Source: Archangium sp.
Lineage (GTDB): Bacteria; Myxococcota; Myxococcia; Myxococcales; Myxococcaceae
DNA: 64,000 nucleotides
NCBI GenBank assembly: GCA_030695565.1
Contig: JAUYRZ010000042.1
Location: forward strand, 87,879-151,878
Direction of reading: 5' to 3'
Below, one piece after another: positions 1-64,000 of this stretch (positions are counted from its first letter, which is position 1; the number at the start of each line of letters is the position of its first letter). The notes below the pieces were generated by a model, which ran no database searches, had not been told where the DNA came from, and saw only the letters and a list, made by a program, of their open reading frames with translations. The position numbers and the translations under genes were made by a program.

Positions 1-19
1 GTTTCGCTCTGGGAGAATT

Positions 20-76
20 CTGTCCGCCCTCTCCCCAACCCTCTCCCCCTCGGGGCCCTCGGGGAGAGGGGGACAG
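20..76. repeat. Palindromic CCCTCTCCCC/GGGGAGAGGG intergenic repeat
   Basis: CTGTCC at 20-25 pairs with GGACAG at 71-76, and CCCTCTCCCC (40-49) pairs with GGGGAGAGGG (61-70). It lies just past the 3' end of the minus-strand protease gene. Related hairpins occur at 12946, 20845 and 32148, each beside a gene 3' end, so a transcription terminator role is likely (inference). Confidence 0.6.
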
Positions 77-103
77 TTGGTGGAGTTGGCGGTTGATCCG
101 AGC

Positions 104-1864
104 TCAGTTCGTGGTCATCACGTTGTCGTAGAGCTTCTGGAACTCTTCGAGCTTCATCTTGAACACGCCGTCGTTCGCGCCATTGCCCGCGGGCTCCGAC
201 TCGCCCCAGGGATTGCGGATGATCAAGATGCGATCGGCCCCGACCTTCTCGTAACCGAGGATCGAGTACGCGTGATCGCCGAACACGCCGGTGTTCGCGT
301 AGTTCACCGGCCCGCCGTCATCGTGCGTGCCCGCCGCGACCGGCTTCTTCGCGTCGAGGGCCGTGGTGATGGTGCGCCACACGCTGTCGGGGTTACCCGC
401 GGCGTTGGTCGAGCGGCCCTGCGCGCCGGTGAAGTCTTCGAACACGTCAGCCGATGAGCCGCCGTTGCCGATCGCGTCGTAGCTGCCCTTCCACTGCGCG
501 TAGGCCTTCTCGATGATCGGGTACCACATCTCCATCTTGGTGGGCTCGGAGCTGTTCGAGCTGTGGCCGTACAGCGGGCCGCCGTACGAGCGCGCGTACA
601 GCTCGCCGTCGACCTTCACCGCAACGTCCTTGGTGCGTCCGGTCGCCCAGTCGCGCTCCTTGAAGGTCACGGTGTACGTGCCGTCGCCGTTGGCCTTCAC
701 CATGTTCTGAATGAGGTCGGGGTTCATCTGCGCGATCGAGGCGACCGCGGCGGGGAAGTAGCAGTTGCCGATCTGCCCCTGCTGCGCGTCACCGGCCTTC
801 ACGCCGTCGGCGAAGAGCGGCCCGGTGAACAGCTTCTTGCCGAACTTCGGCGTGCCGTCCGCGTTCATCTCGTCCTTGTGGAGCGCGGGGTCGGGGAGAA
901 CGTCTCCGCCCGTGGTGCCACCCGGCACCGAGACGTTGCCCACCGAGGTGCGGAAGTCGGTGTTGTTGATTCCGTCTGAGGCGGCCACCGCGAAGGTGTC
1001 GCCGGCCTTGCCCTTGAGCTGCACGCCCGCGGGGAAGGTGCCTTCACCGTTGAGGGTGACGACCTGCTTCTCACCGGTGCGTGCGTTGGTGAACTGCACC
1101 TTCGCGCCCGGCTCGGAGATCTGGCGGCTGCCGTTGATGTTCTCGACGCCGATGGTGCCGTTGGCGCCCGCCGTGAGGCCGATGCGGAAGACGGCGACCT
1201 GGGCATTGCGCGTGTCGGCGGTCTCGGCGGTGTTGGCCTTGATGTTCACCCAGTCGGAGGTGGTGCCATCGGCGTAGCGCGCGCGCATGCGGATGACGTC
1301 GCCTTCCTTCATCGCCATGTCGCCTTGCAGCTTCGCGCCGGTGAACTTGCCGGTCGCGTCGGCCTTGCCGATCACGAAGGTGTCATCGGTGTGGTAGCGC
1401 CCGCTGGGCGCGGTGGTCAGGTTGATCGCCTCGATGGTTGCGCCTGCCTTGGTCAGGCCGGAGATGCCGTTCGCCTGATCAGTGCTGATCTTGAAGTTGG
1501 GCACGCCGACTTCGCCACCCGGCGTGGGGCCTGGAGGCGGCGTGGTGCGGCCGAGCACGGCGCCGAGGAAGTCTTTGGCCGACGGCTCGAGCGGCACGGT
1601 GCCGGCGTCGAGAATGGAAGCGAGGTCCTTCTTCTCGGCTGCCGACAGGCCCTTCTTGGCGATCTCGACCTGCTGATCTCTCGAGACGCCCGGCTTCTTG
1701 AGCTCGGTGAGGGTCTTCGCTGCAGACCAGCCGCTGCGATCGCCGATCTCCGCCAGGATCTGCAGCGCCTGCTCGGCGCCCAGCTTCAGGTTCGGGTTGG
1801 TGCGCTTCTGCGCTTCGAACGACGCATACAGAGTGGCCAGCTTGCGGTCGGTGATCGTGGGCAT
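104..1864 (-). CDS. Calpain-family cysteine protease-like protein
   Basis: This 586-residue protein carries a C-terminal papain-fold domain of the calpain (C2) family. The catalytic triad is visible as Cys368 in QIGNCYF, His531 in GDHAYSILGY and Asn551 in IRNPWG. The first ~105 residues are helical and charged, followed by a Pro/Gly linker (TTPPPGPTPGG). Residues ~120-320 form a beta-rich region that I do not assign to a named domain. No signal peptide is visible at this start. It is a single minus-strand gene with a terminator-like palindrome just past its stop. Proteolytic activity is inferred from the intact triad; the substrate is unknown. The family call is strong, the biological role open. 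Confidence 0.88.
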   Translation of the reverse strand: MPTITDRKLATLYASFEAQKRTNPNLKLGAEQALQILAEIGDRSGWSAAKTLTELKKPGVSRDQQVEIAKKGLSAAEKKDLASILDAGTVPLEPSAKDFLGAVLGRTTPPPGPTPGGEVGVPNFKISTDQANGISGLTKAGATIEAINLTTAPSGRYHTDDTFVIGKADATGKFTGAKLQGDMAMKEGDVIRMRARYADGTTSDWVNIKANTAETADTRNAQVAVFRIGLTAGANGTIGVENINGSRQISEPGAKVQFTNARTGEKQVVTLNGEGTFPAGVQLKGKAGDTFAVAASDGINNTDFRTSVGNVSVPGGTTGGDVLPDPALHKDEMNADGTPKFGKKLFTGPLFADGVKAGDAQQGQIGNCYFPAAVASIAQMNPDLIQNMVKANGDGTYTVTFKERDWATGRTKDVAVKVDGELYARSYGGPLYGHSSNSSEPTKMEMWYPIIEKAYAQWKGSYDAIGNGGSSADVFEDFTGAQGRSTNAAGNPDSVWRTITTALDAKKPVAAGTHDDGGPVNYANTGVFGDHAYSILGYEKVGADRILIIRNPWGESEPAGNGANDGVFKMKLEEFQKLYDNVMTTN

Positions 1865-2023
1865 GGTGGTCGTCCTGGAGGGCAGTAAGGGTAAGTGCCG
1901 AATTGTCGTACATCGGCCTACGCAGTTGCGTGGGAGCGGAAGAAAGTCTGAACGGGGCGGTCAAGTCCCGTCAAGTCGCTGGAATTTCAAGGGTTGACGC
2001 ACCGGTTCAGGCACGGCCCGGCT

Positions 2024-5000
2024 TCAGTTCACCGTGACGTTCGCGTCGGCAGACACCGAGCCTTGCGTGGCGGAGATCTGCGCGCTGCCCGCCGCGATGC
2101 CGGTGACCAGGCCCTCACTGCCGCTCGCGTTGCTGACCTGCGCCACGCCCGGCGCCGAGCTGCTCCAGGTAGCCGTCGACGTGAGGTCCTGCGAAGAGCC
2201 ATCGCTGAAGTAGCCGGTGGCGGTGAGCTGCGTGCTGCCCGCGACGTTGATCGTGACGGAAGATGACGAGAGGCTCATCGCCACCAGCACCGCGGGCGTG
2301 ACGGCGTGCGAGGCGGCCCCGGTGACGCCCTGGTACGTCGCGCTCACCGTGACGTTGCCCGTGCCCACGGTCGAGAGCAGCCCGCGGCTGCCATCGGCGT
2401 TCGATACGATCGCCACCGAGGCGTCGTCGGTGGTCCACGTCGCGAGCCCGGTGATCACCTGGGTGGTGCCGTCGTTGTACGTGCCGATGGCGATGAACTG
2501 CCGGCTGTAGCCGAGCGCCGTGCCGCCGGAAGCCGGGGTGAGCGCGATGCTGGTGAGCGCGTTCTGAATGACGACCAGGTTCGCCGCGGCGCTGAAGCCA
2601 CCGAACGAGGCGCTGATCGAGGTGACGCCGGTGCTCAACGTGGTGGCCAGGCCGTGGCTGCCATTCGCGTTCGAGATGGTGGCGACCGCCTGGTTCGACG
2701 AGCTCCACGCGACCTGGGTGGTGAGGTTCTGCGTGCTCGCGTCGGTGTACGTGCCGGTCGCGACGTACTGGCGCACCGAGCCGAGCGACGCGGTGCTGCC
2801 CGTCGGGCTGATGCCGAGTTGGCTGAGCTGCGCGGCGGTGACGGTGAACGGGGTGCTCCCGGTGATGCCCGAGAGCGTGGCCGAGACGGTGACCGCTCCG
2901 ATGGCGGGCGTGCTGCCCAGGCCGCGGCTGCCGTTCGCGTTGGAGAGCGAGACCTTCGCCGGGTCTGAGCTGGCCCACGTCACGCTGCTGGTGAGCTCAG
3001 CGGTGCTGCCGTCGGAGAACACGCCCATCGCGACGAACTGCTGCGTGAGGCCCTTGGGGCGCGAGACGTTCTGCGGGGTGACCTGCAGTTGCTGCAGCAC
3101 CGCCGCGGTCACGACGAGGGTGACCTGGCCACTGATGGCTCCGACGGTCGCGGTGATGATCACCGTGCCGGATCGAGAGGTGCTGATCACCCCCGCCGAC
3201 ACCGTGGCGATCGAGACATCGGAGCTGCTCCAGCTCGCGCTCGCGCTCAGGTTCTGCGTGCTGGAGTCGGAATAGAGCCCGGTGGCGGTGAGCGAGGTGC
3301 CCAGGCCCGCGGCCACGGAAGGCGAAGGCGGGGTGAGGGTGAGCTGCTGCAGCACCGCGGGCGTCACGGTGAGCTGCGTCGTTCCCGAGAACGAGCCCTG
3401 CGTGGCGGTGATCGTCGTGGCGCCCGGGTCGAGCGCCTGCACGAGGCCTTCGCTGCCGGCCCCGTTCGAGACCTGCGCGCGGGTGGCGTCGCTGCTCAGC
3501 CACATCACCTGCGCGGAGAGATCGGCCGTGGAGCCGTCGGTGTACACGCCCGTCGCGACGAGCTGCAGCGTGAGGCCCCGCGGCACCGAAGGACTTCCCG
3601 GCGTGACGCCGATCGACACCAGCATCGCGGCGGTGACCGTGAGTGAAGAGGCGCCGCTGATGCTCCCCAGCGAGGCCGAGAGGGTGGTGGTGCCGAGGCC
3701 CATCGCGAGCGCGCGGCCGCGGCTGCCGTCGGTGTTCGAGATGCTGGCGATGGCGCCATCACCAGCGCTCCACGTCACCTGCGACGTGAGGTCGCGCGTG
3801 CTGCCGTCGCTGAAGGTACCGGTGGCGGCGAATTGCAAGGACAGCCCCTTGGCGATCGACGGCGTGACCGGGGTCACCGCGATGCTGGTCAACGACGCCG
3901 GCGTGACCGTCAAGGTGGCGCTCGCCAGGAAGCCCTGCAACGAGGCCGAGATGGTGGTGACGCCTTCGAGCAGCGCGGTGGCCTGGCCCCGGCTTCCGGC
4001 CGCGTTGGAGACCGTGGCGATGTTCGGCGCTGAACTGCTCCACGTGGCGGCTTCACTCACGGGCGTGGTGCTGCCATCGGAGAAGTGCCCAATCGCCACG
4101 AAGTTCTGCTGCAGACCTTTGGGGACGGACGAGGGGGAAGGCGCGAGCTCGATCGATTCGAGCAGCGCCGCGGAGACCACGAAGTTCACCTGGCCCGTGA
4201 CGTTGAGCGCCTGCGCTGAGATCAGCACCGACCCCTGGGTGCGCGCGCTCACCAGGCCGAGGCTGGAGACGGTGGCCTTCGAGGGATCCGCGCTCGACCA
4301 GCTGACGAAGTCCGTGAACGGTTGCGTGCTGCCATCAGAGAAGAGGCCGGTCGCCGCGAGGGGCCGCGTGAAGCCCGCGGCTGCGGTGGCCATGGAGGGG
4401 GTGACCTGAATGCTCACCAGGTTCGCGTTGGTGATGGTGAGCGGCGCGCTGCCCGCGACCCCCGCGCAGGTGGCGGTGATCACCACCACGCCCGGGGAGA
4501 TCGCCGAGACCCGCCCGCGCGTGCCCGCCGCGTTGGAGACCGTGGCGATGGGCCCGCCGCTGGTCCAGGTGCAGCTCGAGGTGATGTCCTGCGTACCGCC
4601 GTCGCTCCACACGCCGGTGGCGATCAGGGTGATGCGCGTCTCCTTCGCGATGCGCGGTTGCGGCGGAGAGATCTGCACCTCGGCCAACGTGGCGGCCGTC
4701 ACCACCGCGGTCGTGCTGCCGGTGGTGTCGCCGAACGCCGCGCTCACCACCGCGGAGCCCTGGCTCGACGCGGTGGCCAGACCCGCGAGCCCCGCCGCGT
4801 TCGATACGCTGAGCACGGCAGAGACGGAGCTGCTCCAGGTGACCTGTGTGCTGAGGTTCTGTGCGGAGCCATCGCTGTACCGGCCGGTGGCGACGAAACG
4901 TTGGGTCGCGCCGAGCGGAATCGAGGGCGAGGTCGGCGTCACCTCGATGGTCATCAACGTCGCAGGAGAAACGGTGACCAGGCTCGAGGCGCTCTGAGCA

Positions 5001-7423
5001 CCGAGCTGCGCCTGCACCGTCGCGCTGCCGGTGGTGAGCGCGGTGAGCGCGCCGTGACTTCCCGGAGCGCTGGAGACCGCCACGATCGCGGCGTCCGTGC
5101 TGGTCCAGGTGGCCTGCGTGGTGACGTCGGCGTTGGTGCCGTCGCTCCAGGTCGCTTCGACGGAGAGCTGGCCGAGGGTGCCGCGCGCCAGGGTGAGGGC
5201 CGCGGGGTTGATCGAGAGCCCGATCAGCTGCGCGGGCGTGATGGTGACGTTGGCCTGCGCCGTGAGGCCCATCGCGCTGGCGACCAGCCTGGTGGTGCCT
5301 GCCGAGCGGCCGGTGACGCGCGCGAACTGAGGCTCGAGCGCGACGGTGGCGATGGTGGAAGACAGCGTGCTGAAGGTGGTCTGCGCGGTGACGTCTTGCG
5401 AGGTGCCATCGCTGTAGGTGGCGACGGCGTTGAAGCCGCGGGTGAGGCCGACCGCGATGGTCGCGCTCGAGGGGCTCAGCTCGAGCGCGGTGGGCGCCGC
5501 GTCGGTGACCACCACCGAGCCGGTGCCGGTGATGGCCGCGAGTTGAGCGGTGAGTTGAGTGGTGCCCAGAGAGAGCGCGCGCACCTCCCCCTCGGTGCCC
5601 GGTGCGTTGGAGACCGAGGCGACCGAAGGCGCGCTGCTCGACCAGGTCACCTGGGTGGTGAGGTCGGCGGTGGTGCCGTCGGAGAACCGGCCGGTCGCCC
5701 CGAAACGAACGCTGACGCCGAGTGGAATTCGGGTGGAGAGCGGGCTCAGGTCGATCGCGGTGAGCACTGCCGCGCTGACGGTGACCTGCGTGCTGCCCGA
5801 CTTGCCACCCACGCTGGCGCGCACGTCGGCGCTGCCTTGAGACAGCGCGTTCACTTCACCGCGGTTGGCGCCCTGGCTGGACACGGCCACGCGCGAAGCG
5901 TCGCTGCTCGTCCACGTGGCCTGCGCGGTGAGGTCCTGCGTGGTGCCGTCGGTGAAGAGGCCGGTGGCGGTGAAGGCGCGCGTGGTGCCGCGAGGCAGGG
6001 TGGGCGCGATCGGCGTCACCTGCACCGAGGCCAATGCCGCTGCTGAGATGGTCAGGCTGGTGCGCGCGATCACGCCCGCGAAGGTGGCGTTCACTTCGGT
6101 CACGCCTTCGTGGGTCGCGGTGATGCGGCCTTCCGTACCGCTCGCGTTGGAGCTGGTGGCGAGCGACGTGTCGGCCACCCGCCACACCACCAGGCGCGTC
6201 AGATCCTGCTGCGTGGCGTCGCTGAAGGTGGCGATGGCGGTGACGTCGAGCGTCAGTCCACGCGCGACCACGGCGGGGCTGGGGCGCAGCTCGAGGGTGG
6301 TGAGGGTGGCGGTGGTGATCTGCAGCTCCCGGCTGACGCGAATGGAGCCCAGGCTCACGGCGAGCTGCGCGCGGCCGACACCCAACGCGTTCACCAGGCC
6401 CGCTGTCACGGAGAACACCGCCGGGTTGCTCGAGGTCCAGCTCACCTGGCTGCTCAAGTCGGCGGTGGTGCCGTCGGAGAACGTGCCGGTGGCGGTGAAA
6501 CGTTGGCTGGTGCCGTTGGCCAGCGTCGTCGACGCGGGGCCCAGCTCGAGCGTGAGCAGGCGCGCCACGGTGACGGTGCCTTCGCTGCCGCCGCTCTTTC
6601 CGGCGATGGAGGCGGTGATGCGCGCGGTGCCCTGGGCGCGGGCAGCGACCAGGCCCTGCTCACCGGGGAGCTCGGACACGAAGGCGATCTGCGACGCACT
6701 GGAGCGCCAGGCCGCCTGGGTGGTGATGTCCAGCGAGCTGCCATCGCTCAACAACGCGGTGGCGGTGAGCTGGGCGGTGATGCCGATGGGCAGGGTGAAG
6801 GTGGCGGGCTGCACGTCGATCGACTCCACCCGGGCGTTGGTGACGTCGACGGGCGCGGTGACCACCAGGCCCTGCACCGAGGCCGAGATGGTGAGCGCCC
6901 CGGGCACGCGGCCGATCACCGCTGCGTTCTCCACGCTCGCGAGGTTCGGGCTCGAGCTGCTCCAGATCGCCTCGGCCGTGACGTCTTGTTTGCTGCCGTC
7001 GCTGCGAATGGCCGTCACCTTCAAAGGCACGCTCAGGCCGACCGGCAAGACGGGGTGTGGCGGATCGAGCTGCAGCTCGCGGAGCGCGGCGTCGATCACC
7101 ACCAGCGAGCGGGTGACGTTCTTTCCTCCGAAGCGGGCGCGCACCACGGTCTGGCCAGAAGCGAGGCCGGTGACGAGGCCCTTGTCCTCTTCAGACGCCG
7201 AGCCCACGAAGGTGTCGTCGACCGACCAGAGCGCCTCGGCGGTGACGTCGCGCACCTGGCCGTCGGTGAAGAGGGCGGTGGCCACGAACTGCACGGTCTC
7301 TCCCCGGGGAAGCCGGGCGAGATCGGGCGAGAGGGCCAACGAGCTGAGCTCGACGGGGGGCTTGGGGCAGCCGGTCAACGCCAGCAGCGCCACGGCACTC
7401 AGCAGAGAGATCGGGTTCTTCAT
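2024..7423 (-). CDS. Giant lipoprotein with 20 tandem bacterial Ig-like (BIG2-type) domains
   Basis: The 1799-residue product starts with a lipoprotein signal (hydrophobic stretch, then LTGC), so it is probably lipid-anchored. The rest is a tandem array of about 20 repeats of ~85-90 residues. Each carries a motif such as FSDGSTADLT or YTDGSTQNLT followed by WSS(S/A)xPxVAxVS, typical of bacterial Ig-like group 2 domains. By counting the SDG/TDG motifs I find 20 units. No catalytic domain is visible, so it is likely a long surface stalk or adhesin (inference). GGGAG lies about 8 nt before the ATG. The large overlapping ORFs on the plus strand across this gene are shadows of the repeat array. 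Confidence 0.88.
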   Translation of the reverse strand: MKNPISLLSAVALLALTGCPKPPVELSSLALSPDLARLPRGETVQFVATALFTDGQVRDVTAEALWSVDDTFVGSASEEDKGLVTGLASGQTVVRARFGGKNVTRSLVVIDAALRELQLDPPHPVLPVGLSVPLKVTAIRSDGSKQDVTAEAIWSSSSPNLASVENAAVIGRVPGALTISASVQGLVVTAPVDVTNARVESIDVQPATFTLPIGITAQLTATALLSDGSSLDITTQAAWRSSASQIAFVSELPGEQGLVAARAQGTARITASIAGKSGGSEGTVTVARLLTLELGPASTTLANGTSQRFTATGTFSDGTTADLSSQVSWTSSNPAVFSVTAGLVNALGVGRAQLAVSLGSIRVSRELQITTATLTTLELRPSPAVVARGLTLDVTAIATFSDATQQDLTRLVVWRVADTSLATSSNASGTEGRITATHEGVTEVNATFAGVIARTSLTISAAALASVQVTPIAPTLPRGTTRAFTATGLFTDGTTQDLTAQATWTSSDASRVAVSSQGANRGEVNALSQGSADVRASVGGKSGSTQVTVSAAVLTAIDLSPLSTRIPLGVSVRFGATGRFSDGTTADLTTQVTWSSSAPSVASVSNAPGTEGEVRALSLGTTQLTAQLAAITGTGSVVVTDAAPTALELSPSSATIAVGLTRGFNAVATYSDGTSQDVTAQTTFSTLSSTIATVALEPQFARVTGRSAGTTRLVASAMGLTAQANVTITPAQLIGLSINPAALTLARGTLGQLSVEATWSDGTNADVTTQATWTSTDAAIVAVSSAPGSHGALTALTTGSATVQAQLGAQSASSLVTVSPATLMTIEVTPTSPSIPLGATQRFVATGRYSDGSAQNLSTQVTWSSSVSAVLSVSNAAGLAGLATASSQGSAVVSAAFGDTTGSTTAVVTAATLAEVQISPPQPRIAKETRITLIATGVWSDGGTQDITSSCTWTSGGPIATVSNAAGTRGRVSAISPGVVVITATCAGVAGSAPLTITNANLVSIQVTPSMATAAAGFTRPLAATGLFSDGSTQPFTDFVSWSSADPSKATVSSLGLVSARTQGSVLISAQALNVTGQVNFVVSAALLESIELAPSPSSVPKGLQQNFVAIGHFSDGSTTPVSEAATWSSSAPNIATVSNAAGSRGQATALLEGVTTISASLQGFLASATLTVTPASLTSIAVTPVTPSIAKGLSLQFAATGTFSDGSTRDLTSQVTWSAGDGAIASISNTDGSRGRALAMGLGTTTLSASLGSISGASSLTVTAAMLVSIGVTPGSPSVPRGLTLQLVATGVYTDGSTADLSAQVMWLSSDATRAQVSNGAGSEGLVQALDPGATTITATQGSFSGTTQLTVTPAVLQQLTLTPPSPSVAAGLGTSLTATGLYSDSSTQNLSASASWSSSDVSIATVSAGVISTSRSGTVIITATVGAISGQVTLVVTAAVLQQLQVTPQNVSRPKGLTQQFVAMGVFSDGSTAELTSSVTWASSDPAKVSLSNANGSRGLGSTPAIGAVTVSATLSGITGSTPFTVTAAQLSQLGISPTGSTASLGSVRQYVATGTYTDASTQNLTTQVAWSSSNQAVATISNANGSHGLATTLSTGVTSISASFGGFSAAANLVVIQNALTSIALTPASGGTALGYSRQFIAIGTYNDGTTQVITGLATWTTDDASVAIVSNADGSRGLLSTVGTGNVTVSATYQGVTGAASHAVTPAVLVAMSLSSSSVTINVAGSTQLTATGYFSDGSSQDLTSTATWSSSAPGVAQVSNASGSEGLVTGIAAGSAQISATQGSVSADANVTVN

Positions 7424-7554
7424 GGGTGAAACTCCCGTTCGGGCACACCAGTCGCCCGGGTCGCACCCGTTTCACCCGCCGCGCCAGCCCGGGACTGCGT
7501 AGTTGCGACCGGTTGCAGGGGGCGGCCCTGGGTCAAACTGTGGGGAGGGGGTAT

Positions 7555-7569
7555 GTCTCCAGTGGAGAC
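7555..7569. promoter_or_regulatory. Perfect 15-bp palindrome upstream of fadN-like gene
   Basis: GTCTCCA-G-TGGAGAC is a perfect 7-bp inverted repeat around one base. It sits in the 244-nt region between the divergent lipoprotein and beta-oxidation genes. A TTGACG hexamer follows at 7591-7596, so the palindrome could be an operator for the fad operon. No known fatty-acid regulator site is recognised. Confidence 0.4.
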
Positions 7570-7667
7570 TCTTTGCTTTTCGAGGCCGATTTGACGGCCT
7601 TTCCGCGAACGCTGGGCTAAGAATCCGCGCCGTCGTCGGCAGTTTCCTCACACCTCTGGAGTTCCCT

Positions 7668-10058
7668 TTGAGCTTCCGCATCCGCAAGGCCGCCGTTCTC
7701 GGCGCCGGAGTGATGGGCAGCGGCATCGCTGCACACCTCGCGAACGCTGGCATCCCCGTCATCCTCCTCGACATCGTCCCGCCCAACCCCGCGCCCGGTG
7801 AGAAGACCGACGGCAAGGCGTTCCGGAACAAGTTCGCGATCAGCGCGCTTCAGAACCTGCGCAAGCAGAAACCCGCGCCGTTGATGACGGAGCGTGCGCT
7901 CTCGCTCATCGAGATCGGCAACTTCGACGACGACCTGAAGCGTGTCGGCGAGTGCGACTGGGTCGTGGAGGTGATCAAAGAAGACATCAAGCTCAAGAAC
8001 GGCCTGTTCGCCAAGCTCGAGCCGCTGGTGAGCAAGACCTGCATCGTCAGCTCGAACACCTCGGGCATGAGCATCGCGGGCATGCTCGATGGCCGCAGCG
8101 ACGACTTCAAGAGCCGCTTCCTGGTGACGCACTTCTTCAACCCCGTGCGCTACATGAAGCTGCTCGAGCTGGTGCCTGGCACGCAGACGAACCCTGCTGT
8201 CATGCAGGCCGTCGCCGAGTTCGGCGAGCGCACCCTGGGCAAGGGCATCGTCTACGGCAAGGACACCACCAACTTCATCGCCAACCGCATCGGCACGTAC
8301 GGAATGATGCGCACCATCCAGCTGATGGAGCAGCACGGCGTCACCATCGAAGAGGTCGACAAGATCTTCGGGCCGGCGATGGGCCGCCCCAAGTCGGCCG
8401 TCTTCCGCACCGCCGACATCGTCGGCCTCGACACGTTCCTGCACGTGACGAAGAATTGTTACGACTCGCTTCCCGCCGACCCCTCGCGCGAGACCTTCAA
8501 GGCGCCCGTCTGGCTCGAGAAGATGGTCGAGAAGAAGATGCTCGGCGACAAGACGGGCAGCGGTTTCTACAAGAAGAACAAAGGCGACGGCGGCAAGGAG
8601 ATCCTCGTCCTCGACCTGAAGACCTTCGAGTACCGCGCGCAGAACAAGGTGCGCTTCGATTCACTGGGCGCTGCCCGTGAAGTGGAAGAGCTGGGCGAGA
8701 AGATCCGCGTGGTGATGGGCGGCGAAGACAAGGCCGCCAAGTTCGCCGAGCAGGTGACCCTCGACACGCTGGCCTACGCGGCGCGCCTGATGGGCGAGAT
8801 CGCCGACGACGTGGTGAACATGGATCGCGCGATGCGTTGGGGCTTCGCGTGGGACATGGGCCCCTTCGAGACCTGGGATGCGTACGGGGTGGAGAAGGGC
8901 GTCAAGCGCATGAAGGAGCTGGGCATTCCGGTCGCCCCCTGGGTCGAGGCGATGCTCGCTTCGGGCCGCACCTCTTTCTATGGGGCCGAGCGCCAGTTCG
9001 ACACGTTCTGGAACGTGACCAGCAAGTCGAGCCGCTACGTGCCGCAGGTCGAGCGCCAGATCACCGTCGAGGGCCTGCGCCGCGCCGGCAAGCTCATCAA
9101 GGGCAACGACTCCGCGTCGCTGCTCGACATGGGCGATGGCATCGCGCTGCTCGCCTTCCACTCCAAGATGAACAGCATCGACACCGCCATCACCGAGCTG
9201 ATGCACGAGTCGGCTGACTGGGCAGAGCGCAACGCGCGCGGCCTGGTCATCGGCAACGACGGCAGCAACTTCTCGGCAGGCGCCAACATCGCCATGCTGC
9301 TGTGGGCCGCCAAAGAAGGTCAGTGGGCCGACATCAAGAAGCTGGTCGGTGACTTCCAGGCCGCCAACCAGCGCATGCGTTACTCGAGCATCCCGGTGGT
9401 GACGGCTCCCTTCCAGCTCGCGCTGGGTGGTGGTTGTGAAGCGACCATGGGCGGCAACACCCAGGTGGCCGCGGCCGAGACGTACATCGGCCTCGTGGAG
9501 TTCGGCGTCGGCCTGATTCCGGGCGGCGGCGGCAACTTGCAGCTGCTGCGCAACCTCTCGGGCATCTACGCGGGGAACAAGGAGATCGACTCCTTCAACT
9601 TCGTGAAGAAGGCCTTCCTCACCATCGGGCTCGCGAAGGTCGCGACCTCGGCGGAAGAGGGCAAGGAGTCGGGGTTCCTCGCGCCCGACGCGTACATCTC
9701 GATGAACCGCGATCACCTGCTCGCCGACGCCAAGGCGCGCGCGTTGGGCATGGCCGAAGCGGGCTTCCGCGCGCCGCGCCAGAGCACGTTCTTCCTGCCC
9801 GGTCGTTCGGGCGCGGCGACCATCGACATGCAGCTCTACGACATGGTGAATAACCACCAGATCAGTGACCACGATCGGCTCATCGGAAAGAAGCTGGGCA
9901 GCGTGCTGACGGGCGGAGACACCTCGCCCACGAACGCGGTGACCGAGCAGCAGCTGCTCGATCTCGAGCTCGAGGCGTTCGTGTCGTTGTGCGGTGAAGC
10001 GAAGACCCAGGATCGGCTCCAGTTCATGCTCGAAAAGGGCAAGCCGCTCCGCAACTGA
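7668..10058 (+). CDS. fadN: FadN-type 3-hydroxyacyl-CoA dehydrogenase / enoyl-CoA hydratase
   Basis: This is a multifunctional beta-oxidation enzyme in the domain order of Bacillus FadN: an NAD-binding hydroxyacyl-CoA dehydrogenase first, enoyl-CoA hydratase last. The Rossmann motif [17 protein letters not shown] is at the extreme N-terminus. The crotonase oxyanion region ([11 protein letters not shown], then ALGGGCEA and GLIPGGGGN) is in the last third. I choose the TTG at 7668 because GGAG lies 6 nt upstream and the Rossmann fold begins right after it, giving 796 residues. The longer ORF from 7503 would add an unlikely N-terminus. The thiolase follows after 20 nt, forming a FadN-FadA pair for steps 2-4 of fatty-acid degradation. 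Confidence 0.93.
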
Positions 10059-10078
10059 AGAAGAAAGGGACCATCACA

Positions 10079-11248
10079 ATGACCAACAGAATCGTCATCG
10101 CCAGCAGCGCCCGCACGCCCATGACCCGCGCTCACAAGGGCGAGCTCAAAGACACCCGCCCTGACACCATGGCGGCGCACGTGATCAAGGCCGCGGTCGA
10201 CCGCGTGCCGGGCCTCAAGATGGAAGACATCGAAGACGTGGTGCTCGGTTGCGCCATGCCGGAAGGGGAGCAGGGCATGAACGTGGCGCGCATCGCGGCG
10301 CTGCTGGCCGGGCTGCCTGACACCGTGTCTGCCATGACCGTCAACCGCTTCTGCTCCTCGGGCCTGCAGAGCATCGCCATGGTCGCGCAGGCGATCCAGG
10401 CGGGGCAGTACGAGGTCGGCGTCGCCGGCGGCACGGAGACCATGACCATGGTGCCCATGGGCGGCAACAAGGTCTCTGCCAACCCCGAGCTGATGGAGAA
10501 GTACCCCCAGGTGTACGTCACCATGGGCGCCACGGCCGAGAAGGTGGCCGCGCAGTTCAAGGTGACGCGCGAGGAGCAGGACGCGTTCGCCGCCAACTCG
10601 CAGAAGAAGGCGACCGAAGCGCGCGAGAAGGGCACGTTCAAAGACGAGATCGCGCCCATCACCGTCACCCTGTTCGACGAGTCGGGCAAGTCTCGCCAGG
10701 TGCTCGTCTCTGACGACACCATCATCCGCGCCGAGACGACGCTCGAGGGCCTGCAGAAGCTGAAGCCCGCCTTCGACATGAAGGGCACCGTCACCGCGGG
10801 TAACGCGTCTCCGTTGACCGACGGAGCGGCCGCCACGGTGGTGATGTCGGAGAAGAAGGCCAAAGAGCTGGGCGTCAAGCCGCTGGGCTACTTCATCGAC
10901 TTCGCGGTGGCCGGCGTGCCGCCCGACATCATGGGCATCGGGCCCGTGCCCGCCGTCCGTAAACTGCTCGCCAAGAACAAGCTCACCGTCAAGGACATCG
11001 ACGTCTTCGAGGTGAACGAGGCCTTCGCGGCGCAGTCGGTGTACTGCCTGCGTGAGCTGGGCATTCCGCCTGAGAAGGCGAACCCGAACGGCGGCGCGAT
11101 CGCCATGGGGCACCCGCTGGGCGTCTCCGGCACCCGCATGACCGGCACCCTGCTGCGCGAGCTGAAGCGCCGTGGTGGCAAGTACGGCGTCGTCACCATG
11201 TGCATCGGTGGCGGCATGGGCGCGGCTGCGCTCTTCGAAGTGGCCTGA
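10079..11248 (+). CDS. fadA: Acetyl-CoA C-acyltransferase (3-ketoacyl-CoA thiolase)
   Basis: The 389-residue product is a standard-length thiolase. The acylated cysteine is Cys92 ([10 protein letters not shown]), the second active-site motif is [10 protein letters not shown] (His345), and the C-terminal proton-transfer cysteine is Cys375 (CIGGGMGAA). It cleaves 3-ketoacyl-CoA in the last step of beta-oxidation. It is 20 nt downstream of the hydroxyacyl-CoA dehydrogenase/hydratase with an AAGGGA ribosome binding site, so the two are cotranscribed. A palindrome follows the stop and probably ends the operon. Confidence 0.95.
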
Positions 11249-11252
11249 ACGT

Positions 11253-11268
11253 CAGGGGACATCCCCTG
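11253..11268. terminator. Palindrome after thiolase, probable terminator
   Basis: CAGGGGA-CA-TCCCCTG forms a 7-bp stem five bases after the thiolase stop. There is no U-tract, so it could instead be an operator. A second perfect hairpin begins 10 nt later. Confidence 0.4.
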
Positions 11269-11278
11269 TTGAGCCTTT

Positions 11279-11309
11279 GACCCGCGAGACGGCTACAGTC
11301 TCGCGGGTC
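11279..11309 (+). promoter_or_regulatory. Perfect 12-bp hairpin abutting a start codon, with embedded -10-like box
   Basis: GACCCGCGAGAC (11279-11290) and GTCTCGCGGGTC (11298-11309) are exact inverted repeats around a 7-nt loop. The ATG of the next gene starts at 11310 with no Shine-Dalgarno sequence. TACAGT at 11294-11299 spans the loop and could be the -10 box of a leaderless promoter. It could be an operator overlapping the promoter or an RNA hairpin. Confidence 0.5.
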
Positions 11310-11753
11310 ATGTTCTTTCTGCTCGGCCTCGCCGTTCTCACCCTGATCGTCATGGTCGGGGTCATCGTCGTTCTCGCAGGGAAGCGGAACGTCGAGGTGA
11401 TGACGTTGAAGCCGCCGTCGCCTGGTCAGCCGGTGCTCGGCGCCGACGCGTCGCCTGAGCAATTGCTCCGGGCGGGCCGGAAGATCGAAGCCATCAAGCG
11501 CTACAGGGAGCTGACGGGCGTCGGCCTGAAGGAAGCGAAGGACGCAATCGAGGCGCTGGAGAGCGGCCGCTCGGCGACGTTGCCGCCCAAGAGCTCGTTG
11601 CTGCGCCAGGTGAATGATTCGGAGATCGAAGCGCAGATCCGCTCGGGGCATCTGATCGACGCGATCAAGCTGTACAGGGAGAAGACCGGCGTGGGCCTGA
11701 AGGAAGCGAAAGACGCCGTCGAAGCGTGGCGCGATCGAATCAGGGCGAGCTGA
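11310..11753 (+). CDS. Membrane-anchored protein with two L7/L12 C-terminal-like repeats
   Basis: The 147-residue product has one N-terminal membrane segment (about residues 2-24), then two copies of a motif resembling the C-terminal domain of ribosomal protein L7/L12. They read AIKRYRELTGVGLKEAKDAI and AIKLYREKTGVGLKEAKDAV, about 59 residues apart. In L7/L12 this helix-loop surface docks translation GTPases (family knowledge). Here the surface is duplicated and tethered to the membrane, so a docking role is plausible but inferred. I start at 11310 because the upstream extension lacks coding character and the membrane segment begins there. A perfect hairpin touches the start codon. The next gene starts one base after the stop. 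Confidence 0.8.
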   Translation: MFFLLGLAVLTLIVMVGVIVVLAGKRNVEVMTLKPPSPGQPVLGADASPEQLLRAGRKIEAIKRYRELTGVGLKEAKDAIEALESGRSATLPPKSSLLRQVNDSEIEAQIRSGHLIDAIKLYREKTGVGLKEAKDAVEAWRDRIRAS

Positions 11754-11754
11754 A

Positions 11755-12891
11755 ATGGCGAAGGCGACGCAGGGCGAACTGCCACCGGCGCTGGTCACCC
11801 TGCTGGGTGCGATCATCGACCGCGAGTTGGCGGTCCGTTTGAGCGAGGTGATGGCGGCCGCGGGGCGGTGCATCGAGCGGTTGGCGGGCATCAACCTGGT
11901 CGCGCTCGAGCCGAACGAGGCTGGTGAAGGCAGCGCCGATCTCGCGCTGTGGGAAAAGACGGCGCCCGCTGTCGGCGAGATGGTGGTGGCGGTCAACGAG
12001 CTGTGCGCCGTGATCGACGCGAGCTTTCCGCCTTCGCGCAGCCGGGCGAGCCTGTTTGGTGAAGACGGCTCTGATCAGCGCGCGGAGTACGAGGCGGCGG
12101 CGGTGTTCCGAACGATTGGCCCGCTGATTCAGAAAGAGGTGGCTGAGGTGGGCGCGTTGATGCGCAGGCCCGAGCTGCTTTCCAGCCCCTGGTCGTTGTT
12201 GTCCGAGCTTCAGCGCCTGCGTGCCGACATTCGCGCGCGGGTGAGTGATGGCGTGTACCTGTCGGCGGCCGCGCTCGGCCCGGTGTCACGTGAAGAGGTC
12301 GTGCCGGGCTTCGGGCAGGAGGTGCTGCGCGCGCTCAGCTTTCGCGGCACGGCTTCGGCGCTGCGGAGAACGGCCAGTCAGCGCCTGGAGACCGGCACCG
12401 TCGGCGCCCGGCTCGCGAAGACGCTCGAGGAAGACTTCGAGGCCTTCACCACGATGCCGGCGTGGCGGCACGTGAAGATCGAGACGAAACGATCGATGCT
12501 CGAGCTGCGTTCACGGCTGACCCGCCTCGCGGGTGAAGGCGAGACCGGCGTGGGCGAGGTGCGCGAGGCGGCCGAGCCGATGCTGGCGATGCTGGAGGCG
12601 ACCAGCTTCGAGCTCTCGCGCAGCCTGCTGATCGCGCACGATCGAGAGGCGCGGCACCTGGCCTTGCGCAGGGCCGAGCAGGCTGAGCTGCACCTGACCC
12701 TGGGCACTGGAGCGGCGGGGTGGGCGCTGGATGCGGCGTTCGAAGCCGCCACGCCGCTGCGGGGTTGCAATGAGCACGTGGATCAATTGATGCGGGAGGC
12801 GAGCAAGCTGGCGGTGGGAGAACTGCCGGAGTCAGAGCTCATGCCGCTGGCGGCCGAGTTCGCCGCCGCGTTGAGCCGGCTCGATCTCTAA
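11755..12891 (+). CDS. Hypothetical helical protein
   Basis: I do not recognise this 378-residue protein. It is rich in Ala, Leu, Glu and Arg and predicted mostly helical by eye, with no signal peptide, membrane segment or clear catalytic motif. Its ATG follows the stop of the L7/L12-like gene by one base, so the two are translationally coupled and probably functionally linked. It ends before a terminator-like palindrome shared with the converging gene. Confidence 0.75.
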   Translation: MAKATQGELPPALVTLLGAIIDRELAVRLSEVMAAAGRCIERLAGINLVALEPNEAGEGSADLALWEKTAPAVGEMVVAVNELCAVIDASFPPSRSRASLFGEDGSDQRAEYEAAAVFRTIGPLIQKEVAEVGALMRRPELLSSPWSLLSELQRLRADIRARVSDGVYLSAAALGPVSREEVVPGFGQEVLRALSFRGTASALRRTASQRLETGTVGARLAKTLEEDFEAFTTMPAWRHVKIETKRSMLELRSRLTRLAGEGETGVGEVREAAEPMLAMLEATSFELSRSLLIAHDREARHLALRRAEQAELHLTLGTGAAGWALDAAFEAATPLRGCNEHVDQLMREASKLAVGELPESELMPLAAEFAAALSRLDL

Positions 12892-12945
12892 GTTTCTGAA
12901 GGCTCAAACTTCAAGAACCAAGCTCCAAAACCCAAGCCCCAAGCC

Positions 12946-12968
12946 CCCTCTCCCCGAGGGGGAGAGGG
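12946..12968. terminator. Palindromic bidirectional terminator, CCCTCTCCCC/GGGGAGAGGG
   Basis: CCCTCTCCCC (12946-12955) and GGGGAGAGGG (12959-12968) form a 10-bp stem with a 3-nt loop between two convergent genes. It is the same family as the repeats at 20, 20845 and 32148. Confidence 0.6.
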
Positions 12969-12971
12969 CGG

Positions 12972-13265
12972 TCACCCCTTCATCGAAGTCCGACCGCGCA
13001 ACCGAACCTGATCCGCCTCTTCAGTGAGCTCAAAGTACGCCAGGTACTTCGCGACGCGCTCTTCCAGGGTCGGAGCCTCGATCTTCAAACACAGCTCATC
13101 GGCCGCATAGCTCCGGCACACGGCGGGCCGGTTCTCATACGCAGTGCACAGATTGTCCGCGCCGAGGTGAGGGCACCGAAGCCCCAGCGGCTTGTCGAGC
13201 GCCGCGATGTCCGGCGCCACACAACACGCTCCACATTTCGTGCACTCGTACGCGCCCACGTTCAA
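12972..13265 (-). CDS. YkgJ-family cysteine cluster protein
   Basis: This ~97-residue protein has the cysteine pattern of the YkgJ / zinc- or iron-chelating family: CTKCGACC near the N-terminus, then RCPHLGADNLC and RPAVCRSY. Such proteins probably bind Zn or an Fe-S cluster; the cellular role is unknown. I prefer the TTG start at 13265, because it overlaps the stop of the upstream gene as TTGA, a coupling arrangement. A GTG at 13295 is the alternative and would add ten residues. It is cotranscribed with the laminin-B-like gene upstream. Confidence 0.82.
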   Translation of the reverse strand: MNVGAYECTKCGACCVAPDIAALDKPLGLRCPHLGADNLCTAYENRPAVCRSYAADELCLKIEAPTLEERVAKYLAYFELTEEADQVRLRGRTSMKG

Positions 13266-13840
13266 TCCCGGCCCAGGTACACGTTGTCGATACACGCGGT
13301 GTCATTGAGCCCATCGAAGAACTCGCCGCGAATGCGCACGCTGCGCAGATCGCTGAGCACGGTGCGCAGATCCGCCTCGGTCGCATCGGCACCGGGACCA
13401 CTGGGCTCATCGATGCGCCACCCCGAGGAGCCGTCGAAGCGCACCGAATACGGAGTCCAATCGAGGCCCGGCGCGAAGCGGAGGAACCAGGTCACCGCGA
13501 GCCCGCCGCCGTTGAGCACCACGTCGCGGCCGCGCACCTGGTTGAAGATGGTCGCCTGCTTGAGATCGAAGGTGAGCCGCTTGCCCATGGCCGCCGACGC
13601 GTTGCCCAGGAACTTCTGGGGGGCGACGAAGTACCAGGTGTCGCCATTGCCTTCGTCGCGGCCGCACAGGTGGCCTGCGGGGTTGCCCCCTTCACGGATC
13701 AGCTGGGGCGGAGGCGAGGGGTCTCCGTTGTTGGAGAGCGTCCACGCTTCGTCGTCACCCTCGAAGGTGCTCCCGGCGAAAGCAGCGGGCCCGCAGGCGA
13801 AGGCGAACAGCGCGAAGGCGGGCACGACCAGGAAACGCAC
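13262..13840 (-). CDS. Secreted laminin-B-type domain protein
   Basis: The 192-residue product begins with a signal sequence (MRFLVVPAFALFAFACG), which could be processed as a lipoprotein at the Cys or by signal peptidase I after AFA. The body resembles the laminin B (domain IV) fold: STFEGDDEAW, YFVAPQKFLGN and KRLTFDLKQA are typical. It is probably an extracellular beta-sandwich binding module. The start is GTG at 13840, with TACAAC 6 nt upstream and no Shine-Dalgarno, consistent with a leaderless transcript. The YkgJ gene follows with overlap. Confidence 0.8.
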   Translation of the reverse strand: MRFLVVPAFALFAFACGPAAFAGSTFEGDDEAWTLSNNGDPSPPPQLIREGGNPAGHLCGRDEGNGDTWYFVAPQKFLGNASAAMGKRLTFDLKQATIFNQVRGRDVVLNGGGLAVTWFLRFAPGLDWTPYSVRFDGSSGWRIDEPSGPGADATEADLRTVLSDLRSVRIRGEFFDGLNDTACIDNVYLGRD

Positions 13841-13846
13841 GCGCTC

Positions 13847-13852
13847 GTTGTA
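13847..13852 (-). promoter_or_regulatory. -10-like box TACAAC, leaderless candidate
   Basis: TACAAC preceded by TGA (extended -10, TGATACAAC) ends 6 nt before the GTG at 13840. Transcription would start at or next to the start codon. Confidence 0.45.
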
Positions 13853-13870
13853 TCAGAGCGAGGCCGCCTG

Positions 13871-15034
13871 TCATGGCAATGGCGGCGGCCAGGGCTTGAG
13901 CCCGGAGATGCGCTCCGAATCGGTGGTCACCTGTTCGACCTGCGCGCGTTCGCGGCGGCAGAAGTCCTTCACGGCGCGTTCGAGGCCGGGGTGGAAGATC
14001 TTGTGCACGCTGTGGATCTCGGTGGGCTCGAAGCCGCGGGAGATCTTGTGCTCTCCGCCCGCGCCCGGCTCGAACACCTGCAGCCCCCGCGCGATGGCAT
14101 CGTCGACCGAGTGGTACAGGCAGACGTGAAAGTGGAGGAAGGGGTGCTCTTCAAAACAGCCCCAGTACCGGCCGTAGAGCCGCTGCGGGGTGTGCAGGTT
14201 GAAGGCGCCGGCGATCACCTCGTTCTTCTGCTCGGCGACCACCAGCTCGATGGCGTCGGGCATGTCGGCGAAGGCGCGGTGAAAGAAGTCTCGGGTCAGC
14301 TGAATCGGCCCCCACGCGTGCCGGGAGGCGGTGGCTTCGTAGAAGCGCCAGGCGAGCTCGGCGTGCTTCTTGGTGAGCTCCGCGCTGCGCACCGTGCGCA
14401 AGGTGATGCCCTGGGTGGCGGCGGCGGCACGCTCTCGCTTGAACTGGTTGCGCCGCTTGGAATCGAAGCGCGAGAGGTAGTCGTCGTAGGTGCGGTAGCC
14501 GGGGTTCTGCCAGTGGTACTGCATGGTGCTGCGGCGGAAGAAGCCGGCCGCCTCGAGGGTGAGCGCTTCGGCTTCGGGAGGGAAGAGCACGTGCAGCGAA
14601 GAGCAGCCCTCGTCTTTCGCCCACCCGGTCATCGCGGTGAGCAGCGCGCGGCGGAGCTTTGGTTCGTCTTCTCCCGGGGCGACCAGAAACCGGCGCGCGG
14701 TGAGGGGCGAGAGCGGCAGGCCGACGAGGAGCTTGGGGTAGTAGTTCACGCCGAACTGCTGCGCGGCGTTGGCCCAGCCGAAGTCGTAGACGTATTCGCC
14801 CATCGAGTGGTGCTTGCGGTACGCGGGCGCGGCGGCGACGAGGGCGTCACCCCGCCAGAGCGTGAAGTGAACGGGCTCCCAACCGCGTTCGGCCGAGGCA
14901 GAGCCGGACGCTTCCATGGCGTGGATCCACTCCCAACGCAGCACCGGCGCGTCGGAGGGGACGAGGAGGGCGTTCCATTGGGTGCGAGGTGCGTCGGTGA
15001 TCGACTCGAGCACCCGAAGGCGTGGCTCCGACAT
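13871..15034 (-). CDS. FemAB-like GNAT-fold protein (peptidogalycan biosynthesis/recognition family)
   Basis: The 387-residue protein matches the DUF482 / FemAB-like family. It shows WIHAMEASGS near the N-terminus, a central AFNLHTPQRLYGRYWGC and a late FEPGAGGEHKISRGFEPT region followed by a short tail. Members are GNAT-related and are thought to transfer acyl or aminoacyl groups in envelope metabolism; the substrate here is unknown. No signal peptide is seen. The start has TAGCTT 9 nt upstream and no Shine-Dalgarno sequence. The gene is monocistronic by spacing (30 nt to the next minus-strand gene). Confidence 0.87.
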   Translation of the reverse strand: MSEPRLRVLESITDAPRTQWNALLVPSDAPVLRWEWIHAMEASGSASAERGWEPVHFTLWRGDALVAAAPAYRKHHSMGEYVYDFGWANAAQQFGVNYYPKLLVGLPLSPLTARRFLVAPGEDEPKLRRALLTAMTGWAKDEGCSSLHVLFPPEAEALTLEAAGFFRRSTMQYHWQNPGYRTYDDYLSRFDSKRRNQFKRERAAAATQGITLRTVRSAELTKKHAELAWRFYEATASRHAWGPIQLTRDFFHRAFADMPDAIELVVAEQKNEVIAGAFNLHTPQRLYGRYWGCFEEHPFLHFHVCLYHSVDDAIARGLQVFEPGAGGEHKISRGFEPTEIHSVHKIFHPGLERAVKDFCRRERAQVEQVTTDSERISGLKPWPPPLP

Positions 15035-15043
15035 CAGGCGAGC

Positions 15044-15049
15044 AAGCTA
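15044..15049 (-). promoter_or_regulatory. -10-like box TAGCTT, leaderless candidate
   Basis: TAGCTT ends 9 nt before the ATG at 15034 with no Shine-Dalgarno between them. Confidence 0.45.
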
Positions 15050-15149
15050 ACCGCGGTCCTCGAGACTGGCACCCGCCAGTGCAGAAGGAAGGAGGCGCCC
15101 GGCGGGACTCCCCGAAAGAGGGGGATGTGTGCTAGGTGCGGTTTCACCC

Positions 15150-16040
15150 ATGAAAAATACCCCTGTACGCCTCGCGCTCCTCTCCGCAGCGCTCTTCCTG
15201 ATCGGCTGTCCTGGCCCGAAGGACGAGTGCAAGATCAACACTGACTGTGCAACTGGGCAGATCTGCTCTGCCAACAAATGCGTCGCCACGAACATGGGCG
15301 GCGGCATTGGCGGTGGCACGACGACGGGCGGCGGCACGGCGACGGGTGGCGGCACCGGCGGTGGCGGCGGCCTGGTGACCGGTTGCAACATCGGCTCGCA
15401 GAACTGCCAGCCGGGCGAGTCGTGCATGCTCACGAACACCATGGGCGCGACGGCCTGCTTCCCCGGCACGTGCGATGTGGTCACGCAGAACTGCCCGACG
15501 GCCAGCGACAAGTGCTCCTATGCAGCCCTCCCTGACGGCGGCACCGGCCGTGTCTGTGCGCCGGCGGGCAACATCGGAGAGGGCGGCGCATGCGGAGCGG
15601 GCGCTGACCTCTGCGCGAAGGGCCTCGTCTGCATCAACGGCACCTGCTCGAAGTACTGCTACCAGACGAGCAACTGCACCGCGGCCACCAACGGCCAGTG
15701 CGTGGGTGTGGTGCAGATCGGTGGCACGGCTGAGCTGCCCACCACCTGCATCAACATCGCTTCGTGCGACCCGCTCCTGCAGAACTGCCCGATGGCTGCC
15801 GAGGCCTGCTCGCTCACCCAGAGCGGCCCCGGCTGTATTCCGGCGGGCAACGTGGCGATCGGGGCCGACTGCAGAATGGGCAACTGTGTGAAGGGCGCGG
15901 CCTGCCTCGGCACCCAGGCGGCGGCGAGCTGCCGCCCCTTCTGCAACCTCGACGGCGGCATGCCCACCTGCGCCTCCGGCGCGTGCGGCGGCCTGAGGGA
16001 TTCGAACATGGTCGTGCAGCCTTTCGGCGCCTGCCAGTAA
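15150..16040 (+). CDS. Cys-rich lipoprotein with Gly/Thr linker
   Basis: The 296-residue product has a lipoprotein signal (LFLIGC) and then a Cys-rich module (DECKINTDCATGQICSANKC). A low-complexity Gly/Thr linker follows (GGGIGGGTTTGGG type). The remainder has repeated Cys-rich segments with the pattern CxxxxQNCP, as in myxobacterial surface lipoproteins of unknown role. I chose the ATG at 15150 because the signal peptide begins there. The bases before it (GTTTCACCC-ATGAA) match those before the giant Ig-repeat lipoprotein. A strong terminator follows. Confidence 0.85.
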   Translation: MKNTPVRLALLSAALFLIGCPGPKDECKINTDCATGQICSANKCVATNMGGGIGGGTTTGGGTATGGGTGGGGGLVTGCNIGSQNCQPGESCMLTNTMGATACFPGTCDVVTQNCPTASDKCSYAALPDGGTGRVCAPAGNIGEGGACGAGADLCAKGLVCINGTCSKYCYQTSNCTAATNGQCVGVVQIGGTAELPTTCINIASCDPLLQNCPMAAEACSLTQSGPGCIPAGNVAIGADCRMGNCVKGAACLGTQAAASCRPFCNLDGGMPTCASGACGGLRDSNMVVQPFGACQ

Positions 16041-16064
16041 GTCGCCTCGCGTCTTGAAGAGCGG

Positions 16065-16100
16065 GCCCGTCTCCTTCGGTGGAGGCGGGCCTTTCTCTTT
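16065..16100. terminator. Rho-independent terminator
   Basis: GCCCGTCTCC (16065-16074) pairs with GGAGGCGGGC (16081-16090), a 10-bp stem with one G-U pair and a TTCGGT loop. CTTTCTCTTT follows. It lies between the convergent lipoprotein and desaturase genes. Confidence 0.8.
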
Positions 16101-17079
16101 ACGACTGACGCGTGAGCAAGCCGACCGCGGGCCGCTCTTCCGGCGTGGGCAGCGGGGCTTTGGGATCGAAGGTGCCGAACCGGCTCTGCGCCTTGAGCAA
16201 GGCACGCTGCTCCGGCGAATAGCTGTCGTGCGCGTGTTTCGCTTCATGCCGCGGCTCACGCACTTCCCACACCACGCCGAACCACGAGAGCACCTTGAGC
16301 GCGTAGTAGGTGAGATCGAGCTCCCACCAGAACCAGCCCTGGCGCGCGCTGATCTGCGACGAGTGGTGGTTGTTGTGCCAGCCCTCACCGAAGGTGATCA
16401 ACGCGAGCAGGAAGCTGTTCCGGCTGGTGTCTTGCGTGAGGTAGCGGCGCTTGCCGAACAGATGCGAGAGCGAGTTGATGGTGAACGTCGCGTGCCACAG
16501 CAGCACCGTGGGCACGATGCCCAGCCAGACCACCGCCGGCAGGCCGCCCACGAACCCGGCGATCACCAGCCCGCTGACGGCCGGCACGAGATGGTGCTCG
16601 TTGAGCCACACCAGCTCGGGGAACCGCGAGAAGTCCTTGATGGTGTCGTAGTCGGTCTTCTCGAACCGCTTGGCGAGGATCCACCCCATGTGGCTCCACC
16701 AGAAACCGCGGTGCATGGGCGAGTGCAGATCGGCTTCGGTGTCGGAGTGTTTGTGGTGCTGCCGGTGATGCGCCGCCCACCACAACACGCCCTTCTGCAC
16801 GCTCATCTGCGCAAGCCACGCGAGCACGAACTGAAAGACCCGGCTGGTCTTGAACGACCGATGCGAGAAGTAGCGGTGGTAGCCCGCGGTCACCGCGAAC
16901 ATGCGCAGGGCGTACGAGGCGAGGGCGAGCAGCACCCACTCCCATCGGATGCCCGTGACGAACACCAGGCCCACCAGCAGGTGGAAGCCGAGAAACGGCA
17001 CACTCGCGGCCCACTGGGGTCGGTCGAGCTGCGAATCAGGCTGGTCAACAGGCGCTTCGGTCACGGTGGTCTGCCTCAC
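16099..17079 (-). CDS. Acyl-CoA desaturase (delta-9 type fatty acid desaturase)
   Basis: The 326-residue membrane enzyme has the three His boxes of the stearoyl-CoA desaturase family: HRYFSHRSF, HHRQHHKHSD and GWHNNHH. These ligate the di-iron centre that introduces a double bond into acyl chains. Hydrophobic segments flank the boxes. The start is GTG at 17079. Two near-identical 17-bp direct repeats lie 34 and 76 nt upstream and may regulate it. A second, different desaturase is at 25578. Confidence 0.92.
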   Translation of the reverse strand: MRQTTVTEAPVDQPDSQLDRPQWAASVPFLGFHLLVGLVFVTGIRWEWVLLALASYALRMFAVTAGYHRYFSHRSFKTSRVFQFVLAWLAQMSVQKGVLWWAAHHRQHHKHSDTEADLHSPMHRGFWWSHMGWILAKRFEKTDYDTIKDFSRFPELVWLNEHHLVPAVSGLVIAGFVGGLPAVVWLGIVPTVLLWHATFTINSLSHLFGKRRYLTQDTSRNSFLLALITFGEGWHNNHHSSQISARQGWFWWELDLTYYALKVLSWFGVVWEVREPRHEAKHAHDSYSPEQRALLKAQSRFGTFDPKAPLPTPEERPAVGLLTRQS

Positions 17080-17112
17080 GAGGTATTCGTGACGGCATCA
17101 ACACCGAGAAGG

Positions 17113-17171
17113 GTCATCCCACTGTCATGAGCGCGCGCGTGGAGGGCGCCCAGCGTCATCCAACTGTCATG
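17113..17171. promoter_or_regulatory. 17-bp direct repeats, 42-bp period, upstream of desaturase
   Basis: GTCATCCCACTGTCATG (17113-17129) recurs as GTCATCCAACTGTCATG (17155-17171), 16 of 17 bases identical. The 42-bp period is about four helical turns, so two protein subunits could bind on one DNA face. The repeats lie upstream of the desaturase GTG; the second also touches the 3' end of the M50 gene. Confidence 0.55.
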
Positions 17172-18585
17172 GCTGCGTCGAATGACCCAAAGACGCCAGC
17201 CAACCGTCGAATTCGGGCTTCCCGCGCAAGGATTTCAGGTCGGGGTCGGTGCGCGCTTCGGCCGCGTTCCGGTAGCCATTCTGCGCCGCCAGGGTGAGCA
17301 AGCGCAGGGCCTCGTCGGGCCGGTTGGCCTGCGCCCAATCGCACGCCGCCGTGTACGCGAGGCTCGCGTGCGGCTCTTCGTGAAACGCGGCTTCAGCGGC
17401 CTGGGCGGCCCTGGTGAAGTCCTGCCGCACGTAGTGAACCCGCTCGGCCATGGAGAACGCGCGCGCCATGCGAACGCCCGGCAGCGCCCGTGCTTCTTTC
17501 TCCCGCTCACCGCGAATGAGGGCACCCGCGAACTCGTGCAGCAGGGCCTCGTCACCGCTTTGAGCGGCCTGGGCCCAGAGGGGGATCGCGCGCGTCTCGT
17601 CGCCCACCAGGCTGAAGCCGGCGGCCAACGCATGCGGCGGCACCTGGAGCCCCTGCACCTGGCTGAAATGATCCAGCGCACGGCGGCCGCTGCTCTCCTT
17701 GAGCGAGATCCACCCGAGCAACACGTGCGCGCGGCTGCGAAGGAGGGGCGGGGTGTCGGCCGCCTCGATGACGCCGCTGGCGATGAGCCCGGCCTCGGTG
17801 AGTTTGTTCTCGCGATACAGCGTCTCGGCCCGTTCGATGACCGTGGTGAGCGGGTGCGCAGCGAAGCCGGTGGGCAGCTCTCCGCGCTGGTAGGCGCCGA
17901 TGTTCGCGAAGGTGCGCATCACCATCAACGCCACCAACGCGGCCACGAAGATCTGCTGGGTGGCGATGGAGGCCATCAACAGCAACGCGGCCATGCCCAG
18001 CGCGACCACCTGGGCCACCATGAAACCCGGGCGGCCGAGCATGCGGGTCAGCAGCACGGTGGTGATCCGCCCGCCATCGAGCGTGCTGATGGGCAGCAGG
18101 TTGAGCGCCGTCCAGAACAGGTTGGCGAAGGCGATGCCGCTGGCGAAGTAGCGCGCCCAATCAGGCAGCACCGGGCCGCCCACCAGCGCGACGAGGCCGG
18201 CGAACACTCCGAGCGCGAGACCGGCAGCGGGGCCGGCGAGGGTGAAGAGCAGGTCTTGCCACCACTCGAGGTGTTCGGCGCCTTCGGCCCGCGTGAGGCC
18301 ACCCAGGCCGACGAGCTGAATGCTGGGCTTGGCTCCGAAGCTGCGCGCGGCGAAGGCGTGACCGAGCTCGTGCACCAGCACCGAGAACGAGACCAGCGCC
18401 ATCCAGCCCAGCACCACCGCGATCAACGTGGGCGTGCGCAGCGGGTGGTTCACGTTCGAAAGCACCTGCGTGGGCCAGGCGCTGGGGCCTTTGTAGTCGA
18501 TGAAGCCCCAGGCAATGAGCGCACTGATCGCCAGGTGAATCGCGTGCACCTCGACGGGGATGGAGCCAACGCGGAAGCGGATCAA
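17167..18585 (-). CDS. Site-2-protease-family (M50) membrane metalloprotease with C-terminal helical-repeat region
   Basis: The 472-residue protein has the zinc-binding motif HELGH at residues 72-76 inside a membrane segment. The second M50 motif LDGGR follows in another hydrophobic segment. About six hydrophobic stretches fill the first ~240 residues. The C-terminal half is soluble and Ala-rich, with TPR-like spacing (AETLYRENKLTEAG, RALDHFSQVQG). The family cuts membrane-embedded substrates; the substrate is unknown. The start is TTG at 18585, with TAGAAC 9 nt upstream and no Shine-Dalgarno sequence. Confidence 0.87.
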   Translation of the reverse strand: MIRFRVGSIPVEVHAIHLAISALIAWGFIDYKGPSAWPTQVLSNVNHPLRTPTLIAVVLGWMALVSFSVLVHELGHAFAARSFGAKPSIQLVGLGGLTRAEGAEHLEWWQDLLFTLAGPAAGLALGVFAGLVALVGGPVLPDWARYFASGIAFANLFWTALNLLPISTLDGGRITTVLLTRMLGRPGFMVAQVVALGMAALLLMASIATQQIFVAALVALMVMRTFANIGAYQRGELPTGFAAHPLTTVIERAETLYRENKLTEAGLIASGVIEAADTPPLLRSRAHVLLGWISLKESSGRRALDHFSQVQGLQVPPHALAAGFSLVGDETRAIPLWAQAAQSGDEALLHEFAGALIRGEREKEARALPGVRMARAFSMAERVHYVRQDFTRAAQAAEAAFHEEPHASLAYTAACDWAQANRPDEALRLLTLAAQNGYRNAAEARTDPDLKSLRGKPEFDGWLASLGHSTQP

Positions 18586-18594
18586 GACGAGCGC

Positions 18595-18600
18595 GTTCTA
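18595..18600 (-). promoter_or_regulatory. -10-like box TAGAAC, leaderless candidate
   Basis: TAGAAC ends 9 nt before the TTG at 18585. The divergent alkylation-repair gene starts at 18640, so promoters for both fit in 54 nt. Confidence 0.4.
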
Positions 18601-18639
18601 ACATCCGACACGGCCGCATGCCTTCGCTAGAAGCAGCGC

Positions 18640-19725
18640 ATGGCTGAGCCGTTCAAGAACCTCATCGGACCCGCGCAGGTCGACTGGCTTGCCGGTCGCC
18701 TGTCCGCGGCCTGGGCTGCGTTTCCTGCCGACGAATTCCGGCGCAAGGCGAAGGCGGGGCTCGCGTCGCTCGAGCTGAAGGCGCGCGCTCGGCATCTGGC
18801 TGATGCGCTCGAGGCCACGCTCCCTCAGAAGCAGGCGCTCGAGGTGCTGATCAAATTGCTCCAGGCGGAGCAAGGTGAAGGCGGTGGTTTCCGCTACCTC
18901 GCCATCAGCGAGTTTCTCGAGCGGCGCGGCCCCGACGATGTCGAGCAGGCGCTGCGCGCGAACTACGAACTGACTCAGCGTTTCACGAGCGAGTTTTGCA
19001 TTCGCACGCTGATCTTGTCAGCGCCCGAGCGCACGATGAGCGCGCTGACGAAGTGGGCCGGTGATCCCAGCGAACACGTGCGCCGGCTCGTTTCAGAAGG
19101 CACCCGGCCGCGCTTGCCCTGGGGGCGTCAACTGCCTCCGTTCATCGCCGACCCCTCGCCGGTTCTCCCGCTGCTCGAGCGCTTGAAAGACGACGAGAGC
19201 GAATACGTGCGCCGCTCGGTGTCGAACAATCTGAACGACATCGCGAAGGATCACCCCGAGGTGGTCTTGAAGATCGCCAAGGCGTGGCTGGTGAAAGCGA
19301 GCCCCCAGCGCAAGCGGCTGGTGGAGCACGGCCTGCGCACGTTGCTCAAACGCGGCGATGCGCGCGCCCTCGCGTTGATCGGTGCTCACGGCGCTGACTC
19401 TCTACGCGTCACGGGCAAGGTCAGCCCGGCGCGGGTGAAGCTGGGCGATCGGGTGACCTTCGTGGCCACGGTGCGCAATGACGGCAAGAAGCTGCTCCAC
19501 GCGGTGCTGGAAGCCCGGGTGCACTTCGTCAAGGTGAAGGGCACCTCGGTGAAGCCGTTCCGCCTGGCGCGGGTCGATTTGAAGCCCGGGCAGGAGGTGG
19601 CCATCACCCGTTCGCTCGAGCTGCAGCACCGCAGCATTCGCCGGTTGTTCACCGGGGTTCACGAGGTGGAATTGCAGGTCAACGGCGCCCGCTCACCCAT
19701 GGGGAGCTTCAGGTTGGAGGTGTGA
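18640..19725 (+). CDS. DNA alkylation repair protein (AlkC-like HEAT-repeat glycosylase)
   Basis: The 361-residue protein has an N-terminal part (about 1-220) of helical HEAT-like repeats matching the AlkC/AlkD superfamily. The conserved stretch RRLVSEGTRPRLPWG and the repeat unit YVRRSVSNNLNDIAKDHP are characteristic of AlkC. Family members excise alkylated bases such as 3-methyladenine. The last ~90 residues (RVTGKVSPARVKLGDRVTF) look like an Ig-like beta domain, as in some longer AlkC forms. The DusB start lies 40 nt after its stop. Confidence 0.83.
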   Translation: MAEPFKNLIGPAQVDWLAGRLSAAWAAFPADEFRRKAKAGLASLELKARARHLADALEATLPQKQALEVLIKLLQAEQGEGGGFRYLAISEFLERRGPDDVEQALRANYELTQRFTSEFCIRTLILSAPERTMSALTKWAGDPSEHVRRLVSEGTRPRLPWGRQLPPFIADPSPVLPLLERLKDDESEYVRRSVSNNLNDIAKDHPEVVLKIAKAWLVKASPQRKRLVEHGLRTLLKRGDARALALIGAHGADSLRVTGKVSPARVKLGDRVTFVATVRNDGKKLLHAVLEARVHFVKVKGTSVKPFRLARVDLKPGQEVAITRSLELQHRSIRRLFTGVHEVELQVNGARSPMGSFRLEV

Positions 19726-19750
19726 GTTGCGTCTGGAGCGGGGTTGCCGG

Positions 19751-19756
19751 TACAGC
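19751..19756 (+). promoter_or_regulatory. -10-like box TACAGC, leaderless candidate
   Basis: TACAGC ends 9 nt before the dusB ATG at 19766. It is flanked by imperfect inverted bases (GGGGTTGC and GCAAGCCCC). Confidence 0.4.
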
Positions 19757-19765
19757 AAGCCCCAG

Positions 19766-20833
19766 ATGTTGCCCATCGGTCCCTACACCCTGAGAAACCG
19801 CTTCATCCTCGCGCCCATGGCGGGGGTCAGCGAGATGCCGTTTCGCGTGATCGCCTTCGAACAGGGCGCCGCGCTCGCGCCCACGGAGCTCATCAGCGCG
19901 CAGGGCCTCTTCCGCATCAGCTCGCGCACGCTGCGCTACCTCCGCTACGACCCGAAGATCGAGAAGCCGTACTCACTGCAGCTCTTCGGCGGTGAGCCTG
20001 ACGTGATGGCCAAGGCCGCGGTGATCGCCAAGGAATACGGCGCCCAGATCATCGACATCAACATGGGCTGCCCGGTGAAGAAGGTCACCAAGACGGGCGC
20101 GGGTTCGGGCCTGCTGTGTGACTCCTCGCGCGCGGGTGAGATCGTGCGGCAGATCAAAGAGGCCACCGGGCTGCCGGTGACCGTGAAGATCCGCAGCGGC
20201 TGGGATGCGAACCAGAAGAACTTCCTGCAGATGGCCGACGTGCTAGGGGCCGCGGGCTGTGCCGCGCTCGCCGTGCATCCGCGCACGCGTGCGCAGGGGT
20301 ACTCGGGCAAGGCCGACTGGTCGGTGATCACCGATCTCAAGAAGCACGTGGGCAACGCGTTCCCCATCATCGGCAACGGCGACGTGAAGACGGTCGAAGA
20401 CGCCACGCGCATGCTGGAGACCACCGGTTGCGACTACGTGATGATCGGCCGCGGCGCGCTGGGCAATCCGTGGCTGTTCCGGCAGCTGCTCGGCGGCGCC
20501 AAGCCCAGCAACGCCGAGCGCATGGAGCTGGTGCTGCGCCACTTCCGTCAGCACATGACCTTCTCGGCTGAAGCGCGCGTGCACCGCGAGCTCCTCCCGC
20601 CTGAACAGCGCGCGGCGAAGGATGAGCTGCAGGGTGTGCACAGCTTCCGCAGCCACCTGGGCTGGTATGCGCACGGCCTCCACGGAGCGTCGGTGTTCCG
20701 CGCTGCCATCAACCACGCCGACTCGAAGAAGGAAGTCGAAGACGCGCTGGAGAAGTTCTTCGTGGGTGCTTCGACCGACATGAACGCGCCCGAGACGGAG
20801 CAAGAACTCGATTACCGAACCGCGCTCGGCTGA
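19766..20833 (+). CDS. dusB: tRNA-dihydrouridine synthase (DusB-like)
   Basis: The 355-residue TIM-barrel flavoenzyme reduces specific uridines in tRNA to dihydrouridine. The N-terminus (LPIGPYTLRNRFILAPMAGV) and the NMGCPVKKVTKTGAGSGLL motif with the catalytic Cys are typical of Dus enzymes. IGNGDV and MIGRGALGNPWLF bind FMN. I start at the ATG at 19766 because family members begin just before the IGP motif; the TTG at 19727 would add 13 unlikely residues. Confidence 0.93.
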   Translation: MLPIGPYTLRNRFILAPMAGVSEMPFRVIAFEQGAALAPTELISAQGLFRISSRTLRYLRYDPKIEKPYSLQLFGGEPDVMAKAAVIAKEYGAQIIDINMGCPVKKVTKTGAGSGLLCDSSRAGEIVRQIKEATGLPVTVKIRSGWDANQKNFLQMADVLGAAGCAALAVHPRTRAQGYSGKADWSVITDLKKHVGNAFPIIGNGDVKTVEDATRMLETTGCDYVMIGRGALGNPWLFRQLLGGAKPSNAERMELVLRHFRQHMTFSAEARVHRELLPPEQRAAKDELQGVHSFRSHLGWYAHGLHGASVFRAAINHADSKKEVEDALEKFFVGASTDMNAPETEQELDYRTALG

Positions 20834-20844
20834 TTCACGTGATC

Positions 20845-20872
20845 CCCTCTCCCTTCAAGGTCAGGGTGAGGG
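20845..20872. terminator. Imperfect CCCTCTCCC/GGGTGAGGG palindrome between convergent genes
   Basis: CCCTCTCCC (20845-20853) pairs with GGGTGAGGG (20864-20872) with one wobble. It belongs to the same repeat family as 20, 12946 and 32148. Confidence 0.5.
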
Positions 20873-22978
20873 CCTCACTTCGAGCCTGCAAACGCCCGAA
20901 CGAAGCGCCGGAAACCCGCTGATGGGATCCCGAGCCGAGTTCGAGATCAGCAAGTTCGGATTGGCCTCCGCCCAACCGGCCGGCATCACCACGCACTCGG
21001 GGTGCACGTCCTCGGTCACCACGGCCCGAATGCTGATCCGCCCGTGCGGAGAAACGACGTCGACCATGCTGCCGTCGACGATGCCCAGGCGAGGGTGAAC
21101 GAGCAGCTCTGCCTCGCCCATGCGCGCCCGAATACTGGGGCTCTGCGCGAACTGAGAATTGATGCGAGCGCGAGCACGAGGCCCGGTCACCAGCCGCAAC
21201 GGAAACTCGACCGAAGTCCGCTCGACCGGTTCACTCCACACCGGAAGCGGCTCGAGCCCGGCCTCCTCGAGCACGGTGCTGAAGAACTCCGCCTTGCCCG
21301 TGGGCGTTCCGAAATCGGTGCGCGCATCGGCGCGTGGTTTGGGCTGCATCGCCTCGTCGCGCATCCACTCCACGCGAGGCGCGCGCATGGCCACAGCGAA
21401 ACTGTTCCACGGGAACCACTCACCCAGCCCACACGCGCGAGCCAGCTCGGTGAGGATGGTGAAGTCGGGTTTCGAGCTGCCTTGCACGGGCACCAGACCC
21501 TTCGCCGCGACCGAGGTCTCGTCGGCGTCGACGTCAGGGGATTCGGCGAACGTGCACGCCGGCAACACGACGTCGCTGCGTTGAGCCGAGGCGCTGAAGA
21601 ACGGGTCCACCGTCACCAGCAAGTCGAGCTTCTCTGCGGCCGCTTCCATCGCCTGTGTGCCCGAGGAGGTGATGAGCGCGTTGCTGCCCCAGAGAATCAG
21701 CGCACGAACGGGGTAGGGCGCATCACGAAGGATCGCCTCTGCCAGCAGCTCGCCCTGCGCTTCGCGGTTGTAGCGATCGAACAGCGGGAAACGTTCATGG
21801 CCGACGGCCTGCTCCGAGATGGGGGGAGGCGCCGGCTTCGGAGTCCTCATCCGGTACAACGCCGGCAACATCTGCTCGTGAAAGTCAGGCGCGTTGGGCG
21901 TGACGAGCGATCGCGGATCAACGCCTTCGAAGCGGCCACACAGCACCTCGAGCGAAGTGATCGCCCGCACCGTCTGCACGCCGCTGGTGTGATGTTCCAC
22001 GCCGAGGCCCTGCCAGATGCCGATGGGCGCTTCCTCGAGGAGCATCTTCACCAGCCGCTCCAGCTTCTCGCGCGGCACGGAGGTGAGTTGCTCCACGCGC
22101 TCGAGCGGATACTCCGCCGCGAGCGCCGTCAGTTCTGCGAGCCCGTGCAGCTTCTCACCGCTCGGAGGCCGACGCGTCAGCACCTGGTGAATCAACCCCA
22201 GCGCGAGCGCGCCATCGGTGCCGGGTCTGACGTGCAGGTGCAGCGTGGCCTCCTTCGCCAGCGTGGTGCGCACGGGGTCGATCACCACCAGATTGCCGGT
22301 GCGCGCCTTGTCGGCCACCAGGTGCGCGAACGGCGGCGCGGTGACCGAGGGGTTGGCGCCCCACACCAACAGCGTCTTCGTACGCCGCAGCTCCGCCGAG
22401 TACTTGGAGCCCACCGTCAACGCCTGGCCCATGCGCAGGCTCGCTTCACACAGGCTCGAGACGGTCGCGACGTTCGGGCTTCCGTACGCGCGCGCGAAGC
22501 GGTGAAGGAAGTTCACCATCGGGTGCCTGACGAACGGCCACCCGGTCTGAATCGCCAGCGCGCGCGCGCCGTGCTGCGTCTTCACGAGGGTCAGCTTCTG
22601 CGCGATGTGCTGCAGCGCTTCCTCCCAGCTCACCTCGTGAAACGAATCGCCGCGGCGAATGAGCGGGTGCTGCACTCGATCATTGCTGTGCACCAGCTCC
22701 CGCAACGCGAAGCCGTGCTCACACACGAAGCCGCGGGTCTTCGATGTGAGCGAGCCCTCCACCTTCACCAGCCGCCCGTCTTCCACCACGCACTCGATCC
22801 CGCAGCGCATGAGGCAGAAGCGGCAGGTGCCGGTGGTTCGTTCGGTGGTGGGCGTGCCGCGGCCACTCAGCGCGAGTCCTCCCACGCCGACCCCCACCGC
22901 AGCGAGTGGCGCCGCCTTGAAAAAATCACGGCGCGTCCATTTCCTGCGCACCACGTGGTTGACCGGCTCGCGGCTCAT
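20861..22978 (-). CDS. Tat-exported molybdopterin oxidoreductase with [4Fe-4S] cluster
   Basis: The 705-residue protein is a DMSO-reductase-family molybdoenzyme. A twin-arginine signal (RRDFFK at ~16-21, then a hydrophobic run) predicts periplasmic export. Cys52, Cys55, Cys59 and Cys86 form a CX2CX3CX26C [4Fe-4S] site. Cys177 in VSSLCEASL is the probable Mo ligand by position. The C-terminal MGD-binding domain follows (PLRLVTG, VMPAGWAEANPN). I start at the ATG at 22978, which overlaps the stop of the ferredoxin gene as ATGA. The electron donors are probably the two Fe-S proteins encoded upstream. The substrate (nitrate, polysulfide or other) cannot be read from sequence. No NapB, NapC or NapD is nearby. 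Confidence 0.87.
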   Translation of the reverse strand: MSREPVNHVVRRKWTRRDFFKAAPLAAVGVGVGGLALSGRGTPTTERTTGTCRFCLMRCGIECVVEDGRLVKVEGSLTSKTRGFVCEHGFALRELVHSNDRVQHPLIRRGDSFHEVSWEEALQHIAQKLTLVKTQHGARALAIQTGWPFVRHPMVNFLHRFARAYGSPNVATVSSLCEASLRMGQALTVGSKYSAELRRTKTLLVWGANPSVTAPPFAHLVADKARTGNLVVIDPVRTTLAKEATLHLHVRPGTDGALALGLIHQVLTRRPPSGEKLHGLAELTALAAEYPLERVEQLTSVPREKLERLVKMLLEEAPIGIWQGLGVEHHTSGVQTVRAITSLEVLCGRFEGVDPRSLVTPNAPDFHEQMLPALYRMRTPKPAPPPISEQAVGHERFPLFDRYNREAQGELLAEAILRDAPYPVRALILWGSNALITSSGTQAMEAAAEKLDLLVTVDPFFSASAQRSDVVLPACTFAESPDVDADETSVAAKGLVPVQGSSKPDFTILTELARACGLGEWFPWNSFAVAMRAPRVEWMRDEAMQPKPRADARTDFGTPTGKAEFFSTVLEEAGLEPLPVWSEPVERTSVEFPLRLVTGPRARARINSQFAQSPSIRARMGEAELLVHPRLGIVDGSMVDVVSPHGRISIRAVVTEDVHPECVVMPAGWAEANPNLLISNSARDPISGFPALRSGVCRLEVRPSP

Positions 22979-23514
22979 GACAGCGGCTCGATGACGATGG
23001 CCCGCGCGGTGTCGGGGCACGCCTCTTCACACAACCCGCAGCCCACACACGCCTCGGGGTGAAACAGCGGGGCCTTCTGCGGGCCCACCACCTCGACCGC
23101 GCGGTCGGGGTACGGGCACACCTGGTAGCAGAGCCGGCACACGCCCTGACCTGTCCAGGGCAAGCACTGCGAGCGCGTCAGCTTCGGCACGCCCACCTTC
23201 ACCTGCTCGGCCGCGAGCTTCAGCAGCGCGTCGGTCGGGCACACCTGCGTGCACTTCATGCAAAGCACGCAGGCGCGATCTTCGAAGTCGAGATACGGCG
23301 TGGCCACGTCGAGCGAGAACGCCGAAGGAAAGCGGATCACCTTGGTGGGGCAGACTTCGGCGCAGCGAAAGCAACCGATGCAGGCCTCTTCGAACGCCCC
23401 GGCAGGCAGCGCACCGGGAGGACGGAGCTTCTTCGGCGCCGCGCGCACCCGCCTGGGAACCACCGCGAGCGTCACCGCTGCAGCCAACGCGCCCACCAAC
23501 GCACGACGGTTCAT
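22975..23514 (-). CDS. NapG/MauM-like ferredoxin, four [4Fe-4S] motifs
   Basis: The 179-residue protein has an N-terminal hydrophobic signal (RRALVGALAAAVTLAV). Four cysteine clusters follow: CIGCFRCAEVCP, CVLCMKCTQVCP, CRLCYQVCP with an upstream Cys, and CVGCGLCEEACP. This is the layout of NapG/MauM proteins that pass electrons on the periplasmic side. The ATG at 23514 overlaps the stop of the NapH-like gene as ATGA, and its own stop overlaps the molybdoenzyme start. The longer ORF from 23577 would bury the signal peptide. Confidence 0.87.
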   Translation of the reverse strand: MNRRALVGALAAAVTLAVVPRRVRAAPKKLRPPGALPAGAFEEACIGCFRCAEVCPTKVIRFPSAFSLDVATPYLDFEDRACVLCMKCTQVCPTDALLKLAAEQVKVGVPKLTRSQCLPWTGQGVCRLCYQVCPYPDRAVEVVGPQKAPLFHPEACVGCGLCEEACPDTARAIVIEPLS

Positions 23515-24437
23515 GACTTCTTCCCGGGCACCTGGAGCATCCAGGACAGCGCCTTCGTCGGGCACGAAGCGATGCACTTGCCGCAGCGCTCACAGCCCGA
23601 GTCGACCTTGTTCTGCATCGGCGACTGGCCGAGGTTGCAGACCACGTCACACACCGTGCAGTCGGTGCACTTCGATCGATCGTTGTGAACCTTGATGGGG
23701 GACGCCGCGCCGAGGGTGGAGAACATCGCCCCGCCCGGACACAACGAGCGGCAGAACCCCGCGCGCGAGACGAAGGTGTCGAAGAGAAAGGCCGCCAGCA
23801 CCACGAAGGCTCCGGCGCCGAGCGAGCCGTAGAAGACGACGCGGAACGCTTCGCGGCCGATCACCGCGGGTGGATAGACGAGCGGTACCACCTGCACCCC
23901 GAGCACGCTGCCCACCACCAGCACACCCACCAACACCACGCGCGAAGTGACCCGCGGCAGCTTCACGTCAGCGGTGGGCAAGCCCAGCCGCGAGAGCAGC
24001 CAACGCGCTGCGTTCGAGGCGGCGAGCACCGGAAGGTACGGACAGGCCCAGCCGCAAAAAAAGCGCCCCAGCAAGCCCACCAGCAACACACCGGGGAGGA
24101 GTGTCCACACCAGGTTCCAGCTGACCCCGCGCATCAGCGCGGTCGCGAGGCCCTCCAGGGGATCGACCAGCTCGAAGAATCCCACCCGGATCGAAGTGGG
24201 TGCACCGAGGAAGGACGGGTCGTTGGCTTCGAGCGTGTGCAGGCGCCAGAGCGGCAGGCTAAAGGTGAGCAGCAGCGAGAAGCCGAGGAAGAGCTGCCGG
24301 CCTCGTTGGTACGCAAGGTGGTGACGAAGGGTGATGTCGAAGGGCTGCAGGGTACGGCGCACGAACTGCTGCACTGCGAACGCGGTGCCACCAGTTCTTG
24401 CGCTCCAGATCGCGCAAAGCCTGCGCGAAGAGTTCAC
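23511..24437 (-). CDS. NapH/MauN-like membrane ferredoxin
   Basis: The 308-residue membrane protein has about four hydrophobic segments. It carries the paired CGWACPY and CRSLCPGG motifs typical of NapH, then two ferredoxin motifs near the C-terminus (CTDCTVCDVVCN, CERCGKCIASCP). NapH-type proteins take electrons from quinol and pass them to NapG. It heads a three-gene operon joined by ATGA overlaps. The GTG at 24437 is the longest start; an internal GTG closer to the first membrane segment is possible. Confidence 0.85.
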   Translation of the reverse strand: MNSSRRLCAIWSARTGGTAFAVQQFVRRTLQPFDITLRHHLAYQRGRQLFLGFSLLLTFSLPLWRLHTLEANDPSFLGAPTSIRVGFFELVDPLEGLATALMRGVSWNLVWTLLPGVLLVGLLGRFFCGWACPYLPVLAASNAARWLLSRLGLPTADVKLPRVTSRVVLVGVLVVGSVLGVQVVPLVYPPAVIGREAFRVVFYGSLGAGAFVVLAAFLFDTFVSRAGFCRSLCPGGAMFSTLGAASPIKVHNDRSKCTDCTVCDVVCNLGQSPMQNKVDSGCERCGKCIASCPTKALSWMLQVPGKKS

Positions 24438-24503
24438 ACGCCGGTGCCCCTGCGACTGCGCTCGATGCGAACGGGTCTCGTTCGGAGGATCCCTCGACCT
24501 GCC

Positions 24504-25550
24504 TCAGCGCGTGCCGTGGCCCAGCCGTGCGCGACGTTTCCCTTCAGGCCTGGCGCCGCGCGAGTCGCCCGGCTTCTGCAGCCACTCGATCTCCCGCTGC
24601 AGTTCGAGCCAGCTCTCGAAGCGCTCTTCTTCCAGCGAGCCGTCCTCCAGCGCCGTCTTCACCGCGCAGCCCGGTTCTGCCAGATGTCGGCAGTCGCCGA
24701 ACTTGCAGTTCTTCGCCAGCGCCTCGATGTCGTCGAAGGTCTTCGCGAGCCCACCTTCGGCCGCCCACATCTGCACTTCGCGCAGGCCGGGCGTATCGAT
24801 GATCGCCCCGCCACCGGGCAACACGATCAACTCGCGTTTGGTGGTGGTGTGCCGGCCACGGCCATCGTCTTTCAGCTCGCCGGTGGTCATCACCTCGGCG
24901 CCCACCAGACGATTGACCAGCGTCGACTTGCCCACGCCCGACGAGCCGAGCAGCGCCACGGTCTTCCCGGGGCCGATGTATTGACGCAACGACTCCATGC
25001 CGGCGCCGGTGATCGCGCTCATCGTGTAGATCGCCGCGCCGCGCGTGATGTCGTTGACCACCTCGAGGTCCGTCGCGAGATCCTGCGCGAGGTCACTCTT
25101 GTTGAGCACCACCACCGGGGTGGCCTTGCTCTGCCAGGCGAGCGTCATGAAGCGCTCGAGCCTGCGCAGGTTGAAGTCGCGATCGAGCCCCATCACCACC
25201 AGCACGGTGTCGATGTTGGTGCCCAGCACCTGCGGCGTAGCGTTCTCTCCGGCCACCTTGCGCACGAAGGCCGAGCGCCGGGGCAGCACCGCGTTGACCA
25301 GCGCCTCGCCCGCTTCAGGAATGCGCGCAGCCACCCAGTCACCCACCGCCGGCAAATCACCCTGGTCGTGCGCCTTGTGCAGCATGCGCCCACCGGTGCG
25401 GGCCCAGTGTTCACCGCGGTGTGAGAGCACCTTGAGCTGCTTGCGGTACACCAGGATCACGCGCGCGGGCTCGAGGCCCTTGAGCGCATAAGGCTTCATC
25501 GCGGCGTCGAAGTCGGGGCCCCAGCCTTGATCTGCTTTCCAGTCACTCAC
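24504..25550 (-). CDS. rsgA: Ribosome small-subunit-dependent GTPase A
   Basis: The 348-residue protein is the circularly permuted GTPase RsgA, a late 30S assembly factor. The G4 motif NKSDL precedes the P-loop GSSGVGKST, and the DTPGLRE switch motif follows. The C-terminal zinc site is CKFGDCRHLAEPGC. An OB-fold-like N-terminal part (GDWVAARIPEAGEALV) is present. The start is GTG at 25550. It is 66 nt upstream of the NapH-like operon on the same strand, with no visible functional link. Confidence 0.95.
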   Translation of the reverse strand: MSDWKADQGWGPDFDAAMKPYALKGLEPARVILVYRKQLKVLSHRGEHWARTGGRMLHKAHDQGDLPAVGDWVAARIPEAGEALVNAVLPRRSAFVRKVAGENATPQVLGTNIDTVLVVMGLDRDFNLRRLERFMTLAWQSKATPVVVLNKSDLAQDLATDLEVVNDITRGAAIYTMSAITGAGMESLRQYIGPGKTVALLGSSGVGKSTLVNRLVGAEVMTTGELKDDGRGRHTTTKRELIVLPGGGAIIDTPGLREVQMWAAEGGLAKTFDDIEALAKNCKFGDCRHLAEPGCAVKTALEDGSLEEERFESWLELQREIEWLQKPGDSRGARPEGKRRARLGHGTR

Positions 25551-25577
25551 GGCAAACTTGAGGACGGAGAAGGTGCT

Positions 25578-26588
25578 TCATGCTGACGGATAGTCGGTCA
25601 TCCGGTTCTGTTCGGGATCCCAGACTTTCAGGGCGAAGCAGGCCGCGATGTCTTTGGGCGCCAGCGTGGTCTTGCCCGGGTTCTGCAACTCGGGGATGGC
25701 CGCCATCGCTTCGGGCAGGCGGTAGAACGGAATGGCCGCGTTCAAGTGGTGCACGTGGTGGAAACCGATGTTCGCGGTGAACCAGTTCATCACCGGGCCC
25801 ATCTGCAGGTAGCTGGACGACTCGAGCGCCGCCTTGGAGAACGTCCAATCTTGCCGGCTGGCGATGTGGCCCTCGGGGAAGTTGTGCTGCGCGTAGAAGA
25901 GGTAGGCCCCGCTCATCGCCGCCAACCACATGGGGATGAGCCAGCCGAACACCCAGAGGTCCGGGCGGCCGAGCATGAAGGCCGCCACGCCGCTGCCGTA
26001 ACACATGGCCAACGAGAGCAGCCCCGCCCAGTGTTTCGCCGGCGCGCGGAGGAGCGGTTTGACCGCCATGCCCAGGCTGAACACCGTGAACACCGAGAGG
26101 AACATGTTCAGCGGGCTGCGAATGACGCGGTAGCCGAACTTCTGCAGCGGCGAGAGGTCCTTCCACATCGCGGCGGTCACCACCGGGTAGCTGCCGATGT
26201 GCGAGCCGACGATCTTCGCCGTATGCGCGTGGTGATAGTTGTGCGTCTCACGCCACACGCTGGGCGGCACGAGGATCGCGTTGCCGAAGATGAAGAACAA
26301 CCCTTCAGCCACCTTCGACTGACGCAGCAGCGCGCCGTGCTGGAAGTCGTGGAACAGGCAGAACACGCGCACGATGGTGAGGCCTTCCACCAGCGAGAAC
26401 GCCAGGCGCAGCGGCCACCAGGGCGAGAACATCGCGCCGGCCGCAAGCCCCGCGAGGATCGCGAAGCTGCTCAAGGTGAGCGCCCAGCTCCTGGTGCGGG
26501 TCTCTTCGGTGAAGGAACGGGTCGCCAGCAGCAGCTCCTTTTCGGAGCGCTGGTTGGATACGGGTGCTTCGGCGATTGCGGTGCTCAT
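25578..26588 (-). CDS. Membrane fatty acid desaturase
   Basis: This 336-residue desaturase has His boxes HDFQHG, HNYHHAHT and HHVHHLN, spaced as in the soluble-lipid FA_desaturase superfamily rather than the acyl-CoA type at 16099. Hydrophobic segments surround the boxes. It probably inserts a double bond into a membrane lipid acyl chain. It lies between RsgA and a long acyl-CoA dehydrogenase, adding to a lipid-metabolism theme. Confidence 0.88.
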   Translation of the reverse strand: MSTAIAEAPVSNQRSEKELLLATRSFTEETRTRSWALTLSSFAILAGLAAGAMFSPWWPLRLAFSLVEGLTIVRVFCLFHDFQHGALLRQSKVAEGLFFIFGNAILVPPSVWRETHNYHHAHTAKIVGSHIGSYPVVTAAMWKDLSPLQKFGYRVIRSPLNMFLSVFTVFSLGMAVKPLLRAPAKHWAGLLSLAMCYGSGVAAFMLGRPDLWVFGWLIPMWLAAMSGAYLFYAQHNFPEGHIASRQDWTFSKAALESSSYLQMGPVMNWFTANIGFHHVHHLNAAIPFYRLPEAMAAIPELQNPGKTTLAPKDIAACFALKVWDPEQNRMTDYPSA

Positions 26589-26647
26589 GCCCTCAGGCAG
26601 CTAGCACAACCTCGGGAGGGGCCCAACGTCAGCTACTGCCCTGAACA

Positions 26648-28399
26648 TCAGGTCACGTTGTCCCAGATGTAACCCTCCGCATCGAGGGCGTGGTCGGCCA
26701 ACGACTTCACGTACTCGTCGTCGTTGTCGTCGATCTGGCTCAGGTTCAGGCGCACGCGCTGGCGCACCTGGCCGGTGAGCACCTGGAGAATCTCCAGCTC
26801 CTTGGTGACCGACCCGGCGCCCTTCTCGGTGACCGCGGTGGAGACGCGCGCCATCGTGCAGGACAACACGAACAGGTCGATCATCATGTCCGCCATGCGG
26901 CGGCTGGCGAACTGCTTGCCGATGATGTTCTTGCCGTGCTTGCGCAAAATACGATCGACCGAGGTGGCCAGATCGCGCGTGAGGTCCTGGAAGACGCTCT
27001 GCTCCTTGTGCAGCGCGGGGTGCAGCTTGGTGAACAGCGCCTTGTCGCGCTTCACGTAGGTGGTGGCCAGCGACGCGCGGCGCCGCGCGTAGTCGGAGAT
27101 GACGCCGAAGCCCTTGATGGGGTTGTCGAAGATGCCCTTGAGCGAGCTGGCCAGTTCTTTGAGCTCGCTGCCCACTTCGTTCATCGCGGTCAGCGCGATG
27201 AAGAGCCGCAAGATGTCGTTGGTGCCTTCGAAGATGCGGTTGATGCGCGCGTCACGCAGCGCGCGCTCGTAGGGGAACTCGCGCATGAAGCCGTTGCCGC
27301 CGGCGATCTGCAGCGCCTCGTCGATGGTGCGCCACATCGCCTCCGAGCCGTACACCTTGGTGATGGCCGCCTCGACTGCGTACTCCTCGTGCCCGGAGTC
27401 GATGAAGTGGTTCACCATGTTGACGGCTGATTCCGTCGCGTAGCAATCGACCACCATGTTGCCGAGCTTCTGTTTGATGAGGCCGTACTCGGCGATGGGC
27501 TTGCCGAACTGCACGCGCTCCTTGGCCTGCTTGGTGGCCAGCGCGATCATCTTCTTCATCGCGCCCACCGAGCCGCCGCCCAGGCCCGTGCGGCCCGAGT
27601 TGAGGATCTTCATCGCCACCTTGAAGCCCTTGCCCACTTCACCCAGCACGTGGCTCTTCGGCACGCGCACGTTCTCCAGAATGACGGTGGTGGTGTTCGA
27701 GGCGCGCAGGCCCATCTTGTCTTCGTGCGGGCCTGTGCTGACGCCTTCCATGTCGCGGGTCACCACGAAGGCCGTCATGTGGCCGCGTTCGGCCTGGCCG
27801 CCGGTCTTGGCGAACACCGTGTAGAACTGCGCGATGCCGCCGTTGGTGATCCACAGCTTGCTGCCGTTGAGCACGTAGTCGTCGCCGTCGAGCACCGCGG
27901 TGGTCTTGATGCTCGCCGCATCGGAGCCCGCGCCCGGCTCGGTCAGACAGAACGCCGCGATCATCTCACCGGTGGCCAGCTTGGGGCACCACTTCGCCTT
28001 CTGCTCATCGGTGCCGAACAACAGCAGGCCGCGCATGCCGATCGATGAGTGCGCGCCGACCGTCACCGCCACCGAGCCGTCGTACTGCGCCAGCTCCTGC
28101 AGCGTGCGTGAGTAGGCGGTGGTGGAGAGCGCCATGCCCCCGTGCGCCTCGGGGATGAGCAGGCTGAACAGGCCGAACTGCTTCATCTCTTCGAGGAAGG
28201 AGTCGGGCATCTCGCCCTTGGCGTCCCACTCCCGAAAGTCTTTCTCGTGCGGCTTGAGCAGCTGCTCGATCGACCCGCGGATGTTCTTGAACACCTCTTG
28301 ATCGGTGTCCTTCATCTTCGGGTAGGGGAGGATCTGGTCCTCCTCGATGGAGCCGAAACAGAGCTGCGAGATGAACGACGGGGCGTTGTTGGTAGCCAT
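26648..28399 (-). CDS. Long-form acyl-CoA dehydrogenase
   Basis: The 583-residue flavoenzyme catalyses the first step of beta-oxidation. FAD and substrate motifs are visible: FCLTEPGAGSD, LWITNGG and GNGFMREFPYERALRD. The catalytic Glu is in RIFEGTNDIL, the position typical of the very-long-chain (VLCAD/ACAD9) type. A C-terminal extension of ~170 residues also fits that type. It complements the FadN/FadA pair at 7.7-11.2 kb. TACCTT lies 9 nt before the ATG with no Shine-Dalgarno sequence. Confidence 0.93.
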   Translation of the reverse strand: MATNNAPSFISQLCFGSIEEDQILPYPKMKDTDQEVFKNIRGSIEQLLKPHEKDFREWDAKGEMPDSFLEEMKQFGLFSLLIPEAHGGMALSTTAYSRTLQELAQYDGSVAVTVGAHSSIGMRGLLLFGTDEQKAKWCPKLATGEMIAAFCLTEPGAGSDAASIKTTAVLDGDDYVLNGSKLWITNGGIAQFYTVFAKTGGQAERGHMTAFVVTRDMEGVSTGPHEDKMGLRASNTTTVILENVRVPKSHVLGEVGKGFKVAMKILNSGRTGLGGGSVGAMKKMIALATKQAKERVQFGKPIAEYGLIKQKLGNMVVDCYATESAVNMVNHFIDSGHEEYAVEAAITKVYGSEAMWRTIDEALQIAGGNGFMREFPYERALRDARINRIFEGTNDILRLFIALTAMNEVGSELKELASSLKGIFDNPIKGFGVISDYARRRASLATTYVKRDKALFTKLHPALHKEQSVFQDLTRDLATSVDRILRKHGKNIIGKQFASRRMADMMIDLFVLSCTMARVSTAVTEKGAGSVTKELEILQVLTGQVRQRVRLNLSQIDDNDDEYVKSLADHALDAEGYIWDNVT

Positions 28400-28408
28400 G
28401 AGGCGCCG

Positions 28409-28414
28409 AAGGTA
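28409..28414 (-). promoter_or_regulatory. -10-like box TACCTT, leaderless candidate
   Basis: TACCTT ends 9 nt before the ATG of the acyl-CoA dehydrogenase at 28399. Confidence 0.45.
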
Positions 28415-28445
28415 ACGCAGCGCGCCGTGGCTCGCACCGAATGCG

Positions 28446-29579
28446 TTACAGGTCGCGCAGCACGTCGTCCGCGAAGCCTTCTCCGCGCACGAAGGCCTTG
28501 AGCAGGCGCTCCACGTTCATGAAGTCGACCGAGCGGCCCACGGCGACCAGGGCGTCACCCCAGAGCTTCTTCTCGCGGGAGCTCAGCTTGCCATCGACGA
28601 CACAGGCCACCGCGAGCACCTGGAGGCTGACCTTCAGCTCCGCGGCCTCGAGGTGCTTCAGGTTCGACAAGAACAGCCCCACGTCGTCGAGCTCGTTCTT
28701 TCCGGTGTCGCCCGCATGCCGGGCCACCGAGCTGAGCAGGCGCACCAGGTTGGGGTGGAGATCCTGCGTGCGTACGATCGCGCTGGCCACCGCGCGAACT
28801 GACGAGAGCTTGCCCTGCGCCGACAACGCGGGTGCGTCGTCGAAGATCGCGTCGACCAGCTCTTCGATGGCGCTGGGGCCCATCGCGCGAATGCGGGCTT
28901 CCCGCAGCACCATCCACATCACGATGCCGTTCCACATCGCGGTCACGGGGAGCGCCACGAAAGGCAGCCCTTTGAGGAGGACTCCACGGAGCGCGGCCCG
29001 GCTGAGCACCCGGCGGATGACCAGCTTGGCGACGAAGTTGGTCACCCCGACCTTCGCCTTGTACGCGAGGGAGATCAGGATGAGCTGCCACCTCTTCGCT
29101 TCGCGGTGAGGGTTCACGCCCACCCTCGAATCGACGGGATTGGGCAGCTCCAGCGCAGCGCGGGCCAGCGCGTCGATCAACGCCTCATCACTCGACTTGC
29201 GGTCGGCGCCGAACAATTCGAGGCCCGCCACGCGCGCCAGCTCGTGCACCGAGCGCAGCGTCTCCCAGTAGATGTACGCAATCTCCGCGACCGAGGCGAT
29301 CACCGTGACCACGCCCATCAAGGTCCAATACGCGACCGGGTCGTTGGCGAACTCCTGGTCGGCGAACACCTCGGCGGTGGCACACGCACCACCCGACAAC
29401 GCACCGGCCAGCGCAGCCCGGGCGATCGCCCCGAACTCCACCCGGCGCAGCGCGCGTTGTTCTTCCTCGTTCAGCACGTGCAGCGCGTCACCCGAAGCGA
29501 CCGCCTTCATCGTCGACGAACGCGACTGAAAGTAGCGGCGGCCCACCCGGGCCATCAGGGGCGGCTGAGCGTCACTCAC
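28446..29579 (-). CDS. LBF_2804-like membrane-associated protein with TerB-like tail
   Basis: The 377-residue product has a hydrophobic N-terminal third (two membrane segments around ~50-110) and another hydrophobic stretch near ~200-225 (VLLKGLPFVALPVTAMWNGI). The soluble C-terminus has VACVVDGKLSSREKKLWGDAL, resembling TerB-like helical domains. I match it to the LBF_2804 family by overall pattern, with moderate certainty. The GTG at 29579 overlaps the upstream stop as GTGA, so it is the last gene of a coupled four-gene operon. Confidence 0.72.
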   Translation of the reverse strand: MSDAQPPLMARVGRRYFQSRSSTMKAVASGDALHVLNEEEQRALRRVEFGAIARAALAGALSGGACATAEVFADQEFANDPVAYWTLMGVVTVIASVAEIAYIYWETLRSVHELARVAGLELFGADRKSSDEALIDALARAALELPNPVDSRVGVNPHREAKRWQLILISLAYKAKVGVTNFVAKLVIRRVLSRAALRGVLLKGLPFVALPVTAMWNGIVMWMVLREARIRAMGPSAIEELVDAIFDDAPALSAQGKLSSVRAVASAIVRTQDLHPNLVRLLSSVARHAGDTGKNELDDVGLFLSNLKHLEAAELKVSLQVLAVACVVDGKLSSREKKLWGDALVAVGRSVDFMNVERLLKAFVRGEGFADDVLRDL

Positions 29580-30133
29580 GGAGCGCGCATTCTCCGCACC
29601 TGCAACACGATGATGCCCACCGCGGCGAGGCCGAAGATGACCGGCGAGACGTTCGAGGCCATCACCCAGTTCGGATCATCGGTGATCAGCCTGGCAGTGC
29701 CGGCGAGGTACTCCGCGCGCGTGCCGACGTGTTTGTACTGATCGAGGGTGATGAAGAGGAACAACACGAAGCCGAGGAGGGCGCCTGCGAACGCGAGCCA
29801 GGCCAGGGCCGTCTGTTTGGCGTGCACCAGCGCCGCCACGCTCAGGCCGCCGATTCCGCCCCACGCCGCGCAGACGAACACGAAGAGCGCGAAGAGCGGC
29901 ACCAGCGGGAGCGACGAGGTGTCCATCGCGTAGAAGAACATCCAGTCGGTGCGGAAGAAGAAGTGCCAGCCGACCGAGAGCGCGTAGACGAGGCCCCAGA
30001 GGAAGGAGAGCTGGCCCACGCGCCAGACCTCGTCGACGCCTCTTGTCTTCACCAGCTTCATCGAGATGAGCGCGAGGATGGCGCCGCCGAACAAGGTGGT
30101 CGGCGGGTCGATCAAGACGGTGGCGAGCATCAT
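29576..30133 (-). CDS. Hypothetical five- to six-helix membrane protein
   Basis: The 185-residue protein is almost entirely hydrophobic with short charged loops (LISMKLVKTRGVDEVWRVG, VRRMRAP at the end). I do not recognise the family. The ATG at 30133 overlaps the stop of the glycosidase gene as ATGA, and its stop overlaps the next start. The much longer ORF to 31324 in the same frame is a shadow of the glycosidase gene. Confidence 0.78.
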   Translation of the reverse strand: MMLATVLIDPPTTLFGGAILALISMKLVKTRGVDEVWRVGQLSFLWGLVYALSVGWHFFFRTDWMFFYAMDTSSLPLVPLFALFVFVCAAWGGIGGLSVAALVHAKQTALAWLAFAGALLGFVLFLFITLDQYKHVGTRAEYLAGTARLITDDPNWVMASNVSPVIFGLAAVGIIVLQVRRMRAP

Positions 30134-31437
30134 GCTGCGGACTTCTGCTCTGCCGGTGGCGGGGGCGTCAATCGCCGCGTGGTGGCCACCGTGCGGTAGT
30201 ACTCGCAGGCCGCGGTCCACTGGCGCTCCATGGTGGTGCGATCCACCCGGTAGAGACCGAACTTCGGGCCCCACGCCTCGAGCCACTCGAAGTTGTCCAT
30301 CAACGACCAGTGCAAATAGGAGCGCACGTCGACGCCGTCTGCGCGGGCCAGCAGCAGCTCGCGCCAGTGCTCGTAGAGATACTGGGGCCGCCGCGAGCCG
30401 GTGCGATCGTCGAGGCCGTTCTCGGTGATCCACACCGGGCGGTCGTACCGCTTGAGCTGGCGGAGGATCTGCCCGAAGCCTTCGGGGTACCACTCCCAGC
30501 CGATGTCGGTCAGGCCGCGCGCGTGGTGATCGAGAAACTCGAACTGCACGAAGGGCGCCTGGGTCACGAAGCGCAGGTGCGCACGCGTGTAGTAGTTGAG
30601 CCCGGTGAACTCGGTCGATTTCGCGGCGCCGTCGATCTTCTCTTTGCCCGCGGTGAAGCCCGGCATTTGCAGCTTCAGCACGCCGGTGGAGAGCGTCTCC
30701 AGGATCGCGTGGTTGTAGTTGCCCTCGGCGAGCCGGGAGAGCGCCTGATCGAGGGGATGCCACCGCCGCGTGGGCGCGAAGAGCAGCATGTTCTGCGCGA
30801 TGCCGATCTCCATGGGTCCGCACCGGTCGAGCAGCGCCTGCCGGGCGATCACGTGCGCGCGCACCAGGTTGGCCATCGCCGCGAACGCCTTGCGGCCATC
30901 CGACACACCCGGCGGCATCGCGCCTGCCAGGTAGCCGCCCAGCAACAACACGTTGGGCTCGTTGAGCGTGGTCACCGCGACGTTGAGCCCCGAGACCAGC
31001 TCCGCGCATTTGTCGGCGAAACGGCTCCACGCGACGAGCGAGGCCGGCTCGTGCCACGGGGTCTCGACGTGGAACCACTTCGGGTGCGTGAAGTGAAGCA
31101 GGGTGACCACGGGCCGAATGCCCGCCTTCACCAGCGCTTCCAACCGCGCGCGGTAGCCCGACCAGGCGGCGTCGTCCCACGTTCCCCGCTTCGGCTCGAC
31201 GCGCGCCCACTCGATGCTCAAGCGGTACGCGGTGGCGCCCAGCTGCTGAATCAACGGCACGTCGTCGAAGAAGCGCTCCCAGTGCTCGACTGAGTTTCCG
31301 CAGCGGGCGTCGGCCTCCTTGCACTTGCCCGCGCGCTCCCAGTCGCTCCAGTCGTTCTCGATGCCGCCTTCCACCTGGTAGGCCGAGGTGGCCACGCCAA
31401 AGGTGAAGTCGGGAGGGAACTCGAGAACCGAAGTCAC
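30130..31437 (-). CDS. Glycoside hydrolase family 1 protein (beta-glucosidase-like)
   Basis: The 435-residue TIM-barrel enzyme has the GH1 acid/base motif TLNEPN and the nucleophile motif ITENG (WITENGLDDRTG). The start of the barrel (PPDFTFGVATSAYQVEGG) is conserved. It should hydrolyse a beta-glycoside, probably in the cytoplasm because no signal peptide is visible. I use the GTG at 31437, which overlaps the larB stop as GTGA; the ORF to 31719 adds an Arg-rich non-coding extension. Being coupled to larB is unusual. Confidence 0.92.
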   Translation of the reverse strand: MTSVLEFPPDFTFGVATSAYQVEGGIENDWSDWERAGKCKEADARCGNSVEHWERFFDDVPLIQQLGATAYRLSIEWARVEPKRGTWDDAAWSGYRARLEALVKAGIRPVVTLLHFTHPKWFHVETPWHEPASLVAWSRFADKCAELVSGLNVAVTTLNEPNVLLLGGYLAGAMPPGVSDGRKAFAAMANLVRAHVIARQALLDRCGPMEIGIAQNMLLFAPTRRWHPLDQALSRLAEGNYNHAILETLSTGVLKLQMPGFTAGKEKIDGAAKSTEFTGLNYYTRAHLRFVTQAPFVQFEFLDHHARGLTDIGWEWYPEGFGQILRQLKRYDRPVWITENGLDDRTGSRRPQYLYEHWRELLLARADGVDVRSYLHWSLMDNFEWLEAWGPKFGLYRVDRTTMERQWTAACEYYRTVATTRRLTPPPPAEQKSAA

Positions 31438-32102
31438 TTCGCGCGCTCGATCGTGTGCAGCACGCGCATCGCCGCGCAGGCCGCTCCGTAGCCGTTGTCG
31501 ATGTTGAGGGTGACCACGCCCGGCGAACAGCTGGACAGCATCGAGTGGAGCGCGGTGTGACCGCCTGCAGCCACGCCGTACCCGGTCGAGGTGGGCACGC
31601 CGATGATCACGCCGCCGAAGAGCCCGCCGACCACGGTGGGGAGCGCGGCGTCCATGCCGGCCACCACGATGGCGATGCTGTGTTCGCGGATCGCTTCGAG
31701 CCGGTTGAGCAGCCGCCACAAGCCGGCGACGCCCACGTCGGCGAACAGCGTCGAGGGCACGCCCGACCAGCCCAGGGTGCGCTGGATCTCGCGCGTCACG
31801 TGCGCGTCGGAGGTTCCCGCCGCCAGCACGGCGATGCGGGTGGGGCCGGTCTCGGCTTTGGGTTTTCCGAAGTAGGCCGTGCGGGAGAAAGACTCGTAGT
31901 CGAGCTCGTCACGATCGGTTTTCGGCAGGGCGTCGAAGGCTTCCTGGGAAAGGCGGGTCAGCAGAAAGCGCGCCGACTTCTCTCGCGCTGCCGCGAGGAT
32001 CTCGGTGAGGTGCTCGGTCGTCTTCCCCTGAGAGAGGATGGCTTCGTCGAACCCGATGCGCTCGCCGCGCTGAAAGTCGAGCATCACTTCAGAAGTAGGC
32101 AT
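31434..32102 (-). CDS. larB: Nickel pincer cofactor biosynthesis protein LarB
   Basis: The 222-residue protein matches LarB, the NaAD carboxylase/hydrolase that begins synthesis of the nickel-pincer cofactor of lactate racemase-type enzymes. The C-terminal AIR-carboxylase-like domain is clear: VLAAGTSDAHVTREI, VVAGMDAALPTVVGGL and GVPTSTGYGVAAGG. LarC and LarE are not in this window. The ATG at 32102 is preferred over the upstream alternative because family similarity starts there and TACTGC lies 6 nt upstream. It heads a four-gene coupled operon. Confidence 0.9.
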   Translation of the reverse strand: MPTSEVMLDFQRGERIGFDEAILSQGKTTEHLTEILAAAREKSARFLLTRLSQEAFDALPKTDRDELDYESFSRTAYFGKPKAETGPTRIAVLAAGTSDAHVTREIQRTLGWSGVPSTLFADVGVAGLWRLLNRLEAIREHSIAIVVAGMDAALPTVVGGLFGGVIIGVPTSTGYGVAAGGHTALHSMLSSCSPGVVTLNIDNGYGAACAAMRVLHTIERAK

Positions 32103-32108
32103 GGCAGA

Positions 32109-32114
32109 GCAGTA
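32109..32114 (-). promoter_or_regulatory. -10-like box TACTGC, leaderless candidate
   Basis: TACTGC ends 6 nt before the larB ATG at 32102, with no Shine-Dalgarno sequence. Confidence 0.4.
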
Positions 32115-32147
32115 CCGTTCCTGTTCCACGCAGTCGAGAAGTGACTC

Positions 32148-32177
32148 CCCTCTCCCTCTGGGCCCTCTGGGAGAGGG
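32148..32177. terminator. CCCTCTCCC/GGGAGAGGG palindrome past the transglycosylase gene
   Basis: CCCTCTCCC (32148-32156) and GGGAGAGGG (32169-32177) form a 9-bp stem. It is 13 nt past the stop of the minus-strand transglycosylase and upstream of larB. Confidence 0.55.
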
Positions 32178-32189
32178 TCAGGGCCGCAC

Positions 32190-33938
32190 TTATTTCGTGG
32201 GCGAGAGATCAGCCGCAGGCCCAGGCCACACCGTCAACGCAGCGCCGACCTTGAGACCCCTGGGAGACCCCAGCGACGCGTTCCACTCCTTCAGATCCGC
32301 CACGTGCACGTCGAAGCGCCGCGCGATGCTCCACAACGAGTCGCCCTTGCCGATGCCGTAGGTGACCTTCTTCTTGCCGTCGACGGTGCTCACCGCGATC
32401 GACCCGCCGAGCGCCACCTTGCCGACCGGAGCCGTCTGCGAGCCCGCGGGCACCTCGTCTTCCGGACGAGCCGCGTTGAGCCCCGAGCGCCGCGCTCGCA
32501 CCACCTGCCGCTCGAGCGCCGTGTCGGTCTTGCCCGACTTGATCGCCTGCGCGCTGGGCACCGGCACCACCAGATCGTTGCCGAGCTTGAGCGTGCGCGC
32601 GCTGGTGAGGTGATTCATGCGCAGAATCGCCTCCTGTGCCGAGTGGTACTGCTGCGCGATCTTCGAGAGCGTGTCGCCCTTCTGCACGCGGTGAATCTTG
32701 AAGTGCAGCCGCTCCGAAGGCGCGAACTTCGCGAAGGTCTCGGTGAACTGATCCTTCTTGCCGCGCGGCAAACGCAGCTTGTACGGATCGCTCTCTGAGG
32801 CGGGCGGGGTGCACCACCGCTTGAGCTCGGGGTTGAACTCCTGAATCTCGTCGAGTGACGAACCCGACGCCTGCGCGATGACCTCGAGGTCGACCGAGTC
32901 GGTGAGCTTCACCTCGTCGAACTCGAACGGCGACTCCGGGGTGAACTCGTCCTGGCTGAAGCCGAACGCCTCGGGGTGTTTGGCCACCAGCGCGCAGGCG
33001 ATCAGCTTGGGCACGTAGTGTTTCGTTTCCCGCGCGAAGCCCTTCTTGTCGGAGAGCTCCCAGAAGCTGGTGGTGCCGTAGGTGTCGACCATGCGCCGCA
33101 CCCGGCCACCGCCCGTGTTGTAGCCAGCCCAGGCGAGGTACCAGTGGCCCAGGTTGCCGTGCAGCTGGCTCAAGTAGTCTGCGGCCGCGTTGGTGGCCTT
33201 GATGGGGTCGCGCCGTTCGTCGACCCAGAAGTCGTCGCGCAGCTTGAACATCTTCGCGGTGCCCGGAATGAACTGCCACGGCCCCACCGCCTTCGCCCAC
33301 GACTTCGCCTGCGTGTTGAAGCCGCTCTCGATCATCGCGAGATACACGGTGTCGCGGGGCAGGCCCTTGGCCTCGAGCAGCGGCCGCATCAATGGAATGT
33401 AGCGGGCGCTGCGCGACATCCACCGGCGGAACCACTTGCGGCCACCACCCTGGAAGAAGTGGATGTACTGAGCCACCAGCGCGTTCATCTCGAGCGGGAT
33501 GTCGTAGCGCTGCTGCACCTTGAGCACGTCGAAGCGCTCGACGTCGGTGATGGGATCGAGCTCGAAGGCCAACTCTTCGCCCGACAGCTCGGAGGCCTCG
33601 AGCGCCTTCTCCAGCCGATCGCGGATCAGCGTGCCGTAGCCCAGCTGCCCCAGCGTCGCGCGAATCGAGGCGCCAGAACGCGCCCTGGGATCGATGGTGA
33701 CCTCTTCGAGCGCCCGCATGGCCTCGAGCTCGGCGTCGGGTTCGGGGTCTCCGTCTTGTTCTTCACGCGGTTGGGCGGCCACGGGAAGTGGCTCGACCCC
33801 CGCATCGCTCGAGGCCACGCCGGCATCGCCGTCGACGGTGACGGTGGCTTGCGCGAGCAACACCATCCCCGGTGGGGGTGGGGGCATCGGCACTTCGGCG
33901 CCGGCGAGGGTCAGCAGGAGGACAGGCAGCATGGTCAT
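32190..33938 (-). CDS. LysM-containing lytic transglycosylase (MltD-like)
   Basis: The 582-residue protein has an N-terminal signal (MLPVLLLTLAGAEV) and a low-complexity acidic segment. The SLT/transglycosylase domain follows, with the catalytic Glu in MIESGFN and the motif KAVGPWQFIPGTAK. Two LysM peptidoglycan-binding repeats close the protein (HRVQKGDTLSKIAQQY and YGIGKGDSLWSIARRF). It should cleave glycan strands in the periplasm during wall remodelling. TAACTT lies 15 nt before the ATG. Confidence 0.92.
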   Translation of the reverse strand: MTMLPVLLLTLAGAEVPMPPPPPGMVLLAQATVTVDGDAGVASSDAGVEPLPVAAQPREEQDGDPEPDAELEAMRALEEVTIDPRARSGASIRATLGQLGYGTLIRDRLEKALEASELSGEELAFELDPITDVERFDVLKVQQRYDIPLEMNALVAQYIHFFQGGGRKWFRRWMSRSARYIPLMRPLLEAKGLPRDTVYLAMIESGFNTQAKSWAKAVGPWQFIPGTAKMFKLRDDFWVDERRDPIKATNAAADYLSQLHGNLGHWYLAWAGYNTGGGRVRRMVDTYGTTSFWELSDKKGFARETKHYVPKLIACALVAKHPEAFGFSQDEFTPESPFEFDEVKLTDSVDLEVIAQASGSSLDEIQEFNPELKRWCTPPASESDPYKLRLPRGKKDQFTETFAKFAPSERLHFKIHRVQKGDTLSKIAQQYHSAQEAILRMNHLTSARTLKLGNDLVVPVPSAQAIKSGKTDTALERQVVRARRSGLNAARPEDEVPAGSQTAPVGKVALGGSIAVSTVDGKKKVTYGIGKGDSLWSIARRFDVHVADLKEWNASLGSPRGLKVGAALTVWPGPAADLSPTK

Positions 33939-34018
33939 GGGATGCAGGGGGACAAGTTAGGAGCGGCTTTCCTCGCAGGTCAAACAAAGCGAAGCAGAGA
34001 GTCCTTCCATCAAACGCA

Positions 34019-34024
34019 TACGCT
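34019..34024 (+). promoter_or_regulatory. -10-like box TACGCT, leaderless candidate
   Basis: TACGCT ends 7 nt before the ATG at 34032 without a Shine-Dalgarno sequence. Confidence 0.45.
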
Positions 34025-34031
34025 CCGGCTC

Positions 34032-34598
34032 ATGGCCCGACGCGTTCGTAAACCCAAGCCGTGCATCTACCAGCTCCACATCGCCTTGAAGGACATGGAG
34101 GCTCCGGTTTGGCGCCGCGTGCTGGTGCGATCCGATGCCCGGCTCGATGCGATCCACTTCACGCTGAATGAGGCCATGGGGTGGAACAACTCGCATCTCC
34201 ACCTGCTCGTATTCGACAAACGCACCTTCGCGAATCCCGACATCGACGAAGGCACTGACTTCGAAGATGAACGGGCTGTGTGCCTTGACGAGCTGGTGGG
34301 CGTGGGGGATCGCTTCTCGTACCACTACGACTTCGGCGACGACTGGATGCACCAGGTGCGCGTCGAGAAGAAGCTCCCCATCGATGATCGGTTCGCCTAC
34401 CCGGTGTGCATCGGCGGTGCGCGGGCCTGCCCTCCGGAAGATTGTGGCGGGCCCTTGGGCTACGAGCGGCTGCTCTCGGCCCTGCTCAATGATGACGACG
34501 ACGAGCTGGTGAGCTGGGTGGGCGGCTTCTTCGACCCCGAAGGGTTCGACGTGAACCGCACCAACCAGCGCCTTCGCGAGTTCTTCCGAGGCTTCTAG
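34032..34598 (+). CDS. Plasmid pRiA4b ORF-3 family protein
   Basis: The 188-residue protein is a compact member of the pRiA4b ORF-3 family, recognised by YQLHIALKDMEAPVWRRV, GWNNSHLHLF-like spacing and FSYHYDFGDDWMHQV. The C-terminal part has CIGGARACPPEDCGG. The function is unknown, though relatives are often found beside insertion sequences and plasmids. The ATG at 34032 is chosen because the family starts there; the ORF from 32976 is an overlap artefact. Its stop codon overlaps the stop of the converging lipoprotein gene in CTAG. Confidence 0.88.
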   Translation: MARRVRKPKPCIYQLHIALKDMEAPVWRRVLVRSDARLDAIHFTLNEAMGWNNSHLHLLVFDKRTFANPDIDEGTDFEDERAVCLDELVGVGDRFSYHYDFGDDWMHQVRVEKKLPIDDRFAYPVCIGGARACPPEDCGGPLGYERLLSALLNDDDDELVSWVGGFFDPEGFDVNRTNQRLREFFRGF

Positions 34599-36977
34599 TT
34601 GCAGACGTTGGCGGCCGAGCACACCCGCGTCGAGCCACAGGTCGCGCCGGGGCAGCACATTTCTCCCGCGCCGCCGCAGCGCTGACAGACATTGGCGTTG
34701 CCGCACGCGAACGGAGCGCCGCACCAGCCGCCGCTGACCGCGGGGCAACACGTCTGACCGAGCCCGCCACACGCCGTGCAGACACCGCCATCAGACGGAG
34801 CCACCGCATACGGGCCCGTGCACGCCACGCCGCTGGCGCAGGGCGGCTGGCCGAGGCGGCCACACGTGCCGCCACTGCAGCCGCCGTTGGTGCACGTGCC
34901 CAGCGAGCTCGGGCACGCCGCTGCCGCCGCGGTACAGGTCGAGGTGGCTCGGTTGCAACAGCCACCGCCGGTGCACACGTTGCCGTCGCAGCAGGGCTGA
35001 CCCGCACCGCCACAGGTGGTGCATTGCGAGTTCGAAGCCGCGCAGCTCCGCCCGGCGATGGTGCAGAAATCGGCCGCGCCGGAGTTGTTGTTCGGGTCAC
35101 CGCCACAGCACGTCTGCCCGTTGTCGCCGCAGGAATCGTTGAGACAGCCGCGTCTGCTGCACACGCCCAGCGAGGCGCTTCCGCAAGTCATTCCGTCCGT
35201 GACGCAGATGGAGTGCACGCAGCAGGCGTTGGCCGAACCGCCGCAGCCGTTGTTCGCGCAGCAGGGCGCGCCGTTGGTTCCGCAGGCCACCAGGCTCCCG
35301 CCGAAACACACCGAGGTCGCCGACGCCGGGTTCGCCTGGCCCGAAGCAACACAGGTTCCACTCGCACAGCAGCCGCCACCGGTGCAGGCGTTCGCCGCGC
35401 AGCATGCCTGGCCGGGTCCACCGCAAGTCACTCCGGCATCGACACCTGCGTCCACGCCTGCGTCGACTCCCGCGTCCACGCCTGCGTCGAAGGGCGAGGT
35501 GATGCACGTACCGGTGCCGTTGCAGGTGCCACCGTCGCACGCGGTCGTATTGCTGGCAGGCGTGAAGCGGCACGTTCCGTTCACTTCGCAGTCGTTCGGC
35601 GTGAAGACCATGCAGGCCGCGGGCGTGCACGTGACGGGTGCTCCAGGCACGCAGCCACCGTCGGCCGCGCACGCATCAGCCAGGGTGCAGTTGTTGGTAT
35701 CGCTGCAGGAAGAGCCCGTCATCACCGCGAAGCTGCAGGTGCCCGTGCCCGCCTGGCAGACGCCCGCCGCGAAACAGGCACCCGGAGGCGCGCCGCAGAC
35801 CACCCCGGTTCCTGCGCACGCACCGTTGCCGTCGCAGAGATCGCTCGTGGTGCACGCGTCACCATCCGAACACGCCGTGGTGTTCGGGAGCGCCGCGTAG
35901 GTGCACTGACCTGTCGCCGCCGCGCAGGTGCCGACCGCCGCGAAGCAGGTGGTCGAAGGCGTGTTGCACACCGTCGCCGTGCCGCCGCCGCAGGTCGTTC
36001 CCGTGCAGGTCTCGCCCGTGGTGCACAGGCTGCCGTCGTTGCAGGCTCTGGCCTGGCAATCCGAGTCGGCGCAGTCCGTCATGCCGTCGGCGTCGTTGTC
36101 GGCGCCATCACCGCAGAGCGTCTCGTTCGGCTCGCGGCAACTCGAAGGGGCGCCGCCATCGGGCGAGGCCGCGCAGGTGCCTCCCGTGCCGCACGTCGCG
36201 CCCAGACAATCGGCGTCGCCACAATCGGCCTGCCCATCTTGCTCGTCGTCGATGCCGCTGCTCCCGGCAGGTGGTGCCGACGCACTGCGCGCCTGCCCCC
36301 GCAACGCCCGCTCCGCACGCCTTGTCAGCGCAGTCGGTGTCGGCGCAATCCGTGGTGCCATCGCGATCGCCGTCGATGCGATCTCCGCACGCGCTCTCAG
36401 CACACTTCGTGTTCATGCAGACCGCGCCCGTTCCACACGCGTCGAGGTCACAGCTCGTCTCCGCGCAATCGATGCTCGCGTTGCAGTCGTTGTCGATCTG
36501 ATCGTCGCACCGTTCGGGCACGCCGGGCTTCACGCCGGGGTTCGAGTCGTTGCAATCGACCGGCGGAGAAAAGCCGTCACCGTCGGTGTCGATCGTCTGC
36601 GCGCGCACGAGCAGCAAGGTGATCTTCGCGGGCGGGGTGGCGAAACCGGCGCGCTCGATGGCCGACTCTTCCGAAGGAAAGCTGGGCGTGGTGCACTCGG
36701 CATCGGAGTACCCGATGGCCTTGAGCGTCACGCTCACCGGCAGGTTCTCCTGGTAGATGAGCACGTTGAGGTCATCAGCCCCCGAGGCCGGAAGCGGTGC
36801 GCTCTCTTGGATGATGCCGCCGCCCGTGACGGTCACCTTCACGCAGACCGATGCAAGCGAAGCGGGGTGCTTCACCGTCACGTCGAACCAGGTGGTCTCG
36901 GTCTTCGCGGGGGGGCAGGCGGAGAACACACCCAGACACAATGCAAGCAGGGAACGTGGCGAGGCAGAGCGCGTCAT
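34595..36977 (-). pseudogene. Frameshifted Cys-rich lipoprotein with MopE-like motif and repeat modules
   Basis: Two overlapping minus-strand reading frames join into one protein of ~790 residues. The N-terminal frame (from 36977) has a lipoprotein signal (VFSAC), a beta region and a MopE-like metal-binding motif (DTDGDGFSPPVDCNDSNPG). Near 36257 one base is extra, or two are missing, and the reading continues in another frame as GIDDEQDGQADCGDADC. The rest is Cys-rich repeats such as CGGPGQACCAANAC and a DAGVDAGV tract (~35430-35490). It is either a real frameshift mutation, a phase-variable or slippage site, or a sequence error; there is no long homopolymer at the junction. It would be a surface-exposed structural protein if intact. 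Confidence 0.78.
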
Positions 36978-37044
36978 CGAAACCCTCAGGGAACGGTGGG
37001 GGCCCTGACTAGAGCACGTTCAGCGCCTTCGCTGCGCCCTGATG

Positions 37045-37117
37045 AGGTCCACCTCGGGATCGAACCGAGCTGACCGCTTTTGCAGAGCGGTGCCTTCGCC
37101 ATGAGGGCCAGTGGACC
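37045..37117 (-). tRNA. tRNA-Cys(GCA)
   Basis: The acceptor stem GGTCCAC/GTGGACC is perfect. The anticodon arm is CCGCT-CTGCAAA-AGCGG, giving anticodon GCA, and the T-arm is CTCGG-TTCGATC-CCGAG. The discriminator is U73, expected for Cys. CCA is not encoded. Confidence 0.93.
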
Positions 37118-37131
37118 TTGTGTGGTGCGTG

Positions 37132-37204
37132 CTGGGGCGGAAGGGCTCGAACCTTCAACCAACCGCTTCAAAGGCGGTGGCTCTGCCAGTTGAGCTACGC
37201 CCCA
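37132..37204 (-). tRNA. tRNA-Gln(TTG)
   Basis: The acceptor stem is TGGGGCG/CGCCCCA with G73, as in other Gln tRNAs. The anticodon arm is ACCGC-CTTTGAA-GCGGT (anticodon TTG) and the T-arm GAAGG-TTCGAGC-CCTTC. CCA is not encoded. Confidence 0.93.
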
Positions 37205-37207
37205 ATG

Positions 37208-37279
37208 AGCGGATGGCGGGGATCGAACCCGCGCGTGTCAGTTTGGAAGACTGATGCCTTTCCTCTTGGCGACACCCGC
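37208..37279 (-). tRNA. tRNA-Gly(TCC)
   Basis: The acceptor stem GCGGGTG/CATCCGC has one G-U pair. The anticodon arm is TCAGT-CTTCCAA-ACTGA (anticodon TCC) and the T-arm GCGGG-TTCGATC-CCCGC, with U73. It is only 3 nt from the tRNA-Gln gene. Confidence 0.93.
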
Positions 37280-37293
37280 ATGTGAACTTGAAG

Positions 37294-37367
37294 AGCCCCA
37301 GGTCGGGATTGAACCGACGACCTCCGGTTTACGAAACCGGCGCTACTGCCAACTGAGCTACTGAGGC
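37294..37367 (-). tRNA. tRNA-Thr(CGT)
   Basis: The acceptor stem GCCTCAG/CTGGGGC has one U-G pair. The anticodon arm is CCGGT-TTCGTAA-ACCGG (anticodon CGT) and the T-arm GTCGG-TTCAATC-CCGAC. CCA is not encoded. Confidence 0.92.
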
Positions 37368-37370
37368 GTG

Positions 37371-37444
37371 CACGGCAGGAAGGAGTCGAACCTTCAGCGG
37401 CGGGTTTTGGAGGCCCGTGCCCTTTCCACTGGGGCTGACGAAGC
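37371..37444 (-). pseudogene. Degenerate tRNA-Trp(CCA)-like gene
   Basis: The T-arm (GAAGG-TTCGACT-CCTTC), D-arm (GCCC/GGGC), anticodon loop CTCCAAA (anticodon CCA) and G73 identify a Trp tRNA. However, the 5' acceptor strand GCTTCGT does not pair with the 3' strand CTGCCGT. Position 8 is C instead of U, and the last anticodon-stem pair is C-A. Only 3 nt separate it from tRNA-Thr. It looks non-functional. Confidence 0.6.
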
Positions 37445-37530
37445 GCCCGAAAAGCTCCTGACGGCATTTTTGGGCGAGGCGCGCGCGGTGGGTGGTGGCT
37501 ACCAGTTCTTGCATCACCAGGAGGCGAGCC

Positions 37531-37758
37531 ATGGAGACGACCGGAATCATCGGCGCGGGAAATGTCGGCAACGCATTGGCCCATGAGCTGGTGAAAGACG
37601 TCGGCGCGTTGCTCGCAGGTAAGATCGTCGTCGACGTCACCAACGCGATCGACGCCGGCATGACCCTGGCGGTCGGCTTCACCACCAGCGGCGCGATCCA
37701 GTTCGGCTACGTTCTCGGCCGGGGAACGCAGATCGGCTTCAAGCTGCTTCAGGCCTGA
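37531..37758 (+). pseudogene. Relic of NADP-binding (F420-reductase-type) oxidoreductase, internal deletion
   Basis: The 75-codon frame starts with the Rossmann motif METTGIIGAGNVGNALAHEL after a good AGGAGG site. It then jumps directly to AGKIVVDVTNAID, a motif that in family members lies ~60 residues further on. The end (GFTTSGAIQFGYVLGRG) is also shortened. It reads as an in-frame internal deletion plus C-terminal loss. It could still be translated but should not be active. The pirin gene follows 11 nt later. Confidence 0.65.
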
Positions 37759-37769
37759 GGGGGAACACG

Positions 37770-38642
37770 ATGGGTCTCATTTCGCTCAGGCTCACCGCCA
37801 AGCCGGCGCAGGTGGCTGACTTTCCCGTGCGGCGGGCGCTGCCTCAACGCGAGCGGCGGCTGGTGGGGCCTTTCTGCTTCATCGATCACATGGGCCCGCA
37901 CACCGCGGTGGGCCTCGCGGGTGGTGGCGTCGGGCCACACCCGCACATCGGGCTCGCGACGGTGACGTATCTGTTCGAAGGCGAGACGTTGCATCGCGAC
38001 AGCCTGGGCACGGAGCAGGTCATCACGCCCGGAGACGTGAACTGGATGTCGGCCGGCAGCGGCATCGTGCACAGCGAACGCACTCCGAAGAGCCACGTGG
38101 GCAAGCAGGGCGTGATGCACGGCCTGCAGGTCTGGGTGGCGCTGCCCGCCGAACTCGAGGAGTCAGCGCCTTCGTTTCAACACGTAAGCAAAGCTGCGTT
38201 GCCTTTCTCCTTCGACGAGGGCGTGGGGCTGCGCGTGGTGCTGGGTGACTGGCTGGGCTCGCGCTCGCCGGTGAAGCTGGCCTCTCCGACGGTGTACGCG
38301 ATGGCCGAGCTCCTGCCCGGCGCGGCGTTGGAGTTGCCCGCGCAATACCCGGAGCGGGGTTTCTACGTGGTGGAAGGTGAAGTGGGCGTCGACGGCGCTT
38401 CGTTCACTGCGGGCGAGGTCGCGGTGTTGACCCCGGGGGCGTCGGGGTTCATGACCGCCTTCACGAAGAGCCGGGTGGCGGTCTTCGGAGGCGAGCCGCT
38501 CGAGGGGCCCCGCTTCATGTGGTGGAACTTCGTGTCGAGCCGCAAAGAGCGCCTCGCGCAGGCGAAGGACGATTGGAAAGACCGCCGCTTCGCCTTGATC
38601 CCCGGCGACAGCGAAGATCGCATTGCGATGCCCGGCGAGTGA
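37770..38642 (+). CDS. Pirin family protein
   Basis: The 290-residue bicupin protein has the pirin N-terminal motif: VGPFCFIDHMGP, GVGPHPHIGLATVTYLFEGE and VNWMSAGSGIVHSE. The two His and downstream residues are the usual metal ligands. Pirins bind Fe or Ni and act as quercetinases or transcription cofactors. It is 11 nt downstream of the truncated oxidoreductase, probably a former two-gene operon. A second pirin is at 55489. Confidence 0.93.
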   Translation: MGLISLRLTAKPAQVADFPVRRALPQRERRLVGPFCFIDHMGPHTAVGLAGGGVGPHPHIGLATVTYLFEGETLHRDSLGTEQVITPGDVNWMSAGSGIVHSERTPKSHVGKQGVMHGLQVWVALPAELEESAPSFQHVSKAALPFSFDEGVGLRVVLGDWLGSRSPVKLASPTVYAMAELLPGAALELPAQYPERGFYVVEGEVGVDGASFTAGEVAVLTPGASGFMTAFTKSRVAVFGGEPLEGPRFMWWNFVSSRKERLAQAKDDWKDRRFALIPGDSEDRIAMPGE

Positions 38643-38655
38643 GGGGCCGTCGAGA

Positions 38656-39044
38656 ATGGTCAGGGCGCACCTCGGTCTCGTGCACGCGCTCGCCAGCAAG
38701 TACGCCCATCGCGGCCTCGACAAGAGCGACCTGCTCCAAGAAGGCTCGATCGGGTTGATGCGCGCGGTCGAGAGGTTCGATCACCGGCGCGGCTATCGCT
38801 TCTCCACCTGCGCCCGCTGGTGGATCCGCCAGGCCATCACCAGCGCCATCGCCGATCACGGCCGCACGGTGCGTGTGCCGGTGCACCTCAACGAGCAGGT
38901 GCTCCACTTTTGGCGGGTCTCCAACCGGCTGGCCCAGAAGCTCGGCCGCGCACCCGCGAGCGCAATCGGCAGATCGAATCGAAGGCGCTCAAACGGCTGC
39001 AGCTGCGCGGGCGGACCCTGCAGCTCGACGCCTTCCTGGCCTGA
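38656..39044 (+). pseudogene. Relic of sigma-70 family factor with large internal deletion
   Basis: The first 60 codons are region 2 of a primary-type or RpoH-type sigma factor: VHALASKYAHRGLDKSDLLQE, FSTCARWWIRQAITSAIADH and RTVRVPVHL. After LAQKLGRAPA the frame is broken. In the +2 frame the C-terminal tail of region 4 appears at once, RQIESKALKRLQLRGRT, ending at 39044. Region 3 and most of region 4 are gone and region 1 is absent. The gene is therefore dead; a start at 38656 is nominal. Confidence 0.75.
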
Positions 39045-39063
39045 GCCCGGATATACGGGCCCG

Positions 39064-39507
39064 ATGAACTGGATCGGGCTGGCGCTGGCGACCGCGATTG
39101 CCTTCGGCGCGTACAACATCTTCATCAAGCTCGGCGCCGGCAAGATCGATCACGTGCTCGGCGCCGTGGTGCTGCAGGTCGTCGCGGCGATTCTGGGCGC
39201 GACGTACGCGGTCATGTTGAAGGTGGGCGGCCGCACGCTCGAGGTCACCCGCACCGGCGTCCTGTACGCGGTGCTCGCGGGCATCGCGGTCGGCCTGGCC
39301 GAGATCCTCACCTTCCTCGTGTTCGCGCGCGGTGCACCCGCTTCGTTGGCCACGCCGATCATCATGGGGGGCTCGATTCTGCTCACCTCGGTGCTGGGCA
39401 TCGCCGTGTTGCGGGAACGGCTGGGGCTGCCGCAGGCGCTGGGGATCGTGTTGATCGCCCTCGGCATCGCGCTCGTCTCTCGCGGGGTGCCCGTTCAGAC
39501 TTCCTGA
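39064..39507 (+). CDS. EamA/DMT-family half-size transporter
   Basis: The 147-residue protein has about five hydrophobic segments and the single EamA-domain layout (MNWIGLALATAIAFGAYNIF, then LLTSVLGIAVLRERLGLPQALG). Half-size members are thought to pair as dimers to export small metabolites. The substrate is unknown. The ATG at 39064 is 20 nt past the sigma relic. It appears intact despite lying between relics. Confidence 0.85.
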   Translation: MNWIGLALATAIAFGAYNIFIKLGAGKIDHVLGAVVLQVVAAILGATYAVMLKVGGRTLEVTRTGVLYAVLAGIAVGLAEILTFLVFARGAPASLATPIIMGGSILLTSVLGIAVLRERLGLPQALGIVLIALGIALVSRGVPVQTS

Positions 39508-39566
39508 GGTCTGACCTCCAGGACGACGATTGGATCGCCGCGCGCCCGGGCGTCACCGTCTTTCCC

Positions 39567-39760
39567 ATGAACGAAAAACTCGAGTTCGTGGTGCGGGCCC
39601 TGCTGATTGGTATCGGCGCGACGATGGTGATGGATGTCTGGGCGCTCTTGCTCAGACAGCTCGGCATCCCTTCGCTGAACTTCGCCTTCCTGGGCCGGTG
39701 GATCGGCCATCTGGCTCACGGCCAGTGGATGCACCAGAGCATCGCCAAAGCGCCGCCAGT
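39567..39760 (+). pseudogene. N-terminal relic of DUF2938-type membrane protein
   Basis: The first ~65 codons match the start of DUF2938 proteins: GATMVMDVWALLLRQLGIPS, then FLGRWIGHLAHG and SIAKAPPV. The frame then becomes Arg/Pro-rich and loses membrane character, indicating a frameshift or truncation near 39760. The following 270 nt hold short coherent stretches in two other frames but no complete gene. Confidence 0.6.
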
Positions 39761-39981
39761 CAGAGGCCCTGGGCGCGGGCATCGCCTCGTGGAAGACGCC
39801 CACGCCGCTCTTCAACGCCGGCAAGAGCGTGGTCACATGCGGACACCGCGAAGCAGGCGCAGGCCCAGGGTGAGGTCGAGCTGCTCCTCGAATCAAAAGA
39901 ATCCGTGCGGGTGTTGTTCGCCCATGCCGCAACCCGTTCGCAAGATCCCATCCTGCTGGCCGCCAGGTCGATCCTCAGTCC

Positions 39982-42648
39982 TCAGGGGCAGGTGGCCACC
40001 AGCTCGATTGCCAGCCCCGTCTGACTGAACAGATAGAGATGTTCGGTGTTGCCCACCCGCGCCTTGTGCATCGCCGCGGCCCAGTGCGCACCGAAGCCAT
40101 CGAGCCCGGGGGAGGCGGCCTCGAGCGAGACGCGCTTCCAGGTGCCCAGCGGCGGCGTCTCGAGTGAGAGCTGGTACAGCGCGCTCGCGCTCAGCGCGAA
40201 GGCCTGCCCGCACAACGAGCCGTAGTTGAGCACCGTCGGCAGCGGCGCTTCGGGTATGGGGGGCGAGATGGGCACTGGCACGGGCAGGCCGAACACGCGG
40301 CCATCCGACGTTCCCACCCGGCCGCGTTTCCCTTCCATCCACACGGCGACGGCGACGGCGGTCGTCTCACCCAGCCGCAGCTCGTCGGTGAGCCAAAGGG
40401 TGGGGCTGTGCACCACCACGCGGAAGAGGCGTTGCTGCTCCACGGTGTAGCCATCGAGCAGGGGCCCGGTGCCCGCGTCACCCCGATCGAACGCGGCGAA
40501 GGCGAGCGACTGAATGTCGGCAGACGGCAGGGGCACCGCCTTGATGCCGATGCTGGGAACGCCCGCGTCGCTGGCCAGCAGCCGGGAGTCGGTGGCCCAG
40601 ATGCGATCACCTGCGCCCACGATGAGCCAGGGCAAGCCCTCTGCATCGGTGGCGATCGTCGAGAACGCCCTGGTGCCGCTGGCGTCGATCAGCATGCCGC
40701 CTACGGACGAAGGAAGCAGATCGTCGGAACGCGCGAAGACGGCGTGCGGCAGAACCGGATCGCCGGGCATGCTGCTCAGCTTTCGGAGCATCGGCTGCAC
40801 GGCGAGCGTTTGGCCGCCCTGGGTGCCTTGCCGGCCCGTCGAGCTGATCATCCAGTCCGGGTTCTCCGTCACGCTGCCGGCGATGTAGAGGTTCGAGAAG
40901 TTGGCGAGTCGCATTCCGAGCGGGCTCGACAAGCCGCTCGGCGGCGTCCGGAACTGGGCGGACTCGTCGATGACGTCGTCGTTGTAGGTGCCGAGCAGCC
41001 CCGGCCCGCCTGCGACCCGATCGGGTGCAGTGGCAGAGAGCATGGTCTCGCAGCCGGGCAGCGGGCACCTTCGGGGAATGCCGACCTCGTCGAGACCCTG
41101 CAGTCCCTCTGTCTGCGCGGAGACCTGGTAGCCGCGGCTCACGCTCAGCGGCAAGCTCACTGGGTCGAGGCTGCAACCGCCATCGAATGAGAGGTGCCGG
41201 TAGCCCACCACGCTCGCGCCTCCATCGGCAGCCGTGCGCTGACACAGCGCCAGCACCGCCGAGTTCAAGGTGTTGAGCGACTCGATGCCGGTCTTCAGCA
41301 ACACTTCGCCCGGGCCGCACGCCGTACACGGACCGTACTCGGGGTCGAAAGCAAGCGAGTCACACGGGGCCTTGTTCGGCTCGGTGTACGGACGCTTGAA
41401 GACGGACAGGCGGCGATCCTGATCGGTGATCGCGGTGAGCAGGCGCTTGTCGCTTTCGTACGAGAGCCGATCGAGGGGCGTGGGGGTGGCCGAGCACGCA
41501 TCGCTCAAACCGGGCAGCGCCATGCGGCGCCAGACGGGCGCGGCGACCAGGCCTCCGTCGAGCGCGAGGTACGAGGAGCCTTGGCGCGGAGCGAACCAGG
41601 GGCCAGCCGTGGTCGCAGCCAGCGCCGAGCGCCGCCCGAGGTTGTCGGCATCGACGAAGGCGACGTCGGTGACCGTCGCGCTCAGCGTGGTGACCTGAAA
41701 GACAGACGGATCGCATTGCGTGATCGACATGCTGTCACGACCACACAACCCGACCGTGGTGCCTGAGAAAGCGGCCAGCTCTTCCTGCGGAAAAGCGGAG
41801 CTGTCCCCCACGGCGTAGCGGAACTCGGCGTTCGCCAGCCCAGGGAAGACCAGCAAGGCCGCGCCGCCGTCGAGCGCATCGCGGTAGTCCACGATGCCGC
41901 TCGAGTCGGACACGAGCAGGTGGTTCGAGAACTCCACGAGCGCGTGGGGCGGCCGGATCAGAGGCGTCGACTCGCGCGAGGAAGAAAACGTGGGCCCCGG
42001 GTGCGCCGCGGTGTTCGTCACCACGAAGAGCCCGCCGTCGGCGGTGAAGGTCATCCGGTTGTTGGGAAAGCTGTTGCTGAGGTCTGCGCGCGTGACGCTC
42101 ACCTGGAGAAGCTCGACTTCGGAGGGCAACAACGGGCTCACCTTCGCCAGGGTGAAGGTGACCGAACCGGCCTGGAGACCCTGCGCTGCCACGTCGACGC
42201 ACGCACCTTCGGGGCCGCACCGCCACGTCGCTTCGCAATCGGAGTCGCTCACGCACAGGTACGCCGCGCCCGCGTCGAGCGGGTGACAGACCTGACCGCG
42301 CACCTCGCGGCCGCAGCGCCACCCCGGCGCGCAGTCACCCGCATCGGGGATCGCTTCCGCAGCCGTCCTGCACGAACGATCCTGAGCGGCAGCGCGGTCG
42401 TAACAGACGCGCTCCGTCCCACAGTGCCAGGTGGTCGAGCAGTCAGCCGAGCTCTCGCAGGCATACGGCAACGCCTGACCAGGGTTCAGGCAGTAGCCGG
42501 AGAGCCCACAGCGCCACCCTCCGGGGCAGGCGTTGAGCCCTTCGAGGCGATCACACGCGTAGAGCCGGGGCACCTCGTCGACGAGGCTGTTGGTGCAGCC
42601 GCTCAACGAAAGCGCCAGCAAGCCGAACAGTCGCAGCGTGGTCTTCAT
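39982..42648 (-). CDS. Large Cys-rich lipoprotein, unknown function
   Basis: The 888-residue product has a lipoprotein signal (LALSLSGC). About four Cys-rich modules follow in the first ~170 residues, with the pattern WRCGxxxxCxD (TWHCGTERVCYD, WRCGPEGACVD). The rest is a long non-repetitive beta-rich region, possibly propeller-like, with no catalytic motif I recognise. Its ATG overlaps the TAA of the upstream gene by one base (TAATG), so the two are coupled. It is likely an outer-membrane or surface protein. Confidence 0.8.
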   Translation of the reverse strand: MKTTLRLFGLLALSLSGCTNSLVDEVPRLYACDRLEGLNACPGGWRCGLSGYCLNPGQALPYACESSADCSTTWHCGTERVCYDRAAAQDRSCRTAAEAIPDAGDCAPGWRCGREVRGQVCHPLDAGAAYLCVSDSDCEATWRCGPEGACVDVAAQGLQAGSVTFTLAKVSPLLPSEVELLQVSVTRADLSNSFPNNRMTFTADGGLFVVTNTAAHPGPTFSSSRESTPLIRPPHALVEFSNHLLVSDSSGIVDYRDALDGGAALLVFPGLANAEFRYAVGDSSAFPQEELAAFSGTTVGLCGRDSMSITQCDPSVFQVTTLSATVTDVAFVDADNLGRRSALAATTAGPWFAPRQGSSYLALDGGLVAAPVWRRMALPGLSDACSATPTPLDRLSYESDKRLLTAITDQDRRLSVFKRPYTEPNKAPCDSLAFDPEYGPCTACGPGEVLLKTGIESLNTLNSAVLALCQRTAADGGASVVGYRHLSFDGGCSLDPVSLPLSVSRGYQVSAQTEGLQGLDEVGIPRRCPLPGCETMLSATAPDRVAGGPGLLGTYNDDVIDESAQFRTPPSGLSSPLGMRLANFSNLYIAGSVTENPDWMISSTGRQGTQGGQTLAVQPMLRKLSSMPGDPVLPHAVFARSDDLLPSSVGGMLIDASGTRAFSTIATDAEGLPWLIVGAGDRIWATDSRLLASDAGVPSIGIKAVPLPSADIQSLAFAAFDRGDAGTGPLLDGYTVEQQRLFRVVVHSPTLWLTDELRLGETTAVAVAVWMEGKRGRVGTSDGRVFGLPVPVPISPPIPEAPLPTVLNYGSLCGQAFALSASALYQLSLETPPLGTWKRVSLEAASPGLDGFGAHWAAAMHKARVGNTEHLYLFSQTGLAIELVATCP

Positions 42649-43454
42649 TAGAAGCTCCCCGCGAACGCGACACCCGAGCCGGTGAACATCATCGCCACCG
42701 AGACCTCACCGCTCGCAGGCCCCGAGGGCAGCAGGTAGATGCCCACGCCGATCAACGCCGCACCGCCGCAGAGGGCCGCCAGACCGATGCTCTTCTGCAC
42801 CGCGAGCTCGTCTCCCTTCTGCTGGTAGTAGGCGGGGTTCTCCAGCAACCCCGAGGTGCGTTCACCCGACTCGAGGTCGTGACGGAACTGCTGCTCCTGA
42901 ATCAGGGCCGAGGCGCCCAGCGCCAGACCGACCGCGGCCGCTGCGCTTCCGGCGCCGATGAAGGCGAAGCCGGGCACTTTGGAGGGGCGCGGCGGAGGTG
43001 GCGTGGCGGTCGCTTCAGCCAGCGCCCAGGGCAGCAACTGGCGCAGCGTCTCCGCGTCACGCGCGATGCGAATCGAGCGGGCCACCACCTGCGATTTCGA
43101 CACGTCGATCATCTGCATCGACAGCTGCAGGGACGGGCCGATCTGGCTGATGGTTCCGCTGAGCAGGTACGGCGCGCCCATCGCACCGGCGAGCTCGGTC
43201 AGGCAGCTCGAGGCTTCCGCGCACCCCATCAGCTGCTTCTGCCGCTCGAGCCCGAGAATCGTCTGCACGTCTTTCGAGGTGAGGCTGCGGAAGTAGCCGC
43301 GGCGATCGATCTCCGGACCCACGCCGTCGGAGATCGATTCGGCGGTGGCCGCGTCGACCCCTCGTACGGTGAACTGCTGCACCAGCAACCGGGGCACTTC
43401 GGGGGAGGCGGTGGCGGCCACCAACTGCAGGACGAGCGGGAAGGCGACTGGCAT
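42648..43454 (-). CDS. Secreted/membrane protein with FlgO/CsgG-like N-terminal region
   Basis: The 268-residue protein starts with a short signal (MPVAFPLVLQLVAATA). Its first ~150 residues resemble the fold in which an envelope protein scans for existing components, as in FlgO or CsgG-like lipoproteins (VQQFTVRGVDAATAESISDG, GAPYLLSGTISQIG). Two hydrophobic segments near the C-terminus separate a charged loop. The resemblance is by pattern only. It is coupled to the 888-residue lipoprotein and is preceded by TAAGCT 6 nt before the ATG. Confidence 0.68.
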   Translation of the reverse strand: MPVAFPLVLQLVAATASPEVPRLLVQQFTVRGVDAATAESISDGVGPEIDRRGYFRSLTSKDVQTILGLERQKQLMGCAEASSCLTELAGAMGAPYLLSGTISQIGPSLQLSMQMIDVSKSQVVARSIRIARDAETLRQLLPWALAEATATPPPPRPSKVPGFAFIGAGSAAAAVGLALGASALIQEQQFRHDLESGERTSGLLENPAYYQQKGDELAVQKSIGLAALCGGAALIGVGIYLLPSGPASGEVSVAMMFTGSGVAFAGSF

Positions 43455-43460
43455 GGGGGG

Positions 43461-43466
43461 AGCTTA
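43461..43466 (-). promoter_or_regulatory. -10-like box TAAGCT, leaderless candidate
   Basis: TAAGCT ends 6 nt before the ATG at 43454; the gap is CCCCCC. Confidence 0.45.
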
Positions 43467-43540
43467 CTGATCAAGGAGGAGCCCGCTGTTCATTCTCTCC
43501 CGCTGACCAACGTTCACCCCTCCTGGCCCCCGTGAGCGGG

Positions 43541-43546
43541 TAGCTT
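43541..43546 (+). promoter_or_regulatory. -10-like box TAGCTT, leaderless candidate
   Basis: TAGCTT ends 9 nt before the ATG at 43556. It lies between GCGGG and CCCGC, a small palindrome like the one at 11279. Confidence 0.4.
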
Positions 43547-43555
43547 TGCCCGCCG

Positions 43556-43708
43556 ATGCTCACTTCTGCGCTCTTGGTTTGTGTCTTCAGCTGCTCAGGG
43601 AGGGGCAGACCGCGCGAGAGCTTCAATACGTCTCGTGGCGCATCGACGCTTCCGATGACCGCGATGGCGCCTTCGAATACCCAAGCGAGGTTGTGGCTCC
43701 GGCGCTAG
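43556..43708 (+). CDS. Possible 50-residue small lipoprotein
   Basis: A 50-codon frame starts MLTSALLVCVFSCSG, a short but plausible lipoprotein signal with Cys13. The remainder is Arg- and Ser-rich with no recognisable domain. The next gene starts 9 nt after its stop. It may be a real small protein, a leader peptide, or chance. A -10-like box 9 nt before its ATG supports transcription from here. Confidence 0.4.
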   Translation: MLTSALLVCVFSCSGRGRPRESFNTSRGASTLPMTAMAPSNTQARLWLRR

Positions 43709-43717
43709 AGGGGCTCG

Positions 43718-44794
43718 ATGCGAACCGCGCTGTTGGCCGTGCTGGCGTTCACCTCCTGCGGTGCTTCGGGTTGGTCGTGGCAGCGCTACGCGGTTTTCAG
43801 TGACTTCGGTTCGTTCCAGGGCATCGACGGGCAGGGCGCCCCGCTGGCCTCCACGGTGGGCGGCGAGCTGCGCTTCGACGAGGCCACCTACCAGTGGAAG
43901 CGCGTCGAACTCCCCGGTGCGGGGGCGAAACTCCGCGTGGCGATCAGTGGTCGGGAGTACGCCAGCACCTACGGCATCTACCGCAAGGAACCCCAGGGCA
44001 CCGAATGGCAGCTCCTCGCAGGGAGCCGCGAGCTCGATCTCGAGTTCGTCGCCGAAGACCGGCTCGGCCACCTCTACGCGCAGACCACGTTCTTCGCGAT
44101 CCCACCGGGAGGGAAAAAGGCCTGGTCGGTGCGGGTCGCCGGCACCGAAGGCTTCGTACCGCTCGACCTCGACCCGACCCTCTTCGAAGAGCTGAAGTCG
44201 GATTTTCAAGGCAACGTGTACGCCATCGGCCGCGTCGCATCTCAGGCGAGCCGGCTGCTGCGGCTCGAAGGCACTCAACTCGTCGAGCTGCCTCACCCCG
44301 CGGCGCTCGACTTCGACTTCAAAGGCAATCGCTACCTCGTCACCCCCGCAGGTTCGATGCGCGTCGCCGACGGCATGGGCGGCGTCAAGACGGTGCTCAA
44401 CCCGTTTCGGATTCAGCGGGTCGGGCCCGGCGGAGAACTCGAGCCCTGGCTCGAGATCGCAGAGAGCCCGGTGCTCACGGTGCTCGGCTTCGGGCGCGAT
44501 GAGAGGTGGTACGGCACCGTGTCGAACGATCCACAATTCCTGCCGGACGACGCGGCCTACTCGACGGGTGACGTCGTCTCCATCGGCAAAGGAGGCCGGT
44601 CGTGGGTACGGGCCGCTTCTGCTGTCGAAGACGGTGATGGCACGCTGGGCGGCCCGGTGCGGCTGAGCAACTACGGCGGCGGGTTCGTCTCTGACGGGAC
44701 CATCATCTGGGCGGGCTGCGAGTCGGGCTGCGCTGGCACCGGCAACAGCTTCTCGTATGGGCTGTGGCGACTGCGCCTGGGAGGCCAGCCATGA
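43718..44794 (+). CDS. Secreted propeller-like lipoprotein
   Basis: The 358-residue product has a lipoprotein-type signal (MRTALLAVLAFTSC). The rest is beta-rich with repeated short strands, such as DRLGHLYAQTTFFAI and FQGNVYAIGRVASQ, suggesting a beta-propeller. No catalytic motif is seen. It is the first full gene of a four-gene operon; its stop overlaps the next ATG as ATGA. Confidence 0.75.
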   Translation: MRTALLAVLAFTSCGASGWSWQRYAVFSDFGSFQGIDGQGAPLASTVGGELRFDEATYQWKRVELPGAGAKLRVAISGREYASTYGIYRKEPQGTEWQLLAGSRELDLEFVAEDRLGHLYAQTTFFAIPPGGKKAWSVRVAGTEGFVPLDLDPTLFEELKSDFQGNVYAIGRVASQASRLLRLEGTQLVELPHPAALDFDFKGNRYLVTPAGSMRVADGMGGVKTVLNPFRIQRVGPGGELEPWLEIAESPVLTVLGFGRDERWYGTVSNDPQFLPDDAAYSTGDVVSIGKGGRSWVRAASAVEDGDGTLGGPVRLSNYGGGFVSDGTIIWAGCESGCAGTGNSFSYGLWRLRLGGQP

Positions 44795-46068
44795 AGACCC
44801 GATTCGCTACGCTGCTCCTCGCGCTGAGCGCTTGCTCTGATTCCTACTTCACCACCACGTCGCTCGAGCTGGTGGCTGGAGGAAGGGGCAGCATGGGCAT
44901 CGTGTCGACCGCCCAGCCCGACCCCGAGGCGCTGGAAACGCCGCTGCTCTCGCTCGAGCCCGTCGCCGACGAGACGGGGTTGACCGTCTTTCTGGGGTTG
45001 ACCCCTCCCAACCCGCGAAACATTCGGGGCGTGCTGTCGGTGCGCGCAGCGGTCACGGCGCCCCTCGGCTCGACGCTCATCACCGTCAAGTCGAAGCAGG
45101 GCTCCGCCACGCTGCAGGTGAACGTGAAGCCTGCGCCCACCTTGAGCCTGGTGCGCGGCCTGGGGCAGCGGAGATCAATCGCCGGCTACGGCGACGTGCT
45201 CGACTTCGTGGCCTGGGTGAAGAACGACGGCACGGTGATGCAGCGCTCCGGGGGCGTCACGACGCCGGTCACGGGCTTGAGCGACATCAAGACGATCGCA
45301 GCAGGCTACGCGGTGACGAACGACGGCCGGCTGTACTCGTGGCTGAATTCACCCGCGCCCGTGCTGGTGCGGGAGGGCGTCGTCGACGTGAACACCGACT
45401 ACGGGCCGGCCCTGGCGCTGCTCGACGACGGCCGGGTGATCGACGTCGTCAAGGGCGAAGCGCTCGCCGACGTGAGCGACGTGGTTGCGATGCGGGTCTC
45501 GGGCTTCTCCCAGTTCGTCGGTGGCGGCGCTCAGTACAGCCGCACCAACCGGTACTTCTTGAAGACCGATGGCACCGTCCTGCTGCAGGACCTCGTCGAA
45601 TACATCTCGCCGCCGCCCGTGCCCGCGCCGACGCTGACCACGACACTCTTCGCTGCCGGCGTGAAGGACGTCACGTCAGCGGGGTTCGCGCAATCGCCCG
45701 ACGGTCAGGTCTTGTACAACGGCTTGTTGGTGCACGACTTCGAGGCGAAGAAGATCGCCAGCACCCCGCGCGTCGCCTTCCAGATGAACGCGAGCACCTT
45801 GAGCACGAGCCGCACGGGCCTCGCCCTCTTCGCTGACGGCGCGTTGTGGGCCAGCAGCGTGAGCAGCACCAGCGGCTCGAATCAGCAGGGGGCGCCGACC
45901 TTCACGCAGAACGCGACGCAGCGGCCTTTGCGCGCACCCAACGACGCCCCCATCGAAGATTTCGAAGTGGTCGGGCCCGGAGTTCTCGTCTTCACCCGTG
46001 AAGGCGTGTTCATCACCGATGGCTCAGGCGGCTTCGTCGCGGCCGACTTCCCCGACCTGCGGCGCTAG
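44791..46068 (+). CDS. Lipoprotein with RCC1-like propeller repeats
   Basis: The 425-residue protein has a lipoprotein signal (LLLALSAC). After an Ig-like N-terminal region it shows repeats of the RCC1 type (VAWVKNDGTVMQRSGG, YAVTNDGRLYSW, LALLDDGRVIDV, NRYFLKTDGTVLLQ). Such propellers bind proteins or glycans; the ligand is unknown. The ATG at 44791 overlaps the upstream stop, and 55 nt separate it from the next gene. Confidence 0.75.
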   Translation: MKTRFATLLLALSACSDSYFTTTSLELVAGGRGSMGIVSTAQPDPEALETPLLSLEPVADETGLTVFLGLTPPNPRNIRGVLSVRAAVTAPLGSTLITVKSKQGSATLQVNVKPAPTLSLVRGLGQRRSIAGYGDVLDFVAWVKNDGTVMQRSGGVTTPVTGLSDIKTIAAGYAVTNDGRLYSWLNSPAPVLVREGVVDVNTDYGPALALLDDGRVIDVVKGEALADVSDVVAMRVSGFSQFVGGGAQYSRTNRYFLKTDGTVLLQDLVEYISPPPVPAPTLTTTLFAAGVKDVTSAGFAQSPDGQVLYNGLLVHDFEAKKIASTPRVAFQMNASTLSTSRTGLALFADGALWASSVSSTSGSNQQGAPTFTQNATQRPLRAPNDAPIEDFEVVGPGVLVFTREGVFITDGSGGFVAADFPDLRR

Positions 46069-46122
46069 ACGTCAATGCCTCGAAGGGCTCGCGGAGGCCC
46101 GCCAACCCTGCGATACGAAGAC

Positions 46123-47406
46123 GTGCGGTGGCCTCTCGTGACGATGCTGTGTGCTGGTGTGGCCGCCGCCGCAGGTGAGGTGCTGGTCGACGACTTCGAG
46201 GGGCCCAACCGGCTCCTGGCCGAGGCGCCGCCCGGGCCCTGGGCGAACCTCGACCCCTATTCGAACGTCACGCTCACGCGCTCTGCGTCGGCCGCCAACC
46301 GGGGCAACGCGGGGCTGCGGGTCGACGATCAGTCGTCGCTGATGGGCGCGGGCGACATGACCGCGTTGTACAGCCCAGCCCTGCCGCTGCCGCAGACGGC
46401 GTCGCTTCGGTTCTGGGTGCGCGTCAGCAGCAGCAATGGCCTGGGGTCAGCGACGCTGGGGCAACTGCTCTCGAATCTTCCCGACGGTCGCACGCTGTGT
46501 GACGTGGGCATCGACTTCGGCACCCGGCAGCTGCTGCTCGATGGTGCAGACAGCCAGGGCGTGTTCCAGACGGTGCCGGCGACTGCGTTTCTCGATGCGG
46601 GCACGATGGCGTTGCTCGAGTGCACCGTGCGGGGAATGGGAACGCAGTTCGGCGAGCGCCTGCTGCACGCCAATGGTGCGCTCGTCGCCCAGCAGACGGG
46701 CCTCGACCTGCGCGACGCCGGAGTCCTCAACGCGGCGGTGGGCCAACCCTATTCCGGCGATCGCCTCTTCATGGGCGTGCTCGACTTCGACGATGTCCGG
46801 GTGGCGGACCGGCTCCAGGCCAGCCGCCTCTGGGTCGACGCGGGCGTCACCGAGTTCATCCGCGGCCAGTGCACGGCGGTCGACGTGGGCTTCGTCGACT
46901 CAGAGGGCAGACCCCAGTCGCTGCCGTACGACGTGACGTTGTCGTCGAGCATCCTCCAGGCCCAGCCCTTCGCTGACCCCGCATGCACGGCTGCCTTTTC
47001 TTCGCCCTCGTTGCTCAGCGGCCAGACGCAGGTGCGGTTCTATGTTCGGCCGGCCGTCAACAGCCCGGTGAGCATCGAGGTCAGCCATCGCGATCTCATC
47101 GCCGGTAGCCTGGTACGGCCACTCGTCTCTCCCTCTCCAGATGCGGGATCGCCTGACGCGGGCCCCGGCGACGCAGGAGCGCCTGACGCCGGCGAAATGG
47201 ACGCTGGCGAAACGGACGCGGGCGAAACGGACGCGGGCGAAATGGATGCGGGCGAACGCGACGCAGGTTCGACGGACGCTGGGCTCGGTGCGCCTGCGAC
47301 GCCCCTGACGTTGGCAGTTGGCTGCGGCTGCGCATCGGTGTCACCCTGGTGGGCGCTGGGGGCATTGTCGTTGTTCGTTCGTCTTCGAAGGAGCCGTTCC
47401 ACATGA
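46123..47406 (+). CDS. Surface protein with MYXO-CTERM-like C-terminus
   Basis: The product of ~427 residues has an N-terminal signal (LVTMLCAGVAAAAG). A lectin- or jelly-roll-like region follows (DDFEGPNRLLAEAPPGPW, SLRFWVRVSS). A run of DAG repeats (PDAGSPDAGPGDAG type) precedes the C-terminus. The end has Cys residues (AVGCGCAS), a hydrophobic segment and an Arg tail, the layout of MYXO-CTERM sorting signals cut by myxosortase. I prefer the GTG at 46123 because the signal peptide starts there; an ATG at 46075 would add 16 charged residues. Its stop overlaps the next ATG. Confidence 0.72.
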   Translation: MRWPLVTMLCAGVAAAAGEVLVDDFEGPNRLLAEAPPGPWANLDPYSNVTLTRSASAANRGNAGLRVDDQSSLMGAGDMTALYSPALPLPQTASLRFWVRVSSSNGLGSATLGQLLSNLPDGRTLCDVGIDFGTRQLLLDGADSQGVFQTVPATAFLDAGTMALLECTVRGMGTQFGERLLHANGALVAQQTGLDLRDAGVLNAAVGQPYSGDRLFMGVLDFDDVRVADRLQASRLWVDAGVTEFIRGQCTAVDVGFVDSEGRPQSLPYDVTLSSSILQAQPFADPACTAAFSSPSLLSGQTQVRFYVRPAVNSPVSIEVSHRDLIAGSLVRPLVSPSPDAGSPDAGPGDAGAPDAGEMDAGETDAGETDAGEMDAGERDAGSTDAGLGAPATPLTLAVGCGCASVSPWWALGALSLFVRLRRSRST

Positions 47407-48944
47407 TGCACGCCTCGCGGCAGGTCGTTGCTGTGCTCTTGCTCGCGGTCACTGCTTCCTGTTCGTCAGGCGCGATCGGCGACCTCAACGATGGTGGGCT
47501 CGACGCAGACGCCGGCGTCGATGTGGACGCTGGCATCCTGGCTGACGCGGGCAGTGACGCGGGCGCTCAGACCGATGCGGGCAACGACGGCGATGCGGGC
47601 ACCGACGCTGGCGCCCCGATCGACGCGGGCGCTGAGCCCTCTCTGCTCACGGTCACCTTCACAGCGAGCGACGCGGGTCTGCTCAACCCCGAGCGCGGCT
47701 TCTACGACACCATCAACCTCATCGGCAGCAGCACCTTCAGCTCGACGCGCGCCGCGGGCAGAACGCTCGCGCTCGCCGGAGTTCGTCTCGATGCCTTCCG
47801 CACCACGCCCATCGACGCGCCGACACTCGCCGCGGTCAGCGCAGGCCTGGGCCGCGTGCGAACGGCCGGCATCAAGGTCATCCTTCGTTTTCAGTACAAC
47901 GAAGGGCCGATCGGCGCGGCCGACGCGAGCCGCGCGCAGGTGCTCGCTCACCTCACCCAGCTTCAGCCCATTTTGCAGGCCAACGCCGACGTCATCGCCG
48001 CCATGCAGGCCGGGTTCATCGGCGCGTGGGGTGAGTGGCACTCTTCGTCGAACGGCCTCGACAACACCGCTGACCGAACGGCCATCCTGCAAGGCATTCT
48101 CGCGGCGCTGCCCGCTTCGCGCATGGTGCAGGTGCGCACTCCGCACTTCGTCGACGACATTTTTCCGGGCGGTGCGCTGAGCCCCACGCAAGCCTTCAGC
48201 GGAACGAACGCCGCCCGCACGGGCCACCACAACGACTGCTTCCTGGCCAACAACAGCGACTACGGCACGTACCAATCACCCGTGGAGACCTGGAAAGACT
48301 TCGTGGCCGCGGGAGGCCGCTTCACCCCGGTCGGTGGCGAGACCTGCGCTGTGTTCGCGCCGCGCTCTGAGTGCGCCAGCGCCACCGCGGAGATGGCCCG
48401 GTTGCACTTCCGCTTCCTCAACTCCGAGTACCACCTCGGTGTTCTTGGCTCGTGGACCGCTGGCGGCTGCATGAAGGAGGTCGAGGATCGCCTCGGCTAT
48501 CGCTTCGTCTTGCAGCAACTCGCGCACTCGAGCGCGGTTCGGCCCGGTGGATTGCTGCACCTGCGGTGGACCCTGCGCAACGACGGCTACGGCGCGCCGT
48601 TCAACGCCCGGCCGCTCCAGGTGGTGTTGGAGCAGGGCGCCCTCAGACGAACCGCCACGCTCTCGAGCATCGACGTGCGCCGCTGGGAGCCGGGTCTGCA
48701 GACCGTCGACGTGAAGCTGCGTCTTCCGGCGAACTTGCCGGTGGGCAACTACCGCCTGTCGCTCGCGTTGCCCGACGCCGACCCGGTGCTGGCCGCGCGC
48801 CCCGTGTACTCGGTGCAGTTCGCCAACACCGATCTCTGGGACGCCACCGCCGGCGTCAACGTGGTGGTGCCGCAGTTGGTGGTCAGCGACAGCGCGGGCG
48901 GTCAGGCCGACCCGTCGGCGATGCAGTTCGTCGAAGAACTCTGA
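47403..48944 (+). CDS. DUF4874/DUF4832-type glycosidase-like lipoprotein
   Basis: The 513-residue product has a lipoprotein signal (LLLAVTASC) and a DAG-rich linker (DADAGVDVDAG). The catalytic-like region begins NPERGFYDTINL, the DUF4874 signature. It continues with an (a/b)-barrel-like part (VILRFQYNEGPIG, GFIGAWGEWHSSSNG) and ends with a beta-sandwich (WTLRNDGYGAPFNARPL) typical of DUF4832. Such proteins are predicted polysaccharide-active; activity is unproven. The ATG at 47403 overlaps the upstream stop as ATGA. Confidence 0.8.
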   Translation: MMHASRQVVAVLLLAVTASCSSGAIGDLNDGGLDADAGVDVDAGILADAGSDAGAQTDAGNDGDAGTDAGAPIDAGAEPSLLTVTFTASDAGLLNPERGFYDTINLIGSSTFSSTRAAGRTLALAGVRLDAFRTTPIDAPTLAAVSAGLGRVRTAGIKVILRFQYNEGPIGAADASRAQVLAHLTQLQPILQANADVIAAMQAGFIGAWGEWHSSSNGLDNTADRTAILQGILAALPASRMVQVRTPHFVDDIFPGGALSPTQAFSGTNAARTGHHNDCFLANNSDYGTYQSPVETWKDFVAAGGRFTPVGGETCAVFAPRSECASATAEMARLHFRFLNSEYHLGVLGSWTAGGCMKEVEDRLGYRFVLQQLAHSSAVRPGGLLHLRWTLRNDGYGAPFNARPLQVVLEQGALRRTATLSSIDVRRWEPGLQTVDVKLRLPANLPVGNYRLSLALPDADPVLAARPVYSVQFANTDLWDATAGVNVVVPQLVVSDSAGGQADPSAMQFVEEL

Positions 48945-49075
48945 AGCGCGCCAGGAACGCACTCTTCGACTTCATTCGGCAGGAGTACCCCCGCGCGCTG
49001 GTCGCGAAGCTCGTCGTCGCAACGGCTCGGCCGGGCCTGTTGATCGGCAGACAGGGCGCGGAGCTCGAGAAGCGA
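48940..49075 (+). pseudogene. Relic of ribosomal protein S3 KH domain
   Basis: The frame reads ALFDFIRQEYPRALVAKLVV and then ATARPGLLIGRQGAELEK. The last part matches the S3 KH motif (TARPGxxIGxxGxEIEK). The segment between helix and motif is shortened and nothing else of S3 is present. It overlaps the end of the DUF4832 gene by a few bases in another frame. It is a decayed fragment, not a functional gene. Confidence 0.55.
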
Positions 49076-49185
49076 CGGCCCCCCCCCGCTGCTCGGGAAT
49101 CTGCCGCGGTTCACGGTGAAGTGACGCTGAACCGTCCTCCCCGAGCGCGCTGAGTCCCTTCACCACGCCTGCGGCTTTCGTCACG

Positions 49186-50574
49186 ATGGCGAAGCTTGGC
49201 ACGCCTCGTTACTCAGCGCTCCCGATGTCGAAGCAAGCACCCCCGCGCTCCGTCTGGAGCCGCTCTTCCCGTCTCATCTCGCTCGCCGCGGACCTCGCGA
49301 AGAAGGAGCTCCAGGGCCGCGTCTCGCGTGCGGTGGACCGCGGCGATGAGCTGGTGCGGCAGGCGCGCGCGGTCAAGGTTCAGGTCGAGCAGGCGAAGGC
49401 GATCGTCGAGAGCCTGGGTCAGCTCAAGGGCGCCTCGATGAAAGCCGGGCAGCTCTTGAGCATGGAGCTGCGCGACGTCTTGCCGCCCGAGGTCATCGAG
49501 GTGCTCAGCCAGTTGCAGGCCTCGGGGGCGACGGTCGACTTCGAAGAGGTCGAGTCGATCCTGCGCGACGAGCTGGGGGCCGAGCGGCTCGCCCAGCTCG
49601 AGATCTCCCGCGTGCCGTTGGCCAGCGCGAGCATCGGCCAGGTGCACCGCGCGACGTGGCGTGCGCCTGACGGCGTGGTGCGCGACGTGGTGCTCAAGGT
49701 GCAGTTTCGCGGCATCGCCGAGACCATCGACAGCGACCTCGCGCTGCTCGAGCGCATCGCGCGACTGTTTCTCACCGTGCAATCGAAGCAGTTCGACGTG
49801 AGCGCGGTGTTCACCGAGTTGCGCGAGGTGTTGCAGCTCGAGACCGACTACCTGCACGAGGCTGGTGCGCTCGAGCGGTACCGCGCGCTGGCGCACCAGG
49901 TGCCCGGGCTGCGCGTGCCCGAGGTGTTTCGTGAGCTGTCGACCCGGCGCGTGCTGGCGCTCTCGTTCGAAGAGGGCCTCACGCTCGACGGCTTCATGGG
50001 CACCGTGCCAGCGGCAGCGCAACGGCACCGCGTCGCCACCCAGGTGCTCGATCTCTACTTCCGGGAGTTCTTCGACTGGGGCCTGGTGCAGACCGACGCG
50101 AACTTCGCCAACTTTTTGTTCCGCCCCGAGGAAGGCGCGGTGGTGCTGCTCGACTTCGGCGCCACGCGTGAATACCCGCCCCCGTTTCGGGAGCAGTACC
50201 GCGCGCTGCTCACCGCGACCCTTCGTGGCGACAGGCCGGGTGCCTACGCAGCGGCGCTCGAGCTGAACCTCATCTCACCCGACGAGCCCCAGGCGGGCCG
50301 TGACGCCTTGCACGCGCTGCTCGAGACGGTGCTCCGCGTGTTTCAGCCTGCGTTTCAGCCGATCGACTTTCGCGACAAACGTTTCGTCGACGAGGCCGGT
50401 GAGCGCCTCAAGGCGTACTACCGCGCGCTGACCTGCTCGCCACCGCCGGCGCAGTTGCTGTTCCTTCATCGCAAGCTGGGCGGCGTGTACTCGATGGGGC
50501 GGGCGCTGCAGGCACGGCTCGACTTGATGCCCTTCGCCGCGCGGCTCGAGCCGACTCAGCCCAGCAACGCCTGA
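49186..50574 (+). CDS. ABC1/UbiB-family atypical kinase
   Basis: The 462-residue protein has the KxGQ-type motif GASMKAGQLLSME, the ExD motif LETDYLHEA and the catalytic-loop-like segment QTDANFANFLF with DFGATRE. This is the ABC1 (UbiB/Coq8) kinase family, ATPases that support quinone or lipid metabolism. Compared with many relatives the loop has QTDANFANF rather than HTDPHPGN, as in Coq8-like members. No membrane segment is obvious. The start at 49186 is uncertain; an ATG at 49225 would also leave the core intact. Confidence 0.85.
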   Translation: MAKLGTPRYSALPMSKQAPPRSVWSRSSRLISLAADLAKKELQGRVSRAVDRGDELVRQARAVKVQVEQAKAIVESLGQLKGASMKAGQLLSMELRDVLPPEVIEVLSQLQASGATVDFEEVESILRDELGAERLAQLEISRVPLASASIGQVHRATWRAPDGVVRDVVLKVQFRGIAETIDSDLALLERIARLFLTVQSKQFDVSAVFTELREVLQLETDYLHEAGALERYRALAHQVPGLRVPEVFRELSTRRVLALSFEEGLTLDGFMGTVPAAAQRHRVATQVLDLYFREFFDWGLVQTDANFANFLFRPEEGAVVLLDFGATREYPPPFREQYRALLTATLRGDRPGAYAAALELNLISPDEPQAGRDALHALLETVLRVFQPAFQPIDFRDKRFVDEAGERLKAYYRALTCSPPPAQLLFLHRKLGGVYSMGRALQARLDLMPFAARLEPTQPSNA

Positions 50575-50776
50575 AGACCTGCCTCCGAGATGGGCGGCAG
50601 TGAACGAAACCCGGGGCGCGCGAAGAAGTAGCCCTGGAAGAGCCGAATGCCCTTCGAGGCGAGGAACTCGTATTCGCCTTTCGTCTCGATGCCCTCGGCG
50701 ATGATGCCCATCTTCAGCGCCCGCCACGTCTCGGTGATGCCGGCCACGATACGGGGGAGCAGTGTCTGGGAGGCCA
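50556..50776 (-). pseudogene. C-terminal relic of an EAL-domain phosphodiesterase
   Basis: The minus strand encodes LPRIVAGITETWRALKMG, IIAEGIETKGEYEFLASKG and LFQGYFFARPGFRSLPPI, the end of an EAL c-di-GMP phosphodiesterase domain. Nothing of the catalytic EAL motif or the upstream half remains. The frame continues upstream only as a non-coding Arg-rich shadow. The fragment overlaps the 3' end of the kinase gene. Confidence 0.7.
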
Positions 50777-50939
50777 CAGGTCTTTGAATTTGAGCGCCCA
50801 GAATTTTGCCTTTCCACTCGAAGGCGTGCTCCGCCCGCGGTGTGACCTCGCAGGTCACGCTCGCGCACCCGTGTGGACCGCGAGGCCACACTGCGCTTGT
50901 GACTTGGCCTCTCGCACATCGTTGTTGGAGACTGGCGCG

Positions 50940-52271
50940 ATGAAACTCTTCGGCGCGGCGCTGTGCGTGGTGTGGGTAGCTGGTTGTGCGGGCCCTTCTT
51001 CGCTCGACGGGGGCTCGGGCGGCGGCGCGGGTGGCGGCTCGACGTACGACAGCGGCTTCGTGCCGGTGCTCCCCGGCGTCGAAGCGCAAGGCTACGCGGT
51101 GGTACCCAGTGGCTCGAATCTCTTCGTGGTGGGCAACGGCACGACCGACGGCGGCACGGCGGCGCTGCTGGTCGCGCGCTTCAGGCCCGATCGGTCGCTC
51201 GACACCACGTGGGCGGGCACGGGCTTCACCCTCGTCGACATCGCCGACCAGTCCTCGCTGGTGTCGAGCGATACGGCCTACGCGGCGCTCGTCGATGGAT
51301 CTTCGCTCTACGTGTGCGGCACCGCGCAGGCGCTGGTGGTGCCCGGCGCGGGTCTCAAGGTGTTGCTCGCGAAGTTCCTCGCTGACGGTTCGCTCGACAC
51401 CACGTTCGGAAACACAGGCATGGCCAACGGCGTTCGCCTCGATGCGTTCGGCTCCTCGGCCGCCTCGTGCACCGCAATCTTGAAACAACCCGACGGGAAG
51501 ATCCTCGTGGGGGGGGACGTGCTGTCGAACTTCTTCGTCACCCGCTACCTGCCCAGCGGCACCGCAGACGTGACCTTCTCGAAGACGCCGGACGCGGGCT
51601 TTGGAGCGGCCTGGGGCACGGGCCGGGAGGAACGGACTCGCTCGATGGTGCTCGACCCCGATGGAAAGATCGTCGTCTTCGGCGGCGCCTCGATGTCGGG
51701 CGCGCGCCTCCTGCCTGACGGTCAACTCGACCTCGCGTTCGGAGACTCGGGCTACTTCAGCTCACCGGGCGCCCAGGGCGCCACGTTGTGGCGCGAGAGC
51801 GATGGCTCATACCTCGCGGTCGGCTTCGCCTCGCTCCGCACCGATGCCGGTGACAATCAGCTCGCGGTGCGCTTCCTCAAGCTCTCTTCGTCGGGGGTGC
51901 CCGACGTCGGCTTCGGCGCGGGGGGCTACCGGCAGGTGCTCCTGCCCGGCAACAACATCGGCCTGAGCACCATTCGGGGCGCCGCGCGTCTGGCCGACGG
52001 AGGGTACGCGTTCTACGTCACGGGCCTCATCACCACGTACCTCGTGCGCTTCAACGCCGACTTCACGCTCGACACCACCAGCCTGGCCGAAGGCGCGCTC
52101 AAGCCCACCAGCGTGAAGCTCCCGCTCTTTCAGCCCTCGGCCCTGATTGGCTCACACCTGACGGTCACGGAAGGCAACCGGGTGTGGATCACCGACATCA
52201 ACCTGGTGACCATCGACCCGGTGGCTCCCACCCAGAAGAACTTCTTCGATCTGATCACCCAGACACTCTGA
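50940..52271 (+). CDS. Delta-60-repeat propeller lipoprotein
   Basis: The 443-residue product has a lipoprotein signal (LCVVWVAGC) and a Gly/Ser-rich linker (DGGSGGGAGGGS). The body has delta-60-type repeats with the pattern FxxDGSLDTTFGxxG (FRPDRSLDTTWAGTG, FLADGSLDTTFGNTG, LLPDGQLDLAFGDSG). These form a beta-propeller in a surface protein of unknown ligand. The ATG at 50940 follows GGAG by ~8 nt. The ORF from 50784 is an upstream extension without coding character. Confidence 0.85.
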   Translation: MKLFGAALCVVWVAGCAGPSSLDGGSGGGAGGGSTYDSGFVPVLPGVEAQGYAVVPSGSNLFVVGNGTTDGGTAALLVARFRPDRSLDTTWAGTGFTLVDIADQSSLVSSDTAYAALVDGSSLYVCGTAQALVVPGAGLKVLLAKFLADGSLDTTFGNTGMANGVRLDAFGSSAASCTAILKQPDGKILVGGDVLSNFFVTRYLPSGTADVTFSKTPDAGFGAAWGTGREERTRSMVLDPDGKIVVFGGASMSGARLLPDGQLDLAFGDSGYFSSPGAQGATLWRESDGSYLAVGFASLRTDAGDNQLAVRFLKLSSSGVPDVGFGAGGYRQVLLPGNNIGLSTIRGAARLADGGYAFYVTGLITTYLVRFNADFTLDTTSLAEGALKPTSVKLPLFQPSALIGSHLTVTEGNRVWITDINLVTIDPVAPTQKNFFDLITQTL

Positions 52272-52330
52272 GCGGCGCTTGGGAGTCGGTGCTGGCACGT
52301 CTTCCGGGCGGCCGATGAAAACTGGACCGC

Positions 52331-52960
52331 TCAGGTGAGATCGACCACGCCCGCTTTCCCCTCGCGCCAGCAACGCACCACCTCGTCACCCACCGCCGAG
52401 GGAGAAAGCGCGCCGCGAGGCAGCGGAAAAGGGGCGTGGGTCCACAGCGCGGTGTCGACGGCGGGCAGGCGCAGCAGCGTGGTCTTCAGCGCCCGCTCTT
52501 CTCGAATGAGCACCCGCACCCACGCATCGAGGCCTGCCTTGGCCGCTGCGTAGGCGCCCAACTGGGGGAAGTTCAGCTTGTCCACGTAGGCGCCCAGGAA
52601 CACCCGGTGACCCTGCGGATCGAGCAGTGGCGTCGCGTGGCGGTTGACCAGGTGCGCCGACAGGAGGTTGTCAGCCCAGAGTCGATGCAGCGCTTCGGCC
52701 GAGGTCTGCGCCAGCGGAGAATGGGCCATCCGCCCCGCTGCGAAGACGAGCAGGTCCACCGAGCCGGCCTCTTGTGCCGCCCACAGGCACGCCGCCGCGA
52801 CTTCGTGTTCGACGGTGAGGTCGGCGCTGGTGCACACGAGCCCCGCGAGCGAGCCTTCATCGCGTGCGACCCCCAACACCCGTACATCGGCTGATTGGAG
52901 CGAAGCGGTGATGGCGCGACCCAGTCCACCGGCGGCACCAAAGACGAGCGCAGTCTTCAT
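52331..52960 (-). CDS. SDR-family NAD(P)-dependent oxidoreductase
   Basis: The 209-residue protein has the SDR cofactor motif GAAGGLGRAI at the N-terminus and the catalytic YAAAK near residue ~138. It is shorter than classical SDRs. The substrate is unknown. It is divergent from the SDR at 53035; the shared intergenic region is about 75 nt. Confidence 0.87.
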   Translation of the reverse strand: MKTALVFGAAGGLGRAITASLQSADVRVLGVARDEGSLAGLVCTSADLTVEHEVAAACLWAAQEAGSVDLLVFAAGRMAHSPLAQTSAEALHRLWADNLLSAHLVNRHATPLLDPQGHRVFLGAYVDKLNFPQLGAYAAAKAGLDAWVRVLIREERALKTTLLRLPAVDTALWTHAPFPLPRGALSPSAVGDEVVRCWREGKAGVVDLT

Positions 52961-53034
52961 GGCGAGTGCTCACCTCGCCGCGGCCAGATTGCAACTGGTT
53001 CAGCGATGCATTCGTGTGTTCATCTGTTCGCCCT

Positions 53035-53949
53035 GTGAGGCTCTTCGACGCAGCGCTCGATGCGACGGTCTTGTTCTCCTTCGACCGCACCGGCTTTCGC
53101 CGGCATGCGCGCGCGTTCGACCCGGTGGATCTGGCGGTCGATCTCTCGGGTAAAACCATGCTCGTCACGGGTGCGAACACCGGCCTCGGGCTGGCCACGG
53201 TGAAGACGCTCACGAAGCTCGGTGCGACGGTGGTGATGGCCTGCCGCGACCTGAAGCGGGGAAACGCGGCGCGTGCCGGGGTGCAGGGAAACACGGAGTT
53301 GCTGCAGCTCGACCTCTCCTCGCTCGCCGAGGTCGAGCGCTTCGTGAAGGCCTGGGGTTCCCGGCCGCTCGACGTGTTGATCAACAACGCGGGCGTCTTA
53401 CCCACGGAGCGCCAGACGACGGCCGAAGGGGTCGAGCTGGCCTACGCGACCAACATCGTCGGGCCGGTTGCGCTGACCGAAGGGGTGTTGCCGGTGCTGC
53501 GTTCGTCACGAGGGCGCGTGGTCACGGTGTCGTCGGGCGGCATGTACCCCGTGAAGCTCGATGTCCAGGCGCTGCGTGGTGAGGTGAAGAAGTACGACGG
53601 CGTCGCCGCCTACGCCCAGAGCAAGCGCGCGCAGGTGATCCTGAACGAGCTGTGGGCCGACCGGGAGCCCCTCGTCACCTTCGCCGCGATGCACCCGGGC
53701 TGGGCCGACACCGCGGGGGTGAAAGCTTCGATTCCGACCTTCCATCGCATCACCCAGTCGATCTTGCGGAGCGTCGAGGAAGGCGCTGACACCATCGTGT
53801 GGCTCGCGGCCTGTGCGCGTGTCGCCGGGCAGAGCGGGAAGTTCTGGTTCGATCGTGCCCCCGCGCCGACCCACGCGTTTCCGTGGACTCACGAACGCCC
53901 GGAGGACCGAAGCTTCGAGGTCATCAGCCCTCGCCCGCGGTTCGGCTGA
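53035..53949 (+). CDS. SDR-family dehydrogenase (DHRS12-like)
   Basis: The 304-residue protein has TGANTGLGLATVK for NAD(P) binding, NNAGVL and the catalytic YAQSK. The N-terminal segment (RLFDAALDATVLFSFDRTGF) is typical of DHRS12-like SDRs. I use the GTG at 53035 because that segment begins there. Substrate unknown. It is divergent from the SDR at 52331. Confidence 0.87.
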   Translation: MRLFDAALDATVLFSFDRTGFRRHARAFDPVDLAVDLSGKTMLVTGANTGLGLATVKTLTKLGATVVMACRDLKRGNAARAGVQGNTELLQLDLSSLAEVERFVKAWGSRPLDVLINNAGVLPTERQTTAEGVELAYATNIVGPVALTEGVLPVLRSSRGRVVTVSSGGMYPVKLDVQALRGEVKKYDGVAAYAQSKRAQVILNELWADREPLVTFAAMHPGWADTAGVKASIPTFHRITQSILRSVEEGADTIVWLAACARVAGQSGKFWFDRAPAPTHAFPWTHERPEDRSFEVISPRPRFG

Positions 53950-53972
53950 CGATCCTTTCCCGCATCGTGCCG

Positions 53973-54605
53973 TCAGTGCAGCACGGCGACGCGGGTGGCC
54001 ACGAGCGACACGCCGTAGAGAGAGTAGGCCCCGACGGGGTCCGGGCCGGACCGGCACGAGAGGTAGATCGTGCCCGCCCCGGTCAGGGTGGTCGTCGCGA
54101 GCAGGGACAGGTTGTTGTACTCCGAAGGACCAGACCCTGAATTCGTGAAGTCCAGGCTCGGGCCGCCCAGGGTCGAGGTGATCGAGCAGAGGAGGCTGTG
54201 CGCCCCGGCCGTCGGGCTGGCGATTCCGTAGAGCTTCGCGGCCACGACGTAGCTGCCCGCAGGCACCGCCACCGAGGTCACCGTCGAGAGACCCTGCGTC
54301 GACTGGATCGAACCCCCGCCGGGCTGCGAGGCCCACGATTCGGGGCTCATCTCGCGAAGCTGCGAGAAGTTGTAGTTCACCTCGGCGGCGGTCGCGGGGC
54401 TGTTGGCGACGAAGCAATACTGCAGACCGTTGGGGCAGTTTCCGCTGGCCGCCCAGGCGGTCCCGGCAGCGAGGGCGACCAGCCCGACGAGCGCACCCCT
54501 CTGCAGCCGTCGCCGTGGCTGGGCCTTCTCCAGGTCGACGAGGCGCGACCGCAGGGTGGCTACTTCGGTGTCGAGCGCCTTCAGGGCTTCATTCGGGTCG
54601 AGCAT
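53973..54605 (-). CDS. Secreted protein with tail-fibre-like NxPATAAEVN motif
   Basis: The 210-residue product has a short cytoplasmic coiled-coil-like start (EVATLRSRLVDLEKAQ) and one hydrophobic segment (GALVGLVALAAGTAWAAS). The motif NSPATAAEVNYNFSQLRE, often seen before beta-rich tails in tail-collar and secreted proteins, follows. The rest is a beta-sandwich-like region. It could be a type II membrane or exported protein. The ATG at 54605 has GGAG upstream. Confidence 0.77.
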   Translation of the reverse strand: MLDPNEALKALDTEVATLRSRLVDLEKAQPRRRLQRGALVGLVALAAGTAWAASGNCPNGLQYCFVANSPATAAEVNYNFSQLREMSPESWASQPGGGSIQSTQGLSTVTSVAVPAGSYVVAAKLYGIASPTAGAHSLLCSITSTLGGPSLDFTNSGSGPSEYNNLSLLATTTLTGAGTIYLSCRSGPDPVGAYSLYGVSLVATRVAVLH

Positions 54606-54660
54606 GGGAACTCCAGGGTGGGGATTGGGGATAAGACGCGGAGACTTGGTGAAGAGCAAG

Positions 54661-54935
54661 TCAGGCCTCGCTCCGTGACGACACCAGCATCGTGGCCATC
54701 GCCCGCGTGACAGCCGGTGTGACGCGCGCGTTGCCGACGTTCGCGTATCGCCAGGCCTTGTCGTCGGAGTCTTGTTGATGAGCTCGATCCGCTCCGCGAT
54801 CTGCACCGCAGCTGCGCCTGGAAGCTCGCCACCTCGTGGATGGTGTTCTCGTTGAGCAGGTCCCTCGAACCGCTTCGGGCGCAGTGTCCCCATGGGCCGA
54901 CCCATGAACGGACGAAGTGGGTCAGCTACGAGCGC
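54661..54935 (-). pseudogene. Multiply frameshifted unrecognised remnant
   Basis: Three minus-strand frames join as a plausible protein. First comes RDLLNENTIHEVASFQAQL, then VQIAERIELIN in a second frame, then DSDDKAWRYANVGNARVTP in a third, ending with TGA at 54661. I do not recognise the family. The remaining 54606-55008 sequence is intergenic with no other coding signal. Confidence 0.3.
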
Positions 54936-55008
54936 GCCCATCCGCCTTCTCTCGATGGCGAGCGGGGGGCGAAGCCCTTCGTTCCCGAAGCGAACACGCG
55001 CAGCTCTC

Positions 55009-55036
55009 TTGACATGAAGAATCTTGACGTTAAGCT
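55009..55036 (+). promoter_or_regulatory. Promoter of the MarR-pirin-NmrA operon
   Basis: TTGACA (55009-55014) and TAAGCT (55031-55036) are 16 bp apart. The -10 box ends 7 nt before the GTG at 55044, so the transcript should be leaderless or nearly so. Confidence 0.6.
55023..55034. promoter_or_regulatory. MarR-type operator candidate, CTTGACGTTAAG
   Basis: The 12-mer is a near-palindrome (10 of 12 positions symmetric) that overlaps the -10 box. It resembles operators of autoregulating MarR proteins. The MarR gene follows directly. Confidence 0.55.
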
Positions 55037-55043
55037 AAGTTCC

Positions 55044-55499
55044 GTGAGCGACACGTCGGGCACCCACCTCTGGCTGGTCCTGATGAAGGCGCACCGCGCG
55101 CTGGCGCGGCACGCGAAGCAGAGCATCGAGGGGCTCGAGCTTGGCTTCTCGGACTTCGTCATCCTCGAACTGCTGCTCCATCGGGGCCCTCAGCCGGTGA
55201 ACGCGATCGGCAGGCGCATCGAGCTGACCAGCGGCGCGATCACGACCGCGGTGGACCGGCTCGAGGCGCGCGGGCTGGTCGCGCGGACGCACGACGCCGA
55301 GGACCGGCGGGTTCGCACGGTGTCGCTGACCAAGGAGGGGCGGAGGCAGATCACCGCCGCGTTCGAGCAGCACCAGCGCTCGATGATCCGGGCCGCGTCC
55401 GGCCTGACCAGCGGCGAGCGGGCCAGCTTGATCGCCCTCGTGAAGAAGCTCGGCACCACCGCCGAGGAGCAGCTGAGAGGAGCCAGCGATGTTCCGTGA
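55044..55499 (+). CDS. MarR-family transcriptional regulator
   Basis: The 151-residue protein has the winged-helix core (RRIELTSGAITTAVDRLEARG, then RTHDAEDRRVRTVSLTKEG) typical of MarR. Effectors are usually small phenolics or electrophiles; here unknown. I choose the GTG at 55044, not the ATG at 55014, because that ATG overlaps the -35 hexamer. The coding part overlaps the next gene by 11 nt. It likely represses its own operon through the operator at 55023. Confidence 0.9.
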   Translation: MSDTSGTHLWLVLMKAHRALARHAKQSIEGLELGFSDFVILELLLHRGPQPVNAIGRRIELTSGAITTAVDRLEARGLVARTHDAEDRRVRTVSLTKEGRRQITAAFEQHQRSMIRAASGLTSGERASLIALVKKLGTTAEEQLRGASDVP

Positions 55500-56370
55500 G
55501 GTCGTCCAGGTCATCACCTCCCACCGGCAGACGGAGGGGGGAGGGTTCGTGGTGCGGCGACCGTTCCCGACGCCAGGGTTCGCGCACGCCGACCCGTTCC
55601 TGCTGCTCGACGAGATGGGACCGGTCGAGTACCGGCCCGGAGAGGCGATCGGCGCGCCCGACCACCCGCACCGCGGCTTCGAGACCGTGACGTACGTCCT
55701 CGAGGGGGAGGCGGAGCACGCCGACTCGGCGGGCCACCGCGGTCGGATCGGGCCCGGCGACGTCCAGTGGATGACGGCGGGGCGCGGCGTCGTCCACGCG
55801 GAGATGCCATCGCGCGTCATGCATGAGCGCGGTGGTCGGATGCACGGCTTCCAGCTCTGGGTGAACCTGCCCGCGCGCGACAAGATGGTGCCGCCTCGCT
55901 ACCAGGAGATCCCGAGCTCGAGCATCCCGAGCGCCTCTACGCCCGACGGCCTGGCTACGGTGAGGGTGATCGCCGGCGAGGCGCTCGGCGCGCGCGCCCA
56001 GATCGAGACGCGAACACCGATCGGGTATCAGCACTGGCGCTTCGAAGCGGGCGCCGCGCTCGAGGTCCCGCTCCCCCGCGCCCACGCCGCGTACGTCTAC
56101 GTGTTCGACGGCTCTGTCGCCGTCGCAGGGCGCACCCTGCAAGCGGGTCAGTTCGCCGTACTGGGCGCCGGAGACACCGTCCCGTTCGCGGCGAGCGACC
56201 TGGGGCAGGCGCTCCTGCTCTCGGGCATCCCTCTCGGCGAGCCCGTCGTCCAGTACGGACCGTTCGTGATGAACACGGCGCACGAGATCGAACAGGCCAT
56301 CCTCGACTACCGAGCCGGCAGGCTCGGGGCGATCGACCACGCAGAACCCCCACAAGGAGAACACACATGA
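55489..56370 (+). CDS. Pirin family protein
   Basis: The 293-residue bicupin protein has the pirin motifs GFVVRRPFPTPGFAHADPF, APDHPHRGFETVTYVLEGE and VQWMTAGRGVVHAEMP, with the metal-binding His residues. It is translationally coupled to MarR upstream and NmrA downstream. Pirin with MarR suggests a response to phenolic compounds or oxidants. It is distinct from the pirin at 37770. Confidence 0.93.
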   Translation: MFREVVQVITSHRQTEGGGFVVRRPFPTPGFAHADPFLLLDEMGPVEYRPGEAIGAPDHPHRGFETVTYVLEGEAEHADSAGHRGRIGPGDVQWMTAGRGVVHAEMPSRVMHERGGRMHGFQLWVNLPARDKMVPPRYQEIPSSSIPSASTPDGLATVRVIAGEALGARAQIETRTPIGYQHWRFEAGAALEVPLPRAHAAYVYVFDGSVAVAGRTLQAGQFAVLGAGDTVPFAASDLGQALLLSGIPLGEPVVQYGPFVMNTAHEIEQAILDYRAGRLGAIDHAEPPQGEHT

Positions 56371-57218
56371 GCACCATCCTCGTCACCGGAGCCACAGGCA
56401 AGCAGGGCGGCGCGGTCGCGCGCGGCCTCATCAAGCGCGGCCACACGGTCCGCGCCTTGACGCGCAAGCCCGACGGAGCTGCTGCGAAGGCGCTCGCGGA
56501 TGCGGGCGCCCGGATCGTGGTCGGAGCCCTCGAGGACCGCGCATCGCTCGATCGAGCGGTCGCCGGCACCGACGCCGTCTTCTCGATGGGCACGCCATTC
56601 GAACAGGGCCCCGACGTCGAGGTTCGGCAAGGAGTCACCGTCGCCGACGCGGCGAAGGCCGCCGGCGCGTACCTCGTCTACACGTCTGTCGCCTCGGCCG
56701 ATCGCGCCACCGGCGTCCCGCACTTCGAGAGCAAGTACCGCGTCGAGCAGCACATCCGGTCGAGCGGGGCGAAGGCGGCGATCATCGCGCCGGTGTACTT
56801 CATGGAGAACGTGTACTTCGCGGCCGACCAGCTCCGGGCTGGCGTGTATGCGACGCCCCTGACGCCGGGCCGCAAGCTCGCGCAGATCGCTGTCGACGAC
56901 ATCGCCCAATGCGCGATCGTCGCCCTCGAGGATCCGGCGCGATTCGCGGGCACGCGCTTTGACCTGGCGGGAGACGAGGTGAGCGGAGAGGACGCAGTCG
57001 CAACTCTGACCCGTGTTACCGGCCGACCGTTCAGCTACTTCCAGGTCCCGATGGAGATGATCCGCAAGGGCATGGGCGAGGACGGGGCGCTCATGTACGA
57101 GTGGTTCGAGCGCACCGGCTATGACGTCGATCGTGCGAGGCTCGCCAGCGCCTTCCCCGGCGTGGCCTGGACCTCGTTCGCGGATTGGGCCCGCCGCCAG
57201 CCGGGGCTCGGTGCCTGA
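56367..57218 (+). CDS. NmrA-family NAD(P)-binding protein
   Basis: The 283-residue protein has the N-terminal Rossmann motif TGATGKQGGAVARGL, and ALTRKPDGAAA and YTSVASADRATGVPHF-like segments of NmrA/HSCARG-type redox sensors or reductases. The ATG overlaps the pirin stop as ATGA. It completes a three-gene operon. Confidence 0.9.
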   Translation: MSTILVTGATGKQGGAVARGLIKRGHTVRALTRKPDGAAAKALADAGARIVVGALEDRASLDRAVAGTDAVFSMGTPFEQGPDVEVRQGVTVADAAKAAGAYLVYTSVASADRATGVPHFESKYRVEQHIRSSGAKAAIIAPVYFMENVYFAADQLRAGVYATPLTPGRKLAQIAVDDIAQCAIVALEDPARFAGTRFDLAGDEVSGEDAVATLTRVTGRPFSYFQVPMEMIRKGMGEDGALMYEWFERTGYDVDRARLASAFPGVAWTSFADWARRQPGLGA

Positions 57219-57405
57219 GCGTCGCTGGGCGATCGTCGGCCGACACATCGCCCTGGTCGGTCGAGCGCTCGTCGGGAGGCAAACCCACCGGGAGGGACCC
57301 GGTTCAACTTCGACCCGGCCCCGGACGGCAAGGTCATCGAATTCCACAGCCCGGTGCATGAGCCGACCGGCGGCGTGTCAGCACGAGAGCGGAAAGAGAG
57401 AGAAG
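57219..57405. other. Gap with possible coding relic
   Basis: One plus-strand frame at ~57299-57365 reads FNFDPAPDGKVIEFHSPVHE, coherent but unassigned, and fades before the next gene. No other feature is seen. Confidence 0.3.
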
Positions 57406-58062
57406 ATGCATTCCGAGAGAAACCACCAAGAAGCGACTGTCCCGACTCTTTATTATCGGCCGGGCGCCTGCGCGCTGGCCCCGCATATCCTGCTCCATTG
57501 GGTCGGAGTGGAGCATGTCGCCAAGCGGGCCGAACGGAACGATCACGAACTGCTCGCGATCAACCCCAGCGGGGCCGTCCCCGCCTTCCGCACCGCGGAT
57601 GGCCATGGGCTGACGCAGGCCGCCGCGATCATGCAGCACATCGCCCGGCGCGCCGGGCGCGAAGACCTCCTGGGCGCCGACGATCCGACCGCGCAGGACG
57701 AGGTCGCCGTATGGCTGTCGTTCTTCACCGGCGACTTCCACCCGAGCTTCTGGCCCTATTTCGCGCCGAGGATGTACATCTCGGGCTCGGTGGAGGAGCA
57801 ATATCCGGCGGTGAAGCGCGCCGGCATCAAGCTGGTGCAAAGCGGTTTGGCGAAGATCGACGCACACCTTGCGGGGCGGGAGACCTTCGTCGGTGGCTCG
57901 AAGACGGTGGTGGACGCCTACTCGGTGCCCATGCTGCGGTGGGCCAAGAATATCGACGGGGTCGACTTCACCGCCTATGCGAACGCCGCCCGCTTGTACG
58001 AGACGATCATCTCGGACCCGGGCGTCGTTGCCGCGATGAAGCATCAGGGCATCGAACCCTGA
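57406..58062 (+). CDS. Glutathione S-transferase family protein
   Basis: The 218-residue protein has a thioredoxin-fold N-terminus (TLYYRPGACALAPHI), typical of beta-class GSTs, and a helical C-terminal domain (WLSFFTGDFHPSFWPYF, VDAYSVPMLRWAKN). NPSGAVPAF is the conserved cis-Pro segment. It should conjugate glutathione or act as an isomerase. It lies downstream of the MarR operon and could detoxify the electrophile sensed there. Codon choice (TTATTATCGG) differs from neighbours. Confidence 0.9.
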   Translation: MHSERNHQEATVPTLYYRPGACALAPHILLHWVGVEHVAKRAERNDHELLAINPSGAVPAFRTADGHGLTQAAAIMQHIARRAGREDLLGADDPTAQDEVAVWLSFFTGDFHPSFWPYFAPRMYISGSVEEQYPAVKRAGIKLVQSGLAKIDAHLAGRETFVGGSKTVVDAYSVPMLRWAKNIDGVDFTAYANAARLYETIISDPGVVAAMKHQGIEP

Positions 58063-58097
58063 GCGGCAAGTATCACGGGCCCTCTGGCAAATTGGAT

Positions 58098-58110
58098 AGG
58101 AGCAATCACG
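58098..58110 (+). promoter_or_regulatory. AGGAG ribosome binding site before an in-frame ACG codon
   Basis: AGGAG at 58098-58102 is 5 nt before ACG (58108-58110). ACG-CGC-GCG-ATC-GTG reads where homologues have M-R-A-I-V, so the ancestral ATG may have become ACG. Confidence 0.5.
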
Positions 58111-58119
58111 CGCGCGATC

Positions 58120-59058
58120 GTGGCAAGCAAACCAGGCGGTCCGGAGGTCCTCGAGATCGTCGAGACGGCCGAACCCGAGGTCCGGGACGGCGAAGTGAAG
58201 ATCAGGGTCCACGCGTTCGGACTGAACAAGGCCGAGAGTTACTACCGAGCCGGTAACTACGGGATCTTCAGCCCTGAGTTGGCCCTGGGATACGAGGCGG
58301 TCGGTGAGATCGTCGAAGATCCGAGCGGTCGCATGGCGCGAGGTCAAAGAGTGGCGACGGCGATGGGCGGCATGATGACCCAGCGGCACGGCGGCTATGC
58401 AGAATTCATCACCGTAAACGCAAGCAACGCGATCCCCATCGATAGCGGGTTGGAGTGGACCGAACTTGCCGCGCTGCCCGAGGCGTATCTGACGGTATGG
58501 GGCGCGCTCGAAAAGAGTCTGAGGATCGCCAAGGGCCAGTGGCTTTTGGTACGTGGGGCTACATCGAGCCTCGGCCTGGCGGCGGTAGCGTATGCAAAGA
58601 TGCGAGACCTTACCGTGATTGCCACGTCGCGCCGGGCCGATCATGTCGTCGTCGATGCTGGGCAGATCGGCGACTCGGTGCTTTCGCTTCGACCGGGAGG
58701 GGTGGATCACGCCATCGAGGTTATCGGCGCGGCGACGCTTCTCGACACGGCACGCTGCGTGAGGTCCTGGGGAGAGGTCGTGGTTGTCGGACTGCTGGGA
58801 GGGCCGCCGATCCTCAACAACTTCAACCTGATGATGGACATCCCCAACACCGTGAAACTCAGTTTCTTCAATAGTCAGATGCTGGGTTCCGACGCGCTCC
58901 CTCTCCGGGATGCACCGCTTAGTGAGATCGCCAACGGAATTGCAGGCGGTGGTGTTCCAAGCAGTCTGGCCAAGGTGTTCCCGGTTGAGCACATCAAAGA
59001 AGCGCATCATCTGTTGGACGGCGGTACCGCCGGCGGCAAGATCGTGGTGACCAGATAG
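58120..59058 (+). CDS. MDR-family zinc-independent quinone oxidoreductase-like protein
   Basis: The 312-residue (316 from ACG) product is an MDR-family alcohol dehydrogenase/quinone oxidoreductase. It shows GYEAVGEIVEDPSG, RGATSSLGLAAVAYAK for NADP binding and GGTAGGKIVVTR at the end. No structural-zinc Cys cluster is present. The first in-frame standard start is GTG at 58120, but the AGGAG and N-terminal similarity point to the ACG at 58108. Codon use is less GC-biased than the neighbours, which suggests transfer. Confidence 0.87.
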   Translation: MASKPGGPEVLEIVETAEPEVRDGEVKIRVHAFGLNKAESYYRAGNYGIFSPELALGYEAVGEIVEDPSGRMARGQRVATAMGGMMTQRHGGYAEFITVNASNAIPIDSGLEWTELAALPEAYLTVWGALEKSLRIAKGQWLLVRGATSSLGLAAVAYAKMRDLTVIATSRRADHVVVDAGQIGDSVLSLRPGGVDHAIEVIGAATLLDTARCVRSWGEVVVVGLLGGPPILNNFNLMMDIPNTVKLSFFNSQMLGSDALPLRDAPLSEIANGIAGGGVPSSLAKVFPVEHIKEAHHLLDGGTAGGKIVVTR

Positions 59059-59540
59059 GGCCCCGCTCAACCGCCTAGGCAGCGGCCTCACTTTTCGTTC
59101 ACGGGTCTGGGCGGCAGCCTCCGCATGTTGTTCTGCGGCCGGCGAATCGCCGCTTTCTATTCGAAGAGGCCGCAGCGCCGTTCTCGGGCGTCCAGCCAAG
59201 CTCCGTCGGCTTCGGCGAACCCGAGGCTTTCCGCCATTACCTCCAGTGCATGCTGCACCAGGCGCTCAGCTCTCTGGTGGCCACCCGGGGGCCGGCTCCG
59301 TCCCGCGAAAACGGGCTCCGCTGTTAAACGCTGTCGGTCCCTCTCTCCCCGCTGGCCAGAAGAGAGAGCGCGAACGCCGTCCAGAACGCCCTCGTCGCGC
59401 GCTCCTTCACGGCCACGGCGCTCTCTGCGCGAACGCTGTCCACGCGCGCGGCGCACACGCCGATCGTTGAAGGGCGCGGAAACGTGGGGGAGAAACGCAA
59501 CGGCCCCGGAGATCGCTCTCCGAGGCTTCTGGTAAAAGGT

Positions 59541-59566
59541 GCGGGGTCGCGTTTCCGCAACCCCGC
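59541..59566. repeat. GC-rich hairpin
   Basis: GCGGGGT (59541-59547) and ACCCCGC (59560-59566) pair around CGCGTTTCCGCA, whose ends pair partly as well. Its role is unclear; it may be a terminator or recombination site. Confidence 0.4.
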
Positions 59567-59726
59567 GTGAATGGCTCAAAAATCGTCCGCCCACGTTTCG
59601 CCCCGGAGATTAACAACGACGGCTCTAAGGCGTTGAAACTACGTGAGCTTTCCGGGCGGTCGTTCGAGTGGTTTTTGTCCTCGCCTGTTAACCGCCACCG
59701 TTCGGATGCCCTTTGGAGTCCCGTCG

Positions 59727-59760
59727 TCCGTTATGCTCCTGTTCGTACGTCCGTATAACG
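59727..59760. promoter_or_regulatory. Inverted-repeat operator of the toxin-antitoxin operon
   Basis: CGTTAT (59729-59734) and ATAACG (59755-59760) form an inverted repeat flanking the palindrome CGTACG. It lies 8 nt before the antitoxin ATG, the usual place for autorepression. Confidence 0.5.
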
Positions 59761-59768
59761 AGGCCACC

Positions 59769-59993
59769 ATGATCAAGAAGCTCTCCGCCGTCGGTAACAG
59801 TCTTGGACTCATCATCGAGCGCCCGATCCTCGAGCTGCTCCACATCACCAAGGACACCTCGCTTGAGGTCAAGACCGACGGCGAAGCGCTCATCATTCGC
59901 CCCGTGAAGCTCAGCAAGAAGGAACGCCTCTGCGAGTCGACGAAGCGCATGATGGCCACGCACGAGGAGACGCTCAGGAAGCTCGCGAAATGA
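59769..59993 (+). CDS. AbrB/MazE-type antitoxin
   Basis: The 74-residue protein has the SpoVT/AbrB DNA-binding swapped-hairpin motif (MIKKLSAVGNSLGLIIERPI, then TSLEVKTDGEALIIRP). A charged C-terminal helix (ESTKRMMATHEETLRKLA) probably wraps the toxin. Its stop overlaps the toxin start as ATGA. A divergent inverted repeat lies upstream. Confidence 0.9.
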   Translation: MIKKLSAVGNSLGLIIERPILELLHITKDTSLEVKTDGEALIIRPVKLSKKERLCESTKRMMATHEETLRKLAK

Positions 59994-60394
59994 CCGCGGC
60001 GGAACTGGTCTTCCTCGACGTCGAAGACGTCATCGAACTCCACGCAGCTCAGCTCGAGGTGTTCGGCGGGGGCACCGGCCTGCGAGACCGCGGACTGCTC
60101 GAGTCGGCGGTCGCGCAACCGCAAGCCTCGTTCGGTGAGCAATACGCGCACGACGGGTTGTTCTCCATGGCCGCCGCGTACCTGTTCCACATCGTCAGCA
60201 ACCACCCGTTCGTCGACGGCAACAAGCGAGCGGGCCTGCTGTCGGCGTTGGTCTTCCTCGACCTCAATGGCATCACCATCGCGCGCCCCTCCGACGCGCT
60301 CTACGAGCTGACCATGGGCGTGGCCGAGGGGCGGCTCGAGAAGCCAGCGATCGCCGCCGAGCTCGAGCGCATCGCCAAACTGATCGTCTCGTAG
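59990..60394 (+). CDS. doc: Death-on-curing (Doc) family toxin
   Basis: The 134-residue Fic-fold toxin has the Doc motif HPFVDGNKR (residues 72-80) and FLDLNG after it. Doc phosphorylates EF-Tu and stops translation (known for phage P1). It is coupled to an AbrB-type rather than Phd-type antitoxin. Such mixed pairings are common in mobile DNA, and the recombinase at 61224 fits that. Confidence 0.93.
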   Translation: MTAAELVFLDVEDVIELHAAQLEVFGGGTGLRDRGLLESAVAQPQASFGEQYAHDGLFSMAAAYLFHIVSNHPFVDGNKRAGLLSALVFLDLNGITIARPSDALYELTMGVAEGRLEKPAIAAELERIAKLIVS

Positions 60395-60424
60395 TCCGAG
60401 CCGATCGCTGCACGGGAGTCAGTC

Positions 60425-61005
60425 ATGGCGTCGCGCCGCCCAGCCCCAGCGCCTCGACCCTCGGCGGAAGTTCTCACCGCGCGCATGGCGGGCATCGGAA
60501 TGAACTTCGCCGCAACGCCGCAATGGGACGCGGACCTCGAGCCAACGCTCGTCTACGCCGCGCAGTCGGCATGGACGACGACGACCTGCGCGTCCTCTCG
60601 GTGCTCACGACCTGGCTCGGTGTGCATCACCACGTCGTCGACGCGGACCGCCTGGTGCAGTTGGTGCGCGGCGACCGCTCCAAACGCGTGCGCGCCTACT
60701 GGGCCGCCATCGCCTTCTGGCTCGTGAAAAATCGGCGGCTCGCGAGACTGCGCACGACGTACCGCGGGCCCCGGGTCGACCTGCTCACCGCCGGCACGGA
60801 CTTCCAGGTGAAGCGTCGAGGGGAAGACGCGCGCTTCCTCGGCTCGCCGCTGCGAGTGCCCGCCGGCACCTTGCGCGATCGGGCGCAAGACGTGCTGGCT
60901 CCCGCGACGCTGGCCCAGATGCACATCGGTTACAGGAATCGACTCCTCACGGCCCGATCTGGCGAGCTGACGCGTCGACGGTCCTTGAGCGAACGCCACA
61001 GCTGA
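60425..61005 (+). pseudogene. Frameshifted hypothetical protein
   Basis: One frame begins MASRRPAPAPRPSAEVLTAR and runs to LEPTLVYAA; near 60563 a single base is missing. The next frame continues as VGMDDDDLRVLSVLTTWLGVH and runs to 61005. The joined product would be ~193 residues, and the second half is Arg-rich but coherent (RVPAGTLRDRAQDVLAPATL). Family not recognised. It lies between toxin and recombinase. Confidence 0.6.
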
Positions 61006-61223
61006 GCCTCGCCGGGGCTCCTCGCCGCGGGCCCTGCTCGGTCGCAACGGCCCAGGTCAACGGGGTGTCCCACTCGGCCTTCGGGCCCGCGTTTAAGGGG
61101 CATGAACGCGACCTGCGGCCTCGTCGAATCGACTGGATGCACCCAGCCACCAGAGGTGGTGTCCCCAAAGCCGCGCGGTTCCGGCTCTGGAGACAACATG
61201 CATCAGCTACATTCATCTTCTTC

Positions 61224-62546
61224 GTGGCTTCCCGTCGCCCTCCCGCTCGCGAGACCGTTCGCTGCGCCATCTACACGCGGCAGTCGGTGGCGCGCGCCGG
61301 CGTCGACCCAATGCTCTCGTCGTGCGAGCTTCAGGCGGAGCGCTGCCTGGCCTTCATCGACCAGCGTGCCGCGGCCGGCTGGCGCTTCGTCGAGCGCTTC
61401 GACGACGAGGGCGAGAGCGGCGCGACGATGGACCGGGATGGGCTCTTCGAACTCCTGCTGGCCGTCGAGGCCGGTGATGTCGACCACGTGGTGGTGCACC
61501 GGGTCGACCGCCTGTCGCGCAAGCTGGTGGACCTGGTGCGGCTCCTCAACTTCTTCGAGCACTTCGACGTCGAAGTCTCCTTCGTCGACGGCGCCCTCGC
61601 GTCGATGGGTGGCGCCATGACGCGGCTGCAGCTCAGCGTGCTTGGCACCTTCGCGGAGTTCGAGCACTCGATTATCTCCGAGCGCCTCCGCGACGCGCAT
61701 GGCAGCCGTCGCGAGCAGGGCCTTCGGTCCGCCGGGCGCCTGCCGTTTGGCTACCGCTCCGACCGAGACACGAAGCAGCTCGTGCCGTACCAGCCCGATG
61801 CCGCGTTCGTCCGCGAGTGCTTCGAGCGCGCCGCGGCCGGAGTGATGCCCGCCATCCTCGCTGCCGACGGGGCGCGCCGGGGCGGCTCCCAGGCGAAGTG
61901 GTCCGCCCGCGCCGTCGTCCGAATGCTCCGCAACCCCGTCTACGCGGGCCGCCTCCCCGGAGGCGCTGCCAGCGCTCACGAAGCCATCGTGTCGGCCGAG
62001 CTTTTCGAGCGAGTGGCAGCGGCCATCAGCGGTCGCCGCACCAAACGCACCGCTCCCCGCCGCCTCGGCGTCGAGGAAGACCCGTTCATTCTTCGCGGCA
62101 TCTTGAAGTGCCACCTCTGCAGGAAGTCGATGGTGCCCGCGTCGAACGTTCCGATGCGGCGGCTGACGAACGAGACTCCGCGCTACTACCGCTGCCGCAC
62201 CCTCGGGTGCGTGGGCGAGCCACTCATCGCCGCGGAGGTCGAAGCGCGCGTCGTCCAGTTCCTCGCCGCACTCCCTGCGAGCTTCAGCGGGGGGCACCGA
62301 GCCATCGGCGCGCGGAACGCTCGGGTGTGGGACCTCCTGATGCGCATCAACCGGCGCCGGGCGTTGCAGGCTCTCGTGGCCTTCATTGCCTGGGACCCGA
62401 CCAGAAGTCGCTTCGTCGCCGAGCCGACCGAATACGACTGGGACGCGGAGTTCGACGAGTCGGAGCCTGCCGTGCCACCAGCGCCTCCGGTCGTGCCGTT
62501 GGCGCCGAGAACGTTGAGCGAGTTGCTCGCGCGTGAGGATCGGTGA
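61224..62546 (+). CDS. Large serine recombinase (resolvase/integrase)
   Basis: The 440-residue protein has the serine recombinase catalytic domain. The nucleophile Ser is in AIYTRQS, and VVHRVDRLSRKLVDLVRL and TFAEFEHSIISERL follow. A recombinase domain (RLPFGYRSDRDTKQLV) and a zinc-ribbon (CHLCRKSM, YYRCRTLGC) come next, as in large serine integrases. The start is probably the GTG at 61224; an extension to 61065 adds unlikely residues. It should integrate or excise the local element. Confidence 0.9.
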   Translation: MASRRPPARETVRCAIYTRQSVARAGVDPMLSSCELQAERCLAFIDQRAAAGWRFVERFDDEGESGATMDRDGLFELLLAVEAGDVDHVVVHRVDRLSRKLVDLVRLLNFFEHFDVEVSFVDGALASMGGAMTRLQLSVLGTFAEFEHSIISERLRDAHGSRREQGLRSAGRLPFGYRSDRDTKQLVPYQPDAAFVRECFERAAAGVMPAILAADGARRGGSQAKWSARAVVRMLRNPVYAGRLPGGAASAHEAIVSAELFERVAAAISGRRTKRTAPRRLGVEEDPFILRGILKCHLCRKSMVPASNVPMRRLTNETPRYYRCRTLGCVGEPLIAAEVEARVVQFLAALPASFSGGHRAIGARNARVWDLLMRINRRRALQALVAFIAWDPTRSRFVAEPTEYDWDAEFDESEPAVPPAPPVVPLAPRTLSELLAREDR

Positions 62547-62548
62547 CG

Positions 62549-63313
62549 CTACGTCAGGCAACAGCGCTTGTACTTCTTGCCCGAGCCGCACGGGCACGGG
62601 TCGTTTCGTCCTGGCTTCTCGTCCGCCTTCGCCGGCGTGACGACGGTCGCGCGGTAGGCACTGAAGTCTTCCTCGAGCCTCGCCACGTGTTCGCGGAGCG
62701 CTTCCGTCTTCAAACCACCGAGTAGCTCGAACGACTCGACGAGGTCTGCGAGTCCCACGAGCCCGTAGGGACTCTCGAAGTCCGGCTCGAAGTCCTCAAT
62801 GGCGCCCTCCAGAATGGGCAATGCCGCCGGGTCGCCGTAGTCGCCCAGGACCAGGGCACCGGACACCTCGTCATCATCGAAGAGCGTGCAGAGGTGCGCG
62901 AAAATGCGTGCGTCTCGAACGCCGAGCTTTGCCAGGACGCAGCAGATGGCGTGATGCACGTCTTCGGACACACCTCGGTCGAGAATCGCCAGGGCGGGCT
63001 CGAGGACTGGCGGCCCGAGCTCCGGCAGTCCCACCACCAGTCGGTCATGGATGATGTGGTCCCAGTTCGTCTCACCCAGCAACCGGAGCATTGGCTCGAC
63101 GGCTTCGGTCGCCTTCAGGTCGGCGAGCAAGCCCACTGCATGAATCGGCGGCCATCCCGCGCCTGGGCTGTCCTGCATCTGGAGGTCATCGTCGTTCAAG
63201 AACCGCAGCAAGCCCGGAATCGCCGCTGGACCGAGCGCCAGTACTTCCCGGCGCAACTCGGGGTCGAGGGTCTCACCAGCCGCCGCAAAGCGAGCCATCG
63301 GGTCCGTGATCAC
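62549..63313 (-). CDS. HEAT-repeat-like protein with SEC-C zinc motif
   Basis: The 254-residue protein has several helical repeats of HEAT type ([54 protein letters not shown]). A C-terminal SEC-C metal-binding motif ends it, with [18 protein letters not shown]. The combination recalls DUF1186-type proteins of unknown role. Its stop lies 3 nt from the recombinase stop, with the genes converging. Confidence 0.88.
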
Positions 63314-63391
63314 GTCTCGGCTCTAGCCGACCCGGCTCAGCCCGCCAAGGTGAGCGCTTCCCGGGCCACCAATCTGGTATCGACCGCTGCC

Positions 63392-64000
63392 ATGCCGCGT
63401 CTCAAGCGCCCTCACGTCGCGTCGATGGAAGAGGTCCGGATCACCCGCGAGGGCGACGCCGCCGTCATCGAGTACGCCGATGAGTCCGTCGCCACCACGA
63501 ACTTCGGGCTGGGTACCGCGAAGCTGGCGACGATGACCGACGAGGACGTCCTCGATGCCTGGAACGACTGCCTCAGGAACATGGAGGCCCATCGTCGAAG
63601 CATTGAGTACGTCGCGACCGAGATTCCGATTGGGAAGCCGCAGGTGAAGTTCTTCGCCCGCGGTGACCAGTGGGTGCCACGCGGGGGCGTGTTGCGGTGT
63701 CAGATTCTCTCGGACGGCGGCATCGAGCCTTCGCTCGACGAGCCCTTCGTGGCGATCGACGACCGCGACTTCACGCTCGCAGAGTTCATGAAGATGATCG
63801 GCACCCATGGCGGTTGGGGCATGCGCATTGAGTTCGTCCCAGACGATGAGCTGCACGTTCGTGAGCGTCCGCCCGACCGCGGTCGAGCGAGCGTTGACGT
63901 CGGCGTGGCGGTAGTTCAGCGCGGCGGGCGCGCGCGAGCCCAGGCGGCCGGCATGAGCGCCGGGATGTCCTTGAGCCGGACGCGGCGCGAGAGACGGGGC
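63392..64000 (+). CDS. Hypothetical protein, open at the window edge
   Basis: A plus-strand frame from ATG 63392 has no stop before 64000 (203 codons). It begins MPRLKRPHVASMEEVRITRE and has EYADESVATTNFGLGTAKLA and KVKFFARGD-like stretches. The last ~50 codons become Arg-rich, so the true gene may end or shift earlier. The family is not recognised; it is divergent from the SEC-C gene by 78 nt. Confidence 0.6.
   Translation, partial: MPRLKRPHVASMEEVRITREGDAAVIEYADESVATTNFGLGTAKLATMTDEDVLDAWNDCLRNMEAHRRSIEYVATEIPIGKPQVKFFARGDQWVPRGGVLRCQILSDGGIEPSLDEPFVAIDDRDFTLAEFMKMIGTHGGWGMRIEFVPDDELHVRERPPDRGRASVDVGVAVVQRGGRARAQAAGMSAGMSLSRTRRERRG

Follow-up and report, generated by a model that had tools for sequence, protein, structure and literature searches.

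The window, i.e., the whole 64-kb stretch of DNA analysed, contains a series of genes whose start codons are closely preceded by a TANNN(T/C) hexamer (Table 1). Eleven such boxes had been claimed in a sequence-only reading of the window, with a spacing of 6–10 nt and with ATG, GTG and TTG all in use as start codons. All eleven hexamers were present in the sequence, seven of the TANNNT and four of the TANNNC type, and both the spacing and the use of all three start codons were confirmed.

One of the eleven boxes did not hold as the signal of a gene start. The 50-codon ORF following box 43541 had a coding score of −0.24 per codon, compared with a mean of +0.29 for the genes of the window, and the neighbouring gene 43718 had no match in 30 relatives; for these reasons, the site is considered unsupported. 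Two further candidate boxes, at 18628 and 63320, were absent from the earlier list. The sixth base of the former is G, and the ATG at 18640 is the divergent partner of the TTG at 18585, with 54 bp between them. Gene 13840 starts in the 30-nt gap after gene 13871–15034, and gene 42648–43454 gave no Pfam match.

Table 1. Hexamers preceding start codons in the window and the genes downstream of them.
Sequence	Positions	Strand	Distance to start codon	Downstream gene	Remark
TACAGT	11294..11299	+	10 nt, ATG 11310	11310–11753	L7/L12 C-terminal-domain protein
TACAAC	13847..13852	-	6 nt, GTG 13840	13262–13840	Laminin_B domain
TAGCTT	15044..15049	-	9 nt, ATG 15034	13871–15034	FemAB-like
TAGAAC	18595..18600	-	9 nt, TTG 18585	17167–18585	M50 peptidase
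TAGAAG	18628..18633	+	6 nt, ATG 18640		extra candidate box
TACAGC	19751..19756	+	9 nt, ATG 19766	19766–20833	dihydrouridine synthase Dus
TACCTT	28409..28414	-	9 nt, ATG 28399	26648–28399	acyl-CoA dehydrogenase
TACTGC	32109..32114	-	6 nt, ATG 32102	31434–32102	AIR carboxylase-like
TACGCT	34019..34024	+	7 nt, ATG 34032	34032–34598	pRiA4b ORF-3-like (PRiA4)
TAAGCT	43461..43466	-	6 nt, ATG 43454	42648–43454
TAGCTT	43541..43546	+	9 nt, ATG 43556	ORF 43556–43708	50 codons; rejected as gene start
TTGACA	55009..55014	+			candidate −35, read from sequence, 16 bp before box 55031
TAAGCT	55031..55036	+	7 nt, GTG 55044	55044–55499	MarR family
TAGAGC	63320..63325	-	6 nt, GTG 63313	62549–63313	extra candidate box

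Positional distribution of the box

The distribution of the box was determined in a sample of 820 kb, about a tenth of the genome. Starts were called by our own gene finder from coding score alone. Of the 712 called genes, 630 were kept, all of them with a score of at least 20, a start codon and 100 nt of upstream sequence; the six among these that had no upstream neighbour were not counted, and the final set comprised 407 leading and 217 operon-type genes.

The peak at 6–10 nt that had been predicted for such a count against a shuffled control was found. TANNNT occurred at this distance in 45 of the 407 leading genes, compared with 5.4 ± 2.3 in 200 dinucleotide shuffles (largest value 14). 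For TANNN[TC], 68 leading genes were counted against 14.2 ± 3.3 after shuffling, so that about one in five such matches is expected by chance. At internal in-frame ATG or GTG codons the box was found with a frequency of 0.0017 per start (n = 12,332), and at ATG or GTG in upstream intergenic DNA in 7 of 283 cases. The box is thus far more frequent 6–10 nt before start codons than expected by chance, and, as in the TA-led genes defined by Zheng et al. 2011, a TANNNT-like core is enriched over background some 12 bp ahead of the translation start.

Motif models and contrast genomes

Expectation maximization (EM) with flat starting positions placed about 90% of the mass of the TA motif at 6–10 nt, with a matrix of T 0.72, A 0.70 and, at position 6, T 0.54 or C 0.37. 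In held-out halves, 31% and 38% of leading genes were assigned to the TA class, compared with less than 1% after shuffling; the held-out model also put 17–20% of operon-type genes in this class. An unconstrained refit on shuffled upstream sequences still returned 25–30% "TA". The freely fitted fraction was therefore dropped as evidence, and only the figures from the fixed model and the held-out halves are counted.

Twelve pooled relatives from the Myxococcota carried the box in 72 of 593 leading genes (10.7 expected); on shuffled upstream sequences of one relative (G053), the model gave 0.17. Among the contrast genomes, raw counts were 0 of 66 for Sinorhizobium (3.2 expected) and 3 of 84 for Cupriavidus (2.3 expected), the latter with a model value of 0.15. 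Plasmid 2 of Deinococcus deserti, the positive control, reached 0.43 in the model (0.16 shuffled) and only 5 of 69 against 2.8 in the raw count, which is therefore a blunt measure.

Promoter elements accompanying the box

In 117 pooled boxes, at least four of six matches to TTGACA were found in 11 boxes at a spacer of 17 and in 7 at a spacer of 16. The background was a mean of 1.9 over spacers 8–40 other than 16–18, with spacer 39 also reaching 7. When the best match at spacers 16–18 was taken, 21 of the 117 boxes had at least four of six, compared with 7 of 117 when three other spacers were taken instead, in either of two control sets. The −35 element is therefore weak and is present about 17 bp upstream as a feature of the population, not at most single sites. 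A G at −14 accompanied 72 of the 117 boxes.

The hexamer itself has the conserved TA and the T at position 6 of a sigma70-type −10 box, the latter being poorly kept in orthologues. Together with the −35-like element at 16–17 bp and the G at −14, this marks the boxes as predicted sigma70-type promoters.

Shine-Dalgarno sites and operon genes

The anti-Shine-Dalgarno (anti-SD) sequence of the genome is normal (GGATCACCTCC) and SD sites are in use elsewhere in it, so that SD-led and leaderless modes would coexist. SD-like 4-mers peaked in the same zone as the boxes, with 87 at 6–10 nt in operon genes (12.2 expected) and 87 in leading genes (33.8 expected). In contrast to SD-led genes, box-bearing leading genes rarely had an SD site: at −16 to −5 it was found in 1 of 45 boxed and 87 of 362 unboxed leading genes, and at −20 to −5 in 5 of 45 and 100 of 362, respectively. 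The lack of SD sites at boxed starts, a second trait of the TA-led genes of Zheng et al. 2011, is partly forced, because the box fills the SD site.

Genes inside operons had been said to use start–stop overlaps or SD sites instead of the box. This was borne out for genes overlapping their upstream neighbour, in which TANNNT was at background (1 of 100 in this genome, 1 of 151 in relatives). It did not apply to genes lying 15–39 nt downstream of a same-strand neighbour, which were often boxed (8 of 68 and 12 of 70, respectively), gene 13840 being one of them. Operon-type genes 0–14 nt from their neighbour belonged to neither class of this comparison.

Conservation in orthologues

Orthologues with at least 99% or less than 38% identity, those whose alignment began after residue 12, five for which no start was found, and those with identical upstream sequences were left out. 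Among the 119 counted orthologues of nine genes, 70 had TA at 6–11 nt, compared with an expectation of 7.3 derived from other stretches of these sequences. The full TANNNT was kept in only 28, so that conservation concerns chiefly the TA and much less the sixth T. With box 43541 set aside, nine of the ten boxes kept the TA in at least three orthologues.

The M50 gene was boxed in 14 of 14 orthologues (1.0 expected). The FemAB-like gene had TA at 6–11 nt in 15 of 20 (1.0 expected) and the Dus gene in 17 of 29 (1.8 expected). TANNNT at 6–11 nt was found in all three counted orthologues of gene 11310; two distant matches (44% identity, one shared upstream sequence) were unboxed and were excluded, their first 12 residues being unaligned. 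For the pRiA4b ORF-3-like gene, TANNNT was present in four of five. Gene 13840 had TA at 6–9 nt in 5 of 8 orthologues, and two more were boxed by eye, 10 nt from an adjacent in-frame GTG or ATG.

The AIR carboxylase-like gene was boxed in 5 of 16 (0.4 expected), all five being among the six with at least 61% identity, and gene 42648–43454 in 3 of 10, at exactly 6 nt and including both orthologues with at least 80% identity. The single usable orthologue of the MarR gene 55044 was unboxed. For the acyl-CoA dehydrogenase gene, 9 of 21 orthologues were boxed and the other 12 carried an SD-like 4-mer instead. SD site and box thus alternate between lineages at this gene.

Proposed leaderless transcription and its alternatives

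RNA usually starts 6–8 nt after a −10 hexamer. From this distance, RNA polymerase would likely start at the start codon or at most about 4 nt upstream of it. The positional peak, the promoter companions and the conservation in orthologues support the leaderless interpretation originally proposed, with one of the eleven sites failing. As judged from sequence, a subset of genes very probably has a sigma70-type −10 box of the form TANNNT/C 6–10 nt before the start codon, in many cases accompanied by G at −14 and a weak −35 resembling TTGAC, and yields predicted leaderless mRNAs. These would be translated without an SD site, the 5′-terminal start codon being recognised directly, possibly through IF2 and initiator tRNA, as has been described for such mRNAs (PMC10783764, introduction).

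The most serious competitor, itself rather unlikely, is that the RNA starts 1–5 nt before the codon, mainly at boxes with a spacing of 9–10 nt; at up to 4 nt it overlaps the leaderless explanation. Such spacing occurs in 6 of the 11 window boxes, where leaders of 1–4 nt could result, and the box-bearing orthologues of gene 11310 keep 10–11 nt. However, boxes at 6–8 nt are commoner (29 of the 45 TANNNT boxes of leading genes). Leaders this short cannot hold an SD site, and the translational consequence would therefore be much the same.

It is improbable that the boxes are ordinary −10 elements of leadered promoters, with mis-called start codons and true starts further downstream having their own SD sites. 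Starts were called from coding score alone, two in the window differed by a few codons from those of the sequence-only reading (15013 vs. 15034 and 32087 vs. 32102), and the N-termini of the FemAB orthologues differ from one another by a few codons. On the other hand, the alignments of all 14 counted M50 orthologues, with identities as low as 39%, begin at the first codon, and their boxes lie at 6–9 nt; the counted orthologues of gene 11310 and four of the five PRiA4 orthologues keep box and start together. Unrelated downstream starts would also blur the peak, which is limited to 6–10 nt.

In Bacteroidetes and other groups, starts are known to be preceded by AT-rich signals (PMC3160421), and the TA motif might likewise be a translational or AT-rich upstream element, e.g., for ribosomal protein S1. 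As a purely translational motif this is very improbable and was rejected: the boxes have promoter companions as a population and show no excess in overlapping operon genes, and of 143 TANNNT copies lying 14–55 nt upstream, 19 had the −35-like element at spacer 17, the same spacing.

Chance or an in-frame stop artefact, suggested by boxes that double as in-frame TAG or TAA at 6 or 9 nt and by the roughly 14 of 68 chance matches, is scarcely credible as a full explanation and is refuted by the stop-codon control, as TAYNNT, which cannot be a stop, was enriched (27 vs. 2.1 per background window), TGANNT was not (3 vs. 6.1) and orthologues keep the TA while the flanks diverge; it may apply to single sites such as 43541.

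The box was commonest where divergent start codons lay less than about 60–100 bp apart, which would fit leaderless promoters as a layout suited to narrow divergent gaps. A broader proposal is advanced only tentatively: in Myxococcota, leaderless promoters may be standard for back-to-back divergent genes whose starts are separated by 36–60 bp and which have a −10 box each, and orthologues may switch between SD-led and leaderless starts from family to family. The −35 regions would then reach into the promoter or coding sequence of the partner, and the two genes would therefore compete for polymerase.

Comparison with known systems

The best-known examples of leaderless initiation come from archaea, Actinobacteria and Deinococcus-Thermus. 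Among the literature matches listed, judged by title and the start of the abstract and covering subscription papers sparsely, none was a myxobacterial map of transcription start sites reporting leaderless genes. The StartLink paper provides only figures of a general kind. The main text of PMC3160421 does not mention Myxococcus or Sorangium, and that of PMC12340547 contains no match for "Myxococc".

In Deinococcus-Thermus, the same TANNNT motif lies next to ORFs; experiments in D. radiodurans tested its role as −10 region of leaderless genes and the spacing that it requires (PMC12340547). That case concerns a different phylum and is experimentally tested, whereas the myxobacterial one is known from sequence alone.

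The closest likeness is to the TA-led genes of Zheng et al. 2011 (PMC3160421), in which the same TANNNT about 12 bp upstream of the translation start is read as a −10 box, likewise alongside SD-led genes in high-GC genomes. There, TA-led leaderless genes were strongest in Actinobacteria and Deinococcus-Thermus, and leaderless genes were predicted in 8 of 33 delta-proteobacteria, averaging 15.8% (5.7–20.6). The leaderless mode is thus already known from other bacteria, with delta-proteobacterial cases predicted before. Conservation in myxobacterial orthologues, which that work as consulted does not show, is added here, together with the alternation of SD site and box at one gene and the concentration in narrow divergent gaps. 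Evidence from Myxococcota with orthologues alternating between SD-led and predicted leaderless starts would provide a comparative system for a change of initiation mode and affects start-codon annotation in myxobacterial genomes. In addition, a connection of leaderless promoters with narrow intergenic gaps becomes open to testing.

Gene Set

Genes were called in the window, which lies on a contig of 151,878 bases, and in 39 further stretches of the same genome (8.5 Mb in 134 contigs), together 820,107 bases or about a tenth of the genome. Gene starts were taken from a home-made coding-score finder. From 712 called genes, 630 were retained: 407 leading genes, with the upstream neighbour on the opposite strand or a same-strand neighbour at least 40 nt away, 217 operon-type genes, and 6 without an upstream neighbour. 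GC content was 65-70% throughout the window, and the anti-Shine-Dalgarno sequence at the 16S 3' end was normal (GGATCACCTCC).

Boxes in the Window and Their Positional Excess

All eleven -10-like hexamers of the sequence-only reading were found where it had placed them, 6-10 nt from ATG, GTG or TTG. Six lie on the - strand and five on the + strand; TANNNT accounts for seven and TANNNC for four. The genes behind ten of them were also called by the finder, whose start differed slightly at two; close orthologues of both genes align from the start of the earlier reading. The eleventh was rejected as a gene start. By our own gene calls, the window holds 36 leading genes. At 6-10 nt, TANNNT precedes 5 of these, TANNN[TC] 8 and a TA box of any kind 14.

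Features in the window and in two further stretches of the genome (L076, L019)
Feature	Position	Orthologues with TA at 6-11 nt	Remark
L7/L12-domain gene	11310-11753	3/3	Two distant unboxed hits (one shared upstream) left out; small protein, hydrophobic N-terminus, L7/L12 C-terminal-domain matches in two stretches, DUF6793 match
Laminin_B gene	13840		Box in 5/8 orthologues as printed, 2 more by eye
FemAB-like gene	15034	15/20	Finder start 15013
M50 gene	18585	14/14	TAAGGT at 7-8 nt in six distant members
Gene between M50 and Dus	18640-19725		Within 17167-20833
Dus gene	19766	17/29
Acyl-CoA dehydrogenase gene	28399	9/21
AIRC-like gene	32102	5/16	Finder start 32087
PRiA4 gene	34032	4/5
tRNA cluster	37044-37367		- strand; four genes (Cys, Gln, Gly, Thr)
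Gene without Pfam hit	42648-43454	3/10	Member of a large set of paralogues; as many as 30 matches in one relative's genome
Rejected box	43541		Downstream ORF of 50 codons, negative coding score
MarR gene	55044	0/1	Full TTGACA 16 bp upstream of box
Divergent pair, L076	12914-12951		Start codons 36 bp apart
Divergent pair, L019	13014-13078		Start codons 63 bp apart

The predicted peak over a shuffled control was sharp: at distances of 5 to 11 nt, TANNNT occurred 2, 13, 9, 7, 10, 6 and 3 times. At 6-10 nt it preceded 45 of the 407 leading genes, compared with 5.4 ± 2.3 (maximum 14) in 200 dinucleotide shuffles, and TANNN[TC] preceded 68 compared with 14.2 ± 3.3. A check for in-frame stops was needed because starts chosen by coding score may follow such a stop, and TAA or TAG at 6 or 9 nt mimics a box. 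TAYNNT, which cannot be a stop, was found 27 times against a background of 2.1, and TGANNT 3 times against 6.1. Internal in-frame ATG/GTG codons (12,332) were preceded by TANNNT at a rate of 0.0017 per start. Upstream intergenic ATG/GTG codons were preceded by TANNNT in 7 of 283 cases (2.5%), which exceeds the shuffled 1.3% but is far under the 11% of called starts.

Promoter Context

Boxed leading genes from 13 genomes (117) were pooled. Matches to TTGACA of at least 4/6 were observed at spacer 17 in 11 genes and at spacer 16 in 7; over spacers 8-40, leaving out 16-18, the mean was 1.9, although spacer 39 also gave 7. The best match reached at least 4 in 21/117 over spacers 16-18, against 7/117 over both 22-24 and 9-11. 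G stood at promoter position -14, two bases before the box, in 72/117. A mid-spacer G, 15 bases upstream of the box start, occurred in 51% of these genes, perhaps by chance among many columns.

TANNNT copies 14-55 nt upstream had the same -35 spacing (19/143 at spacer 17). Spacing common to near and far boxes is as expected if one sigma factor were to serve both leadered and leaderless promoters. Transcripts from boxes at 9-10 nt may carry a leader a few nt long.

Share of Leading Genes

An EM model with three classes, SD (Shine-Dalgarno), TA and no signal, was started from flat positions and placed about 90% of the TA-motif mass at 6-10 nt. At position 6 it learned T (0.54) and C (0.37), in agreement with the proposed TANNN(T/C) form. 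When refitted to shuffled upstreams, it still returned 25-30% TA, with diffuse positions, so the in-sample TA fraction is not evidence. With half of the stretches used for training and the other half for testing, TA was assigned to 38% of 208 and 31% of 191 leading genes, to 17% and 20% of operon-type genes, and to 0.6-0.8% of shuffled upstreams. The plain TANNNT excess amounted to about 10% of leading genes, and the predicted TA-led share was taken as 10-38%.

Operon Genes and Divergent Gaps

The earlier statement that operon genes use overlaps or SD sites instead held for genes overlapping their upstream neighbour, where TANNNT was at background (1/100 in this genome, 1/151 in relatives). 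It did not hold for genes 15-39 nt downstream (8/68 and 12/70), where the TA cannot come from the upstream stop codon; leaderless starts would thus be expected within tightly spaced gene strings as well.

In divergent gaps of 15-60 bp in this genome, TA at 6-10 nt was present at 17/25 starts and an SD-like 4-mer at 3/25. Any TA fell to 14/33 at 60-100 bp, 19/75 at 100-200 bp and 17/65 at 200-400 bp; TANNNT followed a less regular trend (8/25, 5/33, 5/75 and 9/65). With relatives included, any TA occurred at 50/110 starts in gaps below 100 bp and 39/195 at 200 bp or more (Fisher p = 4e-6), and TANNNT at 25/110 and 23/195 (p = 0.014), both p values being optimistic because starts are paired and genomes related.

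Among 37 close divergent pairs (15-130 bp), TA at 6-11 nt was found on both sides in 10 and on one side in 17. The L076 pair is the tightest of the ten, with both boxes inside the gap. Since TANNNT lies on each strand between the start codons of the L076 and L019 pairs, each pair would have overlapping promoters in competition for polymerase. According to match coordinates, 13/18 same-genus or same-family relatives (G001, G002, G004, G007, G008, G009, G011-G017) have M50 and Dus next to each other in divergent orientation, 43-126 bp apart. In the window another gene separates them, and the gap in relative G005 is comparable in size to that in the window.

Conservation and Mode Switch

Orthologues were fetched for nine of the ten boxed genes. 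TA at 6-11 nt was present in 70 of the 119 counted, where the rate elsewhere in these upstreams predicts 7.3; 28 had TANNNT and 29 SD-like 4-mers.

The acyl-CoA dehydrogenase shares 76-93% identity with proteins from genomes of uncultured Archangium, Myxococcaceae and Myxococcales (10 loci), which places this genome in Myxococcota, close to Archangium. Among orthologues of at least 75% identity, all 9 distinct upstreams were boxed at 6-10 nt, without an SD-like 4-mer; below 70% (six other families), all 12 carried an SD-like 4-mer but lacked TA at 6-11 nt. This gene shows predicted SD and box modes replacing each other at one locus, and very few evolutionary events may lie behind the pattern.

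Comparison with Other Genomes and Known Systems

Sequence from twelve relatives (100 kb each), ranging from members of the genus to other families in the phylum, was pooled. TANNNT preceded 72/593 leading genes against 10.7, TAYNNT 27 against 5.5, and TGANNT 3 against 4.2. The model fixed on this genome assigned TA to 0.14-0.38 of each relative's leading genes and to 0-0.17 of shuffled upstreams (0.17 in G053). The contrast genomes gave TANNNT in 0/66 for Sinorhizobium pSymB (model 0.06, shuffled 0.18) and 3/84 for Cupriavidus (0.15, 0.04). A Deinococcus deserti plasmid gave 5/69 against 2.8 (0.43, 0.16); motif tests in this genus are reported in PMC12340547, so the weak raw count marks raw counting as blunt.

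A literature search of titles and abstract openings, covering few subscription papers, found no report of leaderless start sites in myxobacteria among the papers listed. Zheng et al. 2011 (PMC3160421) describe this signal, with TANNNT some 12 bp ahead of the start, and count leaderless genes in 8/33 delta-proteobacterial genomes (average 15.8%). The StartLink paper (PMC9581028) cites a prediction of leaderless transcription for 21.6% of bacterial species. The boxes noticed earlier are real, and their leaderless interpretation appears well read from the sequence. These predicted leaderless boxes are a known kind of signal, to which this analysis adds conservation among orthologues, the change of mode at one gene and the trend with gap length.
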